From contig JAHEHL010000003.1 of NCBI GenBank assembly GCA_024644595.1, positions 62,001-126,000 of the forward strand: a stretch of DNA of 64,000 bases, written 5' to 3'. This DNA is from Porticoccaceae bacterium. Its GTDB lineage: Bacteria > Pseudomonadota > Gammaproteobacteria > Pseudomonadales > Porticoccaceae. Of this stretch, positions 1 through 64,000 are shown piece after piece. The first letter of the stretch is position 1. Every line of letters starts with the position of its first letter. The position numbers and the translations under genes were made by a program. The notes below the pieces were generated by a model, which saw only the letters and a list, made by a program, of their open reading frames with translations, had not been told where the DNA came from and searched no databases.

Positions 1-443
1 TGTTCCGCTCACATCCACCCATTGCCCCTTACACCGTATCCGTTGCCGATCCAGATCATCCTTTGGTGCAGGGCATTGAACCCTTTGAGTCGGACGATGA
101 ACTCTACTTGATGAAAACCTATGGCGACCTGCACGTTATCTTGGACGCCGAATTCGGCGGCAAGGCAGAAGGCTTTGAGGAAGATGAATGGGAACATGCC
201 CGTCACCCCGTGTTTTATACGCATAAAGTTGGCGCAGGGGAGGTCCTCTATTTAACTCTGGGTCACTGTCGTCACCATCATGATATGCAGCCTATGATGG
301 ACTTCTGGCCCACTATGGATCGCGGCTCATGGGACTTGCCAGTGTTTTATCAACTGTTGAGACGGGGTATTCAGTGGGCGATTGAGCCTATGGATAAAAC
401 GACAGCTGATGCCTTGGCGAAAGCCCGCGCTGCTGTTGAGTGA
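1..443 (+). CDS. ThuA-like domain protein, 3' part
   Basis: The reading frame is open from the window edge (frame beginning at base 3), so the start and N-terminal part lie outside. The visible 146 residues carry the C-terminal half of a ThuA (trehalose utilisation, class I glutamine amidotransferase-like) fold: a D-x-x-H-P-L-V-Q-G-I stretch, a GAGEVLYLTLGH strand-turn ending in conserved His, and the final RRGIQWA helix. ThuA-like proteins are mostly uncharacterised and often occur with sugar or glycoside oxidoreductases. A role here cannot be set without the upstream genes. It is convergent with the P450 gene, from which a strong bidirectional terminator separates it. Confidence 0.8.
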   Translation, partial: FRSHPPIAPYTVSVADPDHPLVQGIEPFESDDELYLMKTYGDLHVILDAEFGGKAEGFEEDEWEHARHPVFYTHKVGAGEVLYLTLGHCRHHHDMQPMMDFWPTMDRGSWDLPVFYQLLRRGIQWAIEPMDKTTADALAKARAAVE

Positions 444-472
444 TTGGTAGACTTGCCCCGTTAGAGTTGGCA

Positions 473-514
473 GGCATTAAAAAAGGGACAGTCAAATGTC
501 CCTTTTTTAATGCC
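473..514. terminator. Bidirectional Rho-independent terminator
   Basis: A perfect 18-bp inverted repeat (473-490 with 497-514) around a 6-base loop GTCAAA. Each arm holds GGGACA next to a run of six A/T, so the hairpin ends in a U-tract on either strand. It sits between the convergent ThuA-like and P450 genes and can serve both. Confidence 0.92.
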
Positions 515-526
515 TCAAAGTTGCTA

Positions 527-1726
527 TTACCAGCGCAGTTTTAACTCGTTGACCACACCGACGATACCGCTGCTAAAGCTAACGGGACTGCTTTCATCAA
601 CCTGAAAATCAGGAATCCGTTTCAGCCATTCTTCTATCGCGATACGCAACTCAACCCGCGCCAAGTTTTTCCCCGGACAGGTATGTGCGCCGCGACCAAA
701 GGTCAGACTATTGCCCTGCTTGCGCTCAAATTCCACATCTACCGCATTGGGTGTAAAGCTATTATCCATGCCCGCCAGAGGCGTTGGTGCCGCGATCATA
801 TCGCCAGCCTTTAACTGCACACCGTGAAACGTCATGTCTTCGGTCACTTCACGGGCCACTGTTACCAATGGGAAACGTCGTAAAATCTCTTCCACCGCAT
901 CCGCAACACTGACCTCGCCCTGCGATATCTGGCGGCGATGCGACTCACTTCGAGCCAAAAATAAAAACACAAAACCGAGCAGATTAACCACCGTATCGAC
1001 ACCAGCAATAAATACCTGAATGGAGAGTTTGATCGCCTCTTCCCGAGTCAAGCGACGGCCATTGGTTTCCGTATTAATCATGCGGCTTAGCATATCCGTG
1101 CCGCCTTGGCCCATACGTTGATCGACATAGGGAGCAATATAATCTTTCAAATTTTGCAGAGCATCGGCAAAGCTGATGCTGCCATCGGGACGAATTAATT
1201 GGTCGGTCCAATACTTGGTTTGCGGAATATCATCTTCCGGCAGATCCATCATCGAGAGAAACACCCTTATTGGCAGAATGTCGGCAAAGTCACGGGTAAA
1301 ATTACATTCGCCTTTTTCCACAAAATCATCGATCAGCGAGGTCACAATCGTGCGGATATCATCACCCATGGCATTGACTGAAGCCGGTGCCATGGTGTGA
1401 TTTAACGTCTTGCGGTAAAAATGGTGTTCTGGGGGATCTATGGTCGTGGGCAGCAAACCATGATCGGCACTATGGCTCTTGGGAAGAATAATACTGCGAC
1501 TGGAAAACCGGCTGTAATCGGTGAGCACCTCTTCGATAATCGACGAACGTGTCGGCAGCCAATGGCCCTCATTGGCCGGCGTCCAGACCAAAGGACAGGA
1601 GTCGTCCTCTTGCAACAGAGTTGCCCAGGCCCGATGAAAATCATCATCCAAACCAGGCGGGGTATAAATATTAAAATCTCTGATTAAATGTTTCGGAATA
1701 TGCCCTGGAACCACTGCATTACTCAT
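527..1726 (-). CDS. Cytochrome P450, P450cam (CYP101)-like
   Basis: A soluble 399-residue bacterial class I P450, a haem monooxygenase that should hydroxylate a small hydrophobic substrate. Landmarks in order: substrate-side motif DPPEHH near residue 98, I-helix AGVDTVVN at 241-248 with the acid-alcohol pair D244/T245 for oxygen activation, ExxR (E280, R283), and haem loop FGRGAHTCPG with ligand C350. The I-helix, the FHGVQLKAGD segment and the C-terminal SGIV...VNELKLRW resemble camphor hydroxylase P450cam more than fatty-acid or steroid P450s. It is the last gene of the run starting at the acyl-CoA synthetase and lies 3 bases after the SDR. No ferredoxin or ferredoxin reductase gene is adjacent. 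The substrate is unknown; a terpenoid or other alicyclic compound is an inference from the family. Confidence 0.93.
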   Translation of the reverse strand: MSNAVVPGHIPKHLIRDFNIYTPPGLDDDFHRAWATLLQEDDSCPLVWTPANEGHWLPTRSSIIEEVLTDYSRFSSRSIILPKSHSADHGLLPTTIDPPEHHFYRKTLNHTMAPASVNAMGDDIRTIVTSLIDDFVEKGECNFTRDFADILPIRVFLSMMDLPEDDIPQTKYWTDQLIRPDGSISFADALQNLKDYIAPYVDQRMGQGGTDMLSRMINTETNGRRLTREEAIKLSIQVFIAGVDTVVNLLGFVFLFLARSESHRRQISQGEVSVADAVEEILRRFPLVTVAREVTEDMTFHGVQLKAGDMIAAPTPLAGMDNSFTPNAVDVEFERKQGNSLTFGRGAHTCPGKNLARVELRIAIEEWLKRIPDFQVDESSPVSFSSGIVGVVNELKLRW

Positions 1727-1729
1727 GAT

Positions 1730-2500
1730 CTATCCCAGGCGGATCGAGTGGGCCGCATCTGCTGTTACAACCGAACCACTCATATAACTTGCCGCTTTAC
1801 TGGCCAGTAGCAAGATAGCACCGTCGAGTTCAGAGAGAGCACCTGCTCGTCCTAGAGGAAGATTGGCGAGATCAGCCTGGCCTGCTGGGGTCTCGTAATA
1901 ATCTGCCACCATATCGGTATAGAGAAAACCGGGTGCCAGCGCATTGACGCGAATATCGTGCTCGGCCAGCTCGTGGCCCATAACACTAGTAAGCTGATTG
2001 ACCGCCGCTTTCGAGGCACTGTAATGAGTCAACCCCTTAAACGAGGAGACCGCGCAAATCGACGAGATAGTAATAATATTCCCCGACTTACCCGCCGCCA
2101 CCATGCGCTGGGCACCTTCCTGAGCAAGGTTAAACACCCCTTTAACATTCACCGACAGGACGTTATCCCAAACTGACTCTTGCATCTCTAAAAATGGCTG
2201 GGCACCGGTAGCACCGGCATTGCAGACAATAATATCCGGTGTGCCAAATGCCTGTTCCGCGAGATCATAGCCAGCCTTCACCGAGGCGCGATCGGTCACA
2301 TCCATGGCTACCGCTAAGGCTTTCCCGCCCTTGGCGACAATCCGCTCTGCGAGACTCTGAAGGAGATCGATTCTCCGTGCAGCGCAGATGACAGCAACTC
2401 CATGGGAGGCCAGCATTTCCGCAATATGCTCACCCAAACCACTCGATGCGCCACTGACTAACGCGACCCTGCCCTTTACTGAAAAAATATTATCTGTCAC
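1730..2500 (-). CDS. Short-chain dehydrogenase/reductase (SDR)
   Basis: A 256-residue classical SDR, probably oxidising a secondary alcohol or reducing a ketone with NAD(P). It has the Rossmann motif SGASSGLG near residue 16, CNAGATG, the catalytic Ser in ITISSI and the YSASK catalytic pair. The usual C-terminal DGG is replaced by ADAAHSIRLG. Only 3 bases separate it from the P450 gene, so the two are co-transcribed; it may act on the P450 product, as the dehydrogenase of camphor catabolism does. That pairing is inferred from position. Confidence 0.9.
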   Translation of the reverse strand: MTDNIFSVKGRVALVSGASSGLGEHIAEMLASHGVAVICAARRIDLLQSLAERIVAKGGKALAVAMDVTDRASVKAGYDLAEQAFGTPDIIVCNAGATGAQPFLEMQESVWDNVLSVNVKGVFNLAQEGAQRMVAAGKSGNIITISSICAVSSFKGLTHYSASKAAVNQLTSVMGHELAEHDIRVNALAPGFLYTDMVADYYETPAGQADLANLPLGRAGALSELDGAILLLASKAASYMSGSVVTADAAHSIRLG

Positions 2501-2564
2501 AACATTTACCTTTTTTTATTAGTCGACGCGCTTCTCTTCACGCTGAGCGTCTTATCCGATTTTC

Positions 2565-3326
2565 TTAGAACTGAATTCGCTTAGTGAATCCACCGTCGAC
2601 AACCACATTGGTACCTGTGGTATAGCCTGAAATGGGGCTAAGTAAGAGCGCGACCTGAACGCAGACCTCTTCAGGTGAGCCCATACGTCCCGCTGGAATA
2701 TTGGCCACCGTGCTCTCATAGATCTCGGGCATCGCCGCGCGAATATCTTCCCAGGCGCCGCCTTTAAAATAGATTGGCCCAGGGCTTACGCTGTTAACGC
2801 GAATGCCAGCTGGCGCCAGCTCCTGAGCGAGATTGCCAAAGTAGTTGAGCAGCGCGGCCTTCATGGCACCATAGGGCACTGCGCCGGCAAAGGCTTCGAG
2901 AGAGGCGGTAGATCCTATACTGACAATTGCCCCGCAGTCAGACGCTTCTAAGTAAGGCTTCACCGCATTGACCGCTTTCCAGCTAGCCAGCACGTCAGCT
3001 TCGAAATTACTTCTCCAGCCAGACTCGGCATTATCGGCACCACCGGCACTGACATTTGCAACAAAACCGTCGACACCGCCTAGCGCGTCAGCACAGGCTT
3101 TAATCCAGGCTTCAAGTGATGCGCTGTCGGTGACATCGACCACTTCACCATGGGCCTTAACACCCATAGCTTGAATCGCAGCAACCGCGGCATTGACTTC
3201 GTCAGCATTGCGCGCACAGATACCCACATCGCAACCTTCTGCGGCCAGCGTCTTTGCCAGGGTAAAACCAATGCCTTTAGATGAACCGGTAATCAATACC
3301 GTTTTGTTTTTTAGCTGAAGATCCAT
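2565..3326 (-). CDS. Short-chain dehydrogenase/reductase (SDR)
   Basis: A 253-residue classical SDR with cofactor motif TGSSKGIG, an NVSAGG segment where most SDRs have NNAG, catalytic Ser in IVSIGSTAS, YGAMK as the Tyr-x-x-x-Lys pair, and a C-terminal VDGGF. The ATG is preceded by AGGA at a workable distance. It lies 52 bases downstream of the small acyl-CoA dehydrogenase gene and 64 bases upstream of the next SDR, in the same run. The substrate is probably a hydroxyl or keto intermediate of the pathway. Family assignment is secure; specificity is unknown. Confidence 0.9.
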   Translation of the reverse strand: MDLQLKNKTVLITGSSKGIGFTLAKTLAAEGCDVGICARNADEVNAAVAAIQAMGVKAHGEVVDVTDSASLEAWIKACADALGGVDGFVANVSAGGADNAESGWRSNFEADVLASWKAVNAVKPYLEASDCGAIVSIGSTASLEAFAGAVPYGAMKAALLNYFGNLAQELAPAGIRVNSVSPGPIYFKGGAWEDIRAAMPEIYESTVANIPAGRMGSPEEVCVQVALLLSPISGYTTGTNVVVDGGFTKRIQF

Positions 3327-3378
3327 AGTGGTCGTTCCTTATTATTGTTCGAATTTATTTAGTTAGCTTTCGTGGTGA

Positions 3379-4536
3379 TCACGAGGGCTCCACACTTAAT
3401 TGAGTGCTTAGCTGTGAGTAGCGCGACAGGTGAGAATCTCTGGAGCCAAACATCACCCCAATCACCGCCAGGCGTTTAAAATAATGTCCGACACTAAACT
3501 CGTCGGTTGTGCCTATTCCACCGTGAAGCTGCACCGCGTTGTGTGAAACATAACGACCCGCCTTGCCCACTTTGGCCTTCAGAGCCGCCACACATAACTC
3601 AGCATCCGCAGCGTGGTTATCCAATTTCCACGCAGTCGCCATCAGCAGCGACCGGGTTAATTCGATTTCCATAAACATATCGACCATCCGATGGCGCAAC
3701 ACCTGAAATCCGGAGATCGACTGACCAAACTGCTTGCGTTGTTTGGTGTAGTCTACGGTGGCGGCGAGCAGCGCATCCATTGCTCCTACTGCCTCGGCAC
3801 AGACGGCCACCATGGCTCGGGAGAACACCGGCGTTGCTGTCGCAAAGCCATTATGTAACTCACCGACCAGAGCCTGATCGCTCACCGCAACATTCTCCAG
3901 CTGCAACTCAGAGGCCGAGCGACCATCGTAGGTCTTGTACTGTGTAAGGCTCAGACCCGGAGTATCTTTGTGAATAAAAAACAAACTGATACCTTGGCTC
4001 GAGTCTTGCCCGACAGCGCCTGTGCGCGCCGAGACAATAAAGCAATCCGCTTCCGGGCCATTTAGCACCACAGTTTTTTTACCATTGAGCACAAAGCCGT
4101 CGGCACTGGACTCAGCCGTTGTCTGCACAAAAGTGGGATCTGCAACAGCGCCCTCTTCCAAGTAGGCAAAAGCCCCCTGTCGTTCACCGGCAATCAAGCC
4201 CGACAGATACTGCTGTTTAATCTCGGGCTGAGCGCCGGCTTCAACCAGGCCGCCAACCAAGACCACAGATTCAAGATAGGGTTCAAGGACCAGGTACTTG
4301 CCGAACTGTTCACAGAGAATCATCGTCTCCAGAGCACCGCCACCGAAGCCATCGGACTCTTCTTTAAACGTCATCGCCAGCCAACCCAATTCCGCAAACG
4401 TCTGCCATTGATCAGCGTCGAATCCGCGAGCCTGCTTAACGGCGGCTTGGCGGCTCTCAAAGCTATAGTTGTCGCGAAGGTAGCGCTCTGCACTATCGCG
4501 CAACATATTTTGCTCTTCGCTGTATTCAATAAACAT
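3379..4536 (-). CDS. Acyl-CoA dehydrogenase, PimD-like small subunit
   Basis: A 385-residue FAD-dependent acyl-CoA dehydrogenase. It begins FIEYSEEQNMLRDSAERYL, as in small-subunit types such as pimeloyl-CoA dehydrogenase PimD, and has KQRKQFGQ in the middle and QLHGGIGTTDEF near residues 336-347 in the C-terminal helical domain. The next upstream gene, 83 bases away, encodes a second, larger dehydrogenase. Such adjacent pairs often form mixed tetramers in pimelate and steroid side-chain degradation. It probably introduces an alpha,beta double bond in an unusual acyl-CoA. Pairing and substrate are inferred. Confidence 0.88.
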   Translation of the reverse strand: MFIEYSEEQNMLRDSAERYLRDNYSFESRQAAVKQARGFDADQWQTFAELGWLAMTFKEESDGFGGGALETMILCEQFGKYLVLEPYLESVVLVGGLVEAGAQPEIKQQYLSGLIAGERQGAFAYLEEGAVADPTFVQTTAESSADGFVLNGKKTVVLNGPEADCFIVSARTGAVGQDSSQGISLFFIHKDTPGLSLTQYKTYDGRSASELQLENVAVSDQALVGELHNGFATATPVFSRAMVAVCAEAVGAMDALLAATVDYTKQRKQFGQSISGFQVLRHRMVDMFMEIELTRSLLMATAWKLDNHAADAELCVAALKAKVGKAGRYVSHNAVQLHGGIGTTDEFSVGHYFKRLAVIGVMFGSRDSHLSRYSQLSTQLSVEPS

Positions 4537-4619
4537 CTGGCTTCCTATTTCTGTTACTGCTTTTGCTATATTTTTTATTCTTTTTGCTTTTTATTTTTAT
4601 CTAAAGGCTGAGCCAAGAA

Positions 4620-5807
4620 TTAGAGATGCAAGACCCGCTTGGCAATAATGTCGCGCTGAATTTCAGCCGAGCCGCCGTAAATGGTTGCCGCGCGATTATT
4701 GATATATTCCGCCATAGTGGTGAGGCCGCAGCTTGGACCGATGGCGTCTCCCTCAAATCCGGGGACCAGTGCGTCAAGCTGTTTGACAAAAGCGTGTTCG
4801 GCCATTATTTCCAGACTCAATTCATTAAAGCGCTGACCGATTTCCGTGCCCATCACTTTGATCAATGACGACAGTGCGCCGGCATTACCACCGGCTTCAA
4901 AGGCGCCTTTAACGCGTAGCTCAGTAAACTCCAGAGCCAGAGCATCAACCGCAACATCGGCGACTTTGGCGGCAAAGACAGGGTTATCTTTCCACAACCC
5001 ACCACCAGCAGAGCGTTGCGTGCTGGCCTGATGATCAATTTTCGCCATCTGCTTTTTGTGATCTATGGTGAAGTTGTGACCGCCCCGCTCAAACTCCAGC
5101 AGCGATTTAGCCACATCCCAACCCTGATTTTCGGCGCCGACCAAATTGGCCGCGGGAACCCGCACATCATCGAAATAGACTTGGCACTGCTCGACGGTTC
5201 CATCCAAACCAACAATAGGCTCCACCGATAAGCCTTTGGTGTCCATATCGACGAGAATAAAGCTGATACCGGCCTGAGGCTTACCCTCTTTTGCGGTGCG
5301 AACCAGGCAGAAAATCTTGTTGGAATGCTGAGCGTAGCTGGTCCAGATTTTAGAACCATTAATAATATAGTCATCGCCATCGCGCACCGCAGCGGTGATC
5401 AGTGACGCCAGATCAGATCCGGCTCCGGGCTCTGAATAGCCCTGACACCAGACATCCTCACCGGAGAGCATGCGTGGCAAGTAATACTTTTTTTGCTCGG
5501 CTGTGCCGTAGCGAATTAACATGGGGCCAAGCATCTGCAGGCCCATGGCAAAAAGTGCTGGGGCATTGGCCAGCTTGCACTCTTCTTGGAAGATATAGCG
5601 TTGACTCAGAGTCCAGCCAGTGCCGCCATATTCCTCGGGCCAATCCGGTGCAACCCAACCTTTGGCATAGAGAATTCTGTGCCATTCCATGGTGGCATCA
5701 AAATCGGCAAACACACTAGTCATCAGCTCCCCCGCGCGCTTGATGTCTGGGGTCAAAGACTCAGCCAAAAAAGCACGGACATCGCTGCGGAAAACATTGT
5801 CGGTCAT
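4620..5807 (-). CDS. Acyl-CoA dehydrogenase, PimC-like large subunit
   Basis: A 395-residue acyl-CoA dehydrogenase of the PimC/FadE26-like type. It shows YGGTGWT near the N-terminus, CQGYSEPGAGSDLASL (flavin/substrate loop), WTSYAQHS and the C-terminal IYGGSAEIQRDIIAKRVL. At the place where medium-chain dehydrogenases carry the catalytic Glu (YEG) it has YGG (about residue 378), as do long-chain and isovaleryl types that take the base from another helix. The neighbouring small-subunit gene makes a heteromeric enzyme plausible. It follows the acyl-CoA synthetase gene by 162 bases and likely acts on the CoA ester that enzyme makes. Confidence 0.88.
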   Translation of the reverse strand: MTDNVFRSDVRAFLAESLTPDIKRAGELMTSVFADFDATMEWHRILYAKGWVAPDWPEEYGGTGWTLSQRYIFQEECKLANAPALFAMGLQMLGPMLIRYGTAEQKKYYLPRMLSGEDVWCQGYSEPGAGSDLASLITAAVRDGDDYIINGSKIWTSYAQHSNKIFCLVRTAKEGKPQAGISFILVDMDTKGLSVEPIVGLDGTVEQCQVYFDDVRVPAANLVGAENQGWDVAKSLLEFERGGHNFTIDHKKQMAKIDHQASTQRSAGGGLWKDNPVFAAKVADVAVDALALEFTELRVKGAFEAGGNAGALSSLIKVMGTEIGQRFNELSLEIMAEHAFVKQLDALVPGFEGDAIGPSCGLTTMAEYINNRAATIYGGSAEIQRDIIAKRVLHL

Positions 5808-5969
5808 AAATTATCTCTATTGAACGGTCGCCTAAACATTAAACAAGCCAACCTGTTTTTATTTTATGGTCATAGCCAAACGAATGCAATGGAAGAAAGC
5901 GAAGAAATGGCAGCGGACCAATTAGACCTACTCAACGGCAAGCGTAAATCTTGGTTTTAGCACCAAAGA

Positions 5970-7562
5970 TCAGGCCTCCGATTCAACCAAGGCTTTAACT
6001 TGCTGGCGCAAAACGTCTTTGCGCACTTTTCCTGAGGCAGTCTTTTGCAACTCATCACGCAGCTCTACGCGCTCGGGCCATTTTTGTTTGGCCAGGCCAG
6101 TTTCCTGCAAAAAGGCCTGCAGCTCGGCCATACTCAAGGTGGCTGAATGACGCATCACCAGAACCGCACAGACGCCCTCCCCGAGCCGCGGATGGGGCAT
6201 GGCAACCACTGCCGCCTCACTGATCATATCGTGGCGGTGCAAGACATCCTCGATCTCGCGAGCGGAGATATTTTCGCCACCACGAATAATGATGTCCTTC
6301 TTGCGATCCGTGATCACAATGGCACCCTCTGGGGTGATATGACCTATATCACCTGTGGCAAAGTAGCCCTGATTATTGATTGCCTGACGGGTTTGCTGCT
6401 CTTCGCCATAGCCGAGCATTAGCGCCGGCCCTTTGACCAATATCTCGCCATCCTCACCCTGAGCCAGCGACTGACCCTCATCATCGACAATTAATACATT
6501 CCAGTTGTTGATGCGGCCATCGGTGGTTGCCGCCAGAGATTCTTCTTCAGGCCGCATAAAGCCAACGCTGATCAGTGGCGCTTCGGTACAGCCATAGACT
6601 CTGAAAGCGCGACAGTTGGCAAATACTTCGTGCGCATCGGTTATGAGGGTCGGCGGCACCGAGGCACCGCCGCAGGCGAAAAATCGCAACGTTGGTAGAG
6701 CCAAAAAATCGCGCCGGGCCTTCTCAACCAACTCTTGCAAAAACGGTGTAGCACTGACACAGCCTGTGGCCCCCACCCTCTCTATATAAGTAACCGCCAG
6801 ATCAACGTCCCAGCGTTCCATAAAGGCGGTTTTACAGTCACTGATGAACGCCTGCTCAATGCCGTTGGCAAACCCTGTGATATGGGTCACAGGAGATGGC
6901 ATTAACATCACATCTCCGTCAGCAAGATCCCAGCCCTCTACTCCATTGTCGATGGCGCGGGCCAATGACTGGTGCGAGTGGCGAACTGCTTTTGCACGAC
7001 CGGTGGTACCGGAGGTGTACATAACCACTTTGACAGCGGACATATCTGTCGGCTGTTTTGCCGGCACTGACTCACCGCGTTGCTCAACTAAGCTTTCATA
7101 GCGCAACACATCGCCTGAGGCACCCTCGCGGCGCTCTTGATCGCGCACTGTAATCACATATGCCAGATCGGGCAGATCGGGCGACAGGCGCTCAATCATC
7201 TCAGGGAAATCATAGCCGCGGTAGACGCCGGGAATAAACAGACAGCGACAGCGACTGTCAGCGAGAATAAAGGCCAGTTCGTGATCTCGATATATCGGTA
7301 TCACCGGATTGACCACCAACCCCAACCACACTGCCGCTATATCTATGGCCACCGCTTCGCGCCAATTGGGAAGTTGAAAGCTAATCACATCACCGGCGTT
7401 TAAACCGAGCTTAGACAGCGAAGCAGCCAAAGCCATAGCCTCTTTAAAAATACTCCCGAATGTAATGTGCTCACCCGTTTCCAAATAGATAGCAACTGCC
7501 TCAGGCGTATTGAAGGCTTTTTCTTGGGCGTAGTCGGCTAGGTTTTTGGTACGTAATCGCAT
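5970..7562 (-). CDS. AMP-dependent acyl-CoA synthetase
   Basis: A 530-residue ANL-superfamily ligase that activates a carboxylic acid with ATP and CoA via an acyl-adenylate. Visible motifs are the P-loop-like YTSGTTGRAKAVRHSH (about residues 183-198), VYGCTEAPL, the ATGDIG segment with the ribose-binding Asp, ITDRKKDIIIRGGENIS at the hinge and the C-terminal catalytic Lys in KTASGKVRK. It resembles cyclohexanecarboxylate- and medium-chain-acid CoA ligases. It is the first gene of the run leading to the P450, and is divergent from the TonB receptor gene across 411 bases. The substrate is presumably the acid entering beta-oxidation in this cluster. Confidence 0.9.
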   Translation of the reverse strand: MRLRTKNLADYAQEKAFNTPEAVAIYLETGEHITFGSIFKEAMALAASLSKLGLNAGDVISFQLPNWREAVAIDIAAVWLGLVVNPVIPIYRDHELAFILADSRCRCLFIPGVYRGYDFPEMIERLSPDLPDLAYVITVRDQERREGASGDVLRYESLVEQRGESVPAKQPTDMSAVKVVMYTSGTTGRAKAVRHSHQSLARAIDNGVEGWDLADGDVMLMPSPVTHITGFANGIEQAFISDCKTAFMERWDVDLAVTYIERVGATGCVSATPFLQELVEKARRDFLALPTLRFFACGGASVPPTLITDAHEVFANCRAFRVYGCTEAPLISVGFMRPEEESLAATTDGRINNWNVLIVDDEGQSLAQGEDGEILVKGPALMLGYGEEQQTRQAINNQGYFATGDIGHITPEGAIVITDRKKDIIIRGGENISAREIEDVLHRHDMISEAAVVAMPHPRLGEGVCAVLVMRHSATLSMAELQAFLQETGLAKQKWPERVELRDELQKTASGKVRKDVLRQQVKALVESEA

Positions 7563-7973
7563 TGTCGGCCTTAAAGTGCTGATCGGAGTGGTTAAGTTGG
7601 GTAGATCAAACTAGAGTCAAAGTACCTTAGATTTTAAAAACATTCAATATTGTTTGTAATTTGATTAAAACAAACCACTTTCTCCGGCAAGCCCCGCTTA
7701 ACCTGCTTTAAGGTAATTGGTCTGCTCGACGATCAAACGGTTGCAGGCAGGGTGTCAAGACACCCGTTTTTGAGCCAGCCAGGCGGGGCAAGCAAATCAA
7801 TGAAATTAGTTGAAATCTGGCTAACAGGGGTTTATATTCACCGAAGTCAAATTAAAAAGCAGTCTCGATTGTTTTTTGTTTGCAGGGAGTGAAAGTGTAA
7901 AGGTGCCGCCTTTAAAGGGTTACAGAGCATCTGCTTTGAACAACTTAGAATAATGTCCTGAGGGGATAAATAC
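7563..7973. promoter_or_regulatory. 411-base divergent regulatory region
   Basis: The non-coding gap between the acyl-CoA synthetase (minus) and the TonB receptor (plus). It holds an AT-rich tract around 7630-7680 with GTTTGT/ACAAAC arms 12 bases apart, the 8-mer ACAAACCA (7670-7677) that recurs upstream of two other operons here, and a short perfect hairpin at 7750-7765. GAGGGG at 7959-7964 is a good ribosome-binding site for the receptor gene. No gene was recognised inside. Promoters for both directions are expected, but I could not place -35/-10 boxes with confidence. Confidence 0.6.
7750..7765. repeat. Short perfect inverted repeat
   Basis: GGGTGTC and GACACCC separated by AA, followed on the plus strand by GTTTTT. 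It could be a weak plus-strand terminator or a protein-binding palindrome. No plus-strand transcript is known upstream, so an operator role in the divergent promoter region is at least as likely. Confidence 0.4.
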
Positions 7974-10196
7974 ATGAATTACCAGAAAAACTTTAAGAAG
8001 CAGGTGCTTCCAGCCCTGATTTCCTTATCCATGTTGCCGTTATATGCCAATGTTGCTGTTGGCGAGACAATGCTCGAAGAAGTTGTTGTGACGGCGCGTA
8101 AGCGTCAAGAATCGATACAAGACGTTCCTGTAGCCGTTACCGCTATAACACCGGGCCAACTAGAAAGAGGCTCGATTAAAAGTGTTGTGGATGTGGCTAA
8201 ATTAGTTCCCAATGTCGAATTGCACCAAACCTCACAGGGCTCACACTCACTCAGCCCTTCTATTCGAGGCTTAAGCTACGACGATATCGAAAAATCTATT
8301 GAATCAACTATTGGTGTCGCAATTGATGGCGTCTTTATGGCCAGTAATTCTGGTGCCATATTCGACTTTTTTGATGTTGAGTCAGTTGAAGTACTTCGCG
8401 GCCCTCAGGGTACATTGTTTGGTCGCAACACGATTGGTGGTGTGATCAACGTGCAGAGAACTGAACCAACTGGTGAGTGGGGCGGAAAAATAGAAACGAC
8501 TTTCGGTGACGAAAGCCTGATCGACCTGAAGGCCATCATCAACATGCCACTGGGAGATAAAGGCGGCGTGAAGATCGCGGTTAAGGATGTTGAGTCTAAA
8601 TCATTCCTGTACAACGTTACTAACAACACCAGACCTGATAATCGCGACAGCCAGACTGCTTCGATTTCTGTGAAATACAACTTTACAGATAACACGTCAG
8701 CGGTACTGACCTATGATGACTATGATCACAATACAACAGCCGTCGACATCATAAACACTTCGCCAGCAACCCATGCCCTTTGTGTAGCAGCTCCCACGCA
8801 AAATTGTGCAGCTGTATCATCAGATATCTCAAAAGCCAGCGGTTACACAACGAGTGTACAAAAGAATCCTCTTTTAGCAACGCTTGAAGGTGAGAACACT
8901 ACTCTTAAACTGACTCATCAAGGCGATGGTTTCGAGCTGAAATACATCTATGGTGGTATGGAATATGACGAACTTGCGCAGTTGGGTTCTTGGGGTACAA
9001 ATGGCGTTATGTTCCCTGTCATGAGAGAGCAAACATTTGAGCAAGAGTCTCATGAGTTGCAGTATATCTCTGATCTGGAGGGGCCGATGAATTTCGTTGT
9101 TGGCGCCTATAGCATGACAGCGGACTCTTATATCACTTCAGGCCCGATTCAAAACTTTACTGCAAACCACAGTTTAGAAGCTTCTGCGTTTTTCGGTGAG
9201 ATGACTTATGACCTAAGCGATACGTGGTCCATCACTGCTGGTGCACGATACACTGAGGAAGATAAACAACTCTATTCTCGCGGCTGGGCTCTGTTGGATT
9301 CTGCCAACCGAGTGGCTGATAATCTTGATGCAGCAACCATTGTCGGAAAACCTAAATTCTCAGACGACAATACAAGCTATCGTGTTGTTCTACAGAGAGA
9401 ATTCGAGAAAGGTATGATGTACGCCTCTATTGCGACAGGATTCCGTAGCGGTGGCTTCTTTAACCGTGGATCAACTGCATCAGAGCTTCTGCCATACCAG
9501 TCAGAAGAAGTTGAAAGTTTTGAAATCGGTATGCGCAGCAACCCAACGGATAACTCACAGCTAAACATCACTTACTTCAACACCGACTACACTGACAAGC
9601 AGGTACAAGTTATCGTACCCGGCGACGACCCTGTCTGTGGCAAAGGCACTGCGGAGAATGGTGTGACATGTTCATTTACTCGAAATGCTGGTCAAGTCAG
9701 CATGGATGGTGTTGAGATAGAAGCAGCACTTATGCCTACTGACTCGCTGACTTTACGGGCAGCCATTGGTACCTTTGATGGCGGATATGACAAATACGAC
9801 TACAATGGTGTGGATATTGCAGACAAGGCCTTCTTGATGTATGCACCCGAGTTAACGGCTAGTTTGGTTGCCGAGCACACGTCTGAAGTTGCTGGCGGCT
9901 CACTGACTGTAACGGGTAGCTTCAGCTACAAAGATGAAGTTTATACTCAGGCCGCATGGGCAACTTATGACCCTGCAACTGGTCCAGAGGTTGTTATTGA
10001 TAGCTACGAGACTTTTGATCTTTCAGCCACATACTTGAAGGATATGGGCAATGGGACATTGAAAGTAATGGTCTATGGCACAGATATCTTTGAAGAAGAT
10101 GGCCGTATCAATCGTCTCTATGACGCAGGTAGCTTCTCTTGGGCAGAACTTCAGCCAGGTCGTCAGTTTGGTGTCACTTTAGGATATGAATTCTAA
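7974..10196 (+). CDS. TonB-dependent outer-membrane receptor
   Basis: A 740-residue outer-membrane receptor. A signal peptide (about residues 1-30, ending near ANVAVGE) is followed by a TonB box-like EEVVVTARKR, the plug domain (IRGLSYDD, VEVLRGPQGTLFGRNTIGG) and a 22-strand-type barrel ending in the aromatic ...GVTLGYEF. This is the class often annotated with siderophores, but its members in marine gammaproteobacteria commonly import hydrophobic or oligomeric carbon sources. No siderophore gene is near and the flanking genes are catabolic, so it probably imports the substrate of the cluster. That is inferred from context. The start is supported by GAGGGG 8 bases upstream, and a strong terminator follows. 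Confidence 0.93.
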   Translation: MNYQKNFKKQVLPALISLSMLPLYANVAVGETMLEEVVVTARKRQESIQDVPVAVTAITPGQLERGSIKSVVDVAKLVPNVELHQTSQGSHSLSPSIRGLSYDDIEKSIESTIGVAIDGVFMASNSGAIFDFFDVESVEVLRGPQGTLFGRNTIGGVINVQRTEPTGEWGGKIETTFGDESLIDLKAIINMPLGDKGGVKIAVKDVESKSFLYNVTNNTRPDNRDSQTASISVKYNFTDNTSAVLTYDDYDHNTTAVDIINTSPATHALCVAAPTQNCAAVSSDISKASGYTTSVQKNPLLATLEGENTTLKLTHQGDGFELKYIYGGMEYDELAQLGSWGTNGVMFPVMREQTFEQESHELQYISDLEGPMNFVVGAYSMTADSYITSGPIQNFTANHSLEASAFFGEMTYDLSDTWSITAGARYTEEDKQLYSRGWALLDSANRVADNLDAATIVGKPKFSDDNTSYRVVLQREFEKGMMYASIATGFRSGGFFNRGSTASELLPYQSEEVESFEIGMRSNPTDNSQLNITYFNTDYTDKQVQVIVPGDDPVCGKGTAENGVTCSFTRNAGQVSMDGVEIEAALMPTDSLTLRAAIGTFDGGYDKYDYNGVDIADKAFLMYAPELTASLVAEHTSEVAGGSLTVTGSFSYKDEVYTQAAWATYDPATGPEVVIDSYETFDLSATYLKDMGNGTLKVMVYGTDIFEEDGRINRLYDAGSFSWAELQPGRQFGVTLGYEF

Positions 10197-10225
10197 GTAA
10201 CTGACCTATCCAGAAGGACTTAAAA

Positions 10226-10257
10226 GGCGGTTGAACTCGGTTCAACCGCCTTTTTTT
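10226..10257 (+). terminator. Rho-independent terminator of the TonB receptor gene
   Basis: An 11-bp perfect stem, GGCGGTTGAAC / GTTCAACCGCC, with loop TCG and seven T after it, 30 bases past the receptor stop codon. Confidence 0.95.
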
Positions 10258-10298
10258 ATCTTTATGACCTCAACACACCAAAACCACGGGTAACCAAC

Positions 10299-11129
10299 AT
10301 GCAGAAGACCGAAACAACCGTCCTTAAACACCGGATTCAGGATGGCATTTTGTGGCTATGTAAAGACAACCCTCAAGACAATTACGGCATGTCTCTGGCG
10401 CTGCTCAAGGCCATGGGCGAAGCCCTCGACACTGTCAAAGATAGCCCTGCTATCCGTGCCGTTGTGATAGATGCAGGCGGTCGTGGCTTTCATGCCGGTG
10501 CTGTCGCTGTGACTGAACTGCAACCCCGACTTGAAGACTTGGTTCGCGAGGATTTTCAACGGCTAGTCCAAATGGGCCACAAGCTGGGTAATCAGATTGC
10601 CTCTATGCCTATCCCTGTGATTGGCATAGCTCGTGGCGGCGCCCTGGGTGGCGGCCTTGAACTGCTCTTACGCAGCGATTTCCTCTTTTGCCTTGATTCT
10701 GCACGCTTTAGCTTTCCCGAGGTAACTCTAGGCTTTGTGGCAGCCTGGGGTGGCACTCAGTTAGCTGCAAGGCTTATGCCCTTTCGACGGGCTCAGGAAA
10801 TGCTTTTGTTAGGCGAATCAATCAACGGCTTGCAGGCTGCGGAGTTTGGACTGGTGACTGCGTCATTCGCCACCACTGACCTCTTAGATGCCCACCTCGA
10901 CCACGTGCTGACCCGTTTGAGTCACTGCTCACCGGCATCGATGCGATGGACTAAGGCCTGCTTGGAGGCTGCCTGGGAAGGGTCTCTCGACACAGGCCTG
11001 GACAAAGAGTTAGAAGCGGAAACGGCCACCATGGCCAGCGGTGACTTTCTTAAAGGTTTGGACGCCCTTGGCAGTGGCAAAATTTACGACTATGCAGCAG
11101 GAAGAGCCGTGGCGAAGAAAAGCCGCTGA
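10299..11129 (+). CDS. Enoyl-CoA hydratase/isomerase (crotonase family)
   Basis: A 276-residue crotonase-fold protein. It keeps both glutamates of canonical enoyl-CoA hydratase: one in GGALGGGLEL (about residues 109-118) and one in FSFPEVTLGF. It also has the oxyanion-hole segment RGFHAGAV, although the usual CAGxD is HAGAV. It probably hydrates a 2-enoyl-CoA made by the dehydrogenases on the opposite strand. The gene stands alone between two terminators on the plus strand, and the hairpin of the downstream terminator includes its stop codon. Confidence 0.88.
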   Translation: MQKTETTVLKHRIQDGILWLCKDNPQDNYGMSLALLKAMGEALDTVKDSPAIRAVVIDAGGRGFHAGAVAVTELQPRLEDLVREDFQRLVQMGHKLGNQIASMPIPVIGIARGGALGGGLELLLRSDFLFCLDSARFSFPEVTLGFVAAWGGTQLAARLMPFRRAQEMLLLGESINGLQAAEFGLVTASFATTDLLDAHLDHVLTRLSHCSPASMRWTKACLEAAWEGSLDTGLDKELEAETATMASGDFLKGLDALGSGKIYDYAAGRAVAKKSR

Positions 11130-11145
11130 AGGCAGCGGCTTTTTT
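11119..11145 (+). terminator. Terminator overlapping the stop codon
   Basis: AAGCCGCT / AGCGGCTT arms with a GAAGGC loop that contains part of the TGA stop (11127-11129), followed by a T-run. The A-rich upstream side could give some termination in the other direction, for the convergent SDR gene. Confidence 0.88.
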
Positions 11146-11150
11146 GATTC

Positions 11151-11205
11151 AGAGCTTTTTAAACCAAGAGCCTTTTAAACCGAAAGCTTTTTAAACCAAG
11201 AGCTT
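11151..11205. repeat. 16-bp tandem repeat, about 3.4 copies
   Basis: Three direct copies of a 16-base unit (consensus AGAGCTTTTTAAACCA, with one to two changes in copies two and three) and a partial fourth, between the enoyl-CoA hydratase and the convergent SDR. Each unit contains the palindromic core TTTAAA. No coding role is visible. Confidence 0.8.
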
Positions 11206-11228
11206 AGCCCCTCCCCATCAAGCCTAAT

Positions 11229-11996
11229 TCAAAATCCCATCTCTGTGGCAGTAGGTATACGGCGCAGCGTTTGGCCACCGGAAATATCGACGATTCGACC
11301 GGTCATAAAACACTCATCGGATAACAGCCATAGCGCGGCATTAGCCATGTCTTCAGTGCTCGGCAACTTACCCAGCGGAATCTCATTAACAAATGCCTGC
11401 TCAATGGCTGGCATAGCCAGAAAGCCCTCAGTCATAGCGCTGGGGGTAAAACCGGGAGACAGAGAGTTAACGCGGATATTCTGTCCACCGAACTCAACCG
11501 CCGCGATGCGCACTATATGGTCCGCCCCAGCCTTGGTGCCCGCATAGGCCGCAAGTCCGGGAGGCGCCAATAGAGCTGTCTGGGAAGAGGTCGTCACCAC
11601 AGAGCCGCCATCGGTCATACGCGCAGTCATATGCTTGATAAACAGCGTGGTGCCTATCAGATGAACATCGCAGTTCTGCTGCAATACTTCACGGCTGATA
11701 TCGGCAATCGCCGATGAAGTTTCGATACCGGCAAAATTAATTGCGCCATCGAGTTTGCCGTAATGGGCTACAGCGGCATCTGCCAGAGCTGCAAGCTGCG
11801 CTTCGTCGGTAATATCGCATGCCACTGCTACAGCACCAATACTGTCGGCGATGGCCTGGACCTTATCCAGTCTGCGGGCGGCTAAGACTAATTTAGCACC
11901 TTCGGCAGCGCAGCGATGTGCTGTAGCTGCACCCATACTGCGTTCGTCAGATGCGCCTAAAATCACAATGACTTTCCCTTCTAATCGACCGGCCAT
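11229..11996 (-). CDS. SDR oxidoreductase with atypical glycine motif
   Basis: A 255-residue SDR. The ATG at 11996 is chosen over an upstream in-frame start because GAGAGG lies 7 bases before it. The cofactor loop reads GASDERSMG instead of TGxxxGIG. The catalytic parts are VTTSSQ and YAGTK, and the C-terminal part has SDECFMTG, then GGQTLRR. It shares the odd glycine loop, YxGTK and SDECFMTG with the SDR at 19292-20092, so the two are paralogues of one subfamily. It is the last gene of the nine-gene minus-strand run. Substrate unknown. Confidence 0.88.
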   Translation of the reverse strand: MAGRLEGKVIVILGASDERSMGAATAHRCAAEGAKLVLAARRLDKVQAIADSIGAVAVACDITDEAQLAALADAAVAHYGKLDGAINFAGIETSSAIADISREVLQQNCDVHLIGTTLFIKHMTARMTDGGSVVTTSSQTALLAPPGLAAYAGTKAGADHIVRIAAVEFGGQNIRVNSLSPGFTPSAMTEGFLAMPAIEQAFVNEIPLGKLPSTEDMANAALWLLSDECFMTGRIVDISGGQTLRRIPTATEMGF

Positions 11997-12027
11997 GTTT
12001 GTACCTCTCAATAATTTATTTTTTTTA

Positions 12028-13044
12028 TTAAATTTTTACTAATTGCTTACCGAAGTTTTGCCCGGCAAAAAGTCCCGCCAAACCAGCCGGACATTCTTCG
12101 ATACCGTTTAATATATGTTCTTTAACTTTGATCTTGCCCTCATTAACCCACTGACTTAACTGCTCTATTGCCGCGGGATAACGCGCCACATGATCGAGAA
12201 CAATAAAGCCTTCCATATGAGAGCGGCGAATCACCAACTGCATATAATTTTTCGGCCCAGGCGGCAGAGCTTTAGTTTGGTAACCACTGGAAATACCACC
12301 ACAGAGAACCACCCGTGCATGGTTGGACAGATTGACCAGTGCCGCATCGAGAATCTCGCCACCCACATTATCAAAGAACACATCAATACTGTTTTTACAA
12401 AGCTCTCTCATGCGCTCATCGACCGACTCCGATTTATAGTCAATCACTGCATCGTAGCCAAGTTCATCAATCAGCCACTGACACTTGGCCTGACCACCGG
12501 CAATACCAATAACGCGACAACCCATAAGTTTGGCTATTTGACCCACGGTCGAGCCTGTGGCACCCGCGGCGCCTGAAATCACAACCGTATCCCCCGCTTT
12601 GGGTTTGCCGATATCCAGCAGCCCGAAATACGCGGTAAGGCCGGTAAGGCCATAAATATGCAGCGGATAAGCAATAGGCATGGTATCGGGGATTTTTTCG
12701 ACGGGGAATAAACCAGAACCATCACTGATCGCATACTCCTGCCAGCCAAAACCGCCCTGTACTCGATCGCCTGTCTGATAGTCACTGTGCTTACTCGCCA
12801 CAACCTCGCCCACCGCCATAGAACGCATCACTTCGCCGATGGCAACGGGCGGCACGTAGCTACGCACATCGTTGAGCCATCCGCGCTGGGCGGGCTCAAA
12901 TGAAAGATAGTGATTTTTAACCAGAAATTCGCCATCCATTAAATCGCGGACTGTCTCAGTCTCAAAATTAAAATGTTCCGCGCTAACAGTGGCTTCTGGA
13001 CGGGATTTTAAGGTCCATTTTTTATTAGTTACTGCTGCTGTCAT
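12028..13044 (-). CDS. NADP-dependent oxidoreductase, zinc-less MDR (CurA/PTGR-like)
   Basis: A 338-residue medium-chain dehydrogenase/reductase without the zinc-binding Cys/His pattern of alcohol dehydrogenases. It has the coenzyme fold motif SGAAGATGSTVGQIAKLMG, FDNVGGE, and the GLTGLTAYFGLLD segment typical of leukotriene B4 dehydrogenase/2-alkenal reductase and the E. coli CurA group. These enzymes reduce alpha,beta-unsaturated ketones or aldehydes with NADPH. Its start overlaps the stop of the DUF3604 gene (ATGA at 13041-13044), so the two are translationally coupled. A likely job is double-bond reduction of an enone intermediate. Confidence 0.9.
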   Translation of the reverse strand: MTAAVTNKKWTLKSRPEATVSAEHFNFETETVRDLMDGEFLVKNHYLSFEPAQRGWLNDVRSYVPPVAIGEVMRSMAVGEVVASKHSDYQTGDRVQGGFGWQEYAISDGSGLFPVEKIPDTMPIAYPLHIYGLTGLTAYFGLLDIGKPKAGDTVVISGAAGATGSTVGQIAKLMGCRVIGIAGGQAKCQWLIDELGYDAVIDYKSESVDERMRELCKNSIDVFFDNVGGEILDAALVNLSNHARVVLCGGISSGYQTKALPPGPKNYMQLVIRRSHMEGFIVLDHVARYPAAIEQLSQWVNEGKIKVKEHILNGIEECPAGLAGLFAGQNFGKQLVKI

Positions 13045-14909
13045 GGGGTGTACCAGATAGGTGACGAATAGGCGCGATCTTGAATGGTTTTTGGCGCACG
13101 GGGATCTATGACTGCACCAAAATATTTGGCGTCATAGGTCGTCCAGCGCGGCGTAGGAATTTGAATAACTCTGGCATAGTAGAATGCACGCTGCTCTGAA
13201 TCGAACTCTGGGTCAGTCCATACTGCAGTTAGTTCCGCGGCACCTATGCTATTGCTATAGGTTGCATTTTCTATATCCACGGTATTACCAACGGCAGGAA
13301 TATCCCCTGAAAACCAGTTGCCACTGCGGCCATCAGACAGTGCTACATCAAATATTTTCTCCTCGGTTTCACCACTGGCATTGAGCCAACCTTTAATAAT
13401 TTGTACGCGGTCGAGATTGGCGCCATCTGGATCTCTTGAAGCCGCCACCATAAAGCGTGGTGCCGCGTCTTTTTCACCGCGGGTTAGATCACCACCCATG
13501 GGTACACCTTTCTGGTAGCCAATACTGGCAAAGTCAGCCTGCAATACATCGGCCTCTGTAAACTCCCAGCCGCCAAAGAAGCGTAACTTAATTCTTGTCC
13601 CAGACGTGGCATAAACCTCCCGTCGCTTGATCGCCCGAAAAATAGACTCGCGGGTGTTTTCTTCAGACCAGGCAGCGGTCAGGCCAGAGGACACTAGCTG
13701 CCAGATTTTCTGCAACTGATCGGCCATACGCTTTTCCGTGCGGTCGACAGAGGGTTCATCATGGGCGAATTTGCCAAAGAAATTATCCTCATAGGTGGTC
13801 GCCATGCCGGTGTGAGAATCAGTACTGCCGATCAGGCCAAACTTAAACGGGTTGGTCCCTAAATTAGCCTCGTGACGCAGCCCCTCCAGCAATGCCGAGC
13901 GGCTGTACTCATACTTGAGCATATGCGGCTGTTTAGGCGTATCAAGGGTAATATTGCCCTCATCCCAGGTCTCAAAATCGGCAAACTCATCTGTCGGTGA
14001 CAGGAATGGATGGGTCTCACCATCGCCTTTAATCTGAGTGGTTTCATACACAGGTTCCCAGCGTGCTCGCTTGCGCGCGTATGACTCATCCAGCGGCAGT
14101 CCATTTTCCCGATTCGGTGAAAACATGCGACCATTGCTGACATTGCCATTGTGAGCAATGGCGATTACCTCACCCCCAGTTTGCTTTTCATAGTCCGCCA
14201 GAGCATCCCATAGATCCTCTGGATCATTGCTGTGCTGGGCCGAAAAAGGCGTGTGTTGGGCGGCCAGCTCGGCACCGTCTTTATAAATCACCACCCGGTG
14301 CAAGTTGTCACCGGTGATCATCGATGTCCATTCATAGCCAACAAAGGCGGTAAACAGCCCCGGCTCATTATATTTGTCCGCCACTGCTGAGGCTTCCGAC
14401 CAGATCGATCTGCGCAGACTGTCCGGGGTCAAATATTCTGCCTCGCTGGTTTGAATAGCGTCAGAGAAAGCCAGTGCTAGACCCATCATATCGCCCTGCT
14501 GCATCATCTCTTGCCATTCCATGCCCATCTTCCATTCCTTGAGACGGGGGTCGTTGACCTCCAGCTGCGCATAGATACCCAGATATTCGGCATGATCTGT
14601 AACAGCCAAGAAGTCCAACGGGCGGCGCAGTCGAGCCGGCATACCGTTGTCTGCCTGCACAGTCTGACCGCGAGCAAATTCAAAGGCCTGATCTTTGGTC
14701 AGGCGAGTTTGTAAAATATAGGCATCGGCAGATAGCTGGGAATGCAGGTGCAAATCGCCCCAGTAGAGATTGGTTAGGCCCTCTCGTACCGGCGTGGAAT
14801 AGAGTAACTTTTTCTCCACCAAGGACTTGTCTGGCTCACTGGCATTTAATAAACCAGTAAAAGACAGGGCTATCACCGCAATTGTGACGCTACTGAAAAG
14901 CTTATGCAT
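13041..14909 (-). CDS. Exported DUF3604 protein (PHP-like metalloenzyme fold)
   Basis: A 622-residue protein with a signal peptide (residues 1 to about 23, ending LLNAS). DUF3604 proteins have PHP-like metal-binding signatures, visible here as GDLHLHSQ near residue 52, FLAVTDHAEYLG, IAHNGNVSNG and GSTDSHTGMATTY. The C-terminal half has ATSGTRIKLRFFGGW and ends in QDRAYSSPIWY. A periplasmic hydrolase acting on an ester or phosphoester is possible, but the function is not established. It is embedded in an oxygenase/SDR operon and has a paralogue at 58328-60217. It starts 25 bases after the VOC gene and overlaps the reductase gene by 4 bases. Confidence 0.85.
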   Translation of the reverse strand: MHKLFSSVTIAVIALSFTGLLNASEPDKSLVEKKLLYSTPVREGLTNLYWGDLHLHSQLSADAYILQTRLTKDQAFEFARGQTVQADNGMPARLRRPLDFLAVTDHAEYLGIYAQLEVNDPRLKEWKMGMEWQEMMQQGDMMGLALAFSDAIQTSEAEYLTPDSLRRSIWSEASAVADKYNEPGLFTAFVGYEWTSMITGDNLHRVVIYKDGAELAAQHTPFSAQHSNDPEDLWDALADYEKQTGGEVIAIAHNGNVSNGRMFSPNRENGLPLDESYARKRARWEPVYETTQIKGDGETHPFLSPTDEFADFETWDEGNITLDTPKQPHMLKYEYSRSALLEGLRHEANLGTNPFKFGLIGSTDSHTGMATTYEDNFFGKFAHDEPSVDRTEKRMADQLQKIWQLVSSGLTAAWSEENTRESIFRAIKRREVYATSGTRIKLRFFGGWEFTEADVLQADFASIGYQKGVPMGGDLTRGEKDAAPRFMVAASRDPDGANLDRVQIIKGWLNASGETEEKIFDVALSDGRSGNWFSGDIPAVGNTVDIENATYSNSIGAAELTAVWTDPEFDSEQRAFYYARVIQIPTPRWTTYDAKYFGAVIDPRAPKTIQDRAYSSPIWYTP

Positions 14910-14934
14910 GGTTGTTATCCTGTATTTATGGTTA

Positions 14935-15453
14935 TTACTGATAGGCAGAAAGGGGCGTAACGATCTCGATTAGATTGCCATTGTTATCACGAACAAAAAG
15001 CAACCGAACACCTGCCGCATCGAAATTGGTCGGCGCTAATTCCAATTCGACACCGCGACGGACAAGTTCAGCCGCCACTGCATCTACATCGGCGCTGCTA
15101 AAAGCTATATGCACATAGCCACGATCGGACATGGCAGTAAACACATCTGGCGCAACGACCTCATCCTGAAATGCCTGCTTGGTGCCAACCACTTCAATCA
15201 TAAAACCATTGGCGGAGATATAGCCCACATCCACGTCCGGGTAGCCATCGATGTCCCATTCGCGCACCACCTCAAAGCCAAGAACGCTGTTATACCAGTC
15301 CACCGTGGCACGGTAGTCATCCGTTGAAATCATAATATGGTCGGCACGCATCAGTGCCAGAGGATTCGCTTTAGGGGCCACATCTTGAGCGACAACCAAA
15401 GGCGATAGGCAAAAAACAATCAATCCTGCAAGACTGGCTTTTAACATCTGCAT
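14935..15453 (-). CDS. Exported VOC (glyoxalase/bleomycin-resistance fold) protein
   Basis: A 172-residue protein with a signal peptide (residues 1 to about 22, cleavage near VVAQD), then one vicinal-oxygen-chelate domain pair. Candidate metal ligands lie in MRADHIMIST, GYVHIAFSS and GNLIEIVTP (His, His, Glu pattern). VOC enzymes include epimerases, isomerases, lyases and dioxygenases. An exported one is less usual and suggests a periplasmic step. Its start overlaps the last base of the Rieske oxygenase stop codon (TAATG), so the two are coupled. It could be confused with methylmalonyl-CoA epimerase, but the signal peptide argues against a CoA ester substrate. Confidence 0.85.
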   Translation of the reverse strand: MQMLKASLAGLIVFCLSPLVVAQDVAPKANPLALMRADHIMISTDDYRATVDWYNSVLGFEVVREWDIDGYPDVDVGYISANGFMIEVVGTKQAFQDEVVAPDVFTAMSDRGYVHIAFSSADVDAVAAELVRRGVELELAPTNFDAAGVRLLFVRDNNGNLIEIVTPLSAYQ

Positions 15454-16796
15454 TACCTCAACTGATCTGAATTTATAACATCAGTGCTCACATAATCATT
15501 GAGCAACTCATGAAAGCGCTGCACTCGTTTTTCTTGATGGGTCAAAATACAGCCATTAAAGCCTCTGGAATTGAGCCCCTGTTGCTGGCTGGTGCCAATA
15601 CTCAGATCCTGGTCTGCCACATAGCCAACGGACTGACCGTCACCATAAACACTGTGGCGATTTTCGGCCCACTCCAGTGGCATAGGCCCTATGGGTGTAA
15701 TAACTTCTGTCATGCCCTCAACCGGTGGTACCAACACCCAGTGGTGAAAGACACATTTTTGCGGGTCGGTGGGATGCGGTTCTGTGCGCAGGATCTGACA
15801 CTGCTCTGGTGACATGGTGATAGTGAGATTGGGAAATAGCGTGCAGTGAAAATAATCAACCAGCTGTTGATCGCTCATATTCTCGTAGTTGGTAAAGCCA
15901 CGCTCGGGGCCGAGACGACGTTTCGCCGCCACAATCGCTTCGCGTATATCACCGGTGTGGCCATTAAAATCTGCAGGATCAACATCCCAGGCTCGCGCCA
16001 CATCGTCCAGTGGTGAGGGTACTTCGCCTGTATGAAATTCCGGGTTGCGGGTGCTGGCCTGATGGCCTTTCATCCACATGGAGTTGTGGCCCGTTTCATA
16101 CATTTCAAACAGTGTGTCCGGCAGGCCATCGTTGATAAAGGTCGAGAGCTCAGGATGAATAGTGGGCAGATGGTAACTTTCGTTAAAGTTGTCGCGAATA
16201 ATTTTCCAATTAAAATTGGCATCGGCGGACAGATACATCACCCGAATCCAATTATCCAGGCCATAGCTTGCCAGCCTTTCTGGCAAGGGCGCCAGCCAAT
16301 CCAGCAGTGGCGCCACATCCTCATCCATGCAGTAAAAAATAAACGGGCCCCAGGTCTCGCAGCGCACCTCTGTCAGAGTTACCTTGCCGCAGGGATTGCC
16401 ATCGGGAAAGTCATCCGGGTCTTGAACATTGACCAGCACGCCATCGGGGGAAAACTGCCAGCCGTGGTAGCCGCAGGTGATTTTATCGCTGCCGCCTATA
16501 TCACCGAGTATCAGACGGTTGCCGCGGTGAGGGCAGGAATTGTAAAACGCTTTGATCGAATCATCGGCCTGACGGATCATAATCACCGATTCAGTCCCTA
16601 GATTATGACGAACATAATCCCCTTCCTGCTCAAGCTCGGCAACCATGCCGCCGAGATGCCATACTTTGGGCCACAGACGCTCATTTTCGAGCACCATAAA
16701 TTCACTGGAAATATAGCGATCTGCGGTGATGTGATCACCCCGCACTGGAAGATCAAAGCCCTTTGCATAGCGCGAAGTCTCAGCTTGCGAGCTCAT
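15453..16796 (-). CDS. Rieske non-haem iron oxygenase, alpha subunit
   Basis: A 447-residue ring-hydroxylating-type oxygenase. The Rieske [2Fe-2S] ligands are C88/H90 in NSCPHRGN and C108/H111 in CGYHGW. The mononuclear iron site is around residues 202-214, with H209 and H214 in NESYHLPTIH. Such enzymes need a reductase, often a ferredoxin, and a small beta subunit may be absent. No reductase or beta-subunit gene is nearby. It lies in a run of SDRs that could oxidise its alcohol or diol product. Whether the substrate is aromatic, steroidal or another ring compound cannot be told. Confidence 0.92.
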   Translation of the reverse strand: MSSQAETSRYAKGFDLPVRGDHITADRYISSEFMVLENERLWPKVWHLGGMVAELEQEGDYVRHNLGTESVIMIRQADDSIKAFYNSCPHRGNRLILGDIGGSDKITCGYHGWQFSPDGVLVNVQDPDDFPDGNPCGKVTLTEVRCETWGPFIFYCMDEDVAPLLDWLAPLPERLASYGLDNWIRVMYLSADANFNWKIIRDNFNESYHLPTIHPELSTFINDGLPDTLFEMYETGHNSMWMKGHQASTRNPEFHTGEVPSPLDDVARAWDVDPADFNGHTGDIREAIVAAKRRLGPERGFTNYENMSDQQLVDYFHCTLFPNLTITMSPEQCQILRTEPHPTDPQKCVFHHWVLVPPVEGMTEVITPIGPMPLEWAENRHSVYGDGQSVGYVADQDLSIGTSQQQGLNSRGFNGCILTHQEKRVQRFHELLNDYVSTDVINSDQLR

Positions 16797-16883
16797 TATT
16801 TACCCCTTAGATGAATGTTAATATTGCCAAAAAGCAGCCCAAAAGATGGCCGCTATCACCTGTTTTTATGGAAATCACCTGTG

Positions 16884-17645
16884 TTATTTAGAGATCAGAC
16901 CGCCATCCACCACCAGTTCAGTACCAGTCACATAGCTAGACTCATCGGAAGCTAAAAACAGCACACAGTTGGCCACTTCCACGGGATAACCCATGCGCCC
17001 AAATGGCACTGTTGCGCCGAGCTTTTCAAACTCATCGGGATTGTCGCGACGGGAATCATTTTGAATATTGGTGTCGATCAGACCCGGGTGCAGGGAGTTG
17101 CAGCGAACGCCATCGGCCGCATGCTCAAGAGCAATGCTCTTACTGAATATCTGTACGCCCGCCTTGGCAATACCGTAAACCGAGACACCGGGAATTCCGC
17201 GCAGCGCGGCAACCGAGGACATATTCACAATAGAGCCGCCACCCGAGGCAATCATTGCCGGTAGGGCTTTTTTACAGCCAAGGAAAACACTGCGAATATT
17301 TACATCCATCTGCAGATCATAATCGGCTACTGAATATTCACTGATCGGACGCATCACTGCGATGCCGGCATTGTTCACCAGAATATCGAGACTGCCAAAA
17401 CGTTCTACGGTGGCATCGACAACTTCCTGCCAGCGCTGCTCGTCGACCACATTTTGCTCCATGGTCAGGACTTCAGCACCCATGGCAGTCAGCTCTTTTT
17501 CCGCGGCAGCCAGACCGACCATATCAATATCTGTGATCATCAGCTTAGCGCCCTCCTGGGCAAAGCGCACAGCCGTGGCATGACCCAATCCAGGGTTGGA
17601 CGCTGCACCGGTAATGATTGCAACTTTGTTTAATAATCTAGACAT
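16884..17645 (-). CDS. Short-chain dehydrogenase/reductase (SDR)
   Basis: A 253-residue classical SDR. The start is fixed by AAGGAG 6 bases before the ATG. Motifs are TGAASNPGLG (a two-residue-longer glycine loop than usual), NNAG, the catalytic Ser in IVNMSS, YGIAK and the C-terminal TGTELVVDGG. It resembles the group annotated as 3-alpha/20-beta-hydroxysteroid or cyclohexanol-type dehydrogenases, but specificity cannot be assigned. It precedes the Rieske oxygenase gene by 87 bases in the same operon. Confidence 0.9.
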   Translation of the reverse strand: MSRLLNKVAIITGAASNPGLGHATAVRFAQEGAKLMITDIDMVGLAAAEKELTAMGAEVLTMEQNVVDEQRWQEVVDATVERFGSLDILVNNAGIAVMRPISEYSVADYDLQMDVNIRSVFLGCKKALPAMIASGGGSIVNMSSVAALRGIPGVSVYGIAKAGVQIFSKSIALEHAADGVRCNSLHPGLIDTNIQNDSRRDNPDEFEKLGATVPFGRMGYPVEVANCVLFLASDESSYVTGTELVVDGGLISK

Positions 17646-17689
17646 GGAATTCTCCTTGTTGTTTTTAAAATTAAGGGTTTATTTTTTCG

Positions 17690-18439
17690 CTAGATGGCAT
17701 TCCAGCCGCCATCCACTTCGAGCAAACTTCCGGTACTAAAAGACGACAGATCGGAGGCCAGAAACATCACCCCATTGGCGACCTCTTCAGGTGTGCCAAG
17801 CCGCTTGATCGCATGTCTGGTGGATAGCACCGATAAATCCTCAACCAAGCTCACAACCAATGGTGTGGCAACGTTGCCAGGGCAGATCGCATTGATGCGA
17901 ATATCCCGATCGGCATAGTCCACGGCGACAGTGCGAGTCAGTCCTGCGACGGCAAATTTACTGGTCACATAGGGCGCGGCATTCGGATACGTATTGCGGC
18001 TGGTGGCAGAGGCCATATTGACGATACGTCCACCGCCCTGTTTAAGCATTTGACGAATTTCCGCCTGCATACAGAGCCACACGCCTTTTACGTTAACCGT
18101 AATAACGCGATCAAATTCCGCCTCGCCCACCTCATGAAATTCCTGCAGTGGCGTTGCTGTGCCGGCATTGTTAACGGCAATATCGAGACGCCCAAAGCGC
18201 GCCACTATGGCCGTCATCATGGCACTCACATCGGCAGAATCGCTAGCATCGTTAAGTAATCCGAGCACCTCAGTGCCGCCCTTTTCGAGATCATTGACAG
18301 CCTTATCCAATGCCTCTTGAGAAATATCGGTGATCACTAGCTTTGCGCCTGCAGCGGCAAATGCCTGGGCACAGGCATAGCCCAACCCCGCTGCGGCTCC
18401 AGTAATCAGCACTACCTGTCGTTTAAAATCAAAAGTCAT
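17690..18439 (-). CDS. Short-chain dehydrogenase/reductase (SDR)
   Basis: A 249-residue classical SDR with TGAAAGLGYA, NNAGTATP, the Ser in IVNMASATS, YVTSK as the catalytic pair, NAICPGNVAT and a C-terminal STGSLLEVDGGW. It is one of four consecutive SDR genes spaced 44-45 bases apart. It probably interconverts hydroxyl and keto forms of a pathway intermediate using NAD(P). No feature decides its substrate. Confidence 0.9.
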   Translation of the reverse strand: MTFDFKRQVVLITGAAAGLGYACAQAFAAAGAKLVITDISQEALDKAVNDLEKGGTEVLGLLNDASDSADVSAMMTAIVARFGRLDIAVNNAGTATPLQEFHEVGEAEFDRVITVNVKGVWLCMQAEIRQMLKQGGGRIVNMASATSRNTYPNAAPYVTSKFAVAGLTRTVAVDYADRDIRINAICPGNVATPLVVSLVEDLSVLSTRHAIKRLGTPEEVANGVMFLASDLSSFSTGSLLEVDGGWNAI

Positions 18440-18484
18440 AATAGGTTTATTCTTGTTATTAGTAGACGCGCATTATTGCGCTCA

Positions 18485-19246
18485 TCAGGTGGCATTACCG
18501 CCATCGACCATATAGACGCTACCGGTACAGTAGCTGCTGTCATCACTGCCCAAAAACACCATCATATTGGCAATTTCCTCAGGCTGACCGTAGCGACCCA
18601 GTGGCGTCACCGCCTCAACCATCGCTCTAAAATCACCGGCGCCCGCTTCAGCAAAGCCGTCTTCAATGGACTCCATCATGCGGGTTTCAACTGCTCCTGG
18701 ATTGACTGTATTGACCCTGATCCCGAACTGAGCCGACTCCAATGCGGCGCAGCGCATTAGGCCTATCACCGCGTGTTTGCTGGTATTGTAGGCAGCCGTA
18801 TTGGGCGAGCCCTTCACGCCGGCACCAGAGGAGGTAATGATAATGCTGCCACCACCGCCATCACGCATGACCGGCATCACATAGTGCAACCCCAACCATA
18901 CGCCTCTGACATTGACTGCCAATACCTTGTCCAAGTTGCTGACATCGGTGTCCATAATCGAACCGATCTTGCCCTCGACGCCGGCGTTGGCGACAAACAC
19001 ATCGATGCCGCCAAACCGGTCCACTGTGGCGCGGACCATATTTTCAACTTGGTCCGCTTCGGCCACATCGACAGCGATACAGGCACAGTGCTCAGAGCCA
19101 AGCTCATTGACCAGTTGCTGAGTGACTTCTGTGCCTATATCCGCGAGCATTACTTTGGCGCCTTGGCTGACAAATTTACGCACCGACGCCTGACCTATTC
19201 CGCCGCCCGCACCCGTGATCAATACCACTTTATTATTTAACTTCAT
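18485..19246 (-). CDS. Short-chain dehydrogenase/reductase (SDR)
   Basis: A 253-residue classical SDR with TGAGGGIGQAS, ANAGVEG, the Ser in IITSSGAG, YNTSK, VNTVNPGAVET and a C-terminal CTGSVYMVDGG. An acidic residue (LADIG) at the end of the second beta strand suggests NAD rather than NADP preference. Second of the four consecutive SDR genes. Substrate unknown. Confidence 0.9.
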   Translation of the reverse strand: MKLNNKVVLITGAGGGIGQASVRKFVSQGAKVMLADIGTEVTQQLVNELGSEHCACIAVDVAEADQVENMVRATVDRFGGIDVFVANAGVEGKIGSIMDTDVSNLDKVLAVNVRGVWLGLHYVMPVMRDGGGGSIIITSSGAGVKGSPNTAAYNTSKHAVIGLMRCAALESAQFGIRVNTVNPGAVETRMMESIEDGFAEAGAGDFRAMVEAVTPLGRYGQPEEIANMMVFLGSDDSSYCTGSVYMVDGGNAT

Positions 19247-19291
19247 CTTTTATCAGGCCCTTAACGTTTTTCTCATTTGTGTGATTAATTG

Positions 19292-20092
19292 TTATTCGCC
19301 AGGTATTTCGCCAGCCGCGACCATGGCATCAAATAACTCAGTACCCAAAGGATTGCGACGCAGACAGAGACCGCCGTTGACCTGTAAATTTTCACCGGTC
19401 ATAAAACATTCGTCAGAGGCGAGAAAGGTGGCTGCTGCGGCAATATCTTCACTGGTGCCAATACGGCCCAATGGATAGCAGCTTTCAAACTCTGCCAACA
19501 ACGCAGCGCTTTTTAACGGCTCTGCAGTCATCGGGGTCTCGGTCAAGCCGGGCGAAATGCTATTGGCGCGAATACCTTTGCAGCCATATTGATTGGCGAC
19601 ACAGCGAATCAGGTGGTCGGTGCCGGCCTTGGTGCCCATATAGGCAGCGTGGTCATCGAGCATAATATTGGCGGTGGCGGAGGAGATCTGGATAATCGAG
19701 CCACCTGTTGCGTCCATCGTCTGAATCAGTTTTTGCAGCCAGACAAAGGGCCCCTTAAATTGCAGGTCTATCATCTGATCAAGCTGCTCTTCGGAGTTCT
19801 CTGTCAGCGGTACCAACAGCCCCCATCCAGTGCTGTTAATCGCTACATCGATGCGGCCATGACGGTCGATAATACTGTCGACCATCTCGACAATGGAGGC
19901 TTTTTTCGAGAAGTCGCAGAGCACCCAATCGCCACCAATCTCTTCGGCGAGTTTGCGAAGCGCTGCCTCGTGACGACCAGAGACAATCACTTTGGCTCCC
20001 TCGGCAGCGAATCGACGCGCCATAACCTGACCCATATTATCTTCGCCGGCGGCACCGACTATGGAGACCACTTTTCCCGAAAAACGACCCAT
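19292..20092 (-). CDS. SDR oxidoreductase with atypical glycine motif
   Basis: A 266-residue SDR and first gene of the nine-gene run. The cofactor loop reads GAAGEDNMG, the NNAG motif is replaced by NSTGWG, the catalytic pair is YMGTK, and SDECFMTG is followed by GGLCLRRN. It is a paralogue of the SDR that ends the same operon (11229-11996). AAGGGG lies about 6 bases before the ATG. Upstream is a 356-base regulatory region after the tetR gene. Confidence 0.88.
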   Translation of the reverse strand: MGRFSGKVVSIVGAAGEDNMGQVMARRFAAEGAKVIVSGRHEAALRKLAEEIGGDWVLCDFSKKASIVEMVDSIIDRHGRIDVAINSTGWGLLVPLTENSEEQLDQMIDLQFKGPFVWLQKLIQTMDATGGSIIQISSATANIMLDDHAAYMGTKAGTDHLIRCVANQYGCKGIRANSISPGLTETPMTAEPLKSAALLAEFESCYPLGRIGTSEDIAAAATFLASDECFMTGENLQVNGGLCLRRNPLGTELFDAMVAAGEIPGE

Positions 20093-20448
20093 TAGAAACC
20101 CCTTGTGACAACCCGTTTGGCATTATCGTAAGTAATTTATTTTAGCGAAACGTTTACAAAACAGACATGCATGTTTCTTTTTTTAAAGACTATATTATCA
20201 ATGGCAGCAAGCTGCAACTGGTTTGTCCTCAATCTTTAGTTAACTATGCTGCCTTACGGGCTAAATTGTATTGGTTTGAGACGCTTTGCTGCGAAGTAAA
20301 ATCAAAATGGTTATTGAGGCGGAGGTAACATTCGCCATAAAAGTGACGCGCGGAGCGGGCTCAACTGCGGGCGAAAAGGGAGTGGTTCAGATACAGATTT
20401 GCGGGGACTAATGAGCGCAGCAAGTCGACGACCGGCTGTGCTCAGGGT
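20093..20448. promoter_or_regulatory. 356-base region upstream of the nine-gene SDR/Rieske run
   Basis: Non-coding, between the tetR stop and the first SDR. It holds the 10-bp palindrome ACATGCATGT (20165-20174), the 8-bp palindrome AAACGTTT (20148-20155) and TGGTTTG twice (20219-20225 and 20272-20278), the first extended to TGGTTTGT, the complement of an 8-mer found upstream of two other operons here. A possible minus-strand promoter is TTGTAA around 20153-20158 with an AT-rich -10 near 20135-20140, which would put AAACGTTT inside the promoter. The promoter call is tentative. Confidence 0.5.
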
Positions 20449-21126
20449 TTACTCTTCCATCAAATCAGCTTCTTTATAGATATCATGAAGAATCGCGGTC
20501 AGGTAGGTCATTACGCGTTTGGCTCGAGCGTTCTTGCGCGCCGACATATGGCTCAGAGCCATGCCCTTCATCAAAAACTGGACCATATCGTGCGCACCTT
20601 CAAGTCGCGCTAGATTTTTCCAATGCGGGAAAACCGCTTTAACGGTATTGAGAAACTGTTTTTCAAAGTCTTTTTCTACTGGCTCAATAATCTGTCGCAG
20701 CTCAGCGTCAGTTCGCGAGGCAGCAAGCATCTCTTCATAGGCCAAAAATGATGGCAGATTGACATAGCGCCAAGCGGATTCGACGGATTCACGAATTGCT
20801 TTATCGGTCAACTTGCTCGCAGGATCATCAATGTCCGCCATCAGGTAGCGGTACTCGTCCAAACGCCGCACGTGCAGATAGTCGATCACCGCGCGCATGA
20901 CTGACATACGCGATGGAAAGTGATGCATCATCGCACCGCGGGAAACCCCAGCGTAGTTAGCAATCAAAGCGGTGGTAGTATTGGCATAACCCAATTCGAG
21001 CAGACATTGGATGGTCGCCTCAAGAATCGCAGAACGCGTGATCGCGCTCTTCTCCGCCTGCCAACCCTTTTCATTGCGCTGCGGTCTTTTTTTGCTGGTT
21101 GCTGCGATTTTCTTTGCCGCTGTCAT
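20449..21126 (-). CDS. TetR-family transcriptional regulator
   Basis: A 225-residue regulator. A basic N-terminal tail (about 25 residues rich in Lys) precedes the TetR DNA-binding domain (helix-turn-helix around residues 45-75, including TTALIANYAGVSRGAMMHHF). The C-terminal ligand-binding part is variable. It lies at the end of the crotonase/dehydrogenase/kinase gene set and before the long SDR run, so it is the obvious candidate local regulator, probably a repressor released by a CoA ester or the substrate. The ligand is not predictable from sequence. Confidence 0.9.
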   Translation of the reverse strand: MTAAKKIAATSKKRPQRNEKGWQAEKSAITRSAILEATIQCLLELGYANTTTALIANYAGVSRGAMMHHFPSRMSVMRAVIDYLHVRRLDEYRYLMADIDDPASKLTDKAIRESVESAWRYVNLPSFLAYEEMLAASRTDAELRQIIEPVEKDFEKQFLNTVKAVFPHWKNLARLEGAHDMVQFLMKGMALSHMSARKNARAKRVMTYLTAILHDIYKEADLMEE

Positions 21127-21237
21127 TTAACGTGCCCTTCAAATTAAATTAAATCAATCGTCGTCGACAAGGTAAAAAACCAACAGCTGACGGTATTGTT
21201 AAAGTGTATACAAAAACAGGCACCAAATCATCACTTA

Positions 21238-21269
21238 GCCGAGTAAACAATCACGATTGTTTGCTCGGC
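21238..21269. repeat. 32-bp near-perfect palindrome between kinase gene and tetR
   Basis: Fifteen-base arms (GCCGAGTAAACAATC and GATTGTTTGCTCGGC, one G-T type mismatch) around AC. It lies 18 bases past the stop of the phosphotransferase gene and 112 bases before the tetR start. No T-run follows on the minus strand, so it is not a standard terminator. It may be an operator for tetR autoregulation, an RNA-stabilising hairpin or a dispersed intergenic repeat. Confidence 0.6.
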
Positions 21270-21287
21270 GTTAGCCATTGGGCTGGT

Positions 21288-22304
21288 CTAAATCATTGCG
21301 ACCGCCATAGCCGCCAACGGTTTCACCAAGGCTCTCATTTGACTCGCCTTATCACTTGATGCATTACCTCCGAGTGCCCGCTGCCCGACGCCTTCGAGAA
21401 TCGCGGCAAAGCGAAACATACTGAAAATGACATAGAAATCCCAATTCTCAATAGCCTCGATACCCATGCGCTGACAGTAGAGCGCCACATATTCCTCTTC
21501 GCTGGGAATCCCCAATGCCTGACGATCAACACCTCCCAGCCCCGCCAGCACAGAGCGGTTATCGAGACGCAACTGCATGCACTGGTACGCGAGATCGGCG
21601 TAGGGGTGACCCAGCGTCGAAAGCTCCCAATCGAGCACGGCAATGGCTCGTGACTCCACGGCATCGAACATAATATTGTCGAGACGAAAATCACCGTGGG
21701 CGAGCACCAACTTACCGTCGTCTGCGGGAGTGTTTCGGGGCAGCCATTGGATCAGCTTGTCCATATCATCAATGGTCTCAATTTCCGAGGCCTGATACTG
21801 TTTGGTCCAGCGGCTAATCTGACGGGCAAAATAATTCCCCGGCCGGCCAAAGTCGCTCAGGCCAACGTCATCAATATCTACCGAGTGCAAAGCCACCATC
21901 ACCTGATTCATCTGATCAAAAATGGTTCCGCGCTGGGCATTGGTCATATCTGGCAGTGCCGGATCCCAGAACACGGTGCCCTGCTTAAATTCCATGATAT
22001 AAAACATACTGCCGATTACCGAGTCATCTTCGCAGAGATGATAAACCTCGACCACTGGCACCGCAGAGTTAGCCAGTGCAGACAACACCCTATATTCGCG
22101 GTCCACGGCATGGGCCGACTTTAATAAGTCGCCGGGTGGTTTGCGGCGCAGCACATAGGTGCCGCTTGCCGCCGTAATTTTAAAGGTTGGATTTGATTGT
22201 CCGCCGGCAAATTTTTCCGCGCTCAGCGGCCCCTTAAATCCAGCAATCTGAGCCTCGAGATACTCTGCCAGTTTGTCGTGATCAAAATCAAAATACGACG
22301 GCAT
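21288..22304 (-). CDS. APH-fold phosphotransferase, LvaA/ACAD10-11 kinase-like
   Basis: A 338-residue aminoglycoside-phosphotransferase-fold kinase. It starts with an FAGGQSNPTFKIT glycine-rich loop and YVLRRKPPG with the ATP Lys. The catalytic loop is LAHGDFRLDNIMF and the metal-binding site IAVLDWELSTLGHPYADLAY. This subgroup is typically next to, or in animals fused to, an ACAD10/11-type dehydrogenase, as it is here (41 bases upstream). In levulinate catabolism the related LvaA phosphorylates a 4-hydroxyacyl-CoA. A similar role on a hydroxyacyl-CoA is the best inference; antibiotic resistance is not supported. Confidence 0.88.
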   Translation of the reverse strand: MPSYFDFDHDKLAEYLEAQIAGFKGPLSAEKFAGGQSNPTFKITAASGTYVLRRKPPGDLLKSAHAVDREYRVLSALANSAVPVVEVYHLCEDDSVIGSMFYIMEFKQGTVFWDPALPDMTNAQRGTIFDQMNQVMVALHSVDIDDVGLSDFGRPGNYFARQISRWTKQYQASEIETIDDMDKLIQWLPRNTPADDGKLVLAHGDFRLDNIMFDAVESRAIAVLDWELSTLGHPYADLAYQCMQLRLDNRSVLAGLGGVDRQALGIPSEEEYVALYCQRMGIEAIENWDFYVIFSMFRFAAILEGVGQRALGGNASSDKASQMRALVKPLAAMAVAMI

Positions 22305-22344
22305 AAATTAACCTTTTATTGAGTAATTGCTGAGTGACGGCAGC

Positions 22345-23574
22345 TTAGGCTTTGGCGCCAGAATAACGCTCGATAATCTGCTTGCCTAGCGCCATCTGAT
22401 GAACCTCATCAGGTCCATCTGCCTGACGACACCAGCGCGCATAATTAAACGCTTCGGCCATACAGTAATCCTCTGTGAGACCTCCTGCGCCATGCATCTG
22501 TATTGCTTTATCCAACAGATTTTGAATTAACAGCGGAATGGTGGTCTTGGTTGCGGCGATCATATCGACTGACGCGGGAACGCCCTCTTGGTCGATTTTA
22601 TGGCAGGTCTTGAGTACTAATAAGCGCGCCATTTCAATTTCTGAATACATCCGTGAGATGTTTTCCCGCACCGACTGATGCTTGCTCAACTGACGACCGA
22701 AGGTCGAGCGTGCAACCGTGCGCTTGCAGGCCAATTCAAGTGCGCGCTGACCGGCACCAATCAGTCGCATACAGTGATGCATGCGACCGGGGCCCAGCCG
22801 TCCCTGAGCGATTTCAAAACCGCGCCCGGCACCGAGCAAGACATTCTCTAAAGGCACACGACAGTTTTCAAAGCGCAGTTCTGCGTGACCTATAGGCGCA
22901 TCATCGTAGCCAAAGGTCGTCAGAGGTCGAACTAACGTCAGGCCAGGCGTATCCTTTGGCACCAGAACCTGGGTTTGCTGCAAATGGCGATTGGCATTGC
23001 CGGGGTCAGACTTACCCATCACAATCAAAATTTTCGTGCGTTCATTCATGGCACCAGTAATAAACCACTTGCGCCCATTGAGCACCCATTCGTCGCCCTC
23101 TTGGACAATGCTCGTCTCAACATTGGTAGCATCACTACAGGCCACCTGAGGCTCGGTCATGGCGTAGGATGAACGGATCTCACCAGCTAGCAGCGGCTGC
23201 AGCCACTTATCTTGCTGCTGTTTGGTGGCGTAATTCATAAAGACTTCCATATTGCCAGTATCTGGTGCATTGCAGTTGAACACTTCTGGAGACCAGATCA
23301 CGCGCCCCATGACTTCGCAGAGCGGGGCATAGTCGGCAAAGCTGAGACCACCATGGTCGCAGTATTCGGCATGGGACGGCGGAACAAAAAGATTCCACAG
23401 ACCAGCTGCCTGAGCTTTTCGCTTCAATTCTTCCATCAATGGCAGTGGGGCAAAACGGTTCTCGGCACTGTGCAGCTGCTGAGCATAGGCGGCTTCGTTG
23501 GGATAGATATTTTGTTCAAAAAAGTGCTCGAGTTTTTCCAGCATCTGCTGAGATTTTTCACTGTTTTGATACAT
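22345..23574 (-). CDS. Acyl-CoA dehydrogenase, ACAD10/11-LvaC type
   Basis: A 409-residue flavin enzyme of the acyl-CoA dehydrogenase superfamily. Landmarks are YAMTEPQVACSDATN, WFITGAMNERT, ARSTFGRQLSKHQ and the C-terminal ADGPDEVHQ. In the latter, Asp stands where medium-chain enzymes carry the catalytic Glu, a feature of the ACAD10/11 group. The kinase gene downstream (41 bases) and the isomerase-like gene upstream (63 bases) suggest a module handling hydroxylated acyl-CoAs: phosphorylation, elimination, then double-bond rearrangement. This follows what is known for LvaA/LvaC and ACAD11; here it is inference. Confidence 0.88.
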   Translation of the reverse strand: MYQNSEKSQQMLEKLEHFFEQNIYPNEAAYAQQLHSAENRFAPLPLMEELKRKAQAAGLWNLFVPPSHAEYCDHGGLSFADYAPLCEVMGRVIWSPEVFNCNAPDTGNMEVFMNYATKQQQDKWLQPLLAGEIRSSYAMTEPQVACSDATNVETSIVQEGDEWVLNGRKWFITGAMNERTKILIVMGKSDPGNANRHLQQTQVLVPKDTPGLTLVRPLTTFGYDDAPIGHAELRFENCRVPLENVLLGAGRGFEIAQGRLGPGRMHHCMRLIGAGQRALELACKRTVARSTFGRQLSKHQSVRENISRMYSEIEMARLLVLKTCHKIDQEGVPASVDMIAATKTTIPLLIQNLLDKAIQMHGAGGLTEDYCMAEAFNYARWCRQADGPDEVHQMALGKQIIERYSGAKA

Positions 23575-23637
23575 ATTGCTGCTCCATTAACAGATGCTAT
23601 CGACAAAAAGGGGACAAATATAGTTGCGGCAAAACAC

Positions 23638-24516
23638 TTACCACCAAGGGTAAAAAGCTGGCATGCCAGAAGACACTTTGGACGGAAAGTTCGCAGGACG
23701 CTTCTCTAAGAATGACGCAACACCCTCCTTACCATCTCCCTGGCTGGTGTAGAACACCGCCAGAGACTCAACCTTGTGGGCCTCGGCCGGATGGGCCGCC
23801 GCTGAGTTGCGGTAGAGCATCTGACGCATCAGTGCCACAGCGACAGGCGCGGTAGTGTCAGCGATCTGCCGGGCCAGCTCGTAGGCTCTGGAAAGCAGCC
23901 TGTCTGGGGCGCAGACTTCGTAGACTAAACCGCCAGCAAGACTCTCTGCTGCATTAAAAATCTCACCTGACAGCATCCACTTCAGAGATTGCTGCATACC
24001 GACAATACGCGGTAAAAACCACGTTGAGCAACCTTCGGCAACAATGCCAATTTTGCCAAAGACAAATCCAAAACGGGCTTTTTCTGACGCCAGACGAATA
24101 TCCATGGCGCAGGCCATGGTTGCACCCACACCCACTGCAGCACCGTTGATGGCACCGATAACCGGTTTTTTGCAATCATAGATAGCCAGAGTAACTTTGC
24201 CTGCACTGTCACGAACGCCATCCATTTCCTCATAGGCTTGCATCTCTTCGAGGGTCGGAATGCGAGATTCATCGAGACCAAAGACATTGCCCTCAGCTGA
24301 GAGATCCATACCCGCGCAAAACGCTTTGCCAGCACCGGTAACCACAATCACGCTGACGTCGTCATCATCGCTTGCACGATTAAAGGCGTGCACCAGTTCA
24401 TTACACATTTCAATAGTGTAGGCATTCATCACCTCCGGGCGATTCAGGAACAGAGTCAGAATTTTGTTGTCGACTTGGTAGTCAATGGTCTTGTAGTCGG
24501 AGCTCTGACAGGTCAT
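23638..24516 (-). CDS. Crotonase-family protein, enoyl-CoA isomerase (ECI2)-like
   Basis: A 292-residue crotonase-fold protein. It has the oxyanion-hole segment FCAGMDLS (about residues 66-73) but lacks both hydratase glutamates: the first site is T133 (GVGATMA) and the second is FVFGK. Instead it has a Glu at about residue 161 in VAEGCSTWFLPRI, matching the catalytic Glu of peroxisomal delta3,delta2-enoyl-CoA isomerase (PEGCSSYTFPK in ECI2). An isomerase therefore fits better than a hydratase. It heads the run leading to the ACAD and kinase genes, and ACAAACCA lies about 135 bases upstream of its start. Confidence 0.87.
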   Translation of the reverse strand: MTCQSSDYKTIDYQVDNKILTLFLNRPEVMNAYTIEMCNELVHAFNRASDDDDVSVIVVTGAGKAFCAGMDLSAEGNVFGLDESRIPTLEEMQAYEEMDGVRDSAGKVTLAIYDCKKPVIGAINGAAVGVGATMACAMDIRLASEKARFGFVFGKIGIVAEGCSTWFLPRIVGMQQSLKWMLSGEIFNAAESLAGGLVYEVCAPDRLLSRAYELARQIADTTAPVAVALMRQMLYRNSAAAHPAEAHKVESLAVFYTSQGDGKEGVASFLEKRPANFPSKVSSGMPAFYPWW

Positions 24517-24697
24517 TTTTTGGTCCTTGGTTCTCGCAACAGGAGGAGCAGAAAGTCCTCTCCCGGAGGCTATTTTGAGGCGCGAAACCCTATCTCTGAT
24601 AGAGTAATTGGTTGCGCTTTAAGGCCGCGATAATACCATTCATAAAAAAAACAAACCAGAATAACTTTTATTTTTACTGGGCAAAATCCAGATATAC

Positions 24698-24725
24698 AAA
24701 AGCCCGGCAAGTACCGGGCTTTTTA
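24698..24725 (-). terminator. Rho-independent terminator of the prfB-lysS operon
   Basis: AAAAGCCCGG and CCGGGCTTTTT arms with a 6-base loop (CAAGTA on plus), about 50 bases past the lysS stop. It has A/T tracts on both sides, so it is potentially bidirectional. Confidence 0.9.
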
Positions 24726-24773
24726 TATTCGAGAGGCAAAAAGAGCTCTAACCAAGCAATCGCAAACCAAACA

Positions 24774-26267
24774 CTATTCTGGGCGCATATGCGGAAACAG
24801 CAACACATCTCTAATAGAAGCTGAATCAGTCAACAACATAACCAACCGATCAATACCAATACCCTCGCCTGCTGTCGGCGGCATGCCGTATTCCAGTGCG
24901 CGAATATAGTCTGCATCAAAGTGCATGGCTTCATCATCGCCGGCATCTTTCTCGGCAACCTGCTGACGGAAACGTGCCTCCTGATCTTCGGCGTCATTAA
25001 GTTCGGAGAAGCCATTGGCTATCTCGCGCCCGCCGACAAAGAATTCAAAGCGATCAGTAACATGTGGATCTTGATCATTACGTCGCGCCAGTGGCGACAC
25101 TTCCGCAGGATACATAGTAATAAAAGTGGGCTGTTCTAAAAGATGCTCGACGGTCTTTTCAAAAATCTCAATCTGAACTTTGCCTAGGCCCCAGATATCT
25201 TTAAGTGGAATATGTAAGTCAGTGGCAATTTTACGCGCTCCGGCTTCGTCGGCTAACTGCTCGGCACTGATCTCCGGGTTGTAGTGCAAAATCGAATCAA
25301 ATACTGAGAGGCGAGCAAACGGCTTGGCAAAGTCATAATGCACTTCGCTGGTCACTTCGCCATCGGCATTCTTGGTGGTGTTAACCACTTTGGTTGATCC
25401 AAGTACTTCAGTGGCTAACTTGCGCAACATATCTTCGGTCAGATCCATCAGATCGTTGAAGTCGGCATAGGCCTGATAAAACTCGAGCATAGTGAACTCA
25501 GGGTTGTGTCGAGTGGACAGCCCTTCATTGCGGAAGTTGCGATTGATCTCATAGACACGTTCAAAGCCGCCAACCACCAAACGCTTTAAATAAAGCTCGG
25601 GGGCGATGCGAAGATACATATCGATATCCAGCGCATTGTGGTGGGTGACAAAGGGTCGCGCCACTGCGCCGCCGGGAATAACCTGCAGCATCGGTGTTTC
25701 TACTTCAAGGAAGTCTGCGCCATTTAAATAGCGGCGAATAAAGTCCACCACTTTGGAACGAATGCGGAAGGTGTTACGCACCTCTGGATTAACAATTAGA
25801 TCGACGTAGCGTTGGCGATAGCGCATTTCCTGATCGGCGAGACCGTGAAACTTGTCTGGCAGGGGGCGCAGCGCTTTGGTCAGCAGCTGATACTCGTCCA
25901 TCTGAACATACAGGTCGCCTTTACCGGATTTGTGCAGCTGTCCTTGAATACCAACGATATCACCGAGATCGAGCGACTTGGCGAACGGCCGCGCCTCTTT
26001 GGTGACATACAGCTGTATGCTGTCGGAACTGTCCTGAACAACAATAAAAGCACCGCGATTGCGAATCACACGTCCGGCAACGGAAACAATCTTGCCCAGT
26101 GTCTCGAGGTCTTCTTTGGTTTCATCGCCAAAACCCGATTGCAGTTCAGCCGCGCTGTGCTGAGGCCGAAAATCATTTGGGAATAGCGCAGTGCCCTCTT
26201 CGCGCAAGGCATGAAGTTTTGCGCGACGCTCAGCAATTAATTTGTTTTCGTCTTGTTGATCAGTCAT
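24774..26267 (-). CDS. lysS: Lysyl-tRNA synthetase, class II
   Basis: A 497-residue class II aminoacyl-tRNA synthetase that charges tRNA-Lys. The N-terminal OB-fold anticodon-binding domain (about 55-160) precedes the catalytic domain: motif 1 around [10 protein letters not shown], motif 2 [18 protein letters not shown] and motif 3 [12 protein letters not shown] near the C-terminus. Length and motifs match the bacterial family (E. coli LysS 505 residues). It lies downstream of prfB on the same strand, the usual prfB-lysS order, and ends with a clear terminator. Confidence 0.98.
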
Positions 26268-26424
26268 ATCTCAATCTTTATTTTCAGGGGTGTATTTGTC
26301 TATTAACTGTCTATTAACTTTCTATTAAATCTCTACTAACTCAGATTACGCTCTGCCTGGGCTGCATACACGCGATAACTGCGCGCCACCTTCCAGAGGC
26401 TTCCTCAATTGGCGGCGCTAACTT

Positions 26425-27520
26425 TTATAACCCTGCCTTTAACGAAGCGACAATAAACTGGTCCAGCTTGCCATCCAACACCGCTCCGGTATTGCGCGTC
26501 TCTACGCCTGTACGCAGGTCTTTAATTCGCGCATCATCCAATACGTAGGATCGAATCTGACTGCCCCAGCCAATATCCGATTTGGTGTCTTCGGTTGCCT
26601 GTGCTGCCTCCTGACGTTTGCTCACTTCGAGCTCATAGAGCTTGGCGCGCAGCATCTGCCAGCATTTGTCGCGGTTTTGATGCTGCGACCGCTGACTCTG
26701 GGACTGCACCACTATACCACTCGGCTCGTGGGTCAGGCGCACCGCTGAGTCAGTCTTGTTAATATGCTGACCGCCGGCACCGGACGCGCGGTAAGTGTCG
26801 GTGCGAACATCAGAGGGATTGATGTCGATTTCAATATTGTCATCGATCTCGGGGGACACATAGACCGCTGAGAAAGAAGTGTGACGACGATTGCCGGAAT
26901 CAAACGGCGACTTGCGTACCAGCCGATGGACGCCAATTTCAGTGCGCAACCAACCATAGGCATATTCACCGCTGACCTGCACCGTAGCACTTTTTATGCC
27001 CGCCACTTCACCGGCGGAGCACTCCACCAGTTCCGCCTTAAAGCCTTTATCGTCTGCCCAACGCAGATACATGCGCAGTAACATCTCGGCCCAGTCCTGC
27101 GCTTCGGTACCACCAGAGCCTGACTGAATATCCAGATAGGCGTTATTGGGGTCCATTTCACCAGAGAACATTCGACGAAACTCCAGCTTGGCTAACTGAG
27201 CGTCGAGTGCAGCGATATCAGCTTCGACATCGGCAACGGTGTCGGCGTCGTTTTCTTCAACCGCCATTTCCAACAGTTCGCGAGCATCGGCAACGCCGCT
27301 GTCGAGATCTTCTATGGTTTTGACAACTTGCTCGAGGGAGGCCCGCTTGCGTCCCAACTCCTGGGCGCGTTCCGGTTCATTCCAGACATCCGGCTCGCCA
27401 AGCTCTAGCTCAACTTCGGCGAGTTCTTCTTTGCGATTGGCGTAGTCAAAGATACCCCCTTAACACGTCGGTGCGTGCCTGCAGGTCATCGAGGGCGTTG
27501 TAGAGCGGATTAACTTCCAT
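26425..27520 (-). CDS. prfB: Peptide chain release factor 2, with programmed +1 frameshift
   Basis: RF2, releasing peptides at UGA and UAA stops. The gene starts at 27520 ([13 protein letters not shown]...) and reads to an in-frame TGA at 27446-27448 preceded by AGGGGGTATCTT, the classical autoregulatory frameshift site. A +1 shift at CTT-T continues as DYANRKEE... to the stop at 26425. The total of 1096 bases equals 364 codons plus stop plus one extra base, matching the usual 364-365 residues. The RF2 anticodon-mimic SPF is in VRKSPFDSG and the catalytic GGQ in [11 protein letters not shown]. The internal TGA is regulatory, not a mutation. Confidence 0.98.
27446..27460 (-). promoter_or_regulatory. 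RF2 programmed frameshift site
   Basis: On the minus strand: AGGGGG (internal Shine-Dalgarno-like element) TAT CTT TGA C. A slow UGA decode at low RF2 favours slippage of the CTT-reading tRNA into +1, so RF2 regulates its own synthesis. Confidence 0.97.
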
Positions 27521-27685
27521 GGAATTATCTTTTTGAGTAGCAAACAAGCCGGCCATTTTACATCACCCACCATGCCACACCAAGCTAAAACCAAAGCCAA
27601 GACGCGGTTGATTAAGCTGCGGCACTAGCGCAACATACGAGCAGAAATTACACTTCAACAATATAAGAGTCGGGAGTACACCGCC

Positions 27686-28771
27686 ATGTTACGAACCAGT
27701 CTAATCATTCTTGCCGCCATCGCAGGGTATCTATTGCTCTGGCCTGTACCAGTAGCACCGGTTAGCTGGAATGCGCCGATCAATGCAGGCTATGTCGGCG
27801 ACTTCGAACAAAACACCGAGCTTGAGAAAATTGAAATAATCGAACTGCACGATACCCACGGCCCAGAGGGCCTGGCACTGATCAATGGTGAAATCTATGC
27901 CGCCACGCGTGAAGGCTGGATTCTGCGCTATAACGAGACCAGTGGCGAGGTCAGCAAGTGGGTCAATACCGAAGGCAGCCCACTGGGACTGGCCGTTGAT
28001 GCTGATAATAATTTGTTGATTGCCGATGCCTACAAAGGTGTGTTGAGTGTTTCTCTAAGTAGTGGCGAAATCACTGTATTAACCGATAGCTACAACGGGG
28101 TGCCGATGGAGTATGTCGATGACCTGGATGTGGCTGCGGACGGTAAAATTTATTTTAGCGACGCCTCAACCAAGTTTGGCGCGCAGAGAAACGGCGGCAC
28201 CTATGCAGCCAGTTTGCTCGACACCATGGAACACGGTGGTCATGGCCGCCTGATGGTTTATGATCCGGCGGATCAGTCCACGCAACTGGTAATGGATGGA
28301 CTGAATTTTGCCAATGGTGTTGCTGTAGCGGAGGACAGCAGCTTTGTGCTGGTCAACGAAACCGGTTCTTATCGCATTCATAAATATTGGCTGGCGGGCG
28401 AAAAAGCCGGTCAATCAGACGTTATTATCGATAACCTTCCCGGGTTTCCAGACAATGTAGTGCGCGGACGTGATGGACGCTTTTGGGTTGGCTTGGTTTC
28501 ACCACGCAGCAAAGCGCTGGATGATCTCTCGAGTTCACCAATGATTCGTAAAATCGTGCAGCGCCTGCCCGGATTTATGCGCCCTCAGGCTGTTCCCTAC
28601 AGCCATATCGTTGCCATCAATGGTGAAGGCGAGGTTATCACCTCGCTGCAGGATCCGAACGGAGAGCACCATACCAATACCGGCGCCATGGAAACCGATA
28701 ACTGGCTTTATATCAGCAGTTTACACGCCGACAATCTGGCGCGTATCAGCAGGGAAAATGCCGGAATCTGA
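27686..28771 (+). CDS. SMP-30/strictosidine synthase-like beta-propeller protein
   Basis: A 361-residue protein with an N-terminal hydrophobic anchor or signal (about residues 3-19), then a six-bladed propeller of the strictosidine-synthase-like/APMAP type: GPEGLALINGEIYAATREG, DLDVAADGKIYFSDAS, GLNFANGVAVAEDSSFVLV and PGFPDNVVRGRDGRFWVGL. Relatives are lactonases or arylesterases that hydrolyse esters or lactones. GGGAG lies 9 bases before the ATG. Its stop overlaps the selO start by one base (TGATG), so the genes are coupled. A lactonase role is possible, not shown. Confidence 0.85.
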   Translation: MLRTSLIILAAIAGYLLLWPVPVAPVSWNAPINAGYVGDFEQNTELEKIEIIELHDTHGPEGLALINGEIYAATREGWILRYNETSGEVSKWVNTEGSPLGLAVDADNNLLIADAYKGVLSVSLSSGEITVLTDSYNGVPMEYVDDLDVAADGKIYFSDASTKFGAQRNGGTYAASLLDTMEHGGHGRLMVYDPADQSTQLVMDGLNFANGVAVAEDSSFVLVNETGSYRIHKYWLAGEKAGQSDVIIDNLPGFPDNVVRGRDGRFWVGLVSPRSKALDDLSSSPMIRKIVQRLPGFMRPQAVPYSHIVAINGEGEVITSLQDPNGEHHTNTGAMETDNWLYISSLHADNLARISRENAGI

Positions 28772-30237
28772 TGTCTTTATTTAGCGATCGTCTGGAGCAA
28801 CATTTCTATAACGCCTTCTGCAGCAAGGACAATCTTTACTGTGCCACCGTGATTCCCAGCGGATTACAGGAACCTCGCTGGGTCAGTGTTAATCGCCGAT
28901 TGGCAGAACAGCTGGGCATTAACCCTGCTGAACTGAGTAATCCGGTGCTATTGGATATGATGAGTGGCAATGCCGTGCCCGCGCATTTAAACCCTATTGC
29001 GCTGGTTTACTCCGGCCACCAATTTGGTGTCTGGGCAGGTCAGCTTGGCGATGGTCGCGCGATGACCCTGGGTGAGCTATCGGTTGGCCCGGATGGCGAG
29101 CTCTGGGATATTCAGCTCAAAGGTGCCGGTACCACGCCCTACTCACGCTTTGCCGACGGCCGCGCGGTATTGCGTTCGAGTATTCGTGAATATCTCTGCT
29201 CCGAGGCCATGCATGGTCTCGGCATTGCCACCACCAGAGCACTGTGCCTGGTGGACAGCAAAACAGCGGTCTATCGCGAAGAGGTGGAGCCCGGCGCGAC
29301 GGTCTGTCGTGTGGCGCGGAGTCATATCCGGTTTGGTTCGTTTGAACATTTTCACTATCTCAATCAGCCGGAGTCTGTTCGAGCACTGGCCGACTACCTG
29401 ATTCAACGTCAGTTTCCAGAGTGGCGCGAGGATGACAATCGCTATTTAAATCTGTTTGAGAACGCGGTTACCCAGACCGCGATTATGGTTGCCCATTGGC
29501 AATCGGTGGGTTTCTGCCACGGAGTGATGAATACTGACAATATGTCGATCATCGGCGACACCATCGACTATGGTCCGTTTGGTTTTCTCGACCGCTACGA
29601 TCCGGAATTTATCTGCAACCACTCTGATAGTGGCGGCCGTTACTCATTTAAAAATCAACCGTCGATCGGATTGTGGAATCTCAATGCGCTGGCAACTGCG
29701 CTGATGTCTGTGCTTGAGTCGGAGCAGTTAATTGCAGTGTTAAAAACCTATGAGCCGACTTTTTTGTCCCATTATCGCGCGCTGATGGCAGCCAAGATTG
29801 GCCTCGAAAGCGTTTCTGAGGGTGACGAACAACTGATCAATCAGTTGCTCGAGTTGATGCAGCGTAACAGCGTCGACTACACGCTGTTTTTCCGCTCGCT
29901 GTGCAACTTTAACGACGCGGACCAAAGCGTTCGCGATCACTTTATCGATCGCGACGGTTTTGATCAGTGGGCCAATATGTATCTACAAAGACTGCAGCGG
30001 CAAGCGTGGAGTGATGGCCAGCGGCGTGACCAAATGCGCAAGGTCAATCCAAAGTATGTGCTGCGCAATTACATGGCGCAGGCAGCCATCGAAAAAGCCT
30101 ATGCGGGTGATTACAGTGAAGTTGAACTGCTGTTAACTGTCTTGCAGAGCCCCTTCGAGGAACATCCGGAGGCTCATCACTATGCCGGACTGCCACCGGA
30201 CTGGGCAGAGAAAATATCGGTCAGCTGTTCGTCTTAA
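28771..30237 (+). CDS. selO: Protein adenylyltransferase SelO (YdiU family)
   Basis: A 488-residue pseudokinase-fold enzyme that transfers AMP from ATP to protein hydroxyls and is linked to redox homeostasis. Family signatures are AYSGHQFG-like YSGHQFGVWAGQLGDGRA, IQLKGAGTTPYSRFADGRAV, CHGVMNTDNMSI and DYGPFGFLD. The antepenultimate residue is Cys (SCSS end), the position of selenocysteine in animal SelO and of the disulfide Cys in E. coli. Length agrees with E. coli YdiU (478). It is translationally coupled to the upstream propeller gene, and its 3' end overlaps the convergent meaB by 17 bases. Confidence 0.96.
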   Translation: MSLFSDRLEQHFYNAFCSKDNLYCATVIPSGLQEPRWVSVNRRLAEQLGINPAELSNPVLLDMMSGNAVPAHLNPIALVYSGHQFGVWAGQLGDGRAMTLGELSVGPDGELWDIQLKGAGTTPYSRFADGRAVLRSSIREYLCSEAMHGLGIATTRALCLVDSKTAVYREEVEPGATVCRVARSHIRFGSFEHFHYLNQPESVRALADYLIQRQFPEWREDDNRYLNLFENAVTQTAIMVAHWQSVGFCHGVMNTDNMSIIGDTIDYGPFGFLDRYDPEFICNHSDSGGRYSFKNQPSIGLWNLNALATALMSVLESEQLIAVLKTYEPTFLSHYRALMAAKIGLESVSEGDEQLINQLLELMQRNSVDYTLFFRSLCNFNDADQSVRDHFIDRDGFDQWANMYLQRLQRQAWSDGQRRDQMRKVNPKYVLRNYMAQAAIEKAYAGDYSEVELLLTVLQSPFEEHPEAHHYAGLPPDWAEKISVSCSS

Positions 30238-31204
30238 ACTGCTCGATTAAGCGCTGCGCAGCAACGGTCGCCGGCAAGGTACCCTCCAGCACCGCCCTTT
30301 CCAACTCGGGAACCAGAGCTTTGACCTGAGGATCATTTTTAAGATCGCTGACCAGCGCTTCGGCGGTCTCCGCCCACATCCAGGCTCGCGCCTGTTGGGC
30401 CCGTCGCTGTTGCAACTCACCCGCTTCACTCAATGTACTGCGGAAATTAACTACCTCTTGCCAGACCTCATCAATACCTCTGCCCTCAATCGACGAGCAG
30501 GCCAGCACCTTGGATTGCCAGTTGGCAAACCGCGATTTCATAAAGTGCAGTGCCGAGCGATAGTCGAGCAAGGTCTTGTTGGCGGTATTACTCTGATCGC
30601 CATCGGCCTTGTTCACCAACACCAGATCAGCCAGTTCCATAATGCCACGCTTGATGCCCTGCAGCTCATCACCCCCCGCAGGCAGTAACAGCAGCAGAAA
30701 CATATCAGTCATATCGGCGACGGCGGTTTCAGATTGCCCGACCCCCACTGTCTCGACAAGGATGACATCAAATCCCGCTGCTTCACAAAGCAACATTGAT
30801 TCCCGTGTGCGCCGCGTGACACCACCGAGGGTCTTGCCCGCAGGCGACGGCCTGACAAAAGCTTTTTCGGCAAATGCCAGCGTCTCCATGCGAGTTTTGT
30901 CACCCAGAATAGACCCACCGGTGACAGCTGAAGTGGGATCAACTGCAAGCACCGCAACCGAGTGTCCCTGTGTAATAAGGTAATTGCCGAAAGCTTCAAT
31001 AAAGGTCGATTTACCGACGCCAGGGACACCAGAAATACCGAGCCGAATGGATTTTCCGGTATCGGGCATCAGGATTTCGAGGAGTTGCGTGGCAGACTGC
31101 CGATGATCACTGCGGGTCGATTCAACCAGCGTAATAGCCTTGGCCAGTGACCGTCGATCTCCCGCTTTGATCTGTGCGGCTAACGTGTTGCTATCGGTTA
31201 CCAT
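30221..31204 (-). CDS. meaB: Methylmalonyl-CoA mutase-associated GTPase MeaB
   Basis: A 327-residue G3E-family GTPase that protects and reloads adenosylcobalamin on methylmalonyl-CoA mutase. Motifs are the P-loop GVPGVGKST (about 58-66), VDPTSAVTGGSILGDKTRM, VETVGVGQSE (switch) and NKAD (guanine specificity). It is the last gene of the mutase-pccB-pccA-meaB run and overlaps the 3' end of selO by 17 bases on the opposite strand, with no visible hairpin terminator between them. Confidence 0.96.
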   Translation of the reverse strand: MVTDSNTLAAQIKAGDRRSLAKAITLVESTRSDHRQSATQLLEILMPDTGKSIRLGISGVPGVGKSTFIEAFGNYLITQGHSVAVLAVDPTSAVTGGSILGDKTRMETLAFAEKAFVRPSPAGKTLGGVTRRTRESMLLCEAAGFDVILVETVGVGQSETAVADMTDMFLLLLLPAGGDELQGIKRGIMELADLVLVNKADGDQSNTANKTLLDYRSALHFMKSRFANWQSKVLACSSIEGRGIDEVWQEVVNFRSTLSEAGELQQRRAQQARAWMWAETAEALVSDLKNDPQVKALVPELERAVLEGTLPATVAAQRLIEQFKTNS

Positions 31205-31289
31205 GTACTCGCTCTGATTGCCTGTGCGTAAGCCTTTATTGTGGCAGCTGAATGGTTGCTCGTCACCCCGGAGAACAGGACATTATTGC

Positions 31290-33284
31290 CTATTCAAACT
31301 CGAGAATAATTTCATCCACCATCAAACTCGAACCTTCAGTTGCGGCCACCTTGGCAATAACGCCATCCTGAGTCGCGCGCAGGCTGTTTTCCATCTTCAT
31401 CGCCTCAACCACGGCAAGCTCTTCGCCCTCTTTGACTTCCTGACCCTCAGCTACTGACAGTTTGACCAGCAGCCCCGGCATCGGCGACAGCAAGAACTTG
31501 GACATATCGGCTGGCGGTTTGTACAGCATATGGGCGTTCAGGTTCGCTGCCCGAGGGGACAATACCCGCGCATTGATCTCTGCACCGCGGTAAAACAGTC
31601 GGTAGCCATTGGCACTTCGTTCAACCTGCACAGAAACGTGCTTACCATTAATCTGCGCTTGAAATAGTGGCTGACCTAGAGACCAGTCGGTATGAACTTG
31701 GTAATCCGCTGTGCTCCCAGCGCTGTGCAGGCTCACCAGATAGCCACTTTCGCTGAGTTCGACACTGACGAGATTCTGCTGATCGGCGACCTGAACTACC
31801 CAATCTGAAGCGGCGACATGTTCATGACCTGTCAGCTGCCCGGACAGTAAACTGGCTCGCTCTTCATAGAGCTGGTGCGCGGAGGCGACAACAACCAATG
31901 CCACGGCGGGATCATCTTGCACAACCAGATCGGCATTAAAACCATCTGGAAATTCATCGGCAATAAAGTTTGTGGTTAGGCGTCCTTCGATAAATCGTGG
32001 ATGCACCATCAGGGCGTTGAGGAAACTGATATTGTGGTTTACGCCACGAATATAATAGTTATCCAGTGCGTCGACCATGCGCTCAACTGCCTGGCCACGA
32101 TCATCGCCATAGGTAATCAATTTTGCAATCATTGGGTCATAGAACATGGAGACTTCGCCGCCTTCATAGACACCGCTATCGACACGTACTCCTTCTCCCT
32201 GAGGTTCAACGTAGCGAATCAGGCGGCCGGTGGAGGGCATAAAGTTGCGGAAGGGGTCTTCGGCGTACACCCTTGACTCCATTGCCCAGCCAGTCAAGGT
32301 TACCTCTTCCTGGTTCAGGGGCAGCTTTTCACCCGCCGCCACACGAATCATTAACTCAACCAGGTCCTGACCTGTCACCAGCTCGGTAACCGGGTGCTCA
32401 ACCTGCAATCTGGTGTTCATTTCGAGGAAGTAAAAGTTCATCTCCGCATCGGCAATAAATTCCACGGTGCCGGCGGATTGATAGTCCACGGCTCGGGCCA
32501 GTGCGCAGCTCTGCTCTCCCATCTTGCGGCGGGTGGCCTCATCGAGGAACGGCGATGGGGCCTCTTCAATAACCTTTTGGTGACGGCGCTGAATCGAACA
32601 TTCGCGCTCGCCCAGATAGATGACATTGCCATGACTATCAGCCATTATCTGAATTTCAATATGGCGCGGTTCCTGGATATATTTCTCAATGAAAATGCGT
32701 GTATCACCAAAGCTGGAGCGCGCTTCATTGGTGGCACGCTCAAAGCCATCGCGGCAATCAGCGTCGTCCCAAGCCACTCGCATACCTTTACCGCCACCGC
32801 CGGCGGAGGCTTTTAACATCACCGGATAACCGATACCGCTGGCAATTTCCACTGCATGATCGGCGTCGCGGACTACATCGGTATAACCAGGAATGCAGCT
32901 TACGCCGGCTTTTTCAGCGATCAGCTTGGAGGTAATCTTGTCACCCATGGATTCAATGGCTTTTTTGCCTGGGCCGATAAAGGTAATACCGGCAACGTCG
33001 AGCGCATCGCGGAACTGGCTATTCTCTGACAGGAAGCCATAGCCGGGATGCACGGCATCGGCTCCGGTATCGACACAGGCCTGAATAATTTTATCGATAA
33101 CCAGATAGCTCTCTGACGAGGCCGCCGGCCCTATATGTACCGCCTCATCGGCCATCTGCACATGCAGCGCATCGCGGTCAGCATCGGAATAAACAGCAAC
33201 AGTGGCGATACCCATTTTTTTGGCGCTGGCAAACACTCGGCAGGCAATCTCACCGCGATTTGCGACTAATATTTTCTTTAACAT
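31290..33284 (-). CDS. pccA: Propionyl/acyl-CoA carboxylase alpha subunit
   Basis: A 664-residue biotin-dependent carboxylase subunit. The biotin carboxylase domain comes first (LVANRGEIACRVF at the start, ASAGGGGKGMR ATP-grasp loop, ERECSIQRRHQK), then a BT linker domain, then a C-terminal biotinyl domain with EAMKMEN, where the Lys is biotinylated. With pccB it carboxylates propionyl-CoA to (S)-methylmalonyl-CoA. The neighbouring mutase and meaB make propionyl-CoA more likely than acetyl-CoA or methylcrotonyl-CoA as substrate. 31 bases separate it from pccB. Confidence 0.94.
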   Translation of the reverse strand: MLKKILVANRGEIACRVFASAKKMGIATVAVYSDADRDALHVQMADEAVHIGPAASSESYLVIDKIIQACVDTGADAVHPGYGFLSENSQFRDALDVAGITFIGPGKKAIESMGDKITSKLIAEKAGVSCIPGYTDVVRDADHAVEIASGIGYPVMLKASAGGGGKGMRVAWDDADCRDGFERATNEARSSFGDTRIFIEKYIQEPRHIEIQIMADSHGNVIYLGERECSIQRRHQKVIEEAPSPFLDEATRRKMGEQSCALARAVDYQSAGTVEFIADAEMNFYFLEMNTRLQVEHPVTELVTGQDLVELMIRVAAGEKLPLNQEEVTLTGWAMESRVYAEDPFRNFMPSTGRLIRYVEPQGEGVRVDSGVYEGGEVSMFYDPMIAKLITYGDDRGQAVERMVDALDNYYIRGVNHNISFLNALMVHPRFIEGRLTTNFIADEFPDGFNADLVVQDDPAVALVVVASAHQLYEERASLLSGQLTGHEHVAASDWVVQVADQQNLVSVELSESGYLVSLHSAGSTADYQVHTDWSLGQPLFQAQINGKHVSVQVERSANGYRLFYRGAEINARVLSPRAANLNAHMLYKPPADMSKFLLSPMPGLLVKLSVAEGQEVKEGEELAVVEAMKMENSLRATQDGVIAKVAATEGSSLMVDEIILEFE

Positions 33285-33315
33285 AATCGAATCTTTTTAA
33301 ATAATTTTGTGAAAA

Positions 33316-34848
33316 TTAAAGCGGAATATTGCCGTGCTTGCGCCACGGATTTTCAATATTTTTGCTGCGCAACATCGCCAGTGACCGGGCCACACGCTTA
33401 CGTGTGCTGTGGGGCATGATGACGTCATCAATGTAACCGCGCTTGCCGGCAATAAACGGATTGGCAAATTTCTTGCGATACTCTTCGGTGCGCGCTGCAA
33501 TTTTTTCTGCATCGCCAATGTCGCTGCGGAAAATAATCTCCACCGCCCCTTTTGGCCCCATTACAGCAATTTCGGCTGTTGGCCAGGCGAGGTTGACGTC
33601 GCCACGCAAATGCTTGGAGGCCATCACATCGTAGGCGCCACCATAGGCTTTACGCGTAATCACGGTAACCTTGGGAACGGTGCACTCAGCATAGGCGTAG
33701 AGCAGCTTGGCGCCGTGTTTGATAATGCCGCCATATTCCTGACTGGTGCCGGGCATAAAGCCGGGGACATCGACAAAGGTTAAAACCGGAATATTGAAGG
33801 CATCGCAGAAACGGATAAAGCGTGCGGCCTTTTTCGAGGCATCGATATCGAGGCAGCCCGCCAGCACCATTGGCTGGTTGGCGACCACACCTACAGTCGA
33901 ACCTTCGATGCGAATAAAACCGGTAATAATATTTTTCGCATAACTTACCTGTGTCTCAAAGAACTCACCCTCATCGGCAACTTTCAAGATCACCTCTTTC
34001 ATATCGTAGGGCTTGTTGGGGTCGTTGGGGATAATGGTATCCAGCGACATTTCCATGCGATCTGCGGGATCTTCAGTTGGCCATACTGGCGGTTTTTCGC
34101 GGTTATTGGCCGGCAGATAGTTTATAAAGTGACGCAATTTGGCTAGCGCTTCAACATCGTTGGCAAAGGCAAGATCGGCAACGCCGGACTTGCTGGAATG
34201 GGTCAGTGCGCCACCCAGCTCCTCCGCAGTCACGGTTTCATGGGTCACTGTTTTGACCACATCGGGCCCGGTGACAAACATATATGAGCTGTCCTGAACC
34301 ATAAAGATAAAGTCGGTGATTGCAGGCGAATAAACCGCACCGCCAGCACAGGGTCCCATCACCATGCTGATCTGTGGGATCACACCACTGGCCATAACAT
34401 TGCGCTGGAAGACCTCGGCGTATCCACCGAGGGAGGCAACCCCTTCTTGAATACGTGCGCCACCAGAGTCATTGAGTCCGATGACCGGCGCGCCGACCTT
34501 CATGGCCTGATCCATCAGCTTGCAGATTTTCTCGGCGTGCGCTTCAGACAGCGAACCACCGAATACAGTGAAGTCCTGACTGAAGACAAACACCAGACGA
34601 CCATTAATGGTGCCGTAACCGATGACTACACCGTCGCCTGGAACATGCTGCTGATCCATATCAAAATCGGTGCAGCGATGCTCGACAAACATATCCCATT
34701 CTTCAAAGCTGCCCTCATCCAATAGAAGCTCCAACCGCTCGCGGGCGGTGAGTTTACCTTTGGCATGCTGTGCATCAATACGTTTCTGACCACCGCCAAG
34801 GCGAGCTCGACTTCGCTTGGCCTCAAGTTCTGCAAGAATTTCGTGCAT
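33316..34848 (-). CDS. pccB: Propionyl-CoA carboxylase beta subunit
   Basis: A 510-residue carboxyltransferase of the crotonase-like superfamily. It has [23 protein letters not shown] opening (here [20 protein letters not shown]), [11 protein letters not shown] (oxyanion/acyl-CoA site), [12 protein letters not shown], and in the second half [18 protein letters not shown] and [13 protein letters not shown]. These match the PccB family (usual length about 510-540). It transfers CO2 from carboxybiotin on the alpha subunit to propionyl-CoA. It lies 123 bases downstream of the mutase gene. Confidence 0.95.
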
Positions 34849-34971
34849 GATTCTGTCCTGTTTTATTTTGTTATCGCGGGCGCTAACCCGGTTATCCTGC
34901 CTCTGTTGTGGGAGCTCACGGCGCCACCTCGCTCGGTCGAGATAACAGCTCGGGCGAGTTCAGTCGAGGAA

Positions 34972-37107
34972 CTATTCAATCAAGCCAAGTACTTCTTCAG
35001 CAGCCTCAGGGATATTGGTCCCGGGACCAAAGATCGCGGCCACGCCCTCTGCTCGCAGTGCGTCGTAATCCTTTGGTGGGATCACCCCACCGCAGATCAC
35101 TAATATATCTTCCGCACCCTGCTCTTTTAGCGCAGCTATCATTTTCGGTACCAGGGTTTTATGACCCGCGGCTTGGGATGACACACCCACAATGTGTACG
35201 TCGTTTTCGATGGCTTGACGCGCAGCTTCTTCGGGGGTTTGAAACATGGGTCCAACATCGACATCGAAACCCATGTCGGCAAAGGCTGTGGCAATAACCT
35301 TAGCTCCCCGGTCATGGCCGTCTTGGCCCATTTTGACCACTAGCATTCGCGGCCGGCGACCGTGAGTTTCGGCAAACTGTTCCACTTTCCTGGTTATATT
35401 CATAAAGCCCTCATCGCCTTGATAGGCAGAACCATAAACACCACTAATCGATTGGGTTTGAGCACGGTGACGGCCCCACTCCTGTTCCAGAGCATCACTA
35501 ATCTCGCCGACGGTAGCGCGGGCACGAGCGGCATCCACAGCCAGCTCAAGCAGATTGCCCTGCCCAGTTTTGGCGGCCTCCGTCAGTGCCGCGAGGGCCT
35601 GCTCACAGGCATCTGTATCGCGTTCTGCACGCACTTTTTGTAGCCGTGCTATCTGTGAATCACGCACGGCGCTGTTATCAATATCCAGCACATCGACGTC
35701 GGGCTCTTCGGCCAGTTGGTATTTGTTGACACCAACAATAACCTGTTCTCCACGGTCGACACGCGCCTGTTGCAATGCTGCGGCCTCTTCGATGCGCAGC
35801 TTGGGCAGACCGGTTTCAACCGCTTTGGTCATCCCACCCATTTCTTCGACTTCGTTGATCAGCACCATTGCCGCCTCGACCAATTCGTTGGTCAGACTTT
35901 CGATGTAATAGGAACCGGCCAGTGGATCAACCACATTGGTTACACCGGTCTCTTCCTGAATAACCAGCTGGGTATTGCGAGCAATGCGCGCAGAGAAGTC
36001 GGTTGGCAGACCCAGGGCCTCATCAAAGGCATTGGTGTGCAGCGATTGAGTGCCGCCCAATACCGCCGACATGGCTTCAACAGTGGTGCGCATTATATTG
36101 TTGTAGGGATCTTTGCTGGTAAGACTCACACCAGACGTCTGGCAGTGGGTGCGCAGTATCAGCGAGCGCGGGTCGCTGGGCGCGAACTTCTCGCTCATCA
36201 GCGTCGACCAGAGAATACGTGCAGCTCGCAGCTTGGCAATCTCCATAAAGAAATTCATGCCAATGGCGAAAAAGAACGACAGCCGCGGCGCGAACGTGTC
36301 GACATCGAGGCCGCTGGCAATCGCGGTGCGCACGTATTCAATGCCATCGGCAATGGTATACGCCAGCTCTTGCACGTTGGTCGCGCCCGCTTCCTGCATA
36401 TGGTAGCCACTGATAGAAATGGAATTAAACTTCGGCATATGAGCGGCGGTGTAACCAATAATGTCTGCGACGATACGCATCGATGGTGCAGGAGGATAAA
36501 TATAGGTATTTCGCACCATAAATTCTTTCAGAATATCGTTCTGTAATGTTCCCGCCAACTGTTCAGGAGCCACACCCTGCTCTTCTGCCGCAACAATATA
36601 ACTCGCCATCACGGGCAGTGCTGCGCCATTCATGGTCATCGACACAGACACCTTGTCCAGCGGAATACTGTCAAACAGGATCTTCATGTCCTCGACTGAA
36701 TCGATCGCCACGCCGGCCTTGCCCACATCGCCCTCTACTCGCGGATGGTCGGAGTCATAGCCTCTATGAGTTGCTAGATCAAAGGCAACCGACAGACCCT
36801 GCTGACCAGCAGCCAGATTGCGTCGGTAGAACGCGTTAGATTCTTCGGCTGTAGAGAAACCTGCATACTGACGCACGGTCCAGGGACGGCCTGTATACAT
36901 GGTCGCCTTGGGGCCTCGCATATAGGGCGCAAAGCCGGGCAAGCTGTTTTGGTGCTTGAGGCCTACTGTGTCTTCCTCGGTGTACAGTGGCTTGACGTCG
37001 ATACCCTCAGGCGTCTGCCAATTGAGATTTTCTACCGGTGCGCCTTTGCGTTCTTTGCTGGCCAACGCTTGCCAGTCTTTAAGGCTGGGGTTTTTCTTAT
37101 CTGACAC
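34972..37107 (-). CDS. scpA: Methylmalonyl-CoA mutase, single-chain
   Basis: A 711-residue adenosylcobalamin enzyme converting (R)-methylmalonyl-CoA to succinyl-CoA. The TIM-barrel domain comes first ([46 protein letters not shown]), and the C-terminal B12-binding domain carries [10 protein letters not shown] with the cobalt-ligand His, then [10 protein letters not shown] and [10 protein letters not shown]. The GTG at 37107 is chosen as start: GGAG lies 6 bases before it, and the alternative 20-residue extension from 37167 ([13 protein letters not shown]...) is not mutase-like. It heads the propionyl-CoA operon, divergent from an AraC-type gene. Relatives are also named mutB or mcm. Confidence 0.95.
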
Positions 37108-37306
37108 ACTTATCTCCGAGGTTGAATGATTGCAAAAGAACAAGACGATCACTATGCAACAGTCCACCAGCGAATAGAAGGTCTATTTTTTACAGTGAAA
37201 AGCACATTTATTGCCATATTATTATCATTTATCGCCCTTTTAATGCTATAAAGTCACACTAAACTCACAATTTATAACCTACTATTTTTTCCGGCGTTGG
37301 TCCATT

Positions 37307-38308
37307 ATGGCGACAATCTGTAACCACCATGTTGTGTCCTGTATGCATGGGCTGAGGGAGAGAGGCCTGCCCGAGCAGCAGGCGCTGGAGCGCGCCGGTA
37401 TTAATCCTGCAGTAATCGACAGTGGCCAGCGAGTGCATACGGACCAGGTGGCGCGGCTGTTTAAGACAGTGCAGGAAGCGCTGAATGATGAGTTCATGGG
37501 ATTTACCCAAAATAACTGCAAGGTAGGACTGTTTGCGACCATGGCCGAACTGGTCAGCCATTGCACAACATTGGGTGAGCTGCTCGCCAAGGCGGTGCAT
37601 TTCTACAATCTGGTGAGCAGTGATATCCCGATGCAGCTCCACACCGAGGGTGACAATGCTGTGCTGAGCTTTACCATGGACCAACCGCATCTGGACCCGG
37701 AACATTTTATGAGTGAGTTCTGGCTGGTGATCTGGCACCGCTTTCCGAGCTGGTATATCGGTGAGCCCATCCGTCTGCAGGAGACCCACTTTACCTTTCG
37801 ATCTCCAGCCCATCGTGGCGAGCTGGAGATTATGTTTCCCTCCCGCCTCCATTTCAAAAGCAGTGCCAACCGGCTGGTGTTTGATGCACAGTATTTAAAC
37901 AAGCCTCTGATCCGATCCGATCAGGAGCTGACTCGGTTTGTCGAAAATGCACCGGCTGACGTGATGACCATTCCTGGCTCAGATACCACCCTAGAAGCCC
38001 AGATTGAGCGTATTATCAGTACTCGCGATCCAGAACGACTGGTGTTTATGTCGATTCATCAATTGGCAAAGGAGTTGGGACTAAGCAGTCAGACACTGCA
38101 TCGCCGGCTGAAAGAGAGCGCCACCAGTTATCAGAAAATTAAGGATAATATGCGCAGGGAAGTGGCGATTCAGAGATTAACCCATGACAAACTCAGCGTT
38201 GAGCAGGTGGCGGAGATTGTCGGCTTTACCGAATCGCGCTCATTTAGTCGGGCATTCAAGCACTGGACCGGTTTAACGCCGAGGACGTACTGCAAGCGCG
38301 AAAGTTAA
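37307..38308 (+). CDS. AraC-family transcriptional regulator
   Basis: A 333-residue regulator of the OruR/ArgR-like type, with an N-terminal arabinose_bd/DUF4253-like sensing half (GLPEQQALERAGIN..., NCKVGLFATMAELV) and a C-terminal double helix-turn-helix (about 235-333: SIHQLAKELGLSSQTLHRRL, LSVEQVAEIVGFTESRSFSRAFKHWTG split across the two). It is divergent from the methylmalonyl-CoA mutase operon across about 200 bases and probably controls it. The inducer is unknown. It is followed, 5 bases after its stop, by the convergent der gene. Confidence 0.9.
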   Translation: MATICNHHVVSCMHGLRERGLPEQQALERAGINPAVIDSGQRVHTDQVARLFKTVQEALNDEFMGFTQNNCKVGLFATMAELVSHCTTLGELLAKAVHFYNLVSSDIPMQLHTEGDNAVLSFTMDQPHLDPEHFMSEFWLVIWHRFPSWYIGEPIRLQETHFTFRSPAHRGELEIMFPSRLHFKSSANRLVFDAQYLNKPLIRSDQELTRFVENAPADVMTIPGSDTTLEAQIERIISTRDPERLVFMSIHQLAKELGLSSQTLHRRLKESATSYQKIKDNMRREVAIQRLTHDKLSVEQVAEIVGFTESRSFSRAFKHWTGLTPRTYCKRES

Positions 38309-38313
38309 CAAGA

Positions 38314-39714
38314 TTACTTCTTGTTCTCGTCCCGGCGCTTGCTGAACTTTGTCACGGGCTTGCGTTTGAAGGTTGGCTTGTTCGCCGCTTTGCCTTTGGT
38401 GCTGTATGGATTCTCCGAGGTGCGGTATTCCACTCGCACTGGCGTGCCATGCAAGCCCAACTCACGACGAAAAATCTTCTCCAAATAACGGGTGTATTGC
38501 GCCGGAACCGAATCGGTCTGATTGCCGTGGATAATAATAATCGGTGGATTGCGCCCACCGGCATGAGCAAAGCGCAACTTGATACGGCGACCATGAACCA
38601 TCGGCGGTTGATGCTCTTCCACCGCGCCTTCGAGAACTTTGGTCAGGCGCGATGCGCTAAGGGCATCGGTGGCAGCACGATAGGCATTTTCAATCGAATC
38701 GTACAGATTGCCGACGCCGGTACCGTGTAAAGCTGAGATAAAGTGGACATCGGCAAATTCGGCGAAGCGTAGACGCCGCTTGATATCTTCTTTGATTTTG
38801 TCCCGCTTTTCCGAATCGAGACCATCCCACTTGTTGATGCCTATCACCAGACCACGGCCGGCATCAATAACCGATCCCATCAGGTGAAGGTCCTGTTCGA
38901 CCAAGCCTTCATGAGCGTCCACCATCAATACCACTACATTGGCGTCTTCGATTGCCTGCAGGGTTTTGACAATGGAGAATTTTTCAATCGCCAGTTTAAT
39001 ATTTTTGCGCTTTCGAATACCCGCAGTATCGATCAACGTGTAGTGTTTACCATGGCGCTCGTAATCTATATAGACACTGTCTCGGGTGGTGCCGGCCTCG
39101 TCATAGACCACCACGCGATCCTCTCCCAGCAGTCGATTAACCAGTGTTGATTTGCCCACGTTGGGGCGACCGACAACACCGATCTTGATACCTCTGTTCG
39201 GTTCGTCTTGCGCTTCGAGATGTTCCGGGAACGGGTCAAGTAGCTCTTCCATCATCGATTTGACGCCGCGACCATGGGTCGCGGTGGTCGGGAACATCCC
39301 GGAGAAACCGAGCTGGTAGAAATCAGCTAGTGCAGCGGCCGGATCGAGACCATCGATCTTGTTCGCGACGAGATAGACCTTGCGGTTTTTCTGTCGCAGC
39401 TTTTCAGCGATCATAAAATCTGCAGCGATAAGTCCAGAGCGACAATCGACAATAAACAAAACGATGTCCGCTTCGTCCATTGCAAGCAGCGATTGCTCTG
39501 CCATACCTACGTCGATGCCGTCTTCCTCGCCACTGATACCACCGGTGTCGACAACCATAAAGCGACGGCCGAACATTTCGCCATCACCGTATTTGCGGTC
39601 ACGGGTCAAACCTGAATAGTTGGCCACCAGCGCGTCGCGGCTGCGAGTGAGCCGATTAAAGAGCGTGGATTTACCCACATTAGGTCGCCCGACGAGGGCT
39701 ATTACAGGAATCAT
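38314..39714 (-). CDS. der: Ribosome-assembly GTPase Der (EngA)
   Basis: A 466-residue tandem-GTPase required for 50S subunit maturation. Two complete G domains are visible: [19 protein letters not shown] and NKID in the first half; [25 protein letters not shown] and NKWD in the second. A C-terminal KH-like domain and a basic tail rich in Lys/Arg follow. The ATG at 39714 has no good Shine-Dalgarno sequence and follows a terminator-like hairpin, so its expression may depend on read-through from bamB or on another promoter. Confidence 0.97.
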
Positions 39715-39722
39715 GGAATTAA

Positions 39723-39750
39723 AAATGCCGCAGATTTTAACTGCGGCATT
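39723..39750 (-). terminator. Terminator or attenuator between bamB and der
   Basis: AATGCCGCAG and CTGCGGCATT arms, 10 bp, 7-base loop, followed on the minus strand by TTTAATT. It lies 26 bases after the bamB stop and ends about 9 bases before the der start. Confidence 0.8.
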
Positions 39751-39775
39751 CTACTGTAGTTGCGGGCAATTAGCG

Positions 39776-40918
39776 CTACTGAATTTTAAATGCGCTCAGG
39801 GAACCGCTATTGGATTGAATAATAAGGCTATCACCAACAGTCAGCATAGGTGCGGAAACGCCACTGCCGTCTACTTTGGTACGCGCCACAAAGTGACCAT
39901 CTTGCAGGTCCAATACATGCAGATAGCCTTCCGCATCGGCTACGGCAATGTAGCTGCCCAGCTTGGCGGGGCCGGTAACGCGACGCAAAAACAGCTGCTC
40001 ATTGCTCCACAGCACTTGCCCACCACCTGAATTAAAGGCGCGAACTGTACTGTCGGCTTCACTGATATAGACCTGACCGCGGCTGTAGGCCGGCGCACTA
40101 TGGGAGGAACTATCCTGCGTCCACAGACTTCTGCCGGTACCGCGCGACAGAGCACCCAATCGACCCTGATAGCTGGCCGCATAAATAACATCGTCAATCA
40201 ACAATGCCTGACTGTCGATATCGACCATACGTTCAAGATCAGTTCGACCTTTTGGCAGTGCCAGACGCGACTCCCAGATCAGCGAACCGTTCTCCGGGTT
40301 AAAGGCGATCAGTTTGCCGGAATCAAATCCAGCCAGCACCATTCGATCGGTCAGCAGTGGCGAACTGGTGCCGCGGACGGTGAGCAGTGGCGCATCATCT
40401 TCATGCTGCCAGAGGGTATCACCAGTGTTAGCATCCAACACAAACAGCTTGTTATCAATGGTCTGTACAGCAACTATATTGCCATTGCCCTGAGGGCTGG
40501 CCAGTACTTCAGAACTCACGTTGGCCATCCAGATTACGGAGCCGTTACCAGCATCCAGCGCATAGACTTCACCTTCGCTGGTAGCCACCAAAACCTGCCC
40601 TACAGCGTAGCCAACACCACCGGAAAGGGAGACGTCGAGATCAGTACCCCAGCGGCGTTTGCCCGATTCAATATCAAAGGCACTGACCTGACCTTCATGA
40701 GCCGCGGCAAATACACTGTCATCGCTGGCCGCCGGGCGCAGGCTGCCCCAGAATTTTTTGTTACTGCCGCCAATCTTTGTCGACCACTGCTTTTTAATGA
40801 CTGCCTGCTGCTCAAATGCAACCAGTTCTGCAGGTTTGATTTCGCTCTCATCTTCACCATCGAACCAGCTACAGCCGGAAATCAACAACGCGCAGAGCAG
40901 TAAATTGAGTTTTTTCAT
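39776..40918 (-). CDS. bamB: Outer-membrane assembly lipoprotein BamB
   Basis: A 380-residue lipoprotein of the BAM complex, which inserts beta-barrel proteins into the outer membrane. A lipobox LLISGC puts the lipidated Cys at residue 16. An eight-bladed PQQ-like propeller follows, with repeats of the type VYALDAGNGSVIW, LFVLDANTGDTLW, LIAFNPENGSLIW. Length matches E. coli BamB (392). Its ATG overlaps the yfgM stop (ATGA), so the two are coupled. Confidence 0.96.
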   Translation of the reverse strand: MKKLNLLLCALLISGCSWFDGEDESEIKPAELVAFEQQAVIKKQWSTKIGGSNKKFWGSLRPAASDDSVFAAAHEGQVSAFDIESGKRRWGTDLDVSLSGGVGYAVGQVLVATSEGEVYALDAGNGSVIWMANVSSEVLASPQGNGNIVAVQTIDNKLFVLDANTGDTLWQHEDDAPLLTVRGTSSPLLTDRMVLAGFDSGKLIAFNPENGSLIWESRLALPKGRTDLERMVDIDSQALLIDDVIYAASYQGRLGALSRGTGRSLWTQDSSSHSAPAYSRGQVYISEADSTVRAFNSGGGQVLWSNEQLFLRRVTGPAKLGSYIAVADAEGYLHVLDLQDGHFVARTKVDGSGVSAPMLTVGDSLIIQSNSGSLSAFKIQ

Positions 40919-41634
40919 CCGGCGTCTTCCTGTTCGTCCGACTGCGTTTCAGTTTCTTCGGCGTCACTGCTGACCACGGGTTGAACCTGACTAATTTTTA
41001 ATTGCAACAGTGCTCGCGATGAGCTGTCTTGTGGCGCCACACCCATTAATGCAGATTCATAAGCGGTATAAGCTGCTGCAGTATTCCCCTGCTGCAGATA
41101 AAAATCACCTTTGGCTTCAGCGTAGGCGGACTTCATTTCACCGACATCGACGCCCTGAACCCGTTGCAAGGCTGCCTCGAGGTTGCCGCGCGCAGCGTCC
41201 ACTCGAGCCAGACGCAGACGTGCGATATTGCCATCGAGATCGCTACCAGCATTATCCAAGGCCCACTCCAATTCGCTTGCGGCCGCATCCAGCTGGCCGT
41301 TTTCGACTGCCAGCTTGGCATTGATCAGCGCTGCATAGAAGGCGTATTGCGAACCACTGTGTTCGAGCTTAAGACTCTCGGCAAGTCGAGCAACATCAGC
41401 CTGTTTATCTTCAGCCAATATCTCGCCGGGCTGAGTCTCGGCCATGATATCGAGCATCTCCTGATAAACCAGCGACGCAGCAGCAGCCTGTTCATCAACA
41501 TGCTGAGTCCACGCCTGCCAGCCAAAATAGCCACCGAGCGTCAGTACAATCGCCAGAATGGTCTGTTTGCCGTTATCGTCCCACCAGCGTTTGAGAGCTT
41601 CAATTTGCTCTTCTTCAGTAATATGGTCTGCCAC
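40915..41634 (-). CDS. yfgM: YfgM family inner-membrane TPR protein
   Basis: A 239-residue protein with a cytoplasmic N-terminal segment (EEEQIEALKRWWDDNGK), one transmembrane helix (about residues 21-40, TILAIVLTLGGYFGWQAW) and a periplasmic TPR-like domain. In E. coli YfgM is an ancillary SecYEG/PpiD partner in periplasmic chaperone networks. The acidic C-terminal tail (SDAEETETQSDEQEDAG) is notable. Gene position between hisS and bamB is conserved in gammaproteobacteria and supports the call. Confidence 0.93.
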   Translation of the reverse strand: MADHITEEEQIEALKRWWDDNGKQTILAIVLTLGGYFGWQAWTQHVDEQAAAASLVYQEMLDIMAETQPGEILAEDKQADVARLAESLKLEHSGSQYAFYAALINAKLAVENGQLDAAASELEWALDNAGSDLDGNIARLRLARVDAARGNLEAALQRVQGVDVGEMKSAYAEAKGDFYLQQGNTAAAYTAYESALMGVAPQDSSSRALLQLKISQVQPVVSSDAEETETQSDEQEDAG

Positions 41635-41647
41635 AGATATTCCTCAA

Positions 41648-42922
41648 TCAGTCTTTAATTAATGTGTTTAACAGCTGGCCCAATTCAGATTGGTCAACTG
41701 TTTCCTGGGGACGGTCTTCACGTAAAAACTTGATCCCAACAGTATTATTTTGCGCTTCATCCTCACCCAATATCAGCGCGATCGACGCACCGCTTTTATC
41801 CGCTTTTTTCATTTGCGACTTAAAGCTGCCAGCGCCGCAGTGGGTCTGAAAACGAATGTTTGGACAGTCGCTGCGCAGAGTTTCTCCCAACACCAGCGCC
41901 TGAGCATCAGCCGCGCCCACGGCAACCAGGTAGACATCGATAATCTGGGCAACACTATCCGGCACTACGCCCAACTCGTCAAGCAACAGCACCAGCCTTT
42001 CTAAGCCCATGGCAAAGCCGACGCCAGGACAGGGTTTGCCGCCCAGCTGCTCGACCAGTCCGTCGTAACGACCTCCTGCACAGACGGTACCCTGGGCGCC
42101 GAGGCTGTCGGTCACCCATTCAAAAACAGTCTTGGAGTAGTAGTCGAGGCCGCGCACCAAACGTGAATTGACTTGATAGCTAACGCCCGCTGCATCGAGC
42201 ACGCTGCGCAGCTGCTCAAAGTGCTCGCGAGATTCGCTGTCGATAAAGTCGTGCAGGCTCGGCGCGTCGTTCAACAGCGCCTGCGTATGGGTATTTTTGC
42301 TGTCGAGAATCCGCATTGGATTAGAGTGCAAACGACGCTGGCTGTCTTCATCGAGCTGGTCCTGACGGGCGCTAAGAAAGTCGACCAAAGCAGCCCTGTA
42401 CGCCGCTCGATCGGCTGCGGTGCCGAGAGAGTTAATCTGCAGCGTGACGGCATGATCGATTTTTAACGCTTTCCACAATCGAGCAGTGAGCAGCAACAGT
42501 TCGGCGTCGATATCGGGACCATTTAAGCCAAACGCTTCGACACCTACCTGATGAAACTGGCGCAGGCGACCTTTTTGCGGGCGCTCGTGACGAAACATCG
42601 GTCCGTTGTACCAAAGCCTTTGAATCTGGTTATGCAGCAAACCGTTTTGATTACAGGCGCGGACACAGCTGGCGGTGCCCTCTGGACGCAGTGTCAGACT
42701 GTCACCATTGCGATCCTCAAAGGTGTACATCTCTTTTTCGACAATATCCGTGACTTCACCAATCGACCGTTTAAAGAGCTCAGTCTGCTCCAGGATAGGA
42801 AAGCGTATTTCACTGTAGCCATAGCGCGCCAGCACATCGGCGATCACTCTCTCGAGATATTGCCACGTGGTTGACTGGTCGGGGAGCAGATCATTCATCC
42901 CGCGAATGGATTGGATTTTCAT
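41648..42922 (-). CDS. hisS: Histidyl-tRNA synthetase
   Basis: A 424-residue class II synthetase charging tRNA-His. The start is the ATG at 42922 ([14 protein letters not shown]); an upstream TTG at 42937 would add five non-family residues, and 424 residues is the E. coli length. Motif 2 is [21 protein letters not shown], in part MFRHERPQ; the histidine-A motif is LVRGLDYY; motif 3 is [10 protein letters not shown]. The C-terminal anticodon-binding domain follows from about residue 325. It sits between ispG and yfgM. Confidence 0.97.
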
Positions 42923-42957
42923 ACAGTGCTCTTGCAAATCAGATCAAATTAAAGGGT

Positions 42958-44082
42958 TTAACCGCGGGCGATTATCTGTTCGGCATCCGCTGCCAACTGT
43001 GCTTCTTTGGCGGCGGCCTTGGCACGAATTTTCGCTTCCAGTTCATCGACCAGGTTGTCATTGCCCAGTTTGTGATCCGGCACACCATCGAGGTAGACCA
43101 GATTGGCCGGCGTGCCGCCAGTCAGACCGAAGTCAGACTCTTTGGCTTCGCCCGGACCGTTGACGATACAACCAATAATCGATACGTCCATAGGTACCGA
43201 GATATCTTCCAGTCGGCTTTCCAGCTCATTGACCGTGGCTATCACGTCAAAGTTTTGCCGCGAGCAGCTCGGGCAGGCAATAAAGTTGATACCTTTGCTG
43301 CGCAGACGCAAACTGCGCAGCATATCCCACGCTACTTTGGCCTCTTCGGCCGGATCAGCCGCCAGCGAAATTCGCACGGTGTCACCAATGCCATCGAGCA
43401 ACAGCGCACCGAGACCAATAGCCGACTTGACTGTGCCTGAACGCAGTCCGCCCGCTTCGGTGATACCGAGGTGCAGGGGCTGTTCAATGCGTGTGGCCAG
43501 ATCGCGGTAGGCGGCGACGGCCATAAAAATATCCGACGCTTTAACGCTGACTTTAAAATCCTGGAAATCGTATTTGTCGAGCAGGTCGACATTCCGCATC
43601 GCTGACTCAACCATAGCTTCCGCTGTCGGCTCGCTGTATTTGCGCAGCAGGTCTTTGCCCAGCGAACCGGCATTGACCCCGATACGAATTGGAATATTGA
43701 GGTCGCGTGCTTTCGCTATCACTTCACGCAGGCGACTCTCTTTGGAAATATTGCCGGGATTAATACGCAGACAGTCGACACCCAAATCGGCAACTCGAAG
43801 TGCAATTTTGTGATCGAAATGAATATCGGCAACCAGCGGAACGGTCACCTGTTTGCGAATTTCACCAAAGGCTTCCGCCTCAGCCATCGAGGGCACAGAG
43901 ACGCGAACAATATCGGCGCCGGCGGCTTGAATACGTTTGATCTGGGCAACCGTGGCCGCAACATCGGCGGTACTGGTATTGGTCATGCTCTGCACAGAGA
44001 TCGGTGCGTCGCCTCCAACCGGGACGTCGCCGACCATAATCTGTCTCGACTTGCGTCGTACTATAGGGGTGCCACTAAACAT
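42958..44082 (-). CDS. ispG: 4-hydroxy-3-methylbut-2-enyl-diphosphate synthase
   Basis: A 374-residue [4Fe-4S] enzyme of the MEP isoprenoid pathway that makes HMBPP from MEcPP. The N-terminal TIM barrel has [24 protein letters not shown] and NPGN. The C-terminal domain holds the cluster cysteines in [13 protein letters not shown] and [12 protein letters not shown]. Length matches E. coli IspG (372). Only 8 bases separate it from pilF, so rodZ, which stands between these genes in pseudomonads, is absent. [4Fe-4S] supply could come from the nearby isc operon. Confidence 0.97.
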
Positions 44083-44090
44083 CGAATTGT

Positions 44091-44885
44091 TTACTCATGT
44101 TTGCCCGTTTTTAACCACGCCTGATATTCCAAATTTTCTTTTGAGTAGGGGAACAGGTTCTTTAACTTCAATCCCTCACTCGCGGCATTATCCCTGTTGC
44201 CAAAACGATTTTCTATTCTCACTGACAGCCACAGACTCTGTGCTGTGGGAGCACTCAACTGCCTAAAATGATCCAGTGCCAATTTACTCAGCGGGTAGCG
44301 TTGCTGCTGAAAATAAATTTCCGCTGCCTGTATATAGGGTGGTGCAAATCCCGGCGACAGCTGAGTCGCTTTTTCAAATGACTCCAATCCCGATTCACTA
44401 TCGCCCAGCTGCACTGCACTGAGACCGAGTATATAAAACGCCTGAGCACGCCGCTCATAAGCTAAATCCTCAGTCACCGTCTGCATCTGTTCGCGGGCTT
44501 CCTGCATACGCCCTTGATTAAACAGAAAAGCGGCAAAATTATAACGCGCCAGAGTGTAATGTTTATCTGTTTTCAGCGCCTTGCGGTAGTGCCGCTCGGC
44601 CAGCTCAAATTCCTGTTCCGACTGATATAGCAATGCATAACCATTGTCGAGCGCGGCGGAACGCGAATTAAACTCACTGGCTTTTTGTAAATGCACGCGA
44701 GCCAAGTCGCGATTGTTTGACGCAATATAATTGAGCGCCAATTTTATATGCTGCTGATTCGCCTGACCCGGATCTGAGCCACCCCCGAATGAGACACAGC
44801 CAGCAACTGACAACAAGCCAATCAAAATGCTAAAACTTAAGGCTTTAATTGTCCGTTTAAAAACATCGGTTAAGCTTGTGTCCAT
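44091..44885 (-). CDS. pilF: Type IV pilus biogenesis lipoprotein PilF/PilW
   Basis: A 264-residue lipoprotein: hydrophobic stretch about residues 16-29, lipobox LLSVAGC (Cys near residue 29), then TPR repeats (for example [39 protein letters not shown]). PilF is the pilotin that helps assemble the PilQ secretin of type IV pili. The position between rlmN and ispG is that of Pseudomonas pilF. The N-terminus before the lipobox is rather long; another start downstream is possible. Confidence 0.9.
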
Positions 44886-44994
44886 GCTTCCCTCTCCTTG
44901 TTATCAACTTTCAGCAATAACGCTTACACGTTTTTGTAAAAGCTTCTTACCAACAGCAATCCTCTGCTGCTTACCACCAGCCCAATTCAAAAGG

Positions 44995-46161
44995 CTAGCC
45001 TACAAATTTAACGACCTGCTCTTCTTCGAGGCGCTTTTTATAGCGCTGCTGACGTTTGGTGCGGTCGTTGACCTCACCCGCCAGCTGGCCACAGGCGGCG
45101 GCAATATCATCACCTCGGGTGGTGCGAACAGTCACAGTGTACCCGTCATTATGCAGAATGTCCCTAAACCGGGTCAGGGCCACTTTGGTCACTTTTTTAT
45201 ACTCTGATCCGGGAAACGGGTTAAACGGAATCAGGTTTATCTTGCAGGGTAAATCGCGCAACAAGGCCGACAATTCTTTAGCGTGTTCGTCGCGATCATT
45301 GATCCGGTCCATCAAGGTATATTCAACAGTTACCTTGCGGCGATTATCCGGCATCTTGTCCAGATAGCGGCGCGCACTGTCGATAAAATCGGCCAGCGGA
45401 TATTTACGGTTAATCGGCACTAGCTGATTGCGCAGCTCATCATTTGGCGCATGCAGTGAAATCGCCAGCGAAACGTCGCTGACATCACCGAGTTTATCGA
45501 GCTCTGGAACCACGCCGGCTGTGCTAAGGGTCACCCGACGCTTGGACAGACCGTAGGCGTTATCATCCATCATCAGACTCATGGCATCGACGACATTATC
45601 GAAGTTCATCAACGGCTCGCCCATTCCCATCATCACCACATTGGTTACCCGCCGCGGCGCTTTAGGATCGAACTGATCAAACGATTTTGCCGCGATCCAC
45701 AACTGGCCAATAATTTCGGCGGTCGTCAGGTCACGGGCAAAGCCCTGCTTCCCCGTAGCACAAAAGCTGCAATCAAGCGCGCAGCCAATTTGCGATGAAA
45801 CACACAGGGTGCCGCGATCGCGCTCGGGAATATAAACCATTTCGATGCAGCTGCCGCCATCAACTCGGATTAACCACTTGCGGGTGCCATCGACAGAATC
45901 CTGACAACTGACCACTTCAGGCAGTACCACTTCCGCTACCTCGGCGAGGCTTTCGCGCAGACCTTTGGAGATATTGGTCATTTCGGTGATATCGTCGACA
46001 CCAAGCTGGTGAATCCACTTGAGAATCTGTGTGCCACGAAAACGTTTCTCGCCCAGCGACTCTAAAAAGTCGCCAATGCGGGAAGCAGAAAGCCCCAAAA
46101 GGTTGGTTTTAACCTTTCGGGGCCGTTCGTCACTTGCTGTTATATCTGGTTCCTGGGACAT
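44995..46161 (-). CDS. rlmN: Dual-specificity rRNA/tRNA adenine-C2 methyltransferase RlmN
   Basis: A 388-residue radical-SAM enzyme that methylates C2 of A2503 in 23S rRNA and A37 of some tRNAs. The cluster motif [15 protein letters not shown] (C-x3-C-x2-C) is present, as are [12 protein letters not shown] and, near the C-terminus, the resolving Cys in [15 protein letters not shown]. The C-terminal tail is basic. Length agrees with E. coli (384). It is downstream of ndk and upstream of pilF. Confidence 0.97.
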
Positions 46162-46236
46162 AGAAGTCCTGGTCTCTTTGTTTTGAGTGTCTCTCGTTTT
46201 AACTATTCACCCCTAAATAATAGAGGCAAAACAGCC

Positions 46237-46662
46237 TTAGCGAGGGCAAATCTCATTGTCAGCAAAGAAATAGGCGATTTCACGTGCTGCGGACGCTGCT
46301 GCGTCAGAACCGTGCACCGCGTTGGCGTCGATTGACTCGGCAAAGTCTGCACGGATGGTACCCGGCGCGGCTTCTTTGGGGTTGGTTGCACCCATCAGAT
46401 CACGGTTGGTCATAACCGCATTTTCTCCTTCCAACACCTGAACAGACACTGGGCCAGACGTCATAAAGGCAACCAAGTCTTTGAAGAAAGGACGCTCGCT
46501 GTGCTCGGCATAAAAGCCTTCAGCTTGCTCTTGAGTCAGGTGCTGCATTTTGCAGGCAACAATTTTCAGGCCAGCCTGTTCGAAACGACCGAGGATTTGG
46601 CCGACAACGTTTTTTGCTACAGCATCGGGCTTGATAATGGATAGAGTGCGTTCAGTCGCCAT
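46237..46662 (-). CDS. ndk: Nucleoside diphosphate kinase
   Basis: A 141-residue kinase that balances NTP and dNTP pools by phosphate transfer through a phospho-histidine. The start is the ATG at 46662, 7 bases after GGAG; an upstream in-frame start would add 16 unrelated residues. Motifs are [10 protein letters not shown] at the start and the active-site His in [16 protein letters not shown]. Length agrees with the bacterial family (about 141-143). The gene order iscX-(insert)-ndk-rlmN is pseudomonad-like. Confidence 0.97.
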
Positions 46663-46779
46663 GGAATGTCTCCGAAAAAATATGTGTGATACGTAAAGAA
46701 ATTGCCCCAACGGGCGGAAAGCCCGGATTCTACCTGCCTGCGGTTACGGTCACAATAGGTTTTTCGGTTAGGCTCTGGG

Positions 46780-48732
46780 TTAGGCTACCAGCAGGCGCTG
46801 AAATTTATCCAGCGACACCGGCATGCTGAAATGTGCGCCCTGATATTTTTCGCATCCGAGACTCCGCAAAATATCCAAAACCTCGCGTTTTTCAACGCCT
46901 TCAGCGACGACATCGAGGCCGTAATGATGCGCGACCATCATGATCGCTTCGACCAGACCAAGCGTCTCTTTATCGGAGTTGAGGTTGCTAATAAATTCAC
47001 GGTCAATTTTTAAAATATCCAGCGGCAAACGCTTAAGGTAGATCATCGACGAGTATCCGCTGCCAAAGTCGTCGATGGCGAAACGGGTACCCATATCGCG
47101 AATTTTTTTCATCTTATCGACCACCGACTCAAAGTCATCGATCAACAGGTTTTCAGTCACTTCCAGTGTCAACATATCGGGGCGAATAGCGTAGCTTTTA
47201 AGGCTGTGCTCAAGCGATTTGATCAGCTGAGGATCATGGAACTGTTTGGGACTGATATTGACTGCCATCTGCATATCTTCGTGCCACAGACCACGGTCGA
47301 GCATTTGGCGCAGGTATTCACAAGAGGTACGAATCACCCACAAACCCACATCGACAATCATGCCCGATGACTCCAAAACCGGAATAAAATCAGCCGGCGT
47401 ACGCTGGGCTTGACCCGAATGCATCCAGCGCAACAATACCTCTCCACCTACCACTTCACCGCTATGAGTCGACACCTGAGGCTGCACATAGAGATCAAAT
47501 TCCTGATTGGCCACCGCTTTGCGCAGACTGGATTGCATATTAATGCGTTGCCGCGCGCGACGGGTAATCTGGGAATCAAACAGCACCACGGTGTCGCGGC
47601 CACGACGCTTGGCTTCAAACATGGCGCTCTCGGCCTGTTGCACGGCTTCCTCGGCATCGACAATTGCCTCGGGTGAGGCATAGTAGAGCCCGGCATAGAG
47701 TACGCTAACGCCAACACTGGCGGTCACACTGACCTCGCCACTGTCGGTGAAGAATGGCCGCGTCAGCACACAGCGGAGTTCATTGGCAATCGCGAGGCTG
47801 ATTTCCCGCGCCTGCTCAGCGGTTTCGGCAATATCCCTGATCAGCACCAAAAACGAGTCGCCAGCAACTTGATCAACTTCCATATTGTCGGTGCAGATTC
47901 CTTTAATGGTCTCGGCCGCACGCTCCAGAATTTGGTTGCCGACTGTTTTGCCGAGGGATTCATTGATCGAGTTAAAGTGGTCGAGGTCAATTAGCATCAG
48001 CGCGCCGCAGGCGGTGTCGCGGTGAGGACTATTGAGATAGTCACCGATACTGTTGAGAAGACGTCGATTCACCGGCAGGCCAGAGAGGGTTTGATATTGG
48101 TCACTGTCGCTGTGCTCTTCAGGCTTTTTATCGGCTGAGGGCTCTTTTTCTGCTGAGGGCTCTTTTTCTGCTGAGGGCTCTTTGTCTGCTGAGGGCTCTT
48201 TTTCCGCTGAGGGCCTTTGATTCCCTGCGGGCTCTTGATTCGCTGAGGGCTCTTGATTGGCTAAGGGCTCTTTTTCCTGCTCCGGCTGGTGTTTCTGATC
48301 TTGATTCGGAGCGAGCGGCGATTGGCTAGAGGGAATGGTTGAAAACTCTTTCATTACCATCTTGGCTAGAGAGGGCAGCGGATAAAGTGTAACGCTCAGT
48401 GTATTGTCGTGCTCAGGTTGGCTATTGGCGCCGGCGGCGGCACTCAGCGAGACTACGATTTCATCCTGTTCGAGAAGATTTTCAGAGCGCCAGAGAATAT
48501 TTTCAGCCTTATCCTGACGAAGCTTTTCAATCACCTGTTTGAGTTGCACTACAGACTGGAGTTGATCCGGCTGCTCTTCACTGAGGGTGGCACCGACAAT
48601 CTGTTGGCGCTCACAGTTGAGAATTTGCAGGGCTCGGGCGTTGGCATCGATGCAAACGCCATAGGCAAAGAATAAGGTCCCGAAAGGGGCGGTCTCGAGG
48701 ACTTTCTTGTAGAGTTTGTCTCGGTCTGCCAT
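46780..48732 (-). CDS. PAS-GGDEF-EAL protein, probable c-di-GMP phosphodiesterase
   Basis: A 650-residue cytoplasmic signalling protein. An N-terminal PAS-like domain (about 1-130), a charged hexapeptide-repeat linker (about 156-203), a GGDEF domain (about 214-375) whose signature is degenerate (VAGDSF), and an EAL domain (about 395-650). The EAL part looks active: EVLLRW, NISPKQF, VTENLL, IDDFGSGYSS, ILKIDREF and AEGVE are in place, with EVL for EAL. So c-di-GMP hydrolysis is likely and synthesis unlikely. It is inserted between iscX and ndk, which are neighbours in pseudomonads. The partner process is unknown. Confidence 0.92.
   Translation of the reverse strand: MADRDKLYKKVLETAPFGTLFFAYGVCIDANARALQILNCERQQIVGATLSEEQPDQLQSVVQLKQVIEKLRQDKAENILWRSENLLEQDEIVVSLSAAAGANSQPEHDNTLSVTLYPLPSLAKMVMKEFSTIPSSQSPLAPNQDQKHQPEQEKEPLANQEPSANQEPAGNQRPSAEKEPSADKEPSAEKEPSAEKEPSADKKPEEHSDSDQYQTLSGLPVNRRLLNSIGDYLNSPHRDTACGALMLIDLDHFNSINESLGKTVGNQILERAAETIKGICTDNMEVDQVAGDSFLVLIRDIAETAEQAREISLAIANELRCVLTRPFFTDSGEVSVTASVGVSVLYAGLYYASPEAIVDAEEAVQQAESAMFEAKRRGRDTVVLFDSQITRRARQRINMQSSLRKAVANQEFDLYVQPQVSTHSGEVVGGEVLLRWMHSGQAQRTPADFIPVLESSGMIVDVGLWVIRTSCEYLRQMLDRGLWHEDMQMAVNISPKQFHDPQLIKSLEHSLKSYAIRPDMLTLEVTENLLIDDFESVVDKMKKIRDMGTRFAIDDFGSGYSSMIYLKRLPLDILKIDREFISNLNSDKETLGLVEAIMMVAHHYGLDVVAEGVEKREVLDILRSLGCEKYQGAHFSMPVSLDKFQRLLVA
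48124..48267 (-). repeat. 18-bp coding tandem repeat, about 8 copies
   Basis: Degenerate direct repeats of 18 bases within the GGDEF/EAL gene, encoding hexads of the type P-S-A-E-K-E. The last copies transcribed (GAGGGCTCTTTTTCTGCT on plus) are nearly identical, while the first are more diverged. Copy number could vary among strains and change linker length. Confidence 0.88.
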
Positions 48733-48786
48733 CCGTTGCCCGTGTCTCGCGTCCTGTGCGTTGGTTATTGGCTGGAGGTCGGGGTT

Positions 48787-48984
48787 TTAATCCAGCTCCT
48801 CCATCCAGGCCATTTGAATGGCTTCGAGGATTTTCTCTCCGCAGCGCTCAGGATCATCAGAAAAATCATCGAGATCCAGAACCCATTTGCGCAGATCGAC
48901 AAAGTTGATGTACTGAGGATCTACATCTGGATAAGTATCCGCCAGTTCAATAGCAATGTCGTGTATATCTGTCCACTTCAGCAT
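48787..48984 (-). CDS. iscX: Iron-sulfur assembly accessory protein IscX
   Basis: A 65-residue acidic protein of the isc system, proposed iron donor or regulator of IscS. Its sequence has the family pattern: LKWTDIHDIAIELADTYPD, FVDLRKWVLDLDDF and an acidic C-terminus MAWMEELD. Length matches E. coli IscX (66). It is the last isc gene, 64 bases after fdx. Confidence 0.95.
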   Translation of the reverse strand: MLKWTDIHDIAIELADTYPDVDPQYINFVDLRKWVLDLDDFSDDPERCGEKILEAIQMAWMEELD

Positions 48985-49048
48985 AGTCTATTACTCCATT
49001 TCCTGCTCTGTCTTGTCCGCCGTCAACGGCAGCATCGGCATCTCTTTT

Positions 49049-49387
49049 TCAGTGTTTTTCCGAGACCATATTGATTGTGTATTTAGGAATCTCAACGACC
49101 AGATCAATATCGTCGGCAATCAGCTGACAGCTGAGTCGCGAGTCCGGGTCTACGCCCCAAGCTTTGTCGAGAAAATCCTCTTCCAGTTCATCGGCCTCGG
49201 GCAATAATTCAAAGCCCTCCCGCACATGCACATGACATGTGGTGCAGGCACAGGACATCTCGCAGGCGTGCTCAATGTCTATGCCATTTCGCAGCGCGGC
49301 TTCACAGACGCTCTCGCCCGGCTCAGACTCAATCACTGCGCCCTTGGGACAGAATTCTTCATGGGGTAAAAATACGATACGTGCCAT
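49049..49387 (-). CDS. fdx: ISC-type [2Fe-2S] ferredoxin
   Basis: A 112-residue adrenodoxin-like ferredoxin that supplies electrons for Fe-S cluster assembly. Cluster cysteines are in CEMSCACTTCHVHV with a fourth in RLSCQLIA. Length matches E. coli Fdx (111). Its start overlaps the last base of the hscA stop (TAATG), so the genes are coupled. It may also serve other electron acceptors, since no dedicated P450 ferredoxin is in the window; that is speculative. Confidence 0.96.
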   Translation of the reverse strand: MARIVFLPHEEFCPKGAVIESEPGESVCEAALRNGIDIEHACEMSCACTTCHVHVREGFELLPEADELEEDFLDKAWGVDPDSRLSCQLIADDIDLVVEIPKYTINMVSEKH

Positions 49388-51258
49388 TAGAGATTATTCT
49401 CCACATCATCAAGACTCTGTCCAGCCAGCGCACTCTTGATGCTGGCATCCATTCTGCGCGCGGCAAACTCTTCGCTGATTTTGCCTACCGACTCAATCTG
49501 CCGCGCCAGTATTCGGTGTTCGGTACTGCTATCACGCACTTCTTGCAATGCTTTCAAGGCAACCTCAAGACAGTGATATTCAGCGTCATCAAGCAGTGCT
49601 CGACCATCTTTTTGCAATGCTGCATTCAAATCTTCAATCATACGATCCGCTTCGACCTGCTGCTCGCGCAGTGCGCGTGCCTTCATGTCGTCTTTGGCAT
49701 AACTGAAGGAATCCTGCAGCATATTGGTGATTTCATTTTCATCGAGCCCATAAGAGGGCTTGACCTCAATATGCGATTCAGCACCGCTAACCACTTCACG
49801 GGCATTGACGCTGAGCAGTCCATCCGCATCCACCTGATAAGTGACCCGAATCTTTGCTGCACCTGCCACCATCGGTGGGATATCGCGCAACTCAAAGCGC
49901 GCCAGTGAGCGGCAGTCTGCAGCCAGCTCGCGCTCGCCTTGCAAAATATGGATGGCCATTGCCGTCTGCCCATCTTTAAACGTGGTAAATTCCTGCGCCC
50001 GCGAAACCGGGATAGTGGTATTGCGATGGATTATTTTTTCTATCAGCCCACCCATGGTCTCAAGGCCGAGAGACAGTGGAATGACATCGAGCAGCAACAT
50101 ATCGTCACCCGATTTATTGCCAACCAGCACTTCGGCCTGCAGGGCAGCACCCATGGCTACAACGCGGTCGGGGTCGATATCGGAATGCGGGCGGCGATCA
50201 AACTGCTGGCCTACTTTTTCATGCACACGGGGGGTTCGGGTTGAACCGCCAACCAGGATAACTTCATCTACCTGATCAGTATTCAGCCCTGCATCGCGGA
50301 GTGATTTCTTTGCCGCGCGCAGGGTTTTGTCAATCAGCGGATCAATCAGACTATTCAGTTGATCTCGAGTCAGTACGCCGCGCCAATCCAGCACTTCAAT
50401 CTTGACTGCATCCTGATCGGTTAACTCTTCTTTTGCCGATTTGGCGGTCTCAAGCAAAATTCGCTGCTCTACCGGATTGAGAGACTCTGCCATACCTACC
50501 TGTTGACGAATCCACTCGGCTATTACACGGTCGAAATCGTCACCACCCAAGGCTGAATCACCACCGGTTGAGAGCACTTCGAAAACGCCCCGCGACAGTC
50601 GCAGAATAGAAATATCAAAGGTGCCACCACCAAGGTCATAGACCGCAACCACGCTGTCCTCACGCTGATCAAGACCGTAGGCAATTGCCGCCGCGGTGGG
50701 TTCGTTGAGTAGACGTAAGACTTTGATGCCGGCCAGTGTGGCGGCATCTTTGGTGGCCTGACGCTGGGCATCATCGAAATAGGCTGGCACCGTAATCACT
50801 GCGCCGTCGAGCATTCCGCCCAGCGCGATTTCAGCACGGCCGGCAAGTTTGCGGAGAATTTCAGCAGAGACCTGTATCGGGCTGACCAGTCCGGCAGCTG
50901 TGACAATCTTCGGCATTCCGCCATCGTCGGCAGCAAACTCATAGGGCAACTGATCACCAAAGCTTTTGACATCACTGAGGCCACGACCCATCAGACGCTT
51001 GACCGACGACAGTGTATTCAACGGGTCACTGACATTGTGCTCGGCGGCCTCGTAGCCCATACAACTGACGCCGTCTTTGTAATAGTGCACAACCGAGGGT
51101 AACAGATGCCTGCCCTGCTCATCAGCTAGGGTTTCCGGCGTCCCGCTGCGCACGGCGGCAACCAGCGAGTTGGTGGTACCGAGGTCGATTCCCACAGCAT
51201 GTTTGCGCTGATGGGGTTGCGGCGATTGGCCCGGTTCTGAAATTTGTAGTAGTGCCAT
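49387..51258 (-). CDS. hscA: Fe-S assembly Hsp70 chaperone HscA
   Basis: A 623-residue specialised Hsp70 that with HscB releases clusters from IscU. The N-terminal ATPase domain has [25 protein letters not shown] and [10 protein letters not shown]. The substrate-binding domain begins near residue 385 ([13 protein letters not shown]) and a helical lid follows. Length agrees with E. coli HscA (616). It follows hscB by 3 bases. Confidence 0.97.
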
Positions 51259-51261
51259 GAT

Positions 51262-51810
51262 TTAAAGGTCCTCTAAATCTTCTTCGCGCAGCTCAATCTC
51301 ATCCAGCAGCTTGGCAAAGAATTGCATTTTGGCCACGGTGTCCAGAGCATTAGTGTAATCGGCCGCAAGGTGCTGCGCCTGAAAATCATTCTGCAACTGC
51401 AGGTACTGTCGCTGCGCATCAGTGCGCATGGTGTCCAATGTTTTGAACGGGTCAGCATTGTCACCTATATCGCCAAGAGCTTCACGAAACTCGATCTGCT
51501 GCATCAGAAAGTGGCTATCGCTGGTAATATGACTTTCCTGGCTGGCGTCGACATGCTCCAGCTCGAGTAAATACTGTGCACGCTTAAGCGGTGACTTCAG
51601 AGTGTCGTATGCCTGATTGATTAATGACGTGGTCTGCATCGCCAGACGTTTGTCCACATCGCCTTTGGTGGAGAAGCGGTCGGGGTGAAAGGTCTGCTGT
51701 AACTTGCGGTAGCGGGAATCGAGCAACTCGCGATCGACTGTCCACCCAGGAGGTAGAGAAAAGAGCTGGAAAAAATTCTCTTTTGTGAGCAACTGTGTGG
51801 ACAAATCCAA
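51262..51810 (-). CDS. hscB: Co-chaperone HscB (J-domain protein)
   Basis: A 182-residue J-domain co-chaperone that brings IscU to HscA. The HPD motif is in TFHPDRFS near residue 42, after FFQLFSLPPGW. The C-terminal three-helix IscU-binding part follows (FLMQQIEFREALGDI). No ATG or GTG fits the N-terminus: the frame opens with TTG at 51810, which I take as start, though the preceding Shine-Dalgarno sequence (GGTAGA) is poor. Length is near E. coli HscB (171). Confidence 0.92.
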   Translation of the reverse strand: MDLSTQLLTKENFFQLFSLPPGWTVDRELLDSRYRKLQQTFHPDRFSTKGDVDKRLAMQTTSLINQAYDTLKSPLKRAQYLLELEHVDASQESHITSDSHFLMQQIEFREALGDIGDNADPFKTLDTMRTDAQRQYLQLQNDFQAQHLAADYTNALDTVAKMQFFAKLLDEIELREEDLEDL

Positions 51811-51861
51811 TCTACCGACCCCGATGGTTAACGCTGTTAAATAATGCTCAGTGCAGGCTCT

Positions 51862-52185
51862 TTAGACGTGAAAGCTCTCGCCGCAGCCACACTCATCTTT
51901 AACGTTGGGGTTTTTAAATTCAAAGCCCTCGTTCAAGCCCTCTTTAACGTAATCAAGCTGCGTACCATCCAGATAGACAAGGCTTTTTGGATCGATTACC
52001 AGTTTGACATCACCGCACTGGAATACCTCATCCTCAGGCTTTGCGCTATCGACAAACTCGAGGACGTAGGAAAGACCTGAGCAGCCAGTGGTGCGCACAC
52101 CGAGACGAACACCTATGCCTTTTGCACGGTGTTCGAGGTGCTTGATTACGTGCTGCTCGGCAGCGGATGTCATAGTGATAGCCAT
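51862..52185 (-). CDS. iscA: Iron-sulfur carrier IscA
   Basis: A 107-residue A-type carrier. The three metal-binding cysteines are in [10 protein letters not shown] and the C-terminal ECGCGESF. Length matches E. coli IscA (107). It delivers Fe-S clusters to [4Fe-4S] apo-proteins. It starts 9 bases after iscU. Confidence 0.97.
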
Positions 52186-52194
52186 AGTGGTCGA

Positions 52195-52578
52195 TCAATT
52201 CCCCTGCTTTGTGCGGATATCACGCACGGCGGCTTTGATGGCGTCTTCCGCCAGTACCGAGCAGTGAATCTTGACTGGCGGCAAGGCCAATTCTTCAGCG
52301 ATTTGGGTGTTTTTAATACCTTCCGCATCATCTATATGCTTGCCCTTAACCCACTCGGTAAGCAGTGAGCTGGAGGCGATCGCTGAACCGCAACCATACG
52401 TTTTAAACTTGGCATCTTCGATAATGCCATCGCTGTTAACCTGAATCTGCAGGCGCATAACGTCGCCGCAGGCAGGTGCTCCGACCATGCCGGTACCAAC
52501 ATTTTTCGCGTTGTCATCCAGCTTGCCAACATTGCGTGGATTTTCGTAGTGATCGATAACTTTTTCGCTGTAAGCCAT
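52195..52578 (-). CDS. iscU: Iron-sulfur cluster scaffold IscU
   Basis: A 127-residue scaffold on which the cluster is built. It carries the three ligand cysteines in GAPACGDV, TYGCGSAIASS and KIHCSVLAE, and the HscA-recognition motif LPPVK. GGAG lies 8 bases before the ATG. Length agrees with the family (128). It is 45 bases downstream of iscS. Confidence 0.98.
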   Translation of the reverse strand: MAYSEKVIDHYENPRNVGKLDDNAKNVGTGMVGAPACGDVMRLQIQVNSDGIIEDAKFKTYGCGSAIASSSLLTEWVKGKHIDDAEGIKNTQIAEELALPPVKIHCSVLAEDAIKAAVRDIRTKQGN

Positions 52579-52623
52579 GGTGATGACTCCTTTAATAGTA
52601 ACTCTGTTAAATAGACAATCGTT

Positions 52624-53838
52624 TTAGTGGGCCGCCCACTCTACCTGGCTTAAATCGACGCCGTCTTTGAACATATCCCACAGTGGAGAGAGTTCGCGCA
52701 ACTTGGTCACCGCGTGGCGCACCTTGACGATGGCGTCATCTATGTCTTGTTCAGTTGTATAGCGCCCGATGCTGAAGCGAATCGAACTGTGCGCCATTTC
52801 GTCATTCAACCCGAGTGCTCGCAGTACGTAGGATGGCTCGAGGCTGGCCGAGGTACAGGCGGAACCCGAAGAGACTGCCAAATCACGCAGCGCCATAATC
52901 AATGATTCGCCCTCTACAAAAGCAAAGCTGATATTGATAATACCCGGCACATGGCGCGTGGGCGAGCCATTGAGATGGACTTCTTCCATATCCGACACAC
53001 CATCCCACAGACGCTGACGTAGCTTTGCAATGCGCGCCGACTCCTGGTCATACAGTTCACCGGCAAGCCGGAAGGCTTCACCCATTGCGGCAATCTGATG
53101 TGTTGCCAACGTGCCTGAACGCATACCGCGCTCGTGACCACCGCCGTGCATCTGAGCTTCGATGCGCACCCGTGGTTTGCGTCGAACATACAACGCGCCA
53201 ATTCCTTTCGGGCCATAAATCTTGTGTGCCGAGAATGACATCATGTCGACTTTCATTGCCTCGACATCGATCGGTGTTTTGCCGGCACTCTGGGCGGAAT
53301 CAACATGGAAAAAGACTTTTCTCTCGCGGCAGATCTCACCAATTGCGGCGATATCATTGAGCGTACCAATCTCATTGTTAACATGCATAATCGAGACAAC
53401 CGTGGTGTCTTCACGGATTGCATCGGCAACCACCTGGGGCTGAATCAGCCCTTCAGAATCCGGATCCAGATAGGTTACTTCGAAGCCTTCCCGCTCAAGC
53501 TGACGACAGGTGTCGAGCACCGCTTTGTGCTCAATCCGTGAGGTAATAATGTGCTTACCTTTGCGCTGGTTAAAGTGCGCGCAGCCCTTGATGGCCAGAT
53601 TATTAGCTTCAGTGGCACCTGAGGTCCAGACGATTTCCCGTGGATCGGCACCGATCAGCGCAGCTACCTGCTCACGTGCATCTTCAACCGCAGCTTCCGC
53701 TTCCCAGCCAAAGGTGTGTGAACGCGACGCCGGGTTGCCAAAGTGGCCGCTCGGTGTCAAAAACTGCATCATTTTATCTGCAACGGCGGGATCAACCGGC
53801 GTTGTCGCAGCATAATCGAGATAAATTGGAAGGCTCAT
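52624..53838 (-). CDS. iscS: Cysteine desulfurase IscS
   Basis: A 404-residue PLP enzyme that takes sulfur from cysteine for Fe-S clusters and tRNA thiolation. The PLP Lys is in [11 protein letters not shown] and the persulfide Cys in [12 protein letters not shown]. The ATG at 53838 is chosen over the upstream TTG (53841), since GGAG sits 6 bases before it and 404 residues is the E. coli length. It follows iscR by 14 bases. Confidence 0.98.
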
Positions 53839-53852
53839 CAATTGCTCCAGGT

Positions 53853-54329
53853 TTAGCAGGCGCTAGCCCGCGGACTTTCATTTAATATTAATAGCTGCTC
53901 AACCTGACGCTGAGCAATACTTTTTACGTCGCGGCGTGCAACCAGGTCAGCCAGCGAAATAGCATTTAAAAAACTGTGTATCTCATGACTCAATTGATCC
54001 CACAATGAGTGAGTAAGACAAATCTCTCCACCCTGGCAGTCACCCTTTCCCTGACAATTGGTGGTGTCCACTGATTCATTGACCGCATCAATAATTTGCG
54101 CGACAAAGATGCTCTCACTGGATCTGCCAAGGCGGTATCCCCCACCGGGACCACGCACGCTTGAAACCAATTCAGATTGGCGCAATTTCGAGAATAGTTG
54201 CTCGAGATAAGACAGTGAAATAGATTGGCGATGAGAGATGTCAGCTAGCGAAACCGGTTTGTCATTGGCATGGATGGTAAGGTCCAACATCGCGGTTACC
54301 GCATAACGCCCTTTGGTTGTCAGTCGCAT
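53853..54329 (-). CDS. iscR: Fe-S sensing regulator IscR
   Basis: A 158-residue Rrf2-family regulator that binds a [2Fe-2S] cluster. The winged helix is at the N-terminus ([17 protein letters not shown]) and the cluster cysteines are in [13 protein letters not shown]. The ATG at 54329 has AAGGTG 5 bases before it; an in-frame GTG at 54335 is less likely. In the holo form it represses its own operon through a type 1 site, and a good match lies in its promoter (54394-54418). Confidence 0.97.
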
Positions 54330-54385
54330 AAACACACCTTATCAAAGCAGTTGGCCGAAGAATCTTCGACGCCGATGAGGGCGTG

Positions 54386-54418
54386 ATTATCTAATACCTG
54401 ACTATTTTAGTCAAGTAC
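54386..54418 (-). promoter_or_regulatory. isc operon promoter with IscR type 1 site
   Basis: On the minus strand: -35 TTGACT (54409-54414), 17-base spacer, -10 GATAAT (54386-54391). Overlapping the -35 is the imperfect palindrome 54394-54418, which in plus orientation reads ATACCTGACTA, then TTTTAGTCAAGTAC. This matches the E. coli type 1 IscR site (ATAxxxGACTA...TAGTCxxGTAT-like). Holo-IscR binding there would block RNA polymerase. Confidence 0.9.
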
Positions 54419-54494
54419 CTGTGAGACGGTAGAACCGATTTTCGGTGCACTACTCAAGCGCGCCCGCATGCCTCTCAAGCGGTGACCTTCTATT

Positions 54495-55241
54495 TTACTT
54501 GGCGATTGTACGCTGCACCGCAGACAACAGACCACGGAGGATGGAAACTTCCATCTCATCCATGCGCACTCGGTTAAAAAGTCGTCGCATACGGGTTAGA
54601 AGTTGCTTAGGGTTTTCCGGGTCGTAGAACTTCAAGTCGGCCATGGTGGCGGCCAGGTGCTCATGGAAGAACTCTAGATCGCCGGCACTCACCGGTGGCT
54701 GGTCCCAGTCGGTCAGCGGCGGCAAGTTGCCCTGCTCGTCGGCAAGACTGGCCATACGAACCTCGTAAGCCAGCACCTGAACAGCGGTCGCCAAATTGAG
54801 CGAACTGTATTCTGGATTGGACGGGATGTGGACATGGTAGTGACACTTCTGCAACTCATCATTCGTCAGGCCACGATCCTCACGGCCAAACAGTAGCGCG
54901 GTTTTATGGCTGCCAGCTTCCCGATAAATTTTCTCACCACATTCCCGCGGATTTAACAACGGCCAGGGTATGCGCCGCTCGCGGGCACTGGTGCCAACGA
55001 CCAGCGCGCAGTCGGCGATAGCCTCATCCACTGATTCGACAATGGTTGCATGAGCCAATACATCTCGGGCCCCCGCCGCACGCCAAACTGCTCGTGGTGC
55101 CGGATATTCACGAGGCTGCACCAGATACAATTCTGCCAGCCCCATATTTTTCATCGCTCGTGCTGCACCACCGATATTTCCCGGATGCGCGGTGTTCACT
55201 AGAACAATACGAATATTTGCCTGCCGCTCGGTTATTGACAC
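54495..55241 (-). CDS. trmJ: tRNA (cytidine/uridine-2'-O-)-methyltransferase TrmJ
   Basis: A 248-residue SPOUT-fold enzyme methylating position 32 of tRNAs. Motifs are IRIVLVNTAHPGNIGGAARAM at the start (in part NTAHPGNIGGAARAM), LLFGREDRGLTNDEL, and IPSNPEYSSLNLATAVQV for SAM binding in the knot. The start is GTG at 55241 with AGAGGTGA before it. Length matches E. coli TrmJ (246). It is divergent from suhB. In pseudomonads cysE usually lies between trmJ and iscR; it is not here. Confidence 0.96.
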   Translation of the reverse strand: MSITERQANIRIVLVNTAHPGNIGGAARAMKNMGLAELYLVQPREYPAPRAVWRAAGARDVLAHATIVESVDEAIADCALVVGTSARERRIPWPLLNPRECGEKIYREAGSHKTALLFGREDRGLTNDELQKCHYHVHIPSNPEYSSLNLATAVQVLAYEVRMASLADEQGNLPPLTDWDQPPVSAGDLEFFHEHLAATMADLKFYDPENPKQLLTRMRRLFNRVRMDEMEVSILRGLLSAVQRTIAK

Positions 55242-55378
55242 TCGTCACCTCTTGAAAACATGGATGGCCAACCATTATGGGGCCGAAAAACGGCGGCGAG
55301 TGTAGCAGAATCACTCTTCTCTGGCACAGTAGTTCTGGTACAATGCGGCCGCTCTTTAAGTCACTTGGAATAGTTCTC

Positions 55379-56182
55379 ATGCAACCTATGGTTAATATAG
55401 CCCTGCGTGCTGCCCGCGCTGCAGGCGAAATGATCGTCAAATCTGCTGATAATCTCGATCTGGTTAAGGTTGATGAAAAAGGCCGTCACGACTTTGTCAC
55501 CGAGGTTGATCGACGCTCTGAAGAAACCATTATTTACCATATCCAAAAGGCTTATCCCGACCACCGCTTCCTCTGTGAAGAGAGCGGCGTGAGCGGCAAC
55601 CCAAACAGCGATATCGAATGGATCATTGATCCACTCGATGGCACCACAAACTTTGTTCGCGGCATTCCCCATGTTGCGGTATCTATCGGTTGTCGTGTTA
55701 AAGGCAAGCTCGAACATGCTGTGGTGCTCGAACCGTTCAAACATGAAGAATTTACCGCCAGCCGTGGCGATGGCGCAAAGCTCAATGGCCGCCGCATTCG
55801 CGTGTCAGGCCGCGCCAGTGAAGCCGGCGCACTCTACGCCACAGGTGTGCCGTTCAGCCCACCCTCTTTCGATCATATGCAGGGCTACTTAAAAACCATG
55901 CATGACTTCGCTCACAACTCCTCGGGTGTTCGACGGATGGGCGCTGCTGCACTCGACCTGGCCTATGTTGCAGCCGGACGCATGGATGCCTACTGGGAGA
56001 TGTATTTAAAACCCTGGGATATCGCAGCCGGTGCGCTGCTAGTGCGCGAAGCCGGTGGTATGGTGAGTGATTTTCAGGGTGGTGAAAACTTTATGCACAA
56101 CGGACACATTATCGCCTGCACCCCCAAGCTGTTTAAACCAACACTTAAAGTCGTTTCCAAGCATCTCGGCACACTAAAATAA
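55379..56182 (+). CDS. suhB: Inositol-1-monophosphatase SuhB
   Basis: A 267-residue Mg-dependent phosphatase that also helps NusA-type antitermination on rRNA in enterics. Motifs are EESG (CEESGVSG), WIIDPLDGTTNFVRG and WEMYLKPWDIAAGALLV. The start at 55379 (MQPMVNIALRAARAAG) mirrors E. coli SuhB; an upstream in-frame ATG at 55277 would add 34 non-family residues. A TACAAT at 55339-55344 is a reasonable -10. Divergent from trmJ. Confidence 0.96.
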   Translation: MQPMVNIALRAARAAGEMIVKSADNLDLVKVDEKGRHDFVTEVDRRSEETIIYHIQKAYPDHRFLCEESGVSGNPNSDIEWIIDPLDGTTNFVRGIPHVAVSIGCRVKGKLEHAVVLEPFKHEEFTASRGDGAKLNGRRIRVSGRASEAGALYATGVPFSPPSFDHMQGYLKTMHDFAHNSSGVRRMGAAALDLAYVAAGRMDAYWEMYLKPWDIAAGALLVREAGGMVSDFQGGENFMHNGHIIACTPKLFKPTLKVVSKHLGTLK

Positions 56183-56186
56183 ACAG

Positions 56187-56254
56187 CCCTGAGCGTGATC
56201 TAGATAACCTGAGCGTCTTCTAAACAAAGAGCCTTGAGTGTCCCTTAGATAAAA
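56187..56254. repeat. Degenerate 20-24 bp tandem repeat
   Basis: Three imperfect direct copies beginning CCTGAGCGT, CCTGAGCGT and CCTTGAGTG, between suhB and the convergent HupE-like gene. The last overlaps the HupE-like stop codon. Function not evident. Confidence 0.45.
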
Positions 56255-57333
56255 AGCGGCATAGCACGCTCAAAAAGCCAGTACGCACTGCACACGCCAA
56301 TACCATAAACAACGACCTGGGCCAGCTGACCCCGTCGATACTCAGCTCGCACCAATGAGCGGGTTAGCAGCCACACGCCAAGCGAAACCGCTGCGATAAA
56401 TATCAGCTGCCCAAGCTCAACACCCACATTAAAGAACAGGAGCGCTGGCACTTTCATCGCTGCCGGCAGGCCCAGCTCCTGCAACACCACTGCAAAACCA
56501 AAGCCATGTAGCAGGCCAAACACTACCGAGGCGCTGACCGGGTATCGCCATGTGAAGCTCGGTTCTGCGCCAGCGGAGGCGCGATGTTTCACAATCTCTA
56601 CGGCGAGCAATAAAATACTCAGCGCAATCAAGAGCTCAACCAGTTCGGTCGGCAAACGAAAGACATCCAGCGTCGCCAGACTCAGGGTTAACGAATGGGC
56701 CAGGGTAAATCCGGTCACTGTGAGTACCAATCGTTTAAACGTGCCGGCTATCATCATTAGGCAGAGCACAAACAACAGATGGTCAGTACCGATAAGAATA
56801 TGCTCAATACCGGCCACGGTATATTGAGCTGCCACTGCAGAGGTCGACGTCGAGGTGGCCAATGAGAAGCTTATGCTGGATTTTTCTGGCCCGGAAAAAA
56901 TCTGTATCGGCTCGCCTGAAAGCGGTTTGAAAACAACCAGCGATGTCAGTGCCGGATTGGTATGAGGGTAAATCAGATCAATCGCATACTGCGTCGACCG
57001 GTCGGACTCTTGGGCGTTTTCTCTCGCACTCTCGCCCGCACTTTGCTCACCGTTCGCGCCTCTATCACAGCGATAGTGTTTGCGACCGATCAGCCCGGCT
57101 GGACGTCCAGCCAGCGCACCATTTGCCAGACTGCAATTGCCGTGGCGGAACTCTACCGCAGGCTCCTGGCCCCGAGACATAACCGGCGGAATTTTCCACT
57201 TCAGCAGATATTCATTGATATTAAGCTGCTCGACTTCGACATAAACCGGACGCGCCTCATCAGCATATACCGCCATGCAGCTGGCCATTGCCAGCAGGAC
57301 TGAGCTTAATACAATTGACACACTGCGCATCAT
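56245..57333 (-). CDS. HupE/UreJ_2-like membrane protein
   Basis: A 362-residue protein with a signal peptide (to about residue 25, VYADE), a periplasmic N-terminal domain of some 145 residues, and a C-terminal membrane domain of about six helices related to HupE/UreJ metal permeases. Conserved His-containing segments are GIEHILIGTDHLLFVLC, GFTLAHSLTLS and GLLHGFGFA. HupE/UreJ proteins are implicated in nickel or cobalt supply, but this exported-domain subtype is uncharacterised. No hydrogenase or urease gene is near. Its start overlaps the stop of the isomerase gene (TAATG). Confidence 0.85.
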   Translation of the reverse strand: MMRSVSIVLSSVLLAMASCMAVYADEARPVYVEVEQLNINEYLLKWKIPPVMSRGQEPAVEFRHGNCSLANGALAGRPAGLIGRKHYRCDRGANGEQSAGESARENAQESDRSTQYAIDLIYPHTNPALTSLVVFKPLSGEPIQIFSGPEKSSISFSLATSTSTSAVAAQYTVAGIEHILIGTDHLLFVLCLMMIAGTFKRLVLTVTGFTLAHSLTLSLATLDVFRLPTELVELLIALSILLLAVEIVKHRASAGAEPSFTWRYPVSASVVFGLLHGFGFAVVLQELGLPAAMKVPALLFFNVGVELGQLIFIAAVSLGVWLLTRSLVRAEYRRGQLAQVVVYGIGVCSAYWLFERAMPLFI

Positions 57334-58208
57334 TACTCTCCACCAGTATCGAGAACCTGATATCTGGCCATAAGCTTTTCCATGGCTTCGCGCTTGGTTT
57401 GTTGCTGCTGTTCACGCTGTGCGTCGGCGAGCACATTGGATGCAATTTCTTCAAGCGACGGGATATAGGCAGGAGTATTTTTTACCAACAACACCAGATG
57501 CCAACCATAGTTTGACTGCACCGGACCCTGCCACTGGTCACTGGTATCAAAGGCGAAGACCTGCTGCTGAAACTGGTCGCCAAAATGGCTGGCAATTTCG
57601 TCATCGTCGCGATTGACATAGTTGCGGTTGTAGAGAAAACGTTCGCCATAGCGTGGCGCATTTTCAAACGGGACCTGCGCGTCATTGAGCGTTCGATAAA
57701 GCTCATCGGCAATGACCTTGGCTTGTTCAACACTGTGACGCTCGCTGGAGACAAACACATGAGTAAACGTAGCCGAGGCTGGTTTTCTGTAGTTCTCACG
57801 ATTGGCTTCATAGTAACTGCGCAGATCATCTTCGGTTAGCGGGTCCGATTCATCGTAAAAACCCTGTACAAGATAATCCATTTTCTGAATTAACCGACGT
57901 CGAATAATTTGATCATTTTTATCCAGATTTAACGACATGGCTTCACGGAAAAGCGCCTCTTCACGAGAGTAGTCACCAACCAACTGTTGGCGCTCTTCCG
58001 GGCTCAGCGCTTGCAACGCTTGAACCGCATCATCGGATCTGAAGGTCTTTGCACGCAACTGCATATACTGCAACAACACTGCATCATCAACATCGATACG
58101 GTACTGATCATAGGTGTATTCATCGGCATTGATCAAACGCTCGCCCAAAAGCAATAACAGGGCGATAAAGACAAACTGGACAAGAGGTTCTTTAATTAAT
58201 TTTTGCAT
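57333..58208 (-). CDS. Membrane-anchored parvulin-type peptidyl-prolyl isomerase
   Basis: A 291-residue PpiC/SurA-like protein. The ATG at 58208 is taken as start; a 22-residue TTG-initiated extension is less likely. One N-terminal helix (QFVFIALLLLLGERL) anchors a periplasmic domain; a SurA-N-like region is followed by a parvulin domain (about 145-260) with ATFTHVFVSS, DQFQQQVFAF and NYGWHLVLL. It probably folds a periplasmic or membrane partner, plausibly the DUF3604 or HupE-like proteins encoded beside it. The HupE-like gene overlaps its stop codon. Confidence 0.86.
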   Translation of the reverse strand: MQKLIKEPLVQFVFIALLLLLGERLINADEYTYDQYRIDVDDAVLLQYMQLRAKTFRSDDAVQALQALSPEERQQLVGDYSREEALFREAMSLNLDKNDQIIRRRLIQKMDYLVQGFYDESDPLTEDDLRSYYEANRENYRKPASATFTHVFVSSERHSVEQAKVIADELYRTLNDAQVPFENAPRYGERFLYNRNYVNRDDDEIASHFGDQFQQQVFAFDTSDQWQGPVQSNYGWHLVLLVKNTPAYIPSLEEIASNVLADAQREQQQQTKREAMEKLMARYQVLDTGGE

Positions 58209-58327
58209 AAGAATAGGCTGAAAGATCTCTGATAAATATAAAACTGACAGGTATATATAGCGAAGACCAGACAACTGTTCAAGCAGGTTTCAAACTCACC
58301 TGAACAGCTGCATGGACGTATACCCAA

Positions 58328-60217
58328 TTAGGGTTGATACCAGACAGGTGATGTGTAGGCACGCTCCTGGATAGTTTTTGGCCCTCTGGGCGGCTTATCA
58401 AGCTGCAAGGCCAGCGAGTCAAATAAACCATTGCGTGGCGTTGGAATCTGCAACACCCGAGCGTAATAAAATGCTGACAGTTGCGGGTCGAAATCGGGAT
58501 CGCTCCAGCGCACCGCAAACTCCGCCTGACCGACGCTATTGGTATAGCGCCCCGACTTCAGATCAACAGTATTTCCGACTTCAGGCAGACGGCCAGCCGC
58601 ATCCAGCTGACGCTCTCCTGACCAGGCTACGTTGTAGACCTTTTCATGCTGCTCACCCTCAGTATCGACCCAACCTTTAACGATTTGCATGCGATCCAGA
58701 TTAGCGCCGCGGGGGTCCTTGATGGCCCTCAACAAAAAGCTCGGCGGCTGTTCAAACTCTCGAGTGGGAATCAGGTCGCCGCCCATGGGTACCCCGTTGC
58801 GGTAGCCGATCGCAGCAAAGTCTTCGCTGCTCTCGGCTCCTGCAGGAAAGTTCCAACCAGCGAATAGCTGTACGCGCAATCGCGGTCCGCTGGTGGCATA
58901 CACTTCTTTGCGCTTAAACGCTGCATAGATCGCCTCACGACTGTTTTCACTAGCCCAAACGGCGGCAACACCCGAAGCGGACATATCCCAACCATTGCTA
59001 CTGACGGCACTTTTGCCCTGACGCTCCTTTGTCTCCGGCGTAGAGTCCTTCGCCATTTTGCCCCAGAAATTGTTTTCCTCGGATGAAGACAAACCAGTGT
59101 GCGCATCGGTCGAACCGATCAGGCCGAATTTGTAAGGGTTGACACCAACCTGCTGCCCAATCGCCAAGCCTCTTTTCAGTGCTGGACGAATATAGTCGGC
59201 AGCCATGGGGTTATAACTTGTTTGACCGCGCTGAATATAATGCTCATAGCTCTCAAAATCGGCAAATTCATCCTCCGGGGAGAACTCACTTCGCGTTTCG
59301 CTGTCACCCTTAATCTGGGTAACTTCTACGATCGGCTCCCAGCGAATGCGTCGCTCGGCATACTCTGCGCTAATGGGCTCACCTTTCAAGGTTGTGCTGT
59401 CAAACATATAGCCTTTGGAGATATTCGAGTTATGCGGAATCGCCAAAAAGCGCGCGCCGGTGCGCTGCTGGGTACTGTCCAGCCAGGCCCAGAGATCTTC
59501 AGGATATTGACTCTGGTCTGAGCCATAGGGGAGGTATTGCGTGGCGGTTTCTCCTCCATCCGGGCTGATCACAATGCGGTGAAGATTGGCACCAGTGGGA
59601 ATCGAGCTCCATTCCCAGCCAATCAAACTAGTAAATGTGCCCGGATCATTATGACGCTCCGCAGTGGCAACAATATCCTGCCAGGCGGCGCTGCCGACGC
59701 CACTGGTATCACCGAAAATATCGACATCGCTGATATTGTTGCTAGGATCGGCAACCGGATCCACATGCCCCTCAGTCGGTGGCGTAACCGGCAAGAAACG
59801 CGCAAAAAATTGCAGCCCGGTATCCTCGTCAATCGCATTATTCATCATCCGCATCGCAATCCAGCGCTTGATATTTCGCCACAAACCCAGGTCTTCAAAA
59901 AGATCACTGTCGTTGCGTACGGCCTTCATTACCCCAAGCATTTCAGCGTGATCACTGACCACCAGAAAATCCAGCGGCGTTTCAATCTGCACTCGTGCTC
60001 GGTTATAGGGATGCACAACCGGCTGACCTTTGGCCCAGCGATAGGCCGTGTCGGGATCGGCGCTGTGATTATTATTCAGGAAAGCATCAAATGAGTAGGA
60101 GGTATGCAGATGCGTATCACCAAAATAAACTTGAGTCTGAAGAGTCGATTTATCATCTGCCACCGAAACAGTGCTGGCAGTAACAAGTAACGTTGAAAGG
60201 AATAATAACTTTTTCAT
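58328..60217 (-). CDS. Exported DUF3604 protein (PHP-like metalloenzyme fold), second copy
   Basis: A 629-residue protein with a signal peptide (residues 1 to about 20, TVSVAD). Metal-site motifs are GDTHLHTSYS near residue 33, FLVVSDHAEMLG, IPHNSNISKG and GSTDAHTGLSSSEENNFWG. The C-terminal half has ATSGPRLRVQLFAGW and ends QERAYTSPVWYQP. The paralogue at 13041-14909 shares all of these, so two versions exist in one 64-kb window. Its start overlaps the stop of the small membrane protein gene (ATGA, 60214-60217). The 119-base gap to the isomerase gene carries a weak hairpin. Enzymatic activity is not established for the family. Confidence 0.86.
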   Translation of the reverse strand: MKKLLFLSTLLVTASTVSVADDKSTLQTQVYFGDTHLHTSYSFDAFLNNNHSADPDTAYRWAKGQPVVHPYNRARVQIETPLDFLVVSDHAEMLGVMKAVRNDSDLFEDLGLWRNIKRWIAMRMMNNAIDEDTGLQFFARFLPVTPPTEGHVDPVADPSNNISDVDIFGDTSGVGSAAWQDIVATAERHNDPGTFTSLIGWEWSSIPTGANLHRIVISPDGGETATQYLPYGSDQSQYPEDLWAWLDSTQQRTGARFLAIPHNSNISKGYMFDSTTLKGEPISAEYAERRIRWEPIVEVTQIKGDSETRSEFSPEDEFADFESYEHYIQRGQTSYNPMAADYIRPALKRGLAIGQQVGVNPYKFGLIGSTDAHTGLSSSEENNFWGKMAKDSTPETKERQGKSAVSSNGWDMSASGVAAVWASENSREAIYAAFKRKEVYATSGPRLRVQLFAGWNFPAGAESSEDFAAIGYRNGVPMGGDLIPTREFEQPPSFLLRAIKDPRGANLDRMQIVKGWVDTEGEQHEKVYNVAWSGERQLDAAGRLPEVGNTVDLKSGRYTNSVGQAEFAVRWSDPDFDPQLSAFYYARVLQIPTPRNGLFDSLALQLDKPPRGPKTIQERAYTSPVWYQP

Positions 60218-60612
60218 GCACTTTGATCTCCACTGATCTCGGCACCGAGCTTGCGGCGCGCCATCTCTAATATCAGGATGCCAACAATTTCAATTACTGT
60301 TGAGCGAATAGCCGGCTGCGATAGACCGTCGATGGCTATATGCAGAATGCGGCCAAATAAAATGGTCAATAAAAACACCACCGGAACTAGCAGCCATGAG
60401 CTATTGCCGCGACGCGAGCCATAGAGGGTAAAAATAGCCAGCCCCAGAAACAGCCCACCGAGGTCACCGCGCAGCGTGCCCAACCCGTCGAGGCGACTGG
60501 CTACGATTGAGAAATGGGGTTCCATCGATACCGGCGCGAAGATAAAGGTCAGGGCCCCGAGTAGCATGCTCAGACCAATCACTACTGTCGCAACACGCAG
60601 TGCTGATTGCAT
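60214..60612 (-). CDS. Small four-helix membrane protein, DUF4345-like
   Basis: A 132-residue hydrophobic protein with about four predicted membrane helices (roughly residues 5-27, 48-65, 71-90 and 102-118). The central segment GTLRGDLGGLFLGLAIF recalls DUF4345 proteins, a tentative resemblance. It heads the DUF3604-isomerase-HupE operon and is coupled to the DUF3604 gene by a 4-base overlap. Function unknown. Confidence 0.7.
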   Translation of the reverse strand: MQSALRVATVVIGLSMLLGALTFIFAPVSMEPHFSIVASRLDGLGTLRGDLGGLFLGLAIFTLYGSRRGNSSWLLVPVVFLLTILFGRILHIAIDGLSQPAIRSTVIEIVGILILEMARRKLGAEISGDQSA

Positions 60613-60822
60613 TTTTCACCTCTTTATTTTTGTTATTTCTTGTTGTTATTTTTTATTGTTTTCTGACCACGCTTTCTGACCCTATTGAGTGCCAAATAAG
60701 TGTAACCATATTGGTGTCTCAGAGATAGGCACACGCGTTAGTATGCAATAGACATCCACCCGATATTGGTGATTTCGTGACCTTGGAGTATTTGATGCAC
60801 CAGTGCGTGTGCTGCTGTAGAG

Positions 60823-60849
60823 TTGACACCAGCTTTGGGCCAATAATAA
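60823..60849 (+). promoter_or_regulatory. Possible promoter of the APC permease gene
   Basis: TTGACA at 60823-60828, 15 bases, TAATAA at 60844-60849, 22 bases before the ATG. The spacer is shorter than ideal, so the call is tentative. Confidence 0.4.
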
Positions 60850-60871
60850 CCACTCAGGTGCCACAATACTC

Positions 60872-62170
60872 ATGGAAAAATTTTCTAGGACTACCGCCAT
60901 TTCGGTGGTCGTCGCCAATATGGTTGGCACCGGTGTATTTACCAGTCTCGGATTCCAACTATTAGGTATTCAGTCAGCATTTGTGTTGATGATGCTATGG
61001 TTTGTCGGCGGTCTCACCGCACTCTGTGGAGCATTGACCTACGCCGAACTCGGCGCCAACCTGCCCCGCTCTGGCGGCGAGTACAATTTTCTCTCACGGC
61101 TCTACCATCCTGGCGCCGGATTTATCTCCGGCTGGGTATCAGCCACTGTTGGCTTTGCCGCGCCGGTTGCACTGGCTGCCATGACCTTTGGCGCCTACCT
61201 GACTGCGGTATTTCCGCAGCTTTCGCCAACCTGGGCTGCGGTTTCACTGGTTATCTTTCTGACCGCCGTTCACTGTCTCTCACGCCAGACCAGCAGCACT
61301 GTGCAGCAGATTTTCACTGCTCTCAAAGTGTTATTAATTGTGTTCTTCTGCGTGGTGATCTTTTTCTGGGGCGGCTCGCCACAGGAAGTGAGCTTTCTGC
61401 CTGCCCAAGGGGATGGCGACCTGATTTTTAGCGGTGCTTTTGCGGTAGCGCTGATCTATGTCAACTATGCTTACACTGGCTGGAATGCCGCCACCTATGT
61501 CACCAGCGAGCTCGACAATCCACAGCGCAATTTGCCGATTGTGCTGTTTATCGGCACCGGTCTGGTAATGCTGCTCTATCTACTTCTCAACTTTACCTTT
61601 CTCAGCGCAGCGCCTATTGCGATTCTCGAGGGCAAGCTGGAAGTGGGCGTAATTGTTGCCGACCATGCTCTGGGTGCCAACGCCGGAAAGGCGATGGGTG
61701 CAGTGTTGGCGCTACTGCTGATCTCCACGGTTAGCGCCATGACCATGGCCGGGCCGCGTGTGTTACAGGTAATTGGCGAAGACTTTAAGCTGTTTTCGAT
61801 GTTGTCGCGATGTAATCGCCACGGCGTGCCGATGAGCGCAATTATCTTTCAGGGGTTATTGGCACTGCTTTTTATTCTCAGCTCGACATTTGAATCGGTA
61901 TTGGTTTTTTCGAGCTTTGTGCTTGGGGTGAATACCCTTTTCGCCGTGCTCGGGGTATTTGTCTTACGCTGGAAAAATCACTCTGTTGCCGGAGCCTACA
62001 GAACCTTCGCCTACCCTTTCTCACCGCTGATCTATCTCAGCGTAACGTTATGGACATTGGTCTATGTTTTACTATCGCGCCCGATGGAGGGCTGGATTGG
62101 GGTTGCCATGATTGTGGTCGGCGGGCTGCTGTATAAGGTCTCTGCAAACAAACCACCATCCACAGAGTAA
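60872..62170 (+). CDS. APC-superfamily amino acid/amine permease
   Basis: A 432-residue inner-membrane permease with about 12 hydrophobic helices. The first holds VVVANMVGTGVFTSLGF, the unwound-helix G-x-G motif of APC transporters; YAELGANLPRSGGEYNFL and YTGWNAATYVTSELDNPQRNLP are further family signatures. Substrate is probably an amino acid or polyamine. The convergent aldehyde dehydrogenase 28 bases away could act on an aldehyde from an imported amine, but nothing in the sequence proves the link. Confidence 0.92.
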   Translation: MEKFSRTTAISVVVANMVGTGVFTSLGFQLLGIQSAFVLMMLWFVGGLTALCGALTYAELGANLPRSGGEYNFLSRLYHPGAGFISGWVSATVGFAAPVALAAMTFGAYLTAVFPQLSPTWAAVSLVIFLTAVHCLSRQTSSTVQQIFTALKVLLIVFFCVVIFFWGGSPQEVSFLPAQGDGDLIFSGAFAVALIYVNYAYTGWNAATYVTSELDNPQRNLPIVLFIGTGLVMLLYLLLNFTFLSAAPIAILEGKLEVGVIVADHALGANAGKAMGAVLALLLISTVSAMTMAGPRVLQVIGEDFKLFSMLSRCNRHGVPMSAIIFQGLLALLFILSSTFESVLVFSSFVLGVNTLFAVLGVFVLRWKNHSVAGAYRTFAYPFSPLIYLSVTLWTLVYVLLSRPMEGWIGVAMIVVGGLLYKVSANKPPSTE

Positions 62171-62198
62171 TCGCGAGCAACCCGACCGACCTGGCGCT

Positions 62199-63626
62199 TT
62201 ATTCTCCCGGGCGACTGATACCTTTAATCTCAAGAAAATCATCAAAGCCAAATTCGCCCCACTCGCGGCCATTGCCAGACTGCTTGTAGCCCCCAAACGG
62301 CGCAGTGTAATTTTGCGAGGCACTGTTGAGACTGATCATACCGGCACGCAGTTTTCCGGCAACGCGTTTTGCACGCTGTGCATCGGAGGTACTGAAGTAG
62401 GCAGCCAAACCGTAGGGCGTGTCGTTGGCTATTTCAATCGCCTGCTCTTCAGTGGCAAACGGAATCATGCATAACACCGGACCGAAAATCTCTTCGCGGG
62501 CAATAGTCATCTGATTATTCACCCCGGCGAACACGGTAGGTTTGACAAAATAACCTGTCTCGAGGCCCTCGGGCTTGCCTAAACCACCAGTTACAACTTC
62601 GGCACCTTCATCAATCCCCTTGGCAATCAAAGCCTGCACCTTGTCAAACTGCACGCGGCTGGAAAGCGGACCGATATGCCAGCCCTCATTAACCGGCTGT
62701 CCAACGGCAACCTGTGCCGCGGTCTGACGAGCAATTTCAACAGCCTGATCATAGACTGACTCGTGGACCAACATCCGCGACGGCGCATTACAGGACTGTC
62801 CGGTGTTCGACATCATATTGGTCACACCAGCACTGACAGCTTTCTCAAGATCTGAATCTTCAAAGATAATATTCGGCGATTTACCACCCAATTCCTGGGT
62901 CACCCGCTTAACCGTTTCGGCTGCAGCCTTTGCCACCAAAACCCCGGCCCGGGTGGAGCCGGTAAATGAGACCATATCGACATCGGGATGGCTGGAAATC
63001 GCAGCGCCCACTTCAGGGCCATCACCGTTAACCATATTGTAAACACCAGCGGGGAAACCGGCCTGATCCATCATTTCGGTAAATAGATAACCGGAAATCG
63101 GTGCAATCTCACTGGGCTTGAGCACCATTGTGCAGCCAGTGGCCAGTGCCGGTGCAACTTTGCAGCTAATCTGATTGATCGGCCAGTTCCACGGGGTGAT
63201 AAATCCGCAAACCCCAATCGGCTCTTTGACCACCAATGTGTTGCCAACCTGACGTTCAAATTCATAGGTTTTCAGCGCCTCTAATGCCGCGCTGATATGT
63301 CCGCGACCACAATCTGCCTGCGCCGCCGAGGCGAACGAGATCGGCGCACCCATCTCCATGGAGATAGACACAGCCATTTCGTCGTAGCGATCCATATAGA
63401 TTTGCAGCAGCTTTTCCATCAGGGCGATGCGCTGCTCGACACTGTATTGCGAGTAGATGGGAAAAGCTGCCTTGGCTGCGGCAACAGCGCGATCAACATC
63501 CGCTGCACTGCCAAGAGAAATAGTGGCCAGCATCTCTTCTGTGGCGGGGTTTTCAACGGCCAGATCATTTTCATGAAGGGGCTGAACCCACTCACCGTTG
63601 ATATAAAATTTTCGCAGGTCTTTCAT
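62199..63626 (-). CDS. NAD(P)-dependent aldehyde dehydrogenase
   Basis: A 475-residue ALDH. The ATG at 63626 is chosen because GAGGGG precedes it and the family N-terminus KFYINGEWV follows; the frame extends 23 residues further upstream without similarity. Cofactor and catalytic motifs are FITPWNWPINQI, FTGSTRAG, the general base in TQELGGKSPN and the nucleophile Cys in NTGQSCNAPSRM. It oxidises an aldehyde to an acid; the substrate is not decidable. Confidence 0.93.
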   Translation of the reverse strand: MKDLRKFYINGEWVQPLHENDLAVENPATEEMLATISLGSAADVDRAVAAAKAAFPIYSQYSVEQRIALMEKLLQIYMDRYDEMAVSISMEMGAPISFASAAQADCGRGHISAALEALKTYEFERQVGNTLVVKEPIGVCGFITPWNWPINQISCKVAPALATGCTMVLKPSEIAPISGYLFTEMMDQAGFPAGVYNMVNGDGPEVGAAISSHPDVDMVSFTGSTRAGVLVAKAAAETVKRVTQELGGKSPNIIFEDSDLEKAVSAGVTNMMSNTGQSCNAPSRMLVHESVYDQAVEIARQTAAQVAVGQPVNEGWHIGPLSSRVQFDKVQALIAKGIDEGAEVVTGGLGKPEGLETGYFVKPTVFAGVNNQMTIAREEIFGPVLCMIPFATEEQAIEIANDTPYGLAAYFSTSDAQRAKRVAGKLRAGMISLNSASQNYTAPFGGYKQSGNGREWGEFGFDDFLEIKGISRPGE

Positions 63627-63770
63627 TTCTTTCCCCTCTTTATCTAACTGAAAATTGAAGCTGACCCCATTAACTCGATCAGGCTGTTTGCACACATAGG
63701 TCAGGACAGCTGAGGGAAGCTTACGCGCTGCTTACTCGCATCAACCATACCCACTTTAGGTACGCACCGA

Positions 63771-64000
63771 TTATTCAACAAACGCTTTTAATGATTCCAG
63801 GGTCTGCGGCCCGATCAGGCGTTTCACCAGCTCGCCATCGCTGTTGATAACCAGCGTTTCGGGCAGCACCTGGGCACGCTCCAACTCCCATTCGGCACGT
63901 GGATCAACGGCCAGAGATTTAAATTGAATTCCGAGTTTATCCAGCTGTCGGTGCAACACCTCGCCCTGCTCATTATCGTAATTGACACCTAAAACAGTGA
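63771..64000 (-). CDS. Thioredoxin-like (TlpA/DsbE-type) protein, C-terminal part
   Basis: The frame is open to the window edge and ends at 63771. Visible residues read VLGVNYDNEQGEVLHRQLD, then LPETLVINSDGELVKRLIG, with the cis-Pro of the thioredoxin fold (LPET) and a final helix. The CxxC active site would lie beyond the edge, so redox activity cannot be confirmed. TlpA/CcmG-like proteins are exported thiol-disulfide reductases. Confidence 0.8.
   Translation of the reverse strand, partial: TVLGVNYDNEQGEVLHRQLDKLGIQFKSLAVDPRAEWELERAQVLPETLVINSDGELVKRLIGPQTLESLKAFVE

Follow-up and report, generated by a model that had tools for sequence, protein, structure and literature searches.

A conserved gene island around a CYP101-type P450 in SAR92 bacteria and its possible role in the degradation of a norisoprenoid-like compound

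The camphor (cam) pathway of Pseudomonas putida comprises a CYP101 P450, a ferredoxin, a ferredoxin reductase, a TetR-type regulator and a Baeyer-Villiger monooxygenase, and the CYP101B1-type P450s have been studied for ionone oxidation. According to the accessible text of PMC9655578, camphor is the substrate of CYP101A1, CYP101D1 and CYP101D2, ionones are used by CYP101B1 and CYP101C1, in which the active-site Tyr is absent, and CYP101B1 is without any structure. Its product is given as 4-hydroxy-beta-ionone there and as the 3-hydroxy compound in the accessible text of PMC6237146, and a further member, CYP101J2, is linked to 1,8-cineole by the title of a paper. In addition, the chemistry of ACAD11 and LvaAC is described as 4-hydroxy acid (4-hydroxyacyl-CoA) catabolism in the accessible text of PMC12440821. 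In the portions of the literature available to our search, no natural pathway was named for CYP101B1-type P450s, and the gene cluster described here was not recognised in any paper, including the accessible parts of PMC10653915, PMC4810484, PMC5790920 and PMC8399759, and PMC3907726.

We analysed a 64-kb stretch of DNA from a SAR92 bacterium (hereafter the window) and found that the genes at 527-24516 are the right half of a ~45-kb catabolic island (C6:41647-86516; window position = C6 minus 62000), which is cut by the window edge and extends a further ~20 kb to the left. The preliminary description of this DNA had set the bounds of the region at 527-24516 and thus drew them too short. The window misses almost half of the cluster, whose link to sphingomonad clusters is likewise not visible from the window sequence. 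Our preferred reading, to which we give a probability of roughly 0.5, is that the island encodes the breakdown of a small alicyclic terpenoid, the likeliest substrate being norisoprenoid-like (ionone-type) or a related C10-C13 compound; it builds on the observed gene content, synteny, P450 family, His89 and homology to plasmid pNL2.

Pfam searches, complemented by NCBIfam for 20 of the 21 ORFs, showed that the ORFs previously claimed between 527 and 24516 are all present and match their stated families, including the P450, the Rieske oxygenase, seven SDRs, the MDR, three acyl-CoA dehydrogenases, the ligase, two crotonases, the TonB receptor and the TetR regulator; a DUF3604 protein, a VOC protein and an APH-type kinase had been overlooked. 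At the left edge, the 3' end of a ThuA-domain gene (1..443, forward strand; PF06283, 75.7 bits) belongs to a gene that begins outside the window (C6:61637-62443). It is followed on the reverse strand by the P450 (527..1726; 75.6 bits against a cut-off of 22.8), the SDR oxidoreductases SDR2 (1730..2500) and SDR3 (2565..3326), a PimD-like (3379..4536; TIGR03203, 331.1 bits) and a PimC-like acyl-CoA dehydrogenase (4620..5807; TIGR03204, 359 bits), both under the curated NCBIfam cut-offs for pimeloyl-CoA dehydrogenase membership (652.7 and 623.85, respectively), and an AMP-forming acyl-CoA synthetase (5970..7562). The TonB-dependent receptor (7974..10196) and the crotonase ECH1 (10299..11129) lie on the forward strand. 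All remaining genes are on the reverse strand: SDR4 (11229..12011); MDR4, a zinc-less MDR of the curcumin/leukotriene-B4 reductase group (12028..13044; NF058644, 372.1 bits, cut-off 440); the DUF3604 protein (13041..14909; PF12228, 821.8 bits), for which a search for solved relatives at E 0.01 found none; the VOC/glyoxalase-fold protein (14935..15453; PF00903), whose N terminus, like that of the DUF3604 protein, appears hydrophobic and signal-like by eye; the Rieske non-haem iron oxygenase RHO3 (15453..16796; Rieske and Ring_hydroxyl_A profiles), assigned by profiles, alignment and tree; SDR5 (16884..17645), SDR6 (17690..18439), SDR7 (18485..19246) and SDR8 (19292..20092); the TetR-family regulator (20449..21126); an LvaA/ACAD11-kinase-like APH-fold kinase (21288..22304) and an LvaC/ACAD11-like acyl-CoA dehydrogenase (22345..23574), each identified by profile and solved-structure matches; and the crotonase ECH2 (23638..24516), in which the usual two catalytic glutamates are by eye apparently both absent. 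Families without a stated score were assigned from profile matches.

Comparison of gene neighbourhoods, as the preliminary description had proposed, showed that the island is collinear in four other members of the genus, with the gene order of the whole 45 kb identical across the five genomes. Same-region orthologues were found in these four genomes for 44, 39, 39 and 40 of the 44 scored island genes, and for 21, 18, 19 and 18 of the 21 island genes that lie complete within the window, so that the association of the island genes exceeds chance. Some genes vary: three of the four lack an ECH1 orthologue in the compared region, and only one, G023, keeps the ferredoxin reductase in place.

P450s sharing at least 40% identity are by convention assigned to the same family, and their haem-binding loop reads F-G-x-G-x-H-x-C-P-G. 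The island enzyme, the sole P450 matched in the genome, is identical to P450cam at 166 of 395 aligned residues (~42%), which places it in CYP101, and its loop is FGRGAHTCPG. His89 occupies the position of P450cam Tyr96, which is Tyr in CYP101J2, the best-scoring solved relative (372.6 bits). The island P450 therefore lacks the tyrosine that binds the camphor carbonyl in camphor-type enzymes and in this respect resembles the ionone-type CYP101B1 and CYP101C1. Against an ionone-type substrate stands the top score of CYP101J2, the cineole-linked member. In the six other SAR92 genomes from which the P450 copy was read, this histidine is always present. Near sphingomonad RHO3 genes, 17 P450s reached E 1e-40 or better, and 16 of them have it as well; the remaining protein (L073), 37% identical, has Trp at this site.

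At the right end of the island, the APH-fold kinase and the neighbouring acyl-CoA dehydrogenase each match the solved ACAD11 chain 8v3u (265.6 and 377.7 bits, respectively), and the best solved match of the kinase is 3dxp (378.2 bits). The kinase ORF carries HGDFRLDN and DWE, motifs of the types expected of such kinases. The two proteins thus match the two parts of ACAD11, with a predicted role in 4-hydroxyacyl-CoA catabolism. Such a module could also belong to a second pathway: the island might hold at least two separate, adjacent pathways, a P450 terpenoid module (left and middle) and an independent lva-like 4-hydroxy-acid operon with TetR and a crotonase (right), kept together by position and not by one substrate. 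In line with this, the right operon (ECH2-ACAD11-kinase-TetR) varies independently, the kinase gene being missing from the compared region of three of the four genomes and the ECH2 orthologue from one; a second kinase with 60% identity is encoded elsewhere in the genome; in 67 sphingomonad RHO3 loci with 10-kb flanks, the kinase and ACAD11-like genes gave the best match in none and ECH2 in one; and a palindrome analysis covering 17 intergenic stretches found no operator common to all island parts. Of its four settings, one gave two stretches where the 60 shuffles reached at most one, and the other three did not surpass every shuffle, with one palindrome kept in three genomes, another in two and none in all. 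However, the 45-kb order is constant in five genomes, with the TetR and ACAD11-like genes beside the SDR block in every one, and we consider two pathways fairly unlikely.

The left half of the island, outside the window, encodes a ferredoxin reductase and a [2Fe-2S] ferredoxin as redox partners of the P450, two Rieske oxygenases, a Rieske ferredoxin, three MDRs, a PDH-like complex, distinct from a housekeeping-type PDH E1 encoded elsewhere in the genome, and a DUF35/thiolase-like pair. This pair matches BbsAB (7pxp) with 151.2 bits and 6ok1, which we take to be the steroid aldolase Ltp2, with 102.2 bits. The thiolase-like protein keeps Cys77 and has Gln279 and Glu329 in place of the usual catalytic histidines in all three aligned homologues, and so departs from a canonical thiolase with a Cys nucleophile and HDxF and GHP histidines. 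SnoaL-like, ABM and polyketide-cyclase-fold proteins are also found in the left half and would suit polyketide-like tailoring in a biosynthetic cluster; yet PKS, NRPS and terpene synthase are absent among the proteins scanned, and the TonB receptor, CoA ligase, acyl-CoA dehydrogenases, crotonases and PDH-like complex fit degradation, which leaves a biosynthetic role extremely improbable.

Including RHO3, the island has three Rieske oxygenases and one Rieske ferredoxin. The RHO3 ligands Cys88, His90, Cys108 and His111 follow the C-x-H ... C-x2-H motif of Rieske proteins and are invariant in nine of nine aligned sequences. Since sphingomonads, in which relatives occur, are known aromatic degraders, and the superfamily of the VOC protein (PF00903) also includes dioxygenases, the Rieske proteins might instead be ring hydroxylases acting on an aromatic or phenolic substrate (lignan, alkylphenol or PAH-like). 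Against this, no Ring_hydroxyl_B or extradiol/intradiol dioxygenase model scored above cut-off among the island proteins scanned (all except the reductase, one SDR and MDR2), and the single genome match of TIGR03213, a model that in a control matched 5 of 14 genomes and none above cut-off, is on contig C7 and not in the island. For RHO2 and RHO3, the best-scoring families are glycine-betaine/carnitine-type monooxygenases, and the CYP101 substrates in the accessible text of PMC9655578 are mainly camphor and ionones, with flavonoids also accepted by CYP101D5. We therefore regard an aromatic substrate as improbable. The preliminary description had recognised no standard ring-cleavage enzyme, which is borne out for the island proteins scanned; an extradiol-type dioxygenase is encoded elsewhere in the genome, as are FMO-like proteins. 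The FMO-like model (PF00743), which is unspecific, its control having matched in 7 of 14 genomes, found proteins on C1 and C7 only and none on the island contig C6, and the genome-wide search for Baeyer-Villiger monooxygenases covered this type. The Baeyer-Villiger monooxygenase of the camphor pathway thus has no counterpart of this type in the cluster.

A separate 9,10-seco steroid-type locus lies on C7, which the island could feed if it served sterol or steroid degradation. There, a FadD3-like ligase (677.3 against 657) and an aldolase exceed their NCBI cut-offs, and the KstD-like (532.7/789), HsaA-like (286.2/450) and HsaC-like (301.5/366.45) proteins fall under theirs. Steroid side-chain degradation also involves a DUF35-associated aldolase (accessible text of PMC8399759), and a paper dealing with tomatine degradation in Sphingobium (PMC10653915, accessible text) mentions TomTYG65, in which a related cluster is found. 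However, the HsaA, HsaC and KstD homologues map to C7, unlinked to the cluster on C6, no P450 other than the CYP101-type enzyme was matched in the genome, and an HsaA homologue (E 1e-100) is absent from 12 of the 16 genomes with the island P450, six of these 12 being at least 96% complete. Four of the 16 genomes with the island P450 and 4 of the 34 without it have HsaA, which is not a significant association (Fisher p = 0.25). Since the 9,10-seco-type locus is separate and most island-P450 genomes lack HsaA, we rejected steroid degradation as the main role and consider it quite improbable. A link to carotenoid oxygenase was also rejected as support, since RPE65 homologues show no association with the island P450: of 50 genus genomes 17 encode one, 5 among the 16 that carry this P450 and 12 among the 34 that do not; the RPE65 gene of the host lies outside, 51 kb to the right of the island. 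The preliminary description had proposed one pathway for a terpenoid, steroid-like or alicyclic compound: a single alicyclic unit fits the synteny, CYP101, ligase, acyl-CoA dehydrogenases, crotonases and TonB receptor, and the steroid-like option has been weakened.

Among sphingomonads, a homologous region (SARO_RS18520-RS18680) is present on pNL2 of Novosphingobium aromaticivorans DSM 12444, with RHO3 (70%), P450 (45%), ThuA, DUF35, thiolase, ACAD, E1a, E1b and E2 inside 30 kb. In the literature accessible to us, our search found no substrate for this region. Its P450 is a CYP101 with His at the Tyr96 site; because it is not among the solved CYP101s (best match 384 bits) and CYP101B1 lacks a structure, it is by elimination probably CYP101B1, if the CYP101s of this strain are only B1, C1, D1 and D2. 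A P450 lies inside the 10-kb flanks of 17 of the 67 sphingomonad RHO3 loci; since most have none, the P450 is perhaps an add-on. SDR3 and SDR8 gave the best match in 22 (median 47%) and 24 (median 58%) of these loci, and the ferredoxin, reductase and DUF3604 genes in none. In the RHO3 tree, which has a very long outgroup branch, several weak backbone forks and a bootstrap not fully settled, SAR92 is placed within the sphingomonads. For the remaining genes tested, likeness between SAR92 and sphingomonads is lower than among sphingomonads, in a comparison of best matches per locus that includes paralogues in some SDR8, RHO2 and RHO1 rows, and one recent transfer of the whole island from sphingomonads was therefore rejected.

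On the reading of the island as one route for an alicyclic terpenoid, we infer the substrate, step order and ring opening from the protein families. The compound would be taken up by the TonB receptor and its ring hydroxylated by the CYP101-type P450, with electrons from the island ferredoxin reductase and [2Fe-2S] ferredoxin; SDRs would oxidise the resulting alcohols, zinc-less MDRs reduce enone double bonds, and the three Rieske oxygenases, supplied by the Rieske ferredoxin, oxidise further. Ring opening would be a C-C cleavage that proceeds without a recognised extradiol dioxygenase or island Baeyer-Villiger enzyme, its candidates being the DUF35/thiolase-like pair, the PDH-like complex and a crotonase. 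Beta-oxidation by the ligase, the PimC/PimD-like dehydrogenases and a crotonase may follow, and the kinase/ACAD11-like pair would remove a 4-hydroxyacyl-CoA intermediate via a phosphate ester. More tentatively, and with the odds against it, this could be the pathway that CYP101B1-type ionone hydroxylases serve in nature: ocean SAR92 bacteria and sphingomonads would share a complete route for norisoprenoids released from algal or plant carotenoids. The trimethylcyclohexane ring would be opened with no Baeyer-Villiger or extradiol enzyme belonging to the route; a thiolase-fold/DUF35 enzyme lacking the histidines would act there along with a dedicated PDH-like complex, and a 4-hydroxyacyl-CoA would be handled through a phosphate ester. 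Since a conserved gene set surrounds the CYP101B1-type P450 in cultured bacteria (SAR92 isolates and N. aromaticivorans), the substrate and ring-opening chemistry are directly testable. If the substrate is an algal norisoprenoid, the island would represent a further path that carotenoid-derived carbon can take in coastal seas, and the histidine-less thiolase-like enzyme is an enzymology question of its own.

Taken together, the island shares with the cam pathway a CYP101 P450 with ferredoxin and ferredoxin reductase and a TetR-type regulator, but has His for Tyr96, no FMO-like Baeyer-Villiger enzyme, and Rieske oxygenases and a PDH-like complex instead. It shares with the norisoprenoid hydroxylases CYP101B1 and CYP101C1 the CYP101 family and a camphor-binding position without Tyr, a likeness of sequence, at ~45% identity to the probable CYP101B1. 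As in the lva operon and ACAD10-ACAD11 (PMC12440821, accessible text), an APH-fold kinase neighbours an acyl-CoA dehydrogenase, but here the pair sits in a far larger island with no pointer to levulinate, and the kinase is not always in place. Like BbsAB and Ltp2, the island has a DUF35 (ChsH2 OB-fold) gene adjoining an SCP2/Bbs-type thiolase-fold gene that retains the nucleophile-type Cys, but with Gln279 and Glu329 for the histidines, whose positions come from a homologue alignment without Ltp2. Finally, the pNL2 region differs in gene order, in its four annotated Rieske oxygenases and one FAD oxidoreductase, and in that the stretches shown have no annotated kinase/ACAD11 pair or DUF3604, but shares with the island RHO3, the DUF35 and thiolase-like (59%) proteins, a PimC-like ACAD (43%), E1b (60%) with E1a and E2, ThuA, TonB receptors and SnoaL/NTF2-type proteins.

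We observed a conserved 45-kb island that encodes a His-type CYP101 P450, three Rieske oxygenases (RHO1-3) and a CoA-ester set, and is homologous to sphingomonad gene clusters. The 21 complete genes at positions 527-24516 of the window, together with the end of a ThuA gene to their left, were extracted and scanned, which verified the gene list of the preliminary description (P450, seven SDRs, a zinc-less reductase (MDR), three acyl-CoA dehydrogenases (ACADs), a ligase, two crotonases, a TonB receptor, a TetR regulator and a Rieske oxygenase) and added a DUF3604 protein, a VOC protein and an APH kinase that had been overlooked. The bounds proposed there were too short, as the island extends left past the window edge and begins at position 41647 of host contig C6, on which the window occupies 62001-126000. 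The left half opens with a ferredoxin reductase (C6:41647-42876) and a [2Fe-2S] ferredoxin (C6:42924-43244), followed by E1a, E1b, E2 and E3 of a PDH-like complex, DUF35 (C6:48505-48936), a thiolase-like enzyme (C6:48940-50082) and RHO1 (C6:50103-51491). Between RHO1 and RHO2 (C6:60414-61640) lie, in order, a Rieske ferredoxin, MDR1, GFA, an SDR, MDR2, SnoaL, ABM, SnoaL, an HSL-type hydrolase, MDR3, SnoaL, an SRPBCC protein and ABM; ThuA (C6:61637-62443) straddles the window start. Family scans supplied the names of these left-half genes, except for the ferredoxin reductase, this SDR and MDR2, which were identified by eye or from BLAST matches to paralogues. Genes identified by eye as ctaA-like and cytochrome c border the island on the left, the cytochrome c gene having no match in genus mate G015, and lysS and prfB border it on the right.

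The host genome (2.38 Mb, completeness 98.9%) belongs to the genus SAR92, and island orthologues occupy the same region in genus mates G023 (44/44), G015 (40/44), G011 and G026 (39/44 each), counted with E1a left out, spurious ORFs G000_037 and G000_038 dropped and 25-30% matches scored as absent. RHO3 (identity at least 82%) was present in 11 of 35 genus genomes, split into two pieces in G016, the island-type P450 (at least 81%) in 16 of 50, with 18 copies in total, and the island-type kinase (at least 76%) in 9 of 50; a 59-70% kinase copy lies outside the island in the host and many other genus genomes. G022 and G029 carry two island-type P450 copies apiece (86-88%), and RHO3 is also duplicated in G022 (93 and 90%). 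Two palindromes, AACAAACATGTTTGAT at C6:58907 outside the window (kept in 3/5 genomes) and AAACAGACATGCATGTTT at C6:82159 (window 20159; variant in two other genomes), are possible regulator sites, although as a set they are not clearly above chance.

A genome-wide search with a RHO3 alignment recovered 401 relatives, and the top 80 were retained. Among these, the closest 13 were from SAR92/Porticoccaceae or Pseudomonadales, including HTCC2207, MOLA455 and H921, and the remaining 67 from sphingomonads. Flanks of up to 10 kb, labelled by best match, showed RHO3 in 67/67 sphingomonad loci, RHO2 in 37, ThuA in 36, the ligase in 31, SDR8 in 24, the P450 in 17 and the thiolase in 11. On the Novosphingobium aromaticivorans plasmid pNL2, P450 and RHO3 are adjoined by ThuA, DUF35, thiolase, ACAD, E1a, E1b and E2, and Sphingobium TomTYG65 carries a related gene set with RHO3 at 50%. 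On a Novosphingobium capsulatum plasmid, a related cluster that includes a GH1 beta-glucosidase neighbours puf/bch photosynthesis genes. Our literature search found no assigned substrate for the homologous sphingomonad clusters. In a RHO3 tree of 90 rows, including 10 paralogues as outgroup, all 14 SAR92 rows formed one supported clade, which joined three sphingomonad rows at 100/100 and was nested in other sphingomonads, with a very long outgroup branch and some weak backbone forks. RHO3 identity was 70-81% between SAR92 and sphingomonads and 73-81% within sphingomonads, TomTYG65 (48-51% to all others) being left out, whereas thiolase (59-62 versus 65-85), ThuA (61-70 versus 69-85) and E1b (58-60 versus 71) were less similar between groups. 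That only RHO3, among the genes compared, was about as similar between groups as within sphingomonads indicates an old backbone common to both groups and a RHO3 transfer that was probably later or separate.

The island P450, the only P450 matched in the host genome, is about 42% identical to P450cam, and its His89 aligns at P450cam Tyr96, where CYP101J2 has Tyr. His also occupies this site in each of the six additional SAR92 genomes with a copy examined. In sphingomonads, 17 distinct P450s at E 1e-40 or better are encoded close to RHO3; 16 of them, including the one on pNL2, share this His, and the exception, at locus L073 (37%), has Trp. For a second P450 (27%), encoded at another place on pNL2, the alignment shows a gap at this site. 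Because the pNL2 P450 near RHO3 differs from the solved C1, D1 and D2, by elimination it would be CYP101B1, for which no printed locus tag was found in the accessible parts of PMC9655578 and PMC6237146. Camphor is a substrate of CYP101A1, D1 and D2, and ionone of CYP101B1 and C1, both lacking the tyrosine (PMC9655578). We infer that the island substrate is a small alicyclic terpenoid, with a norisoprenoid-like compound as the best single guess.

Of the substrates first proposed, a steroid-like compound is counted against by a separate 9,10-seco-type locus on contig C7 and by the HsaA distribution: HsaA homologues occurred in 8 of 50 genus genomes, four of them with the island P450, an association that was not significant (Fisher p = 0.25). 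This second large catabolic locus (C7:270001-320000, outside the window) has HsaA-, HsaC-, HsaD-, KstD-, KshA-, CoA-transferase- and FadD3-like ORFs, several named by eye. A word search for SAR92 in the main texts of surveys PMC4810484 and PMC5790920 returned no occurrence. RPE65 homologues (17/50 genus genomes) showed no association with the island P450 (p = 1.0). An RPE65 family gene lies 51 kb right of the island (C6:137989-139356, outside the window), adjoining ligase- and thiolase-like ORFs (by eye), and pNL2 198148-199557, ~43 kb and many genes from RHO3, is annotated as an 8'-apo-carotenoid cleaving dioxygenase.

Ring opening would proceed without an extradiol or Baeyer-Villiger enzyme belonging to the island. 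At its right-hand end, the kinase and ACAD matched the corresponding parts of ACAD11 (265.6 and 377.7 bits), a division of labour also described for LvaA/LvaC (PMC12440821). As judged by eye in the alignment, neither the crotonase at 23638-24516 nor 6ijk, its closest solved relative, has either of the usual catalytic glutamates. The thiolase-like enzyme may act by retro-Claisen or retro-aldol cleavage. Its nucleophile-type Cys77 is retained in all three homologues (SAR92, pNL2 and TomTYG65), and where BbsB and SCP2 thiolase have the HDxF and GHP histidines, the island enzyme and its two homologues have Gln279 and Glu329 instead, which argues from sequence that it is not an ordinary thiolase.
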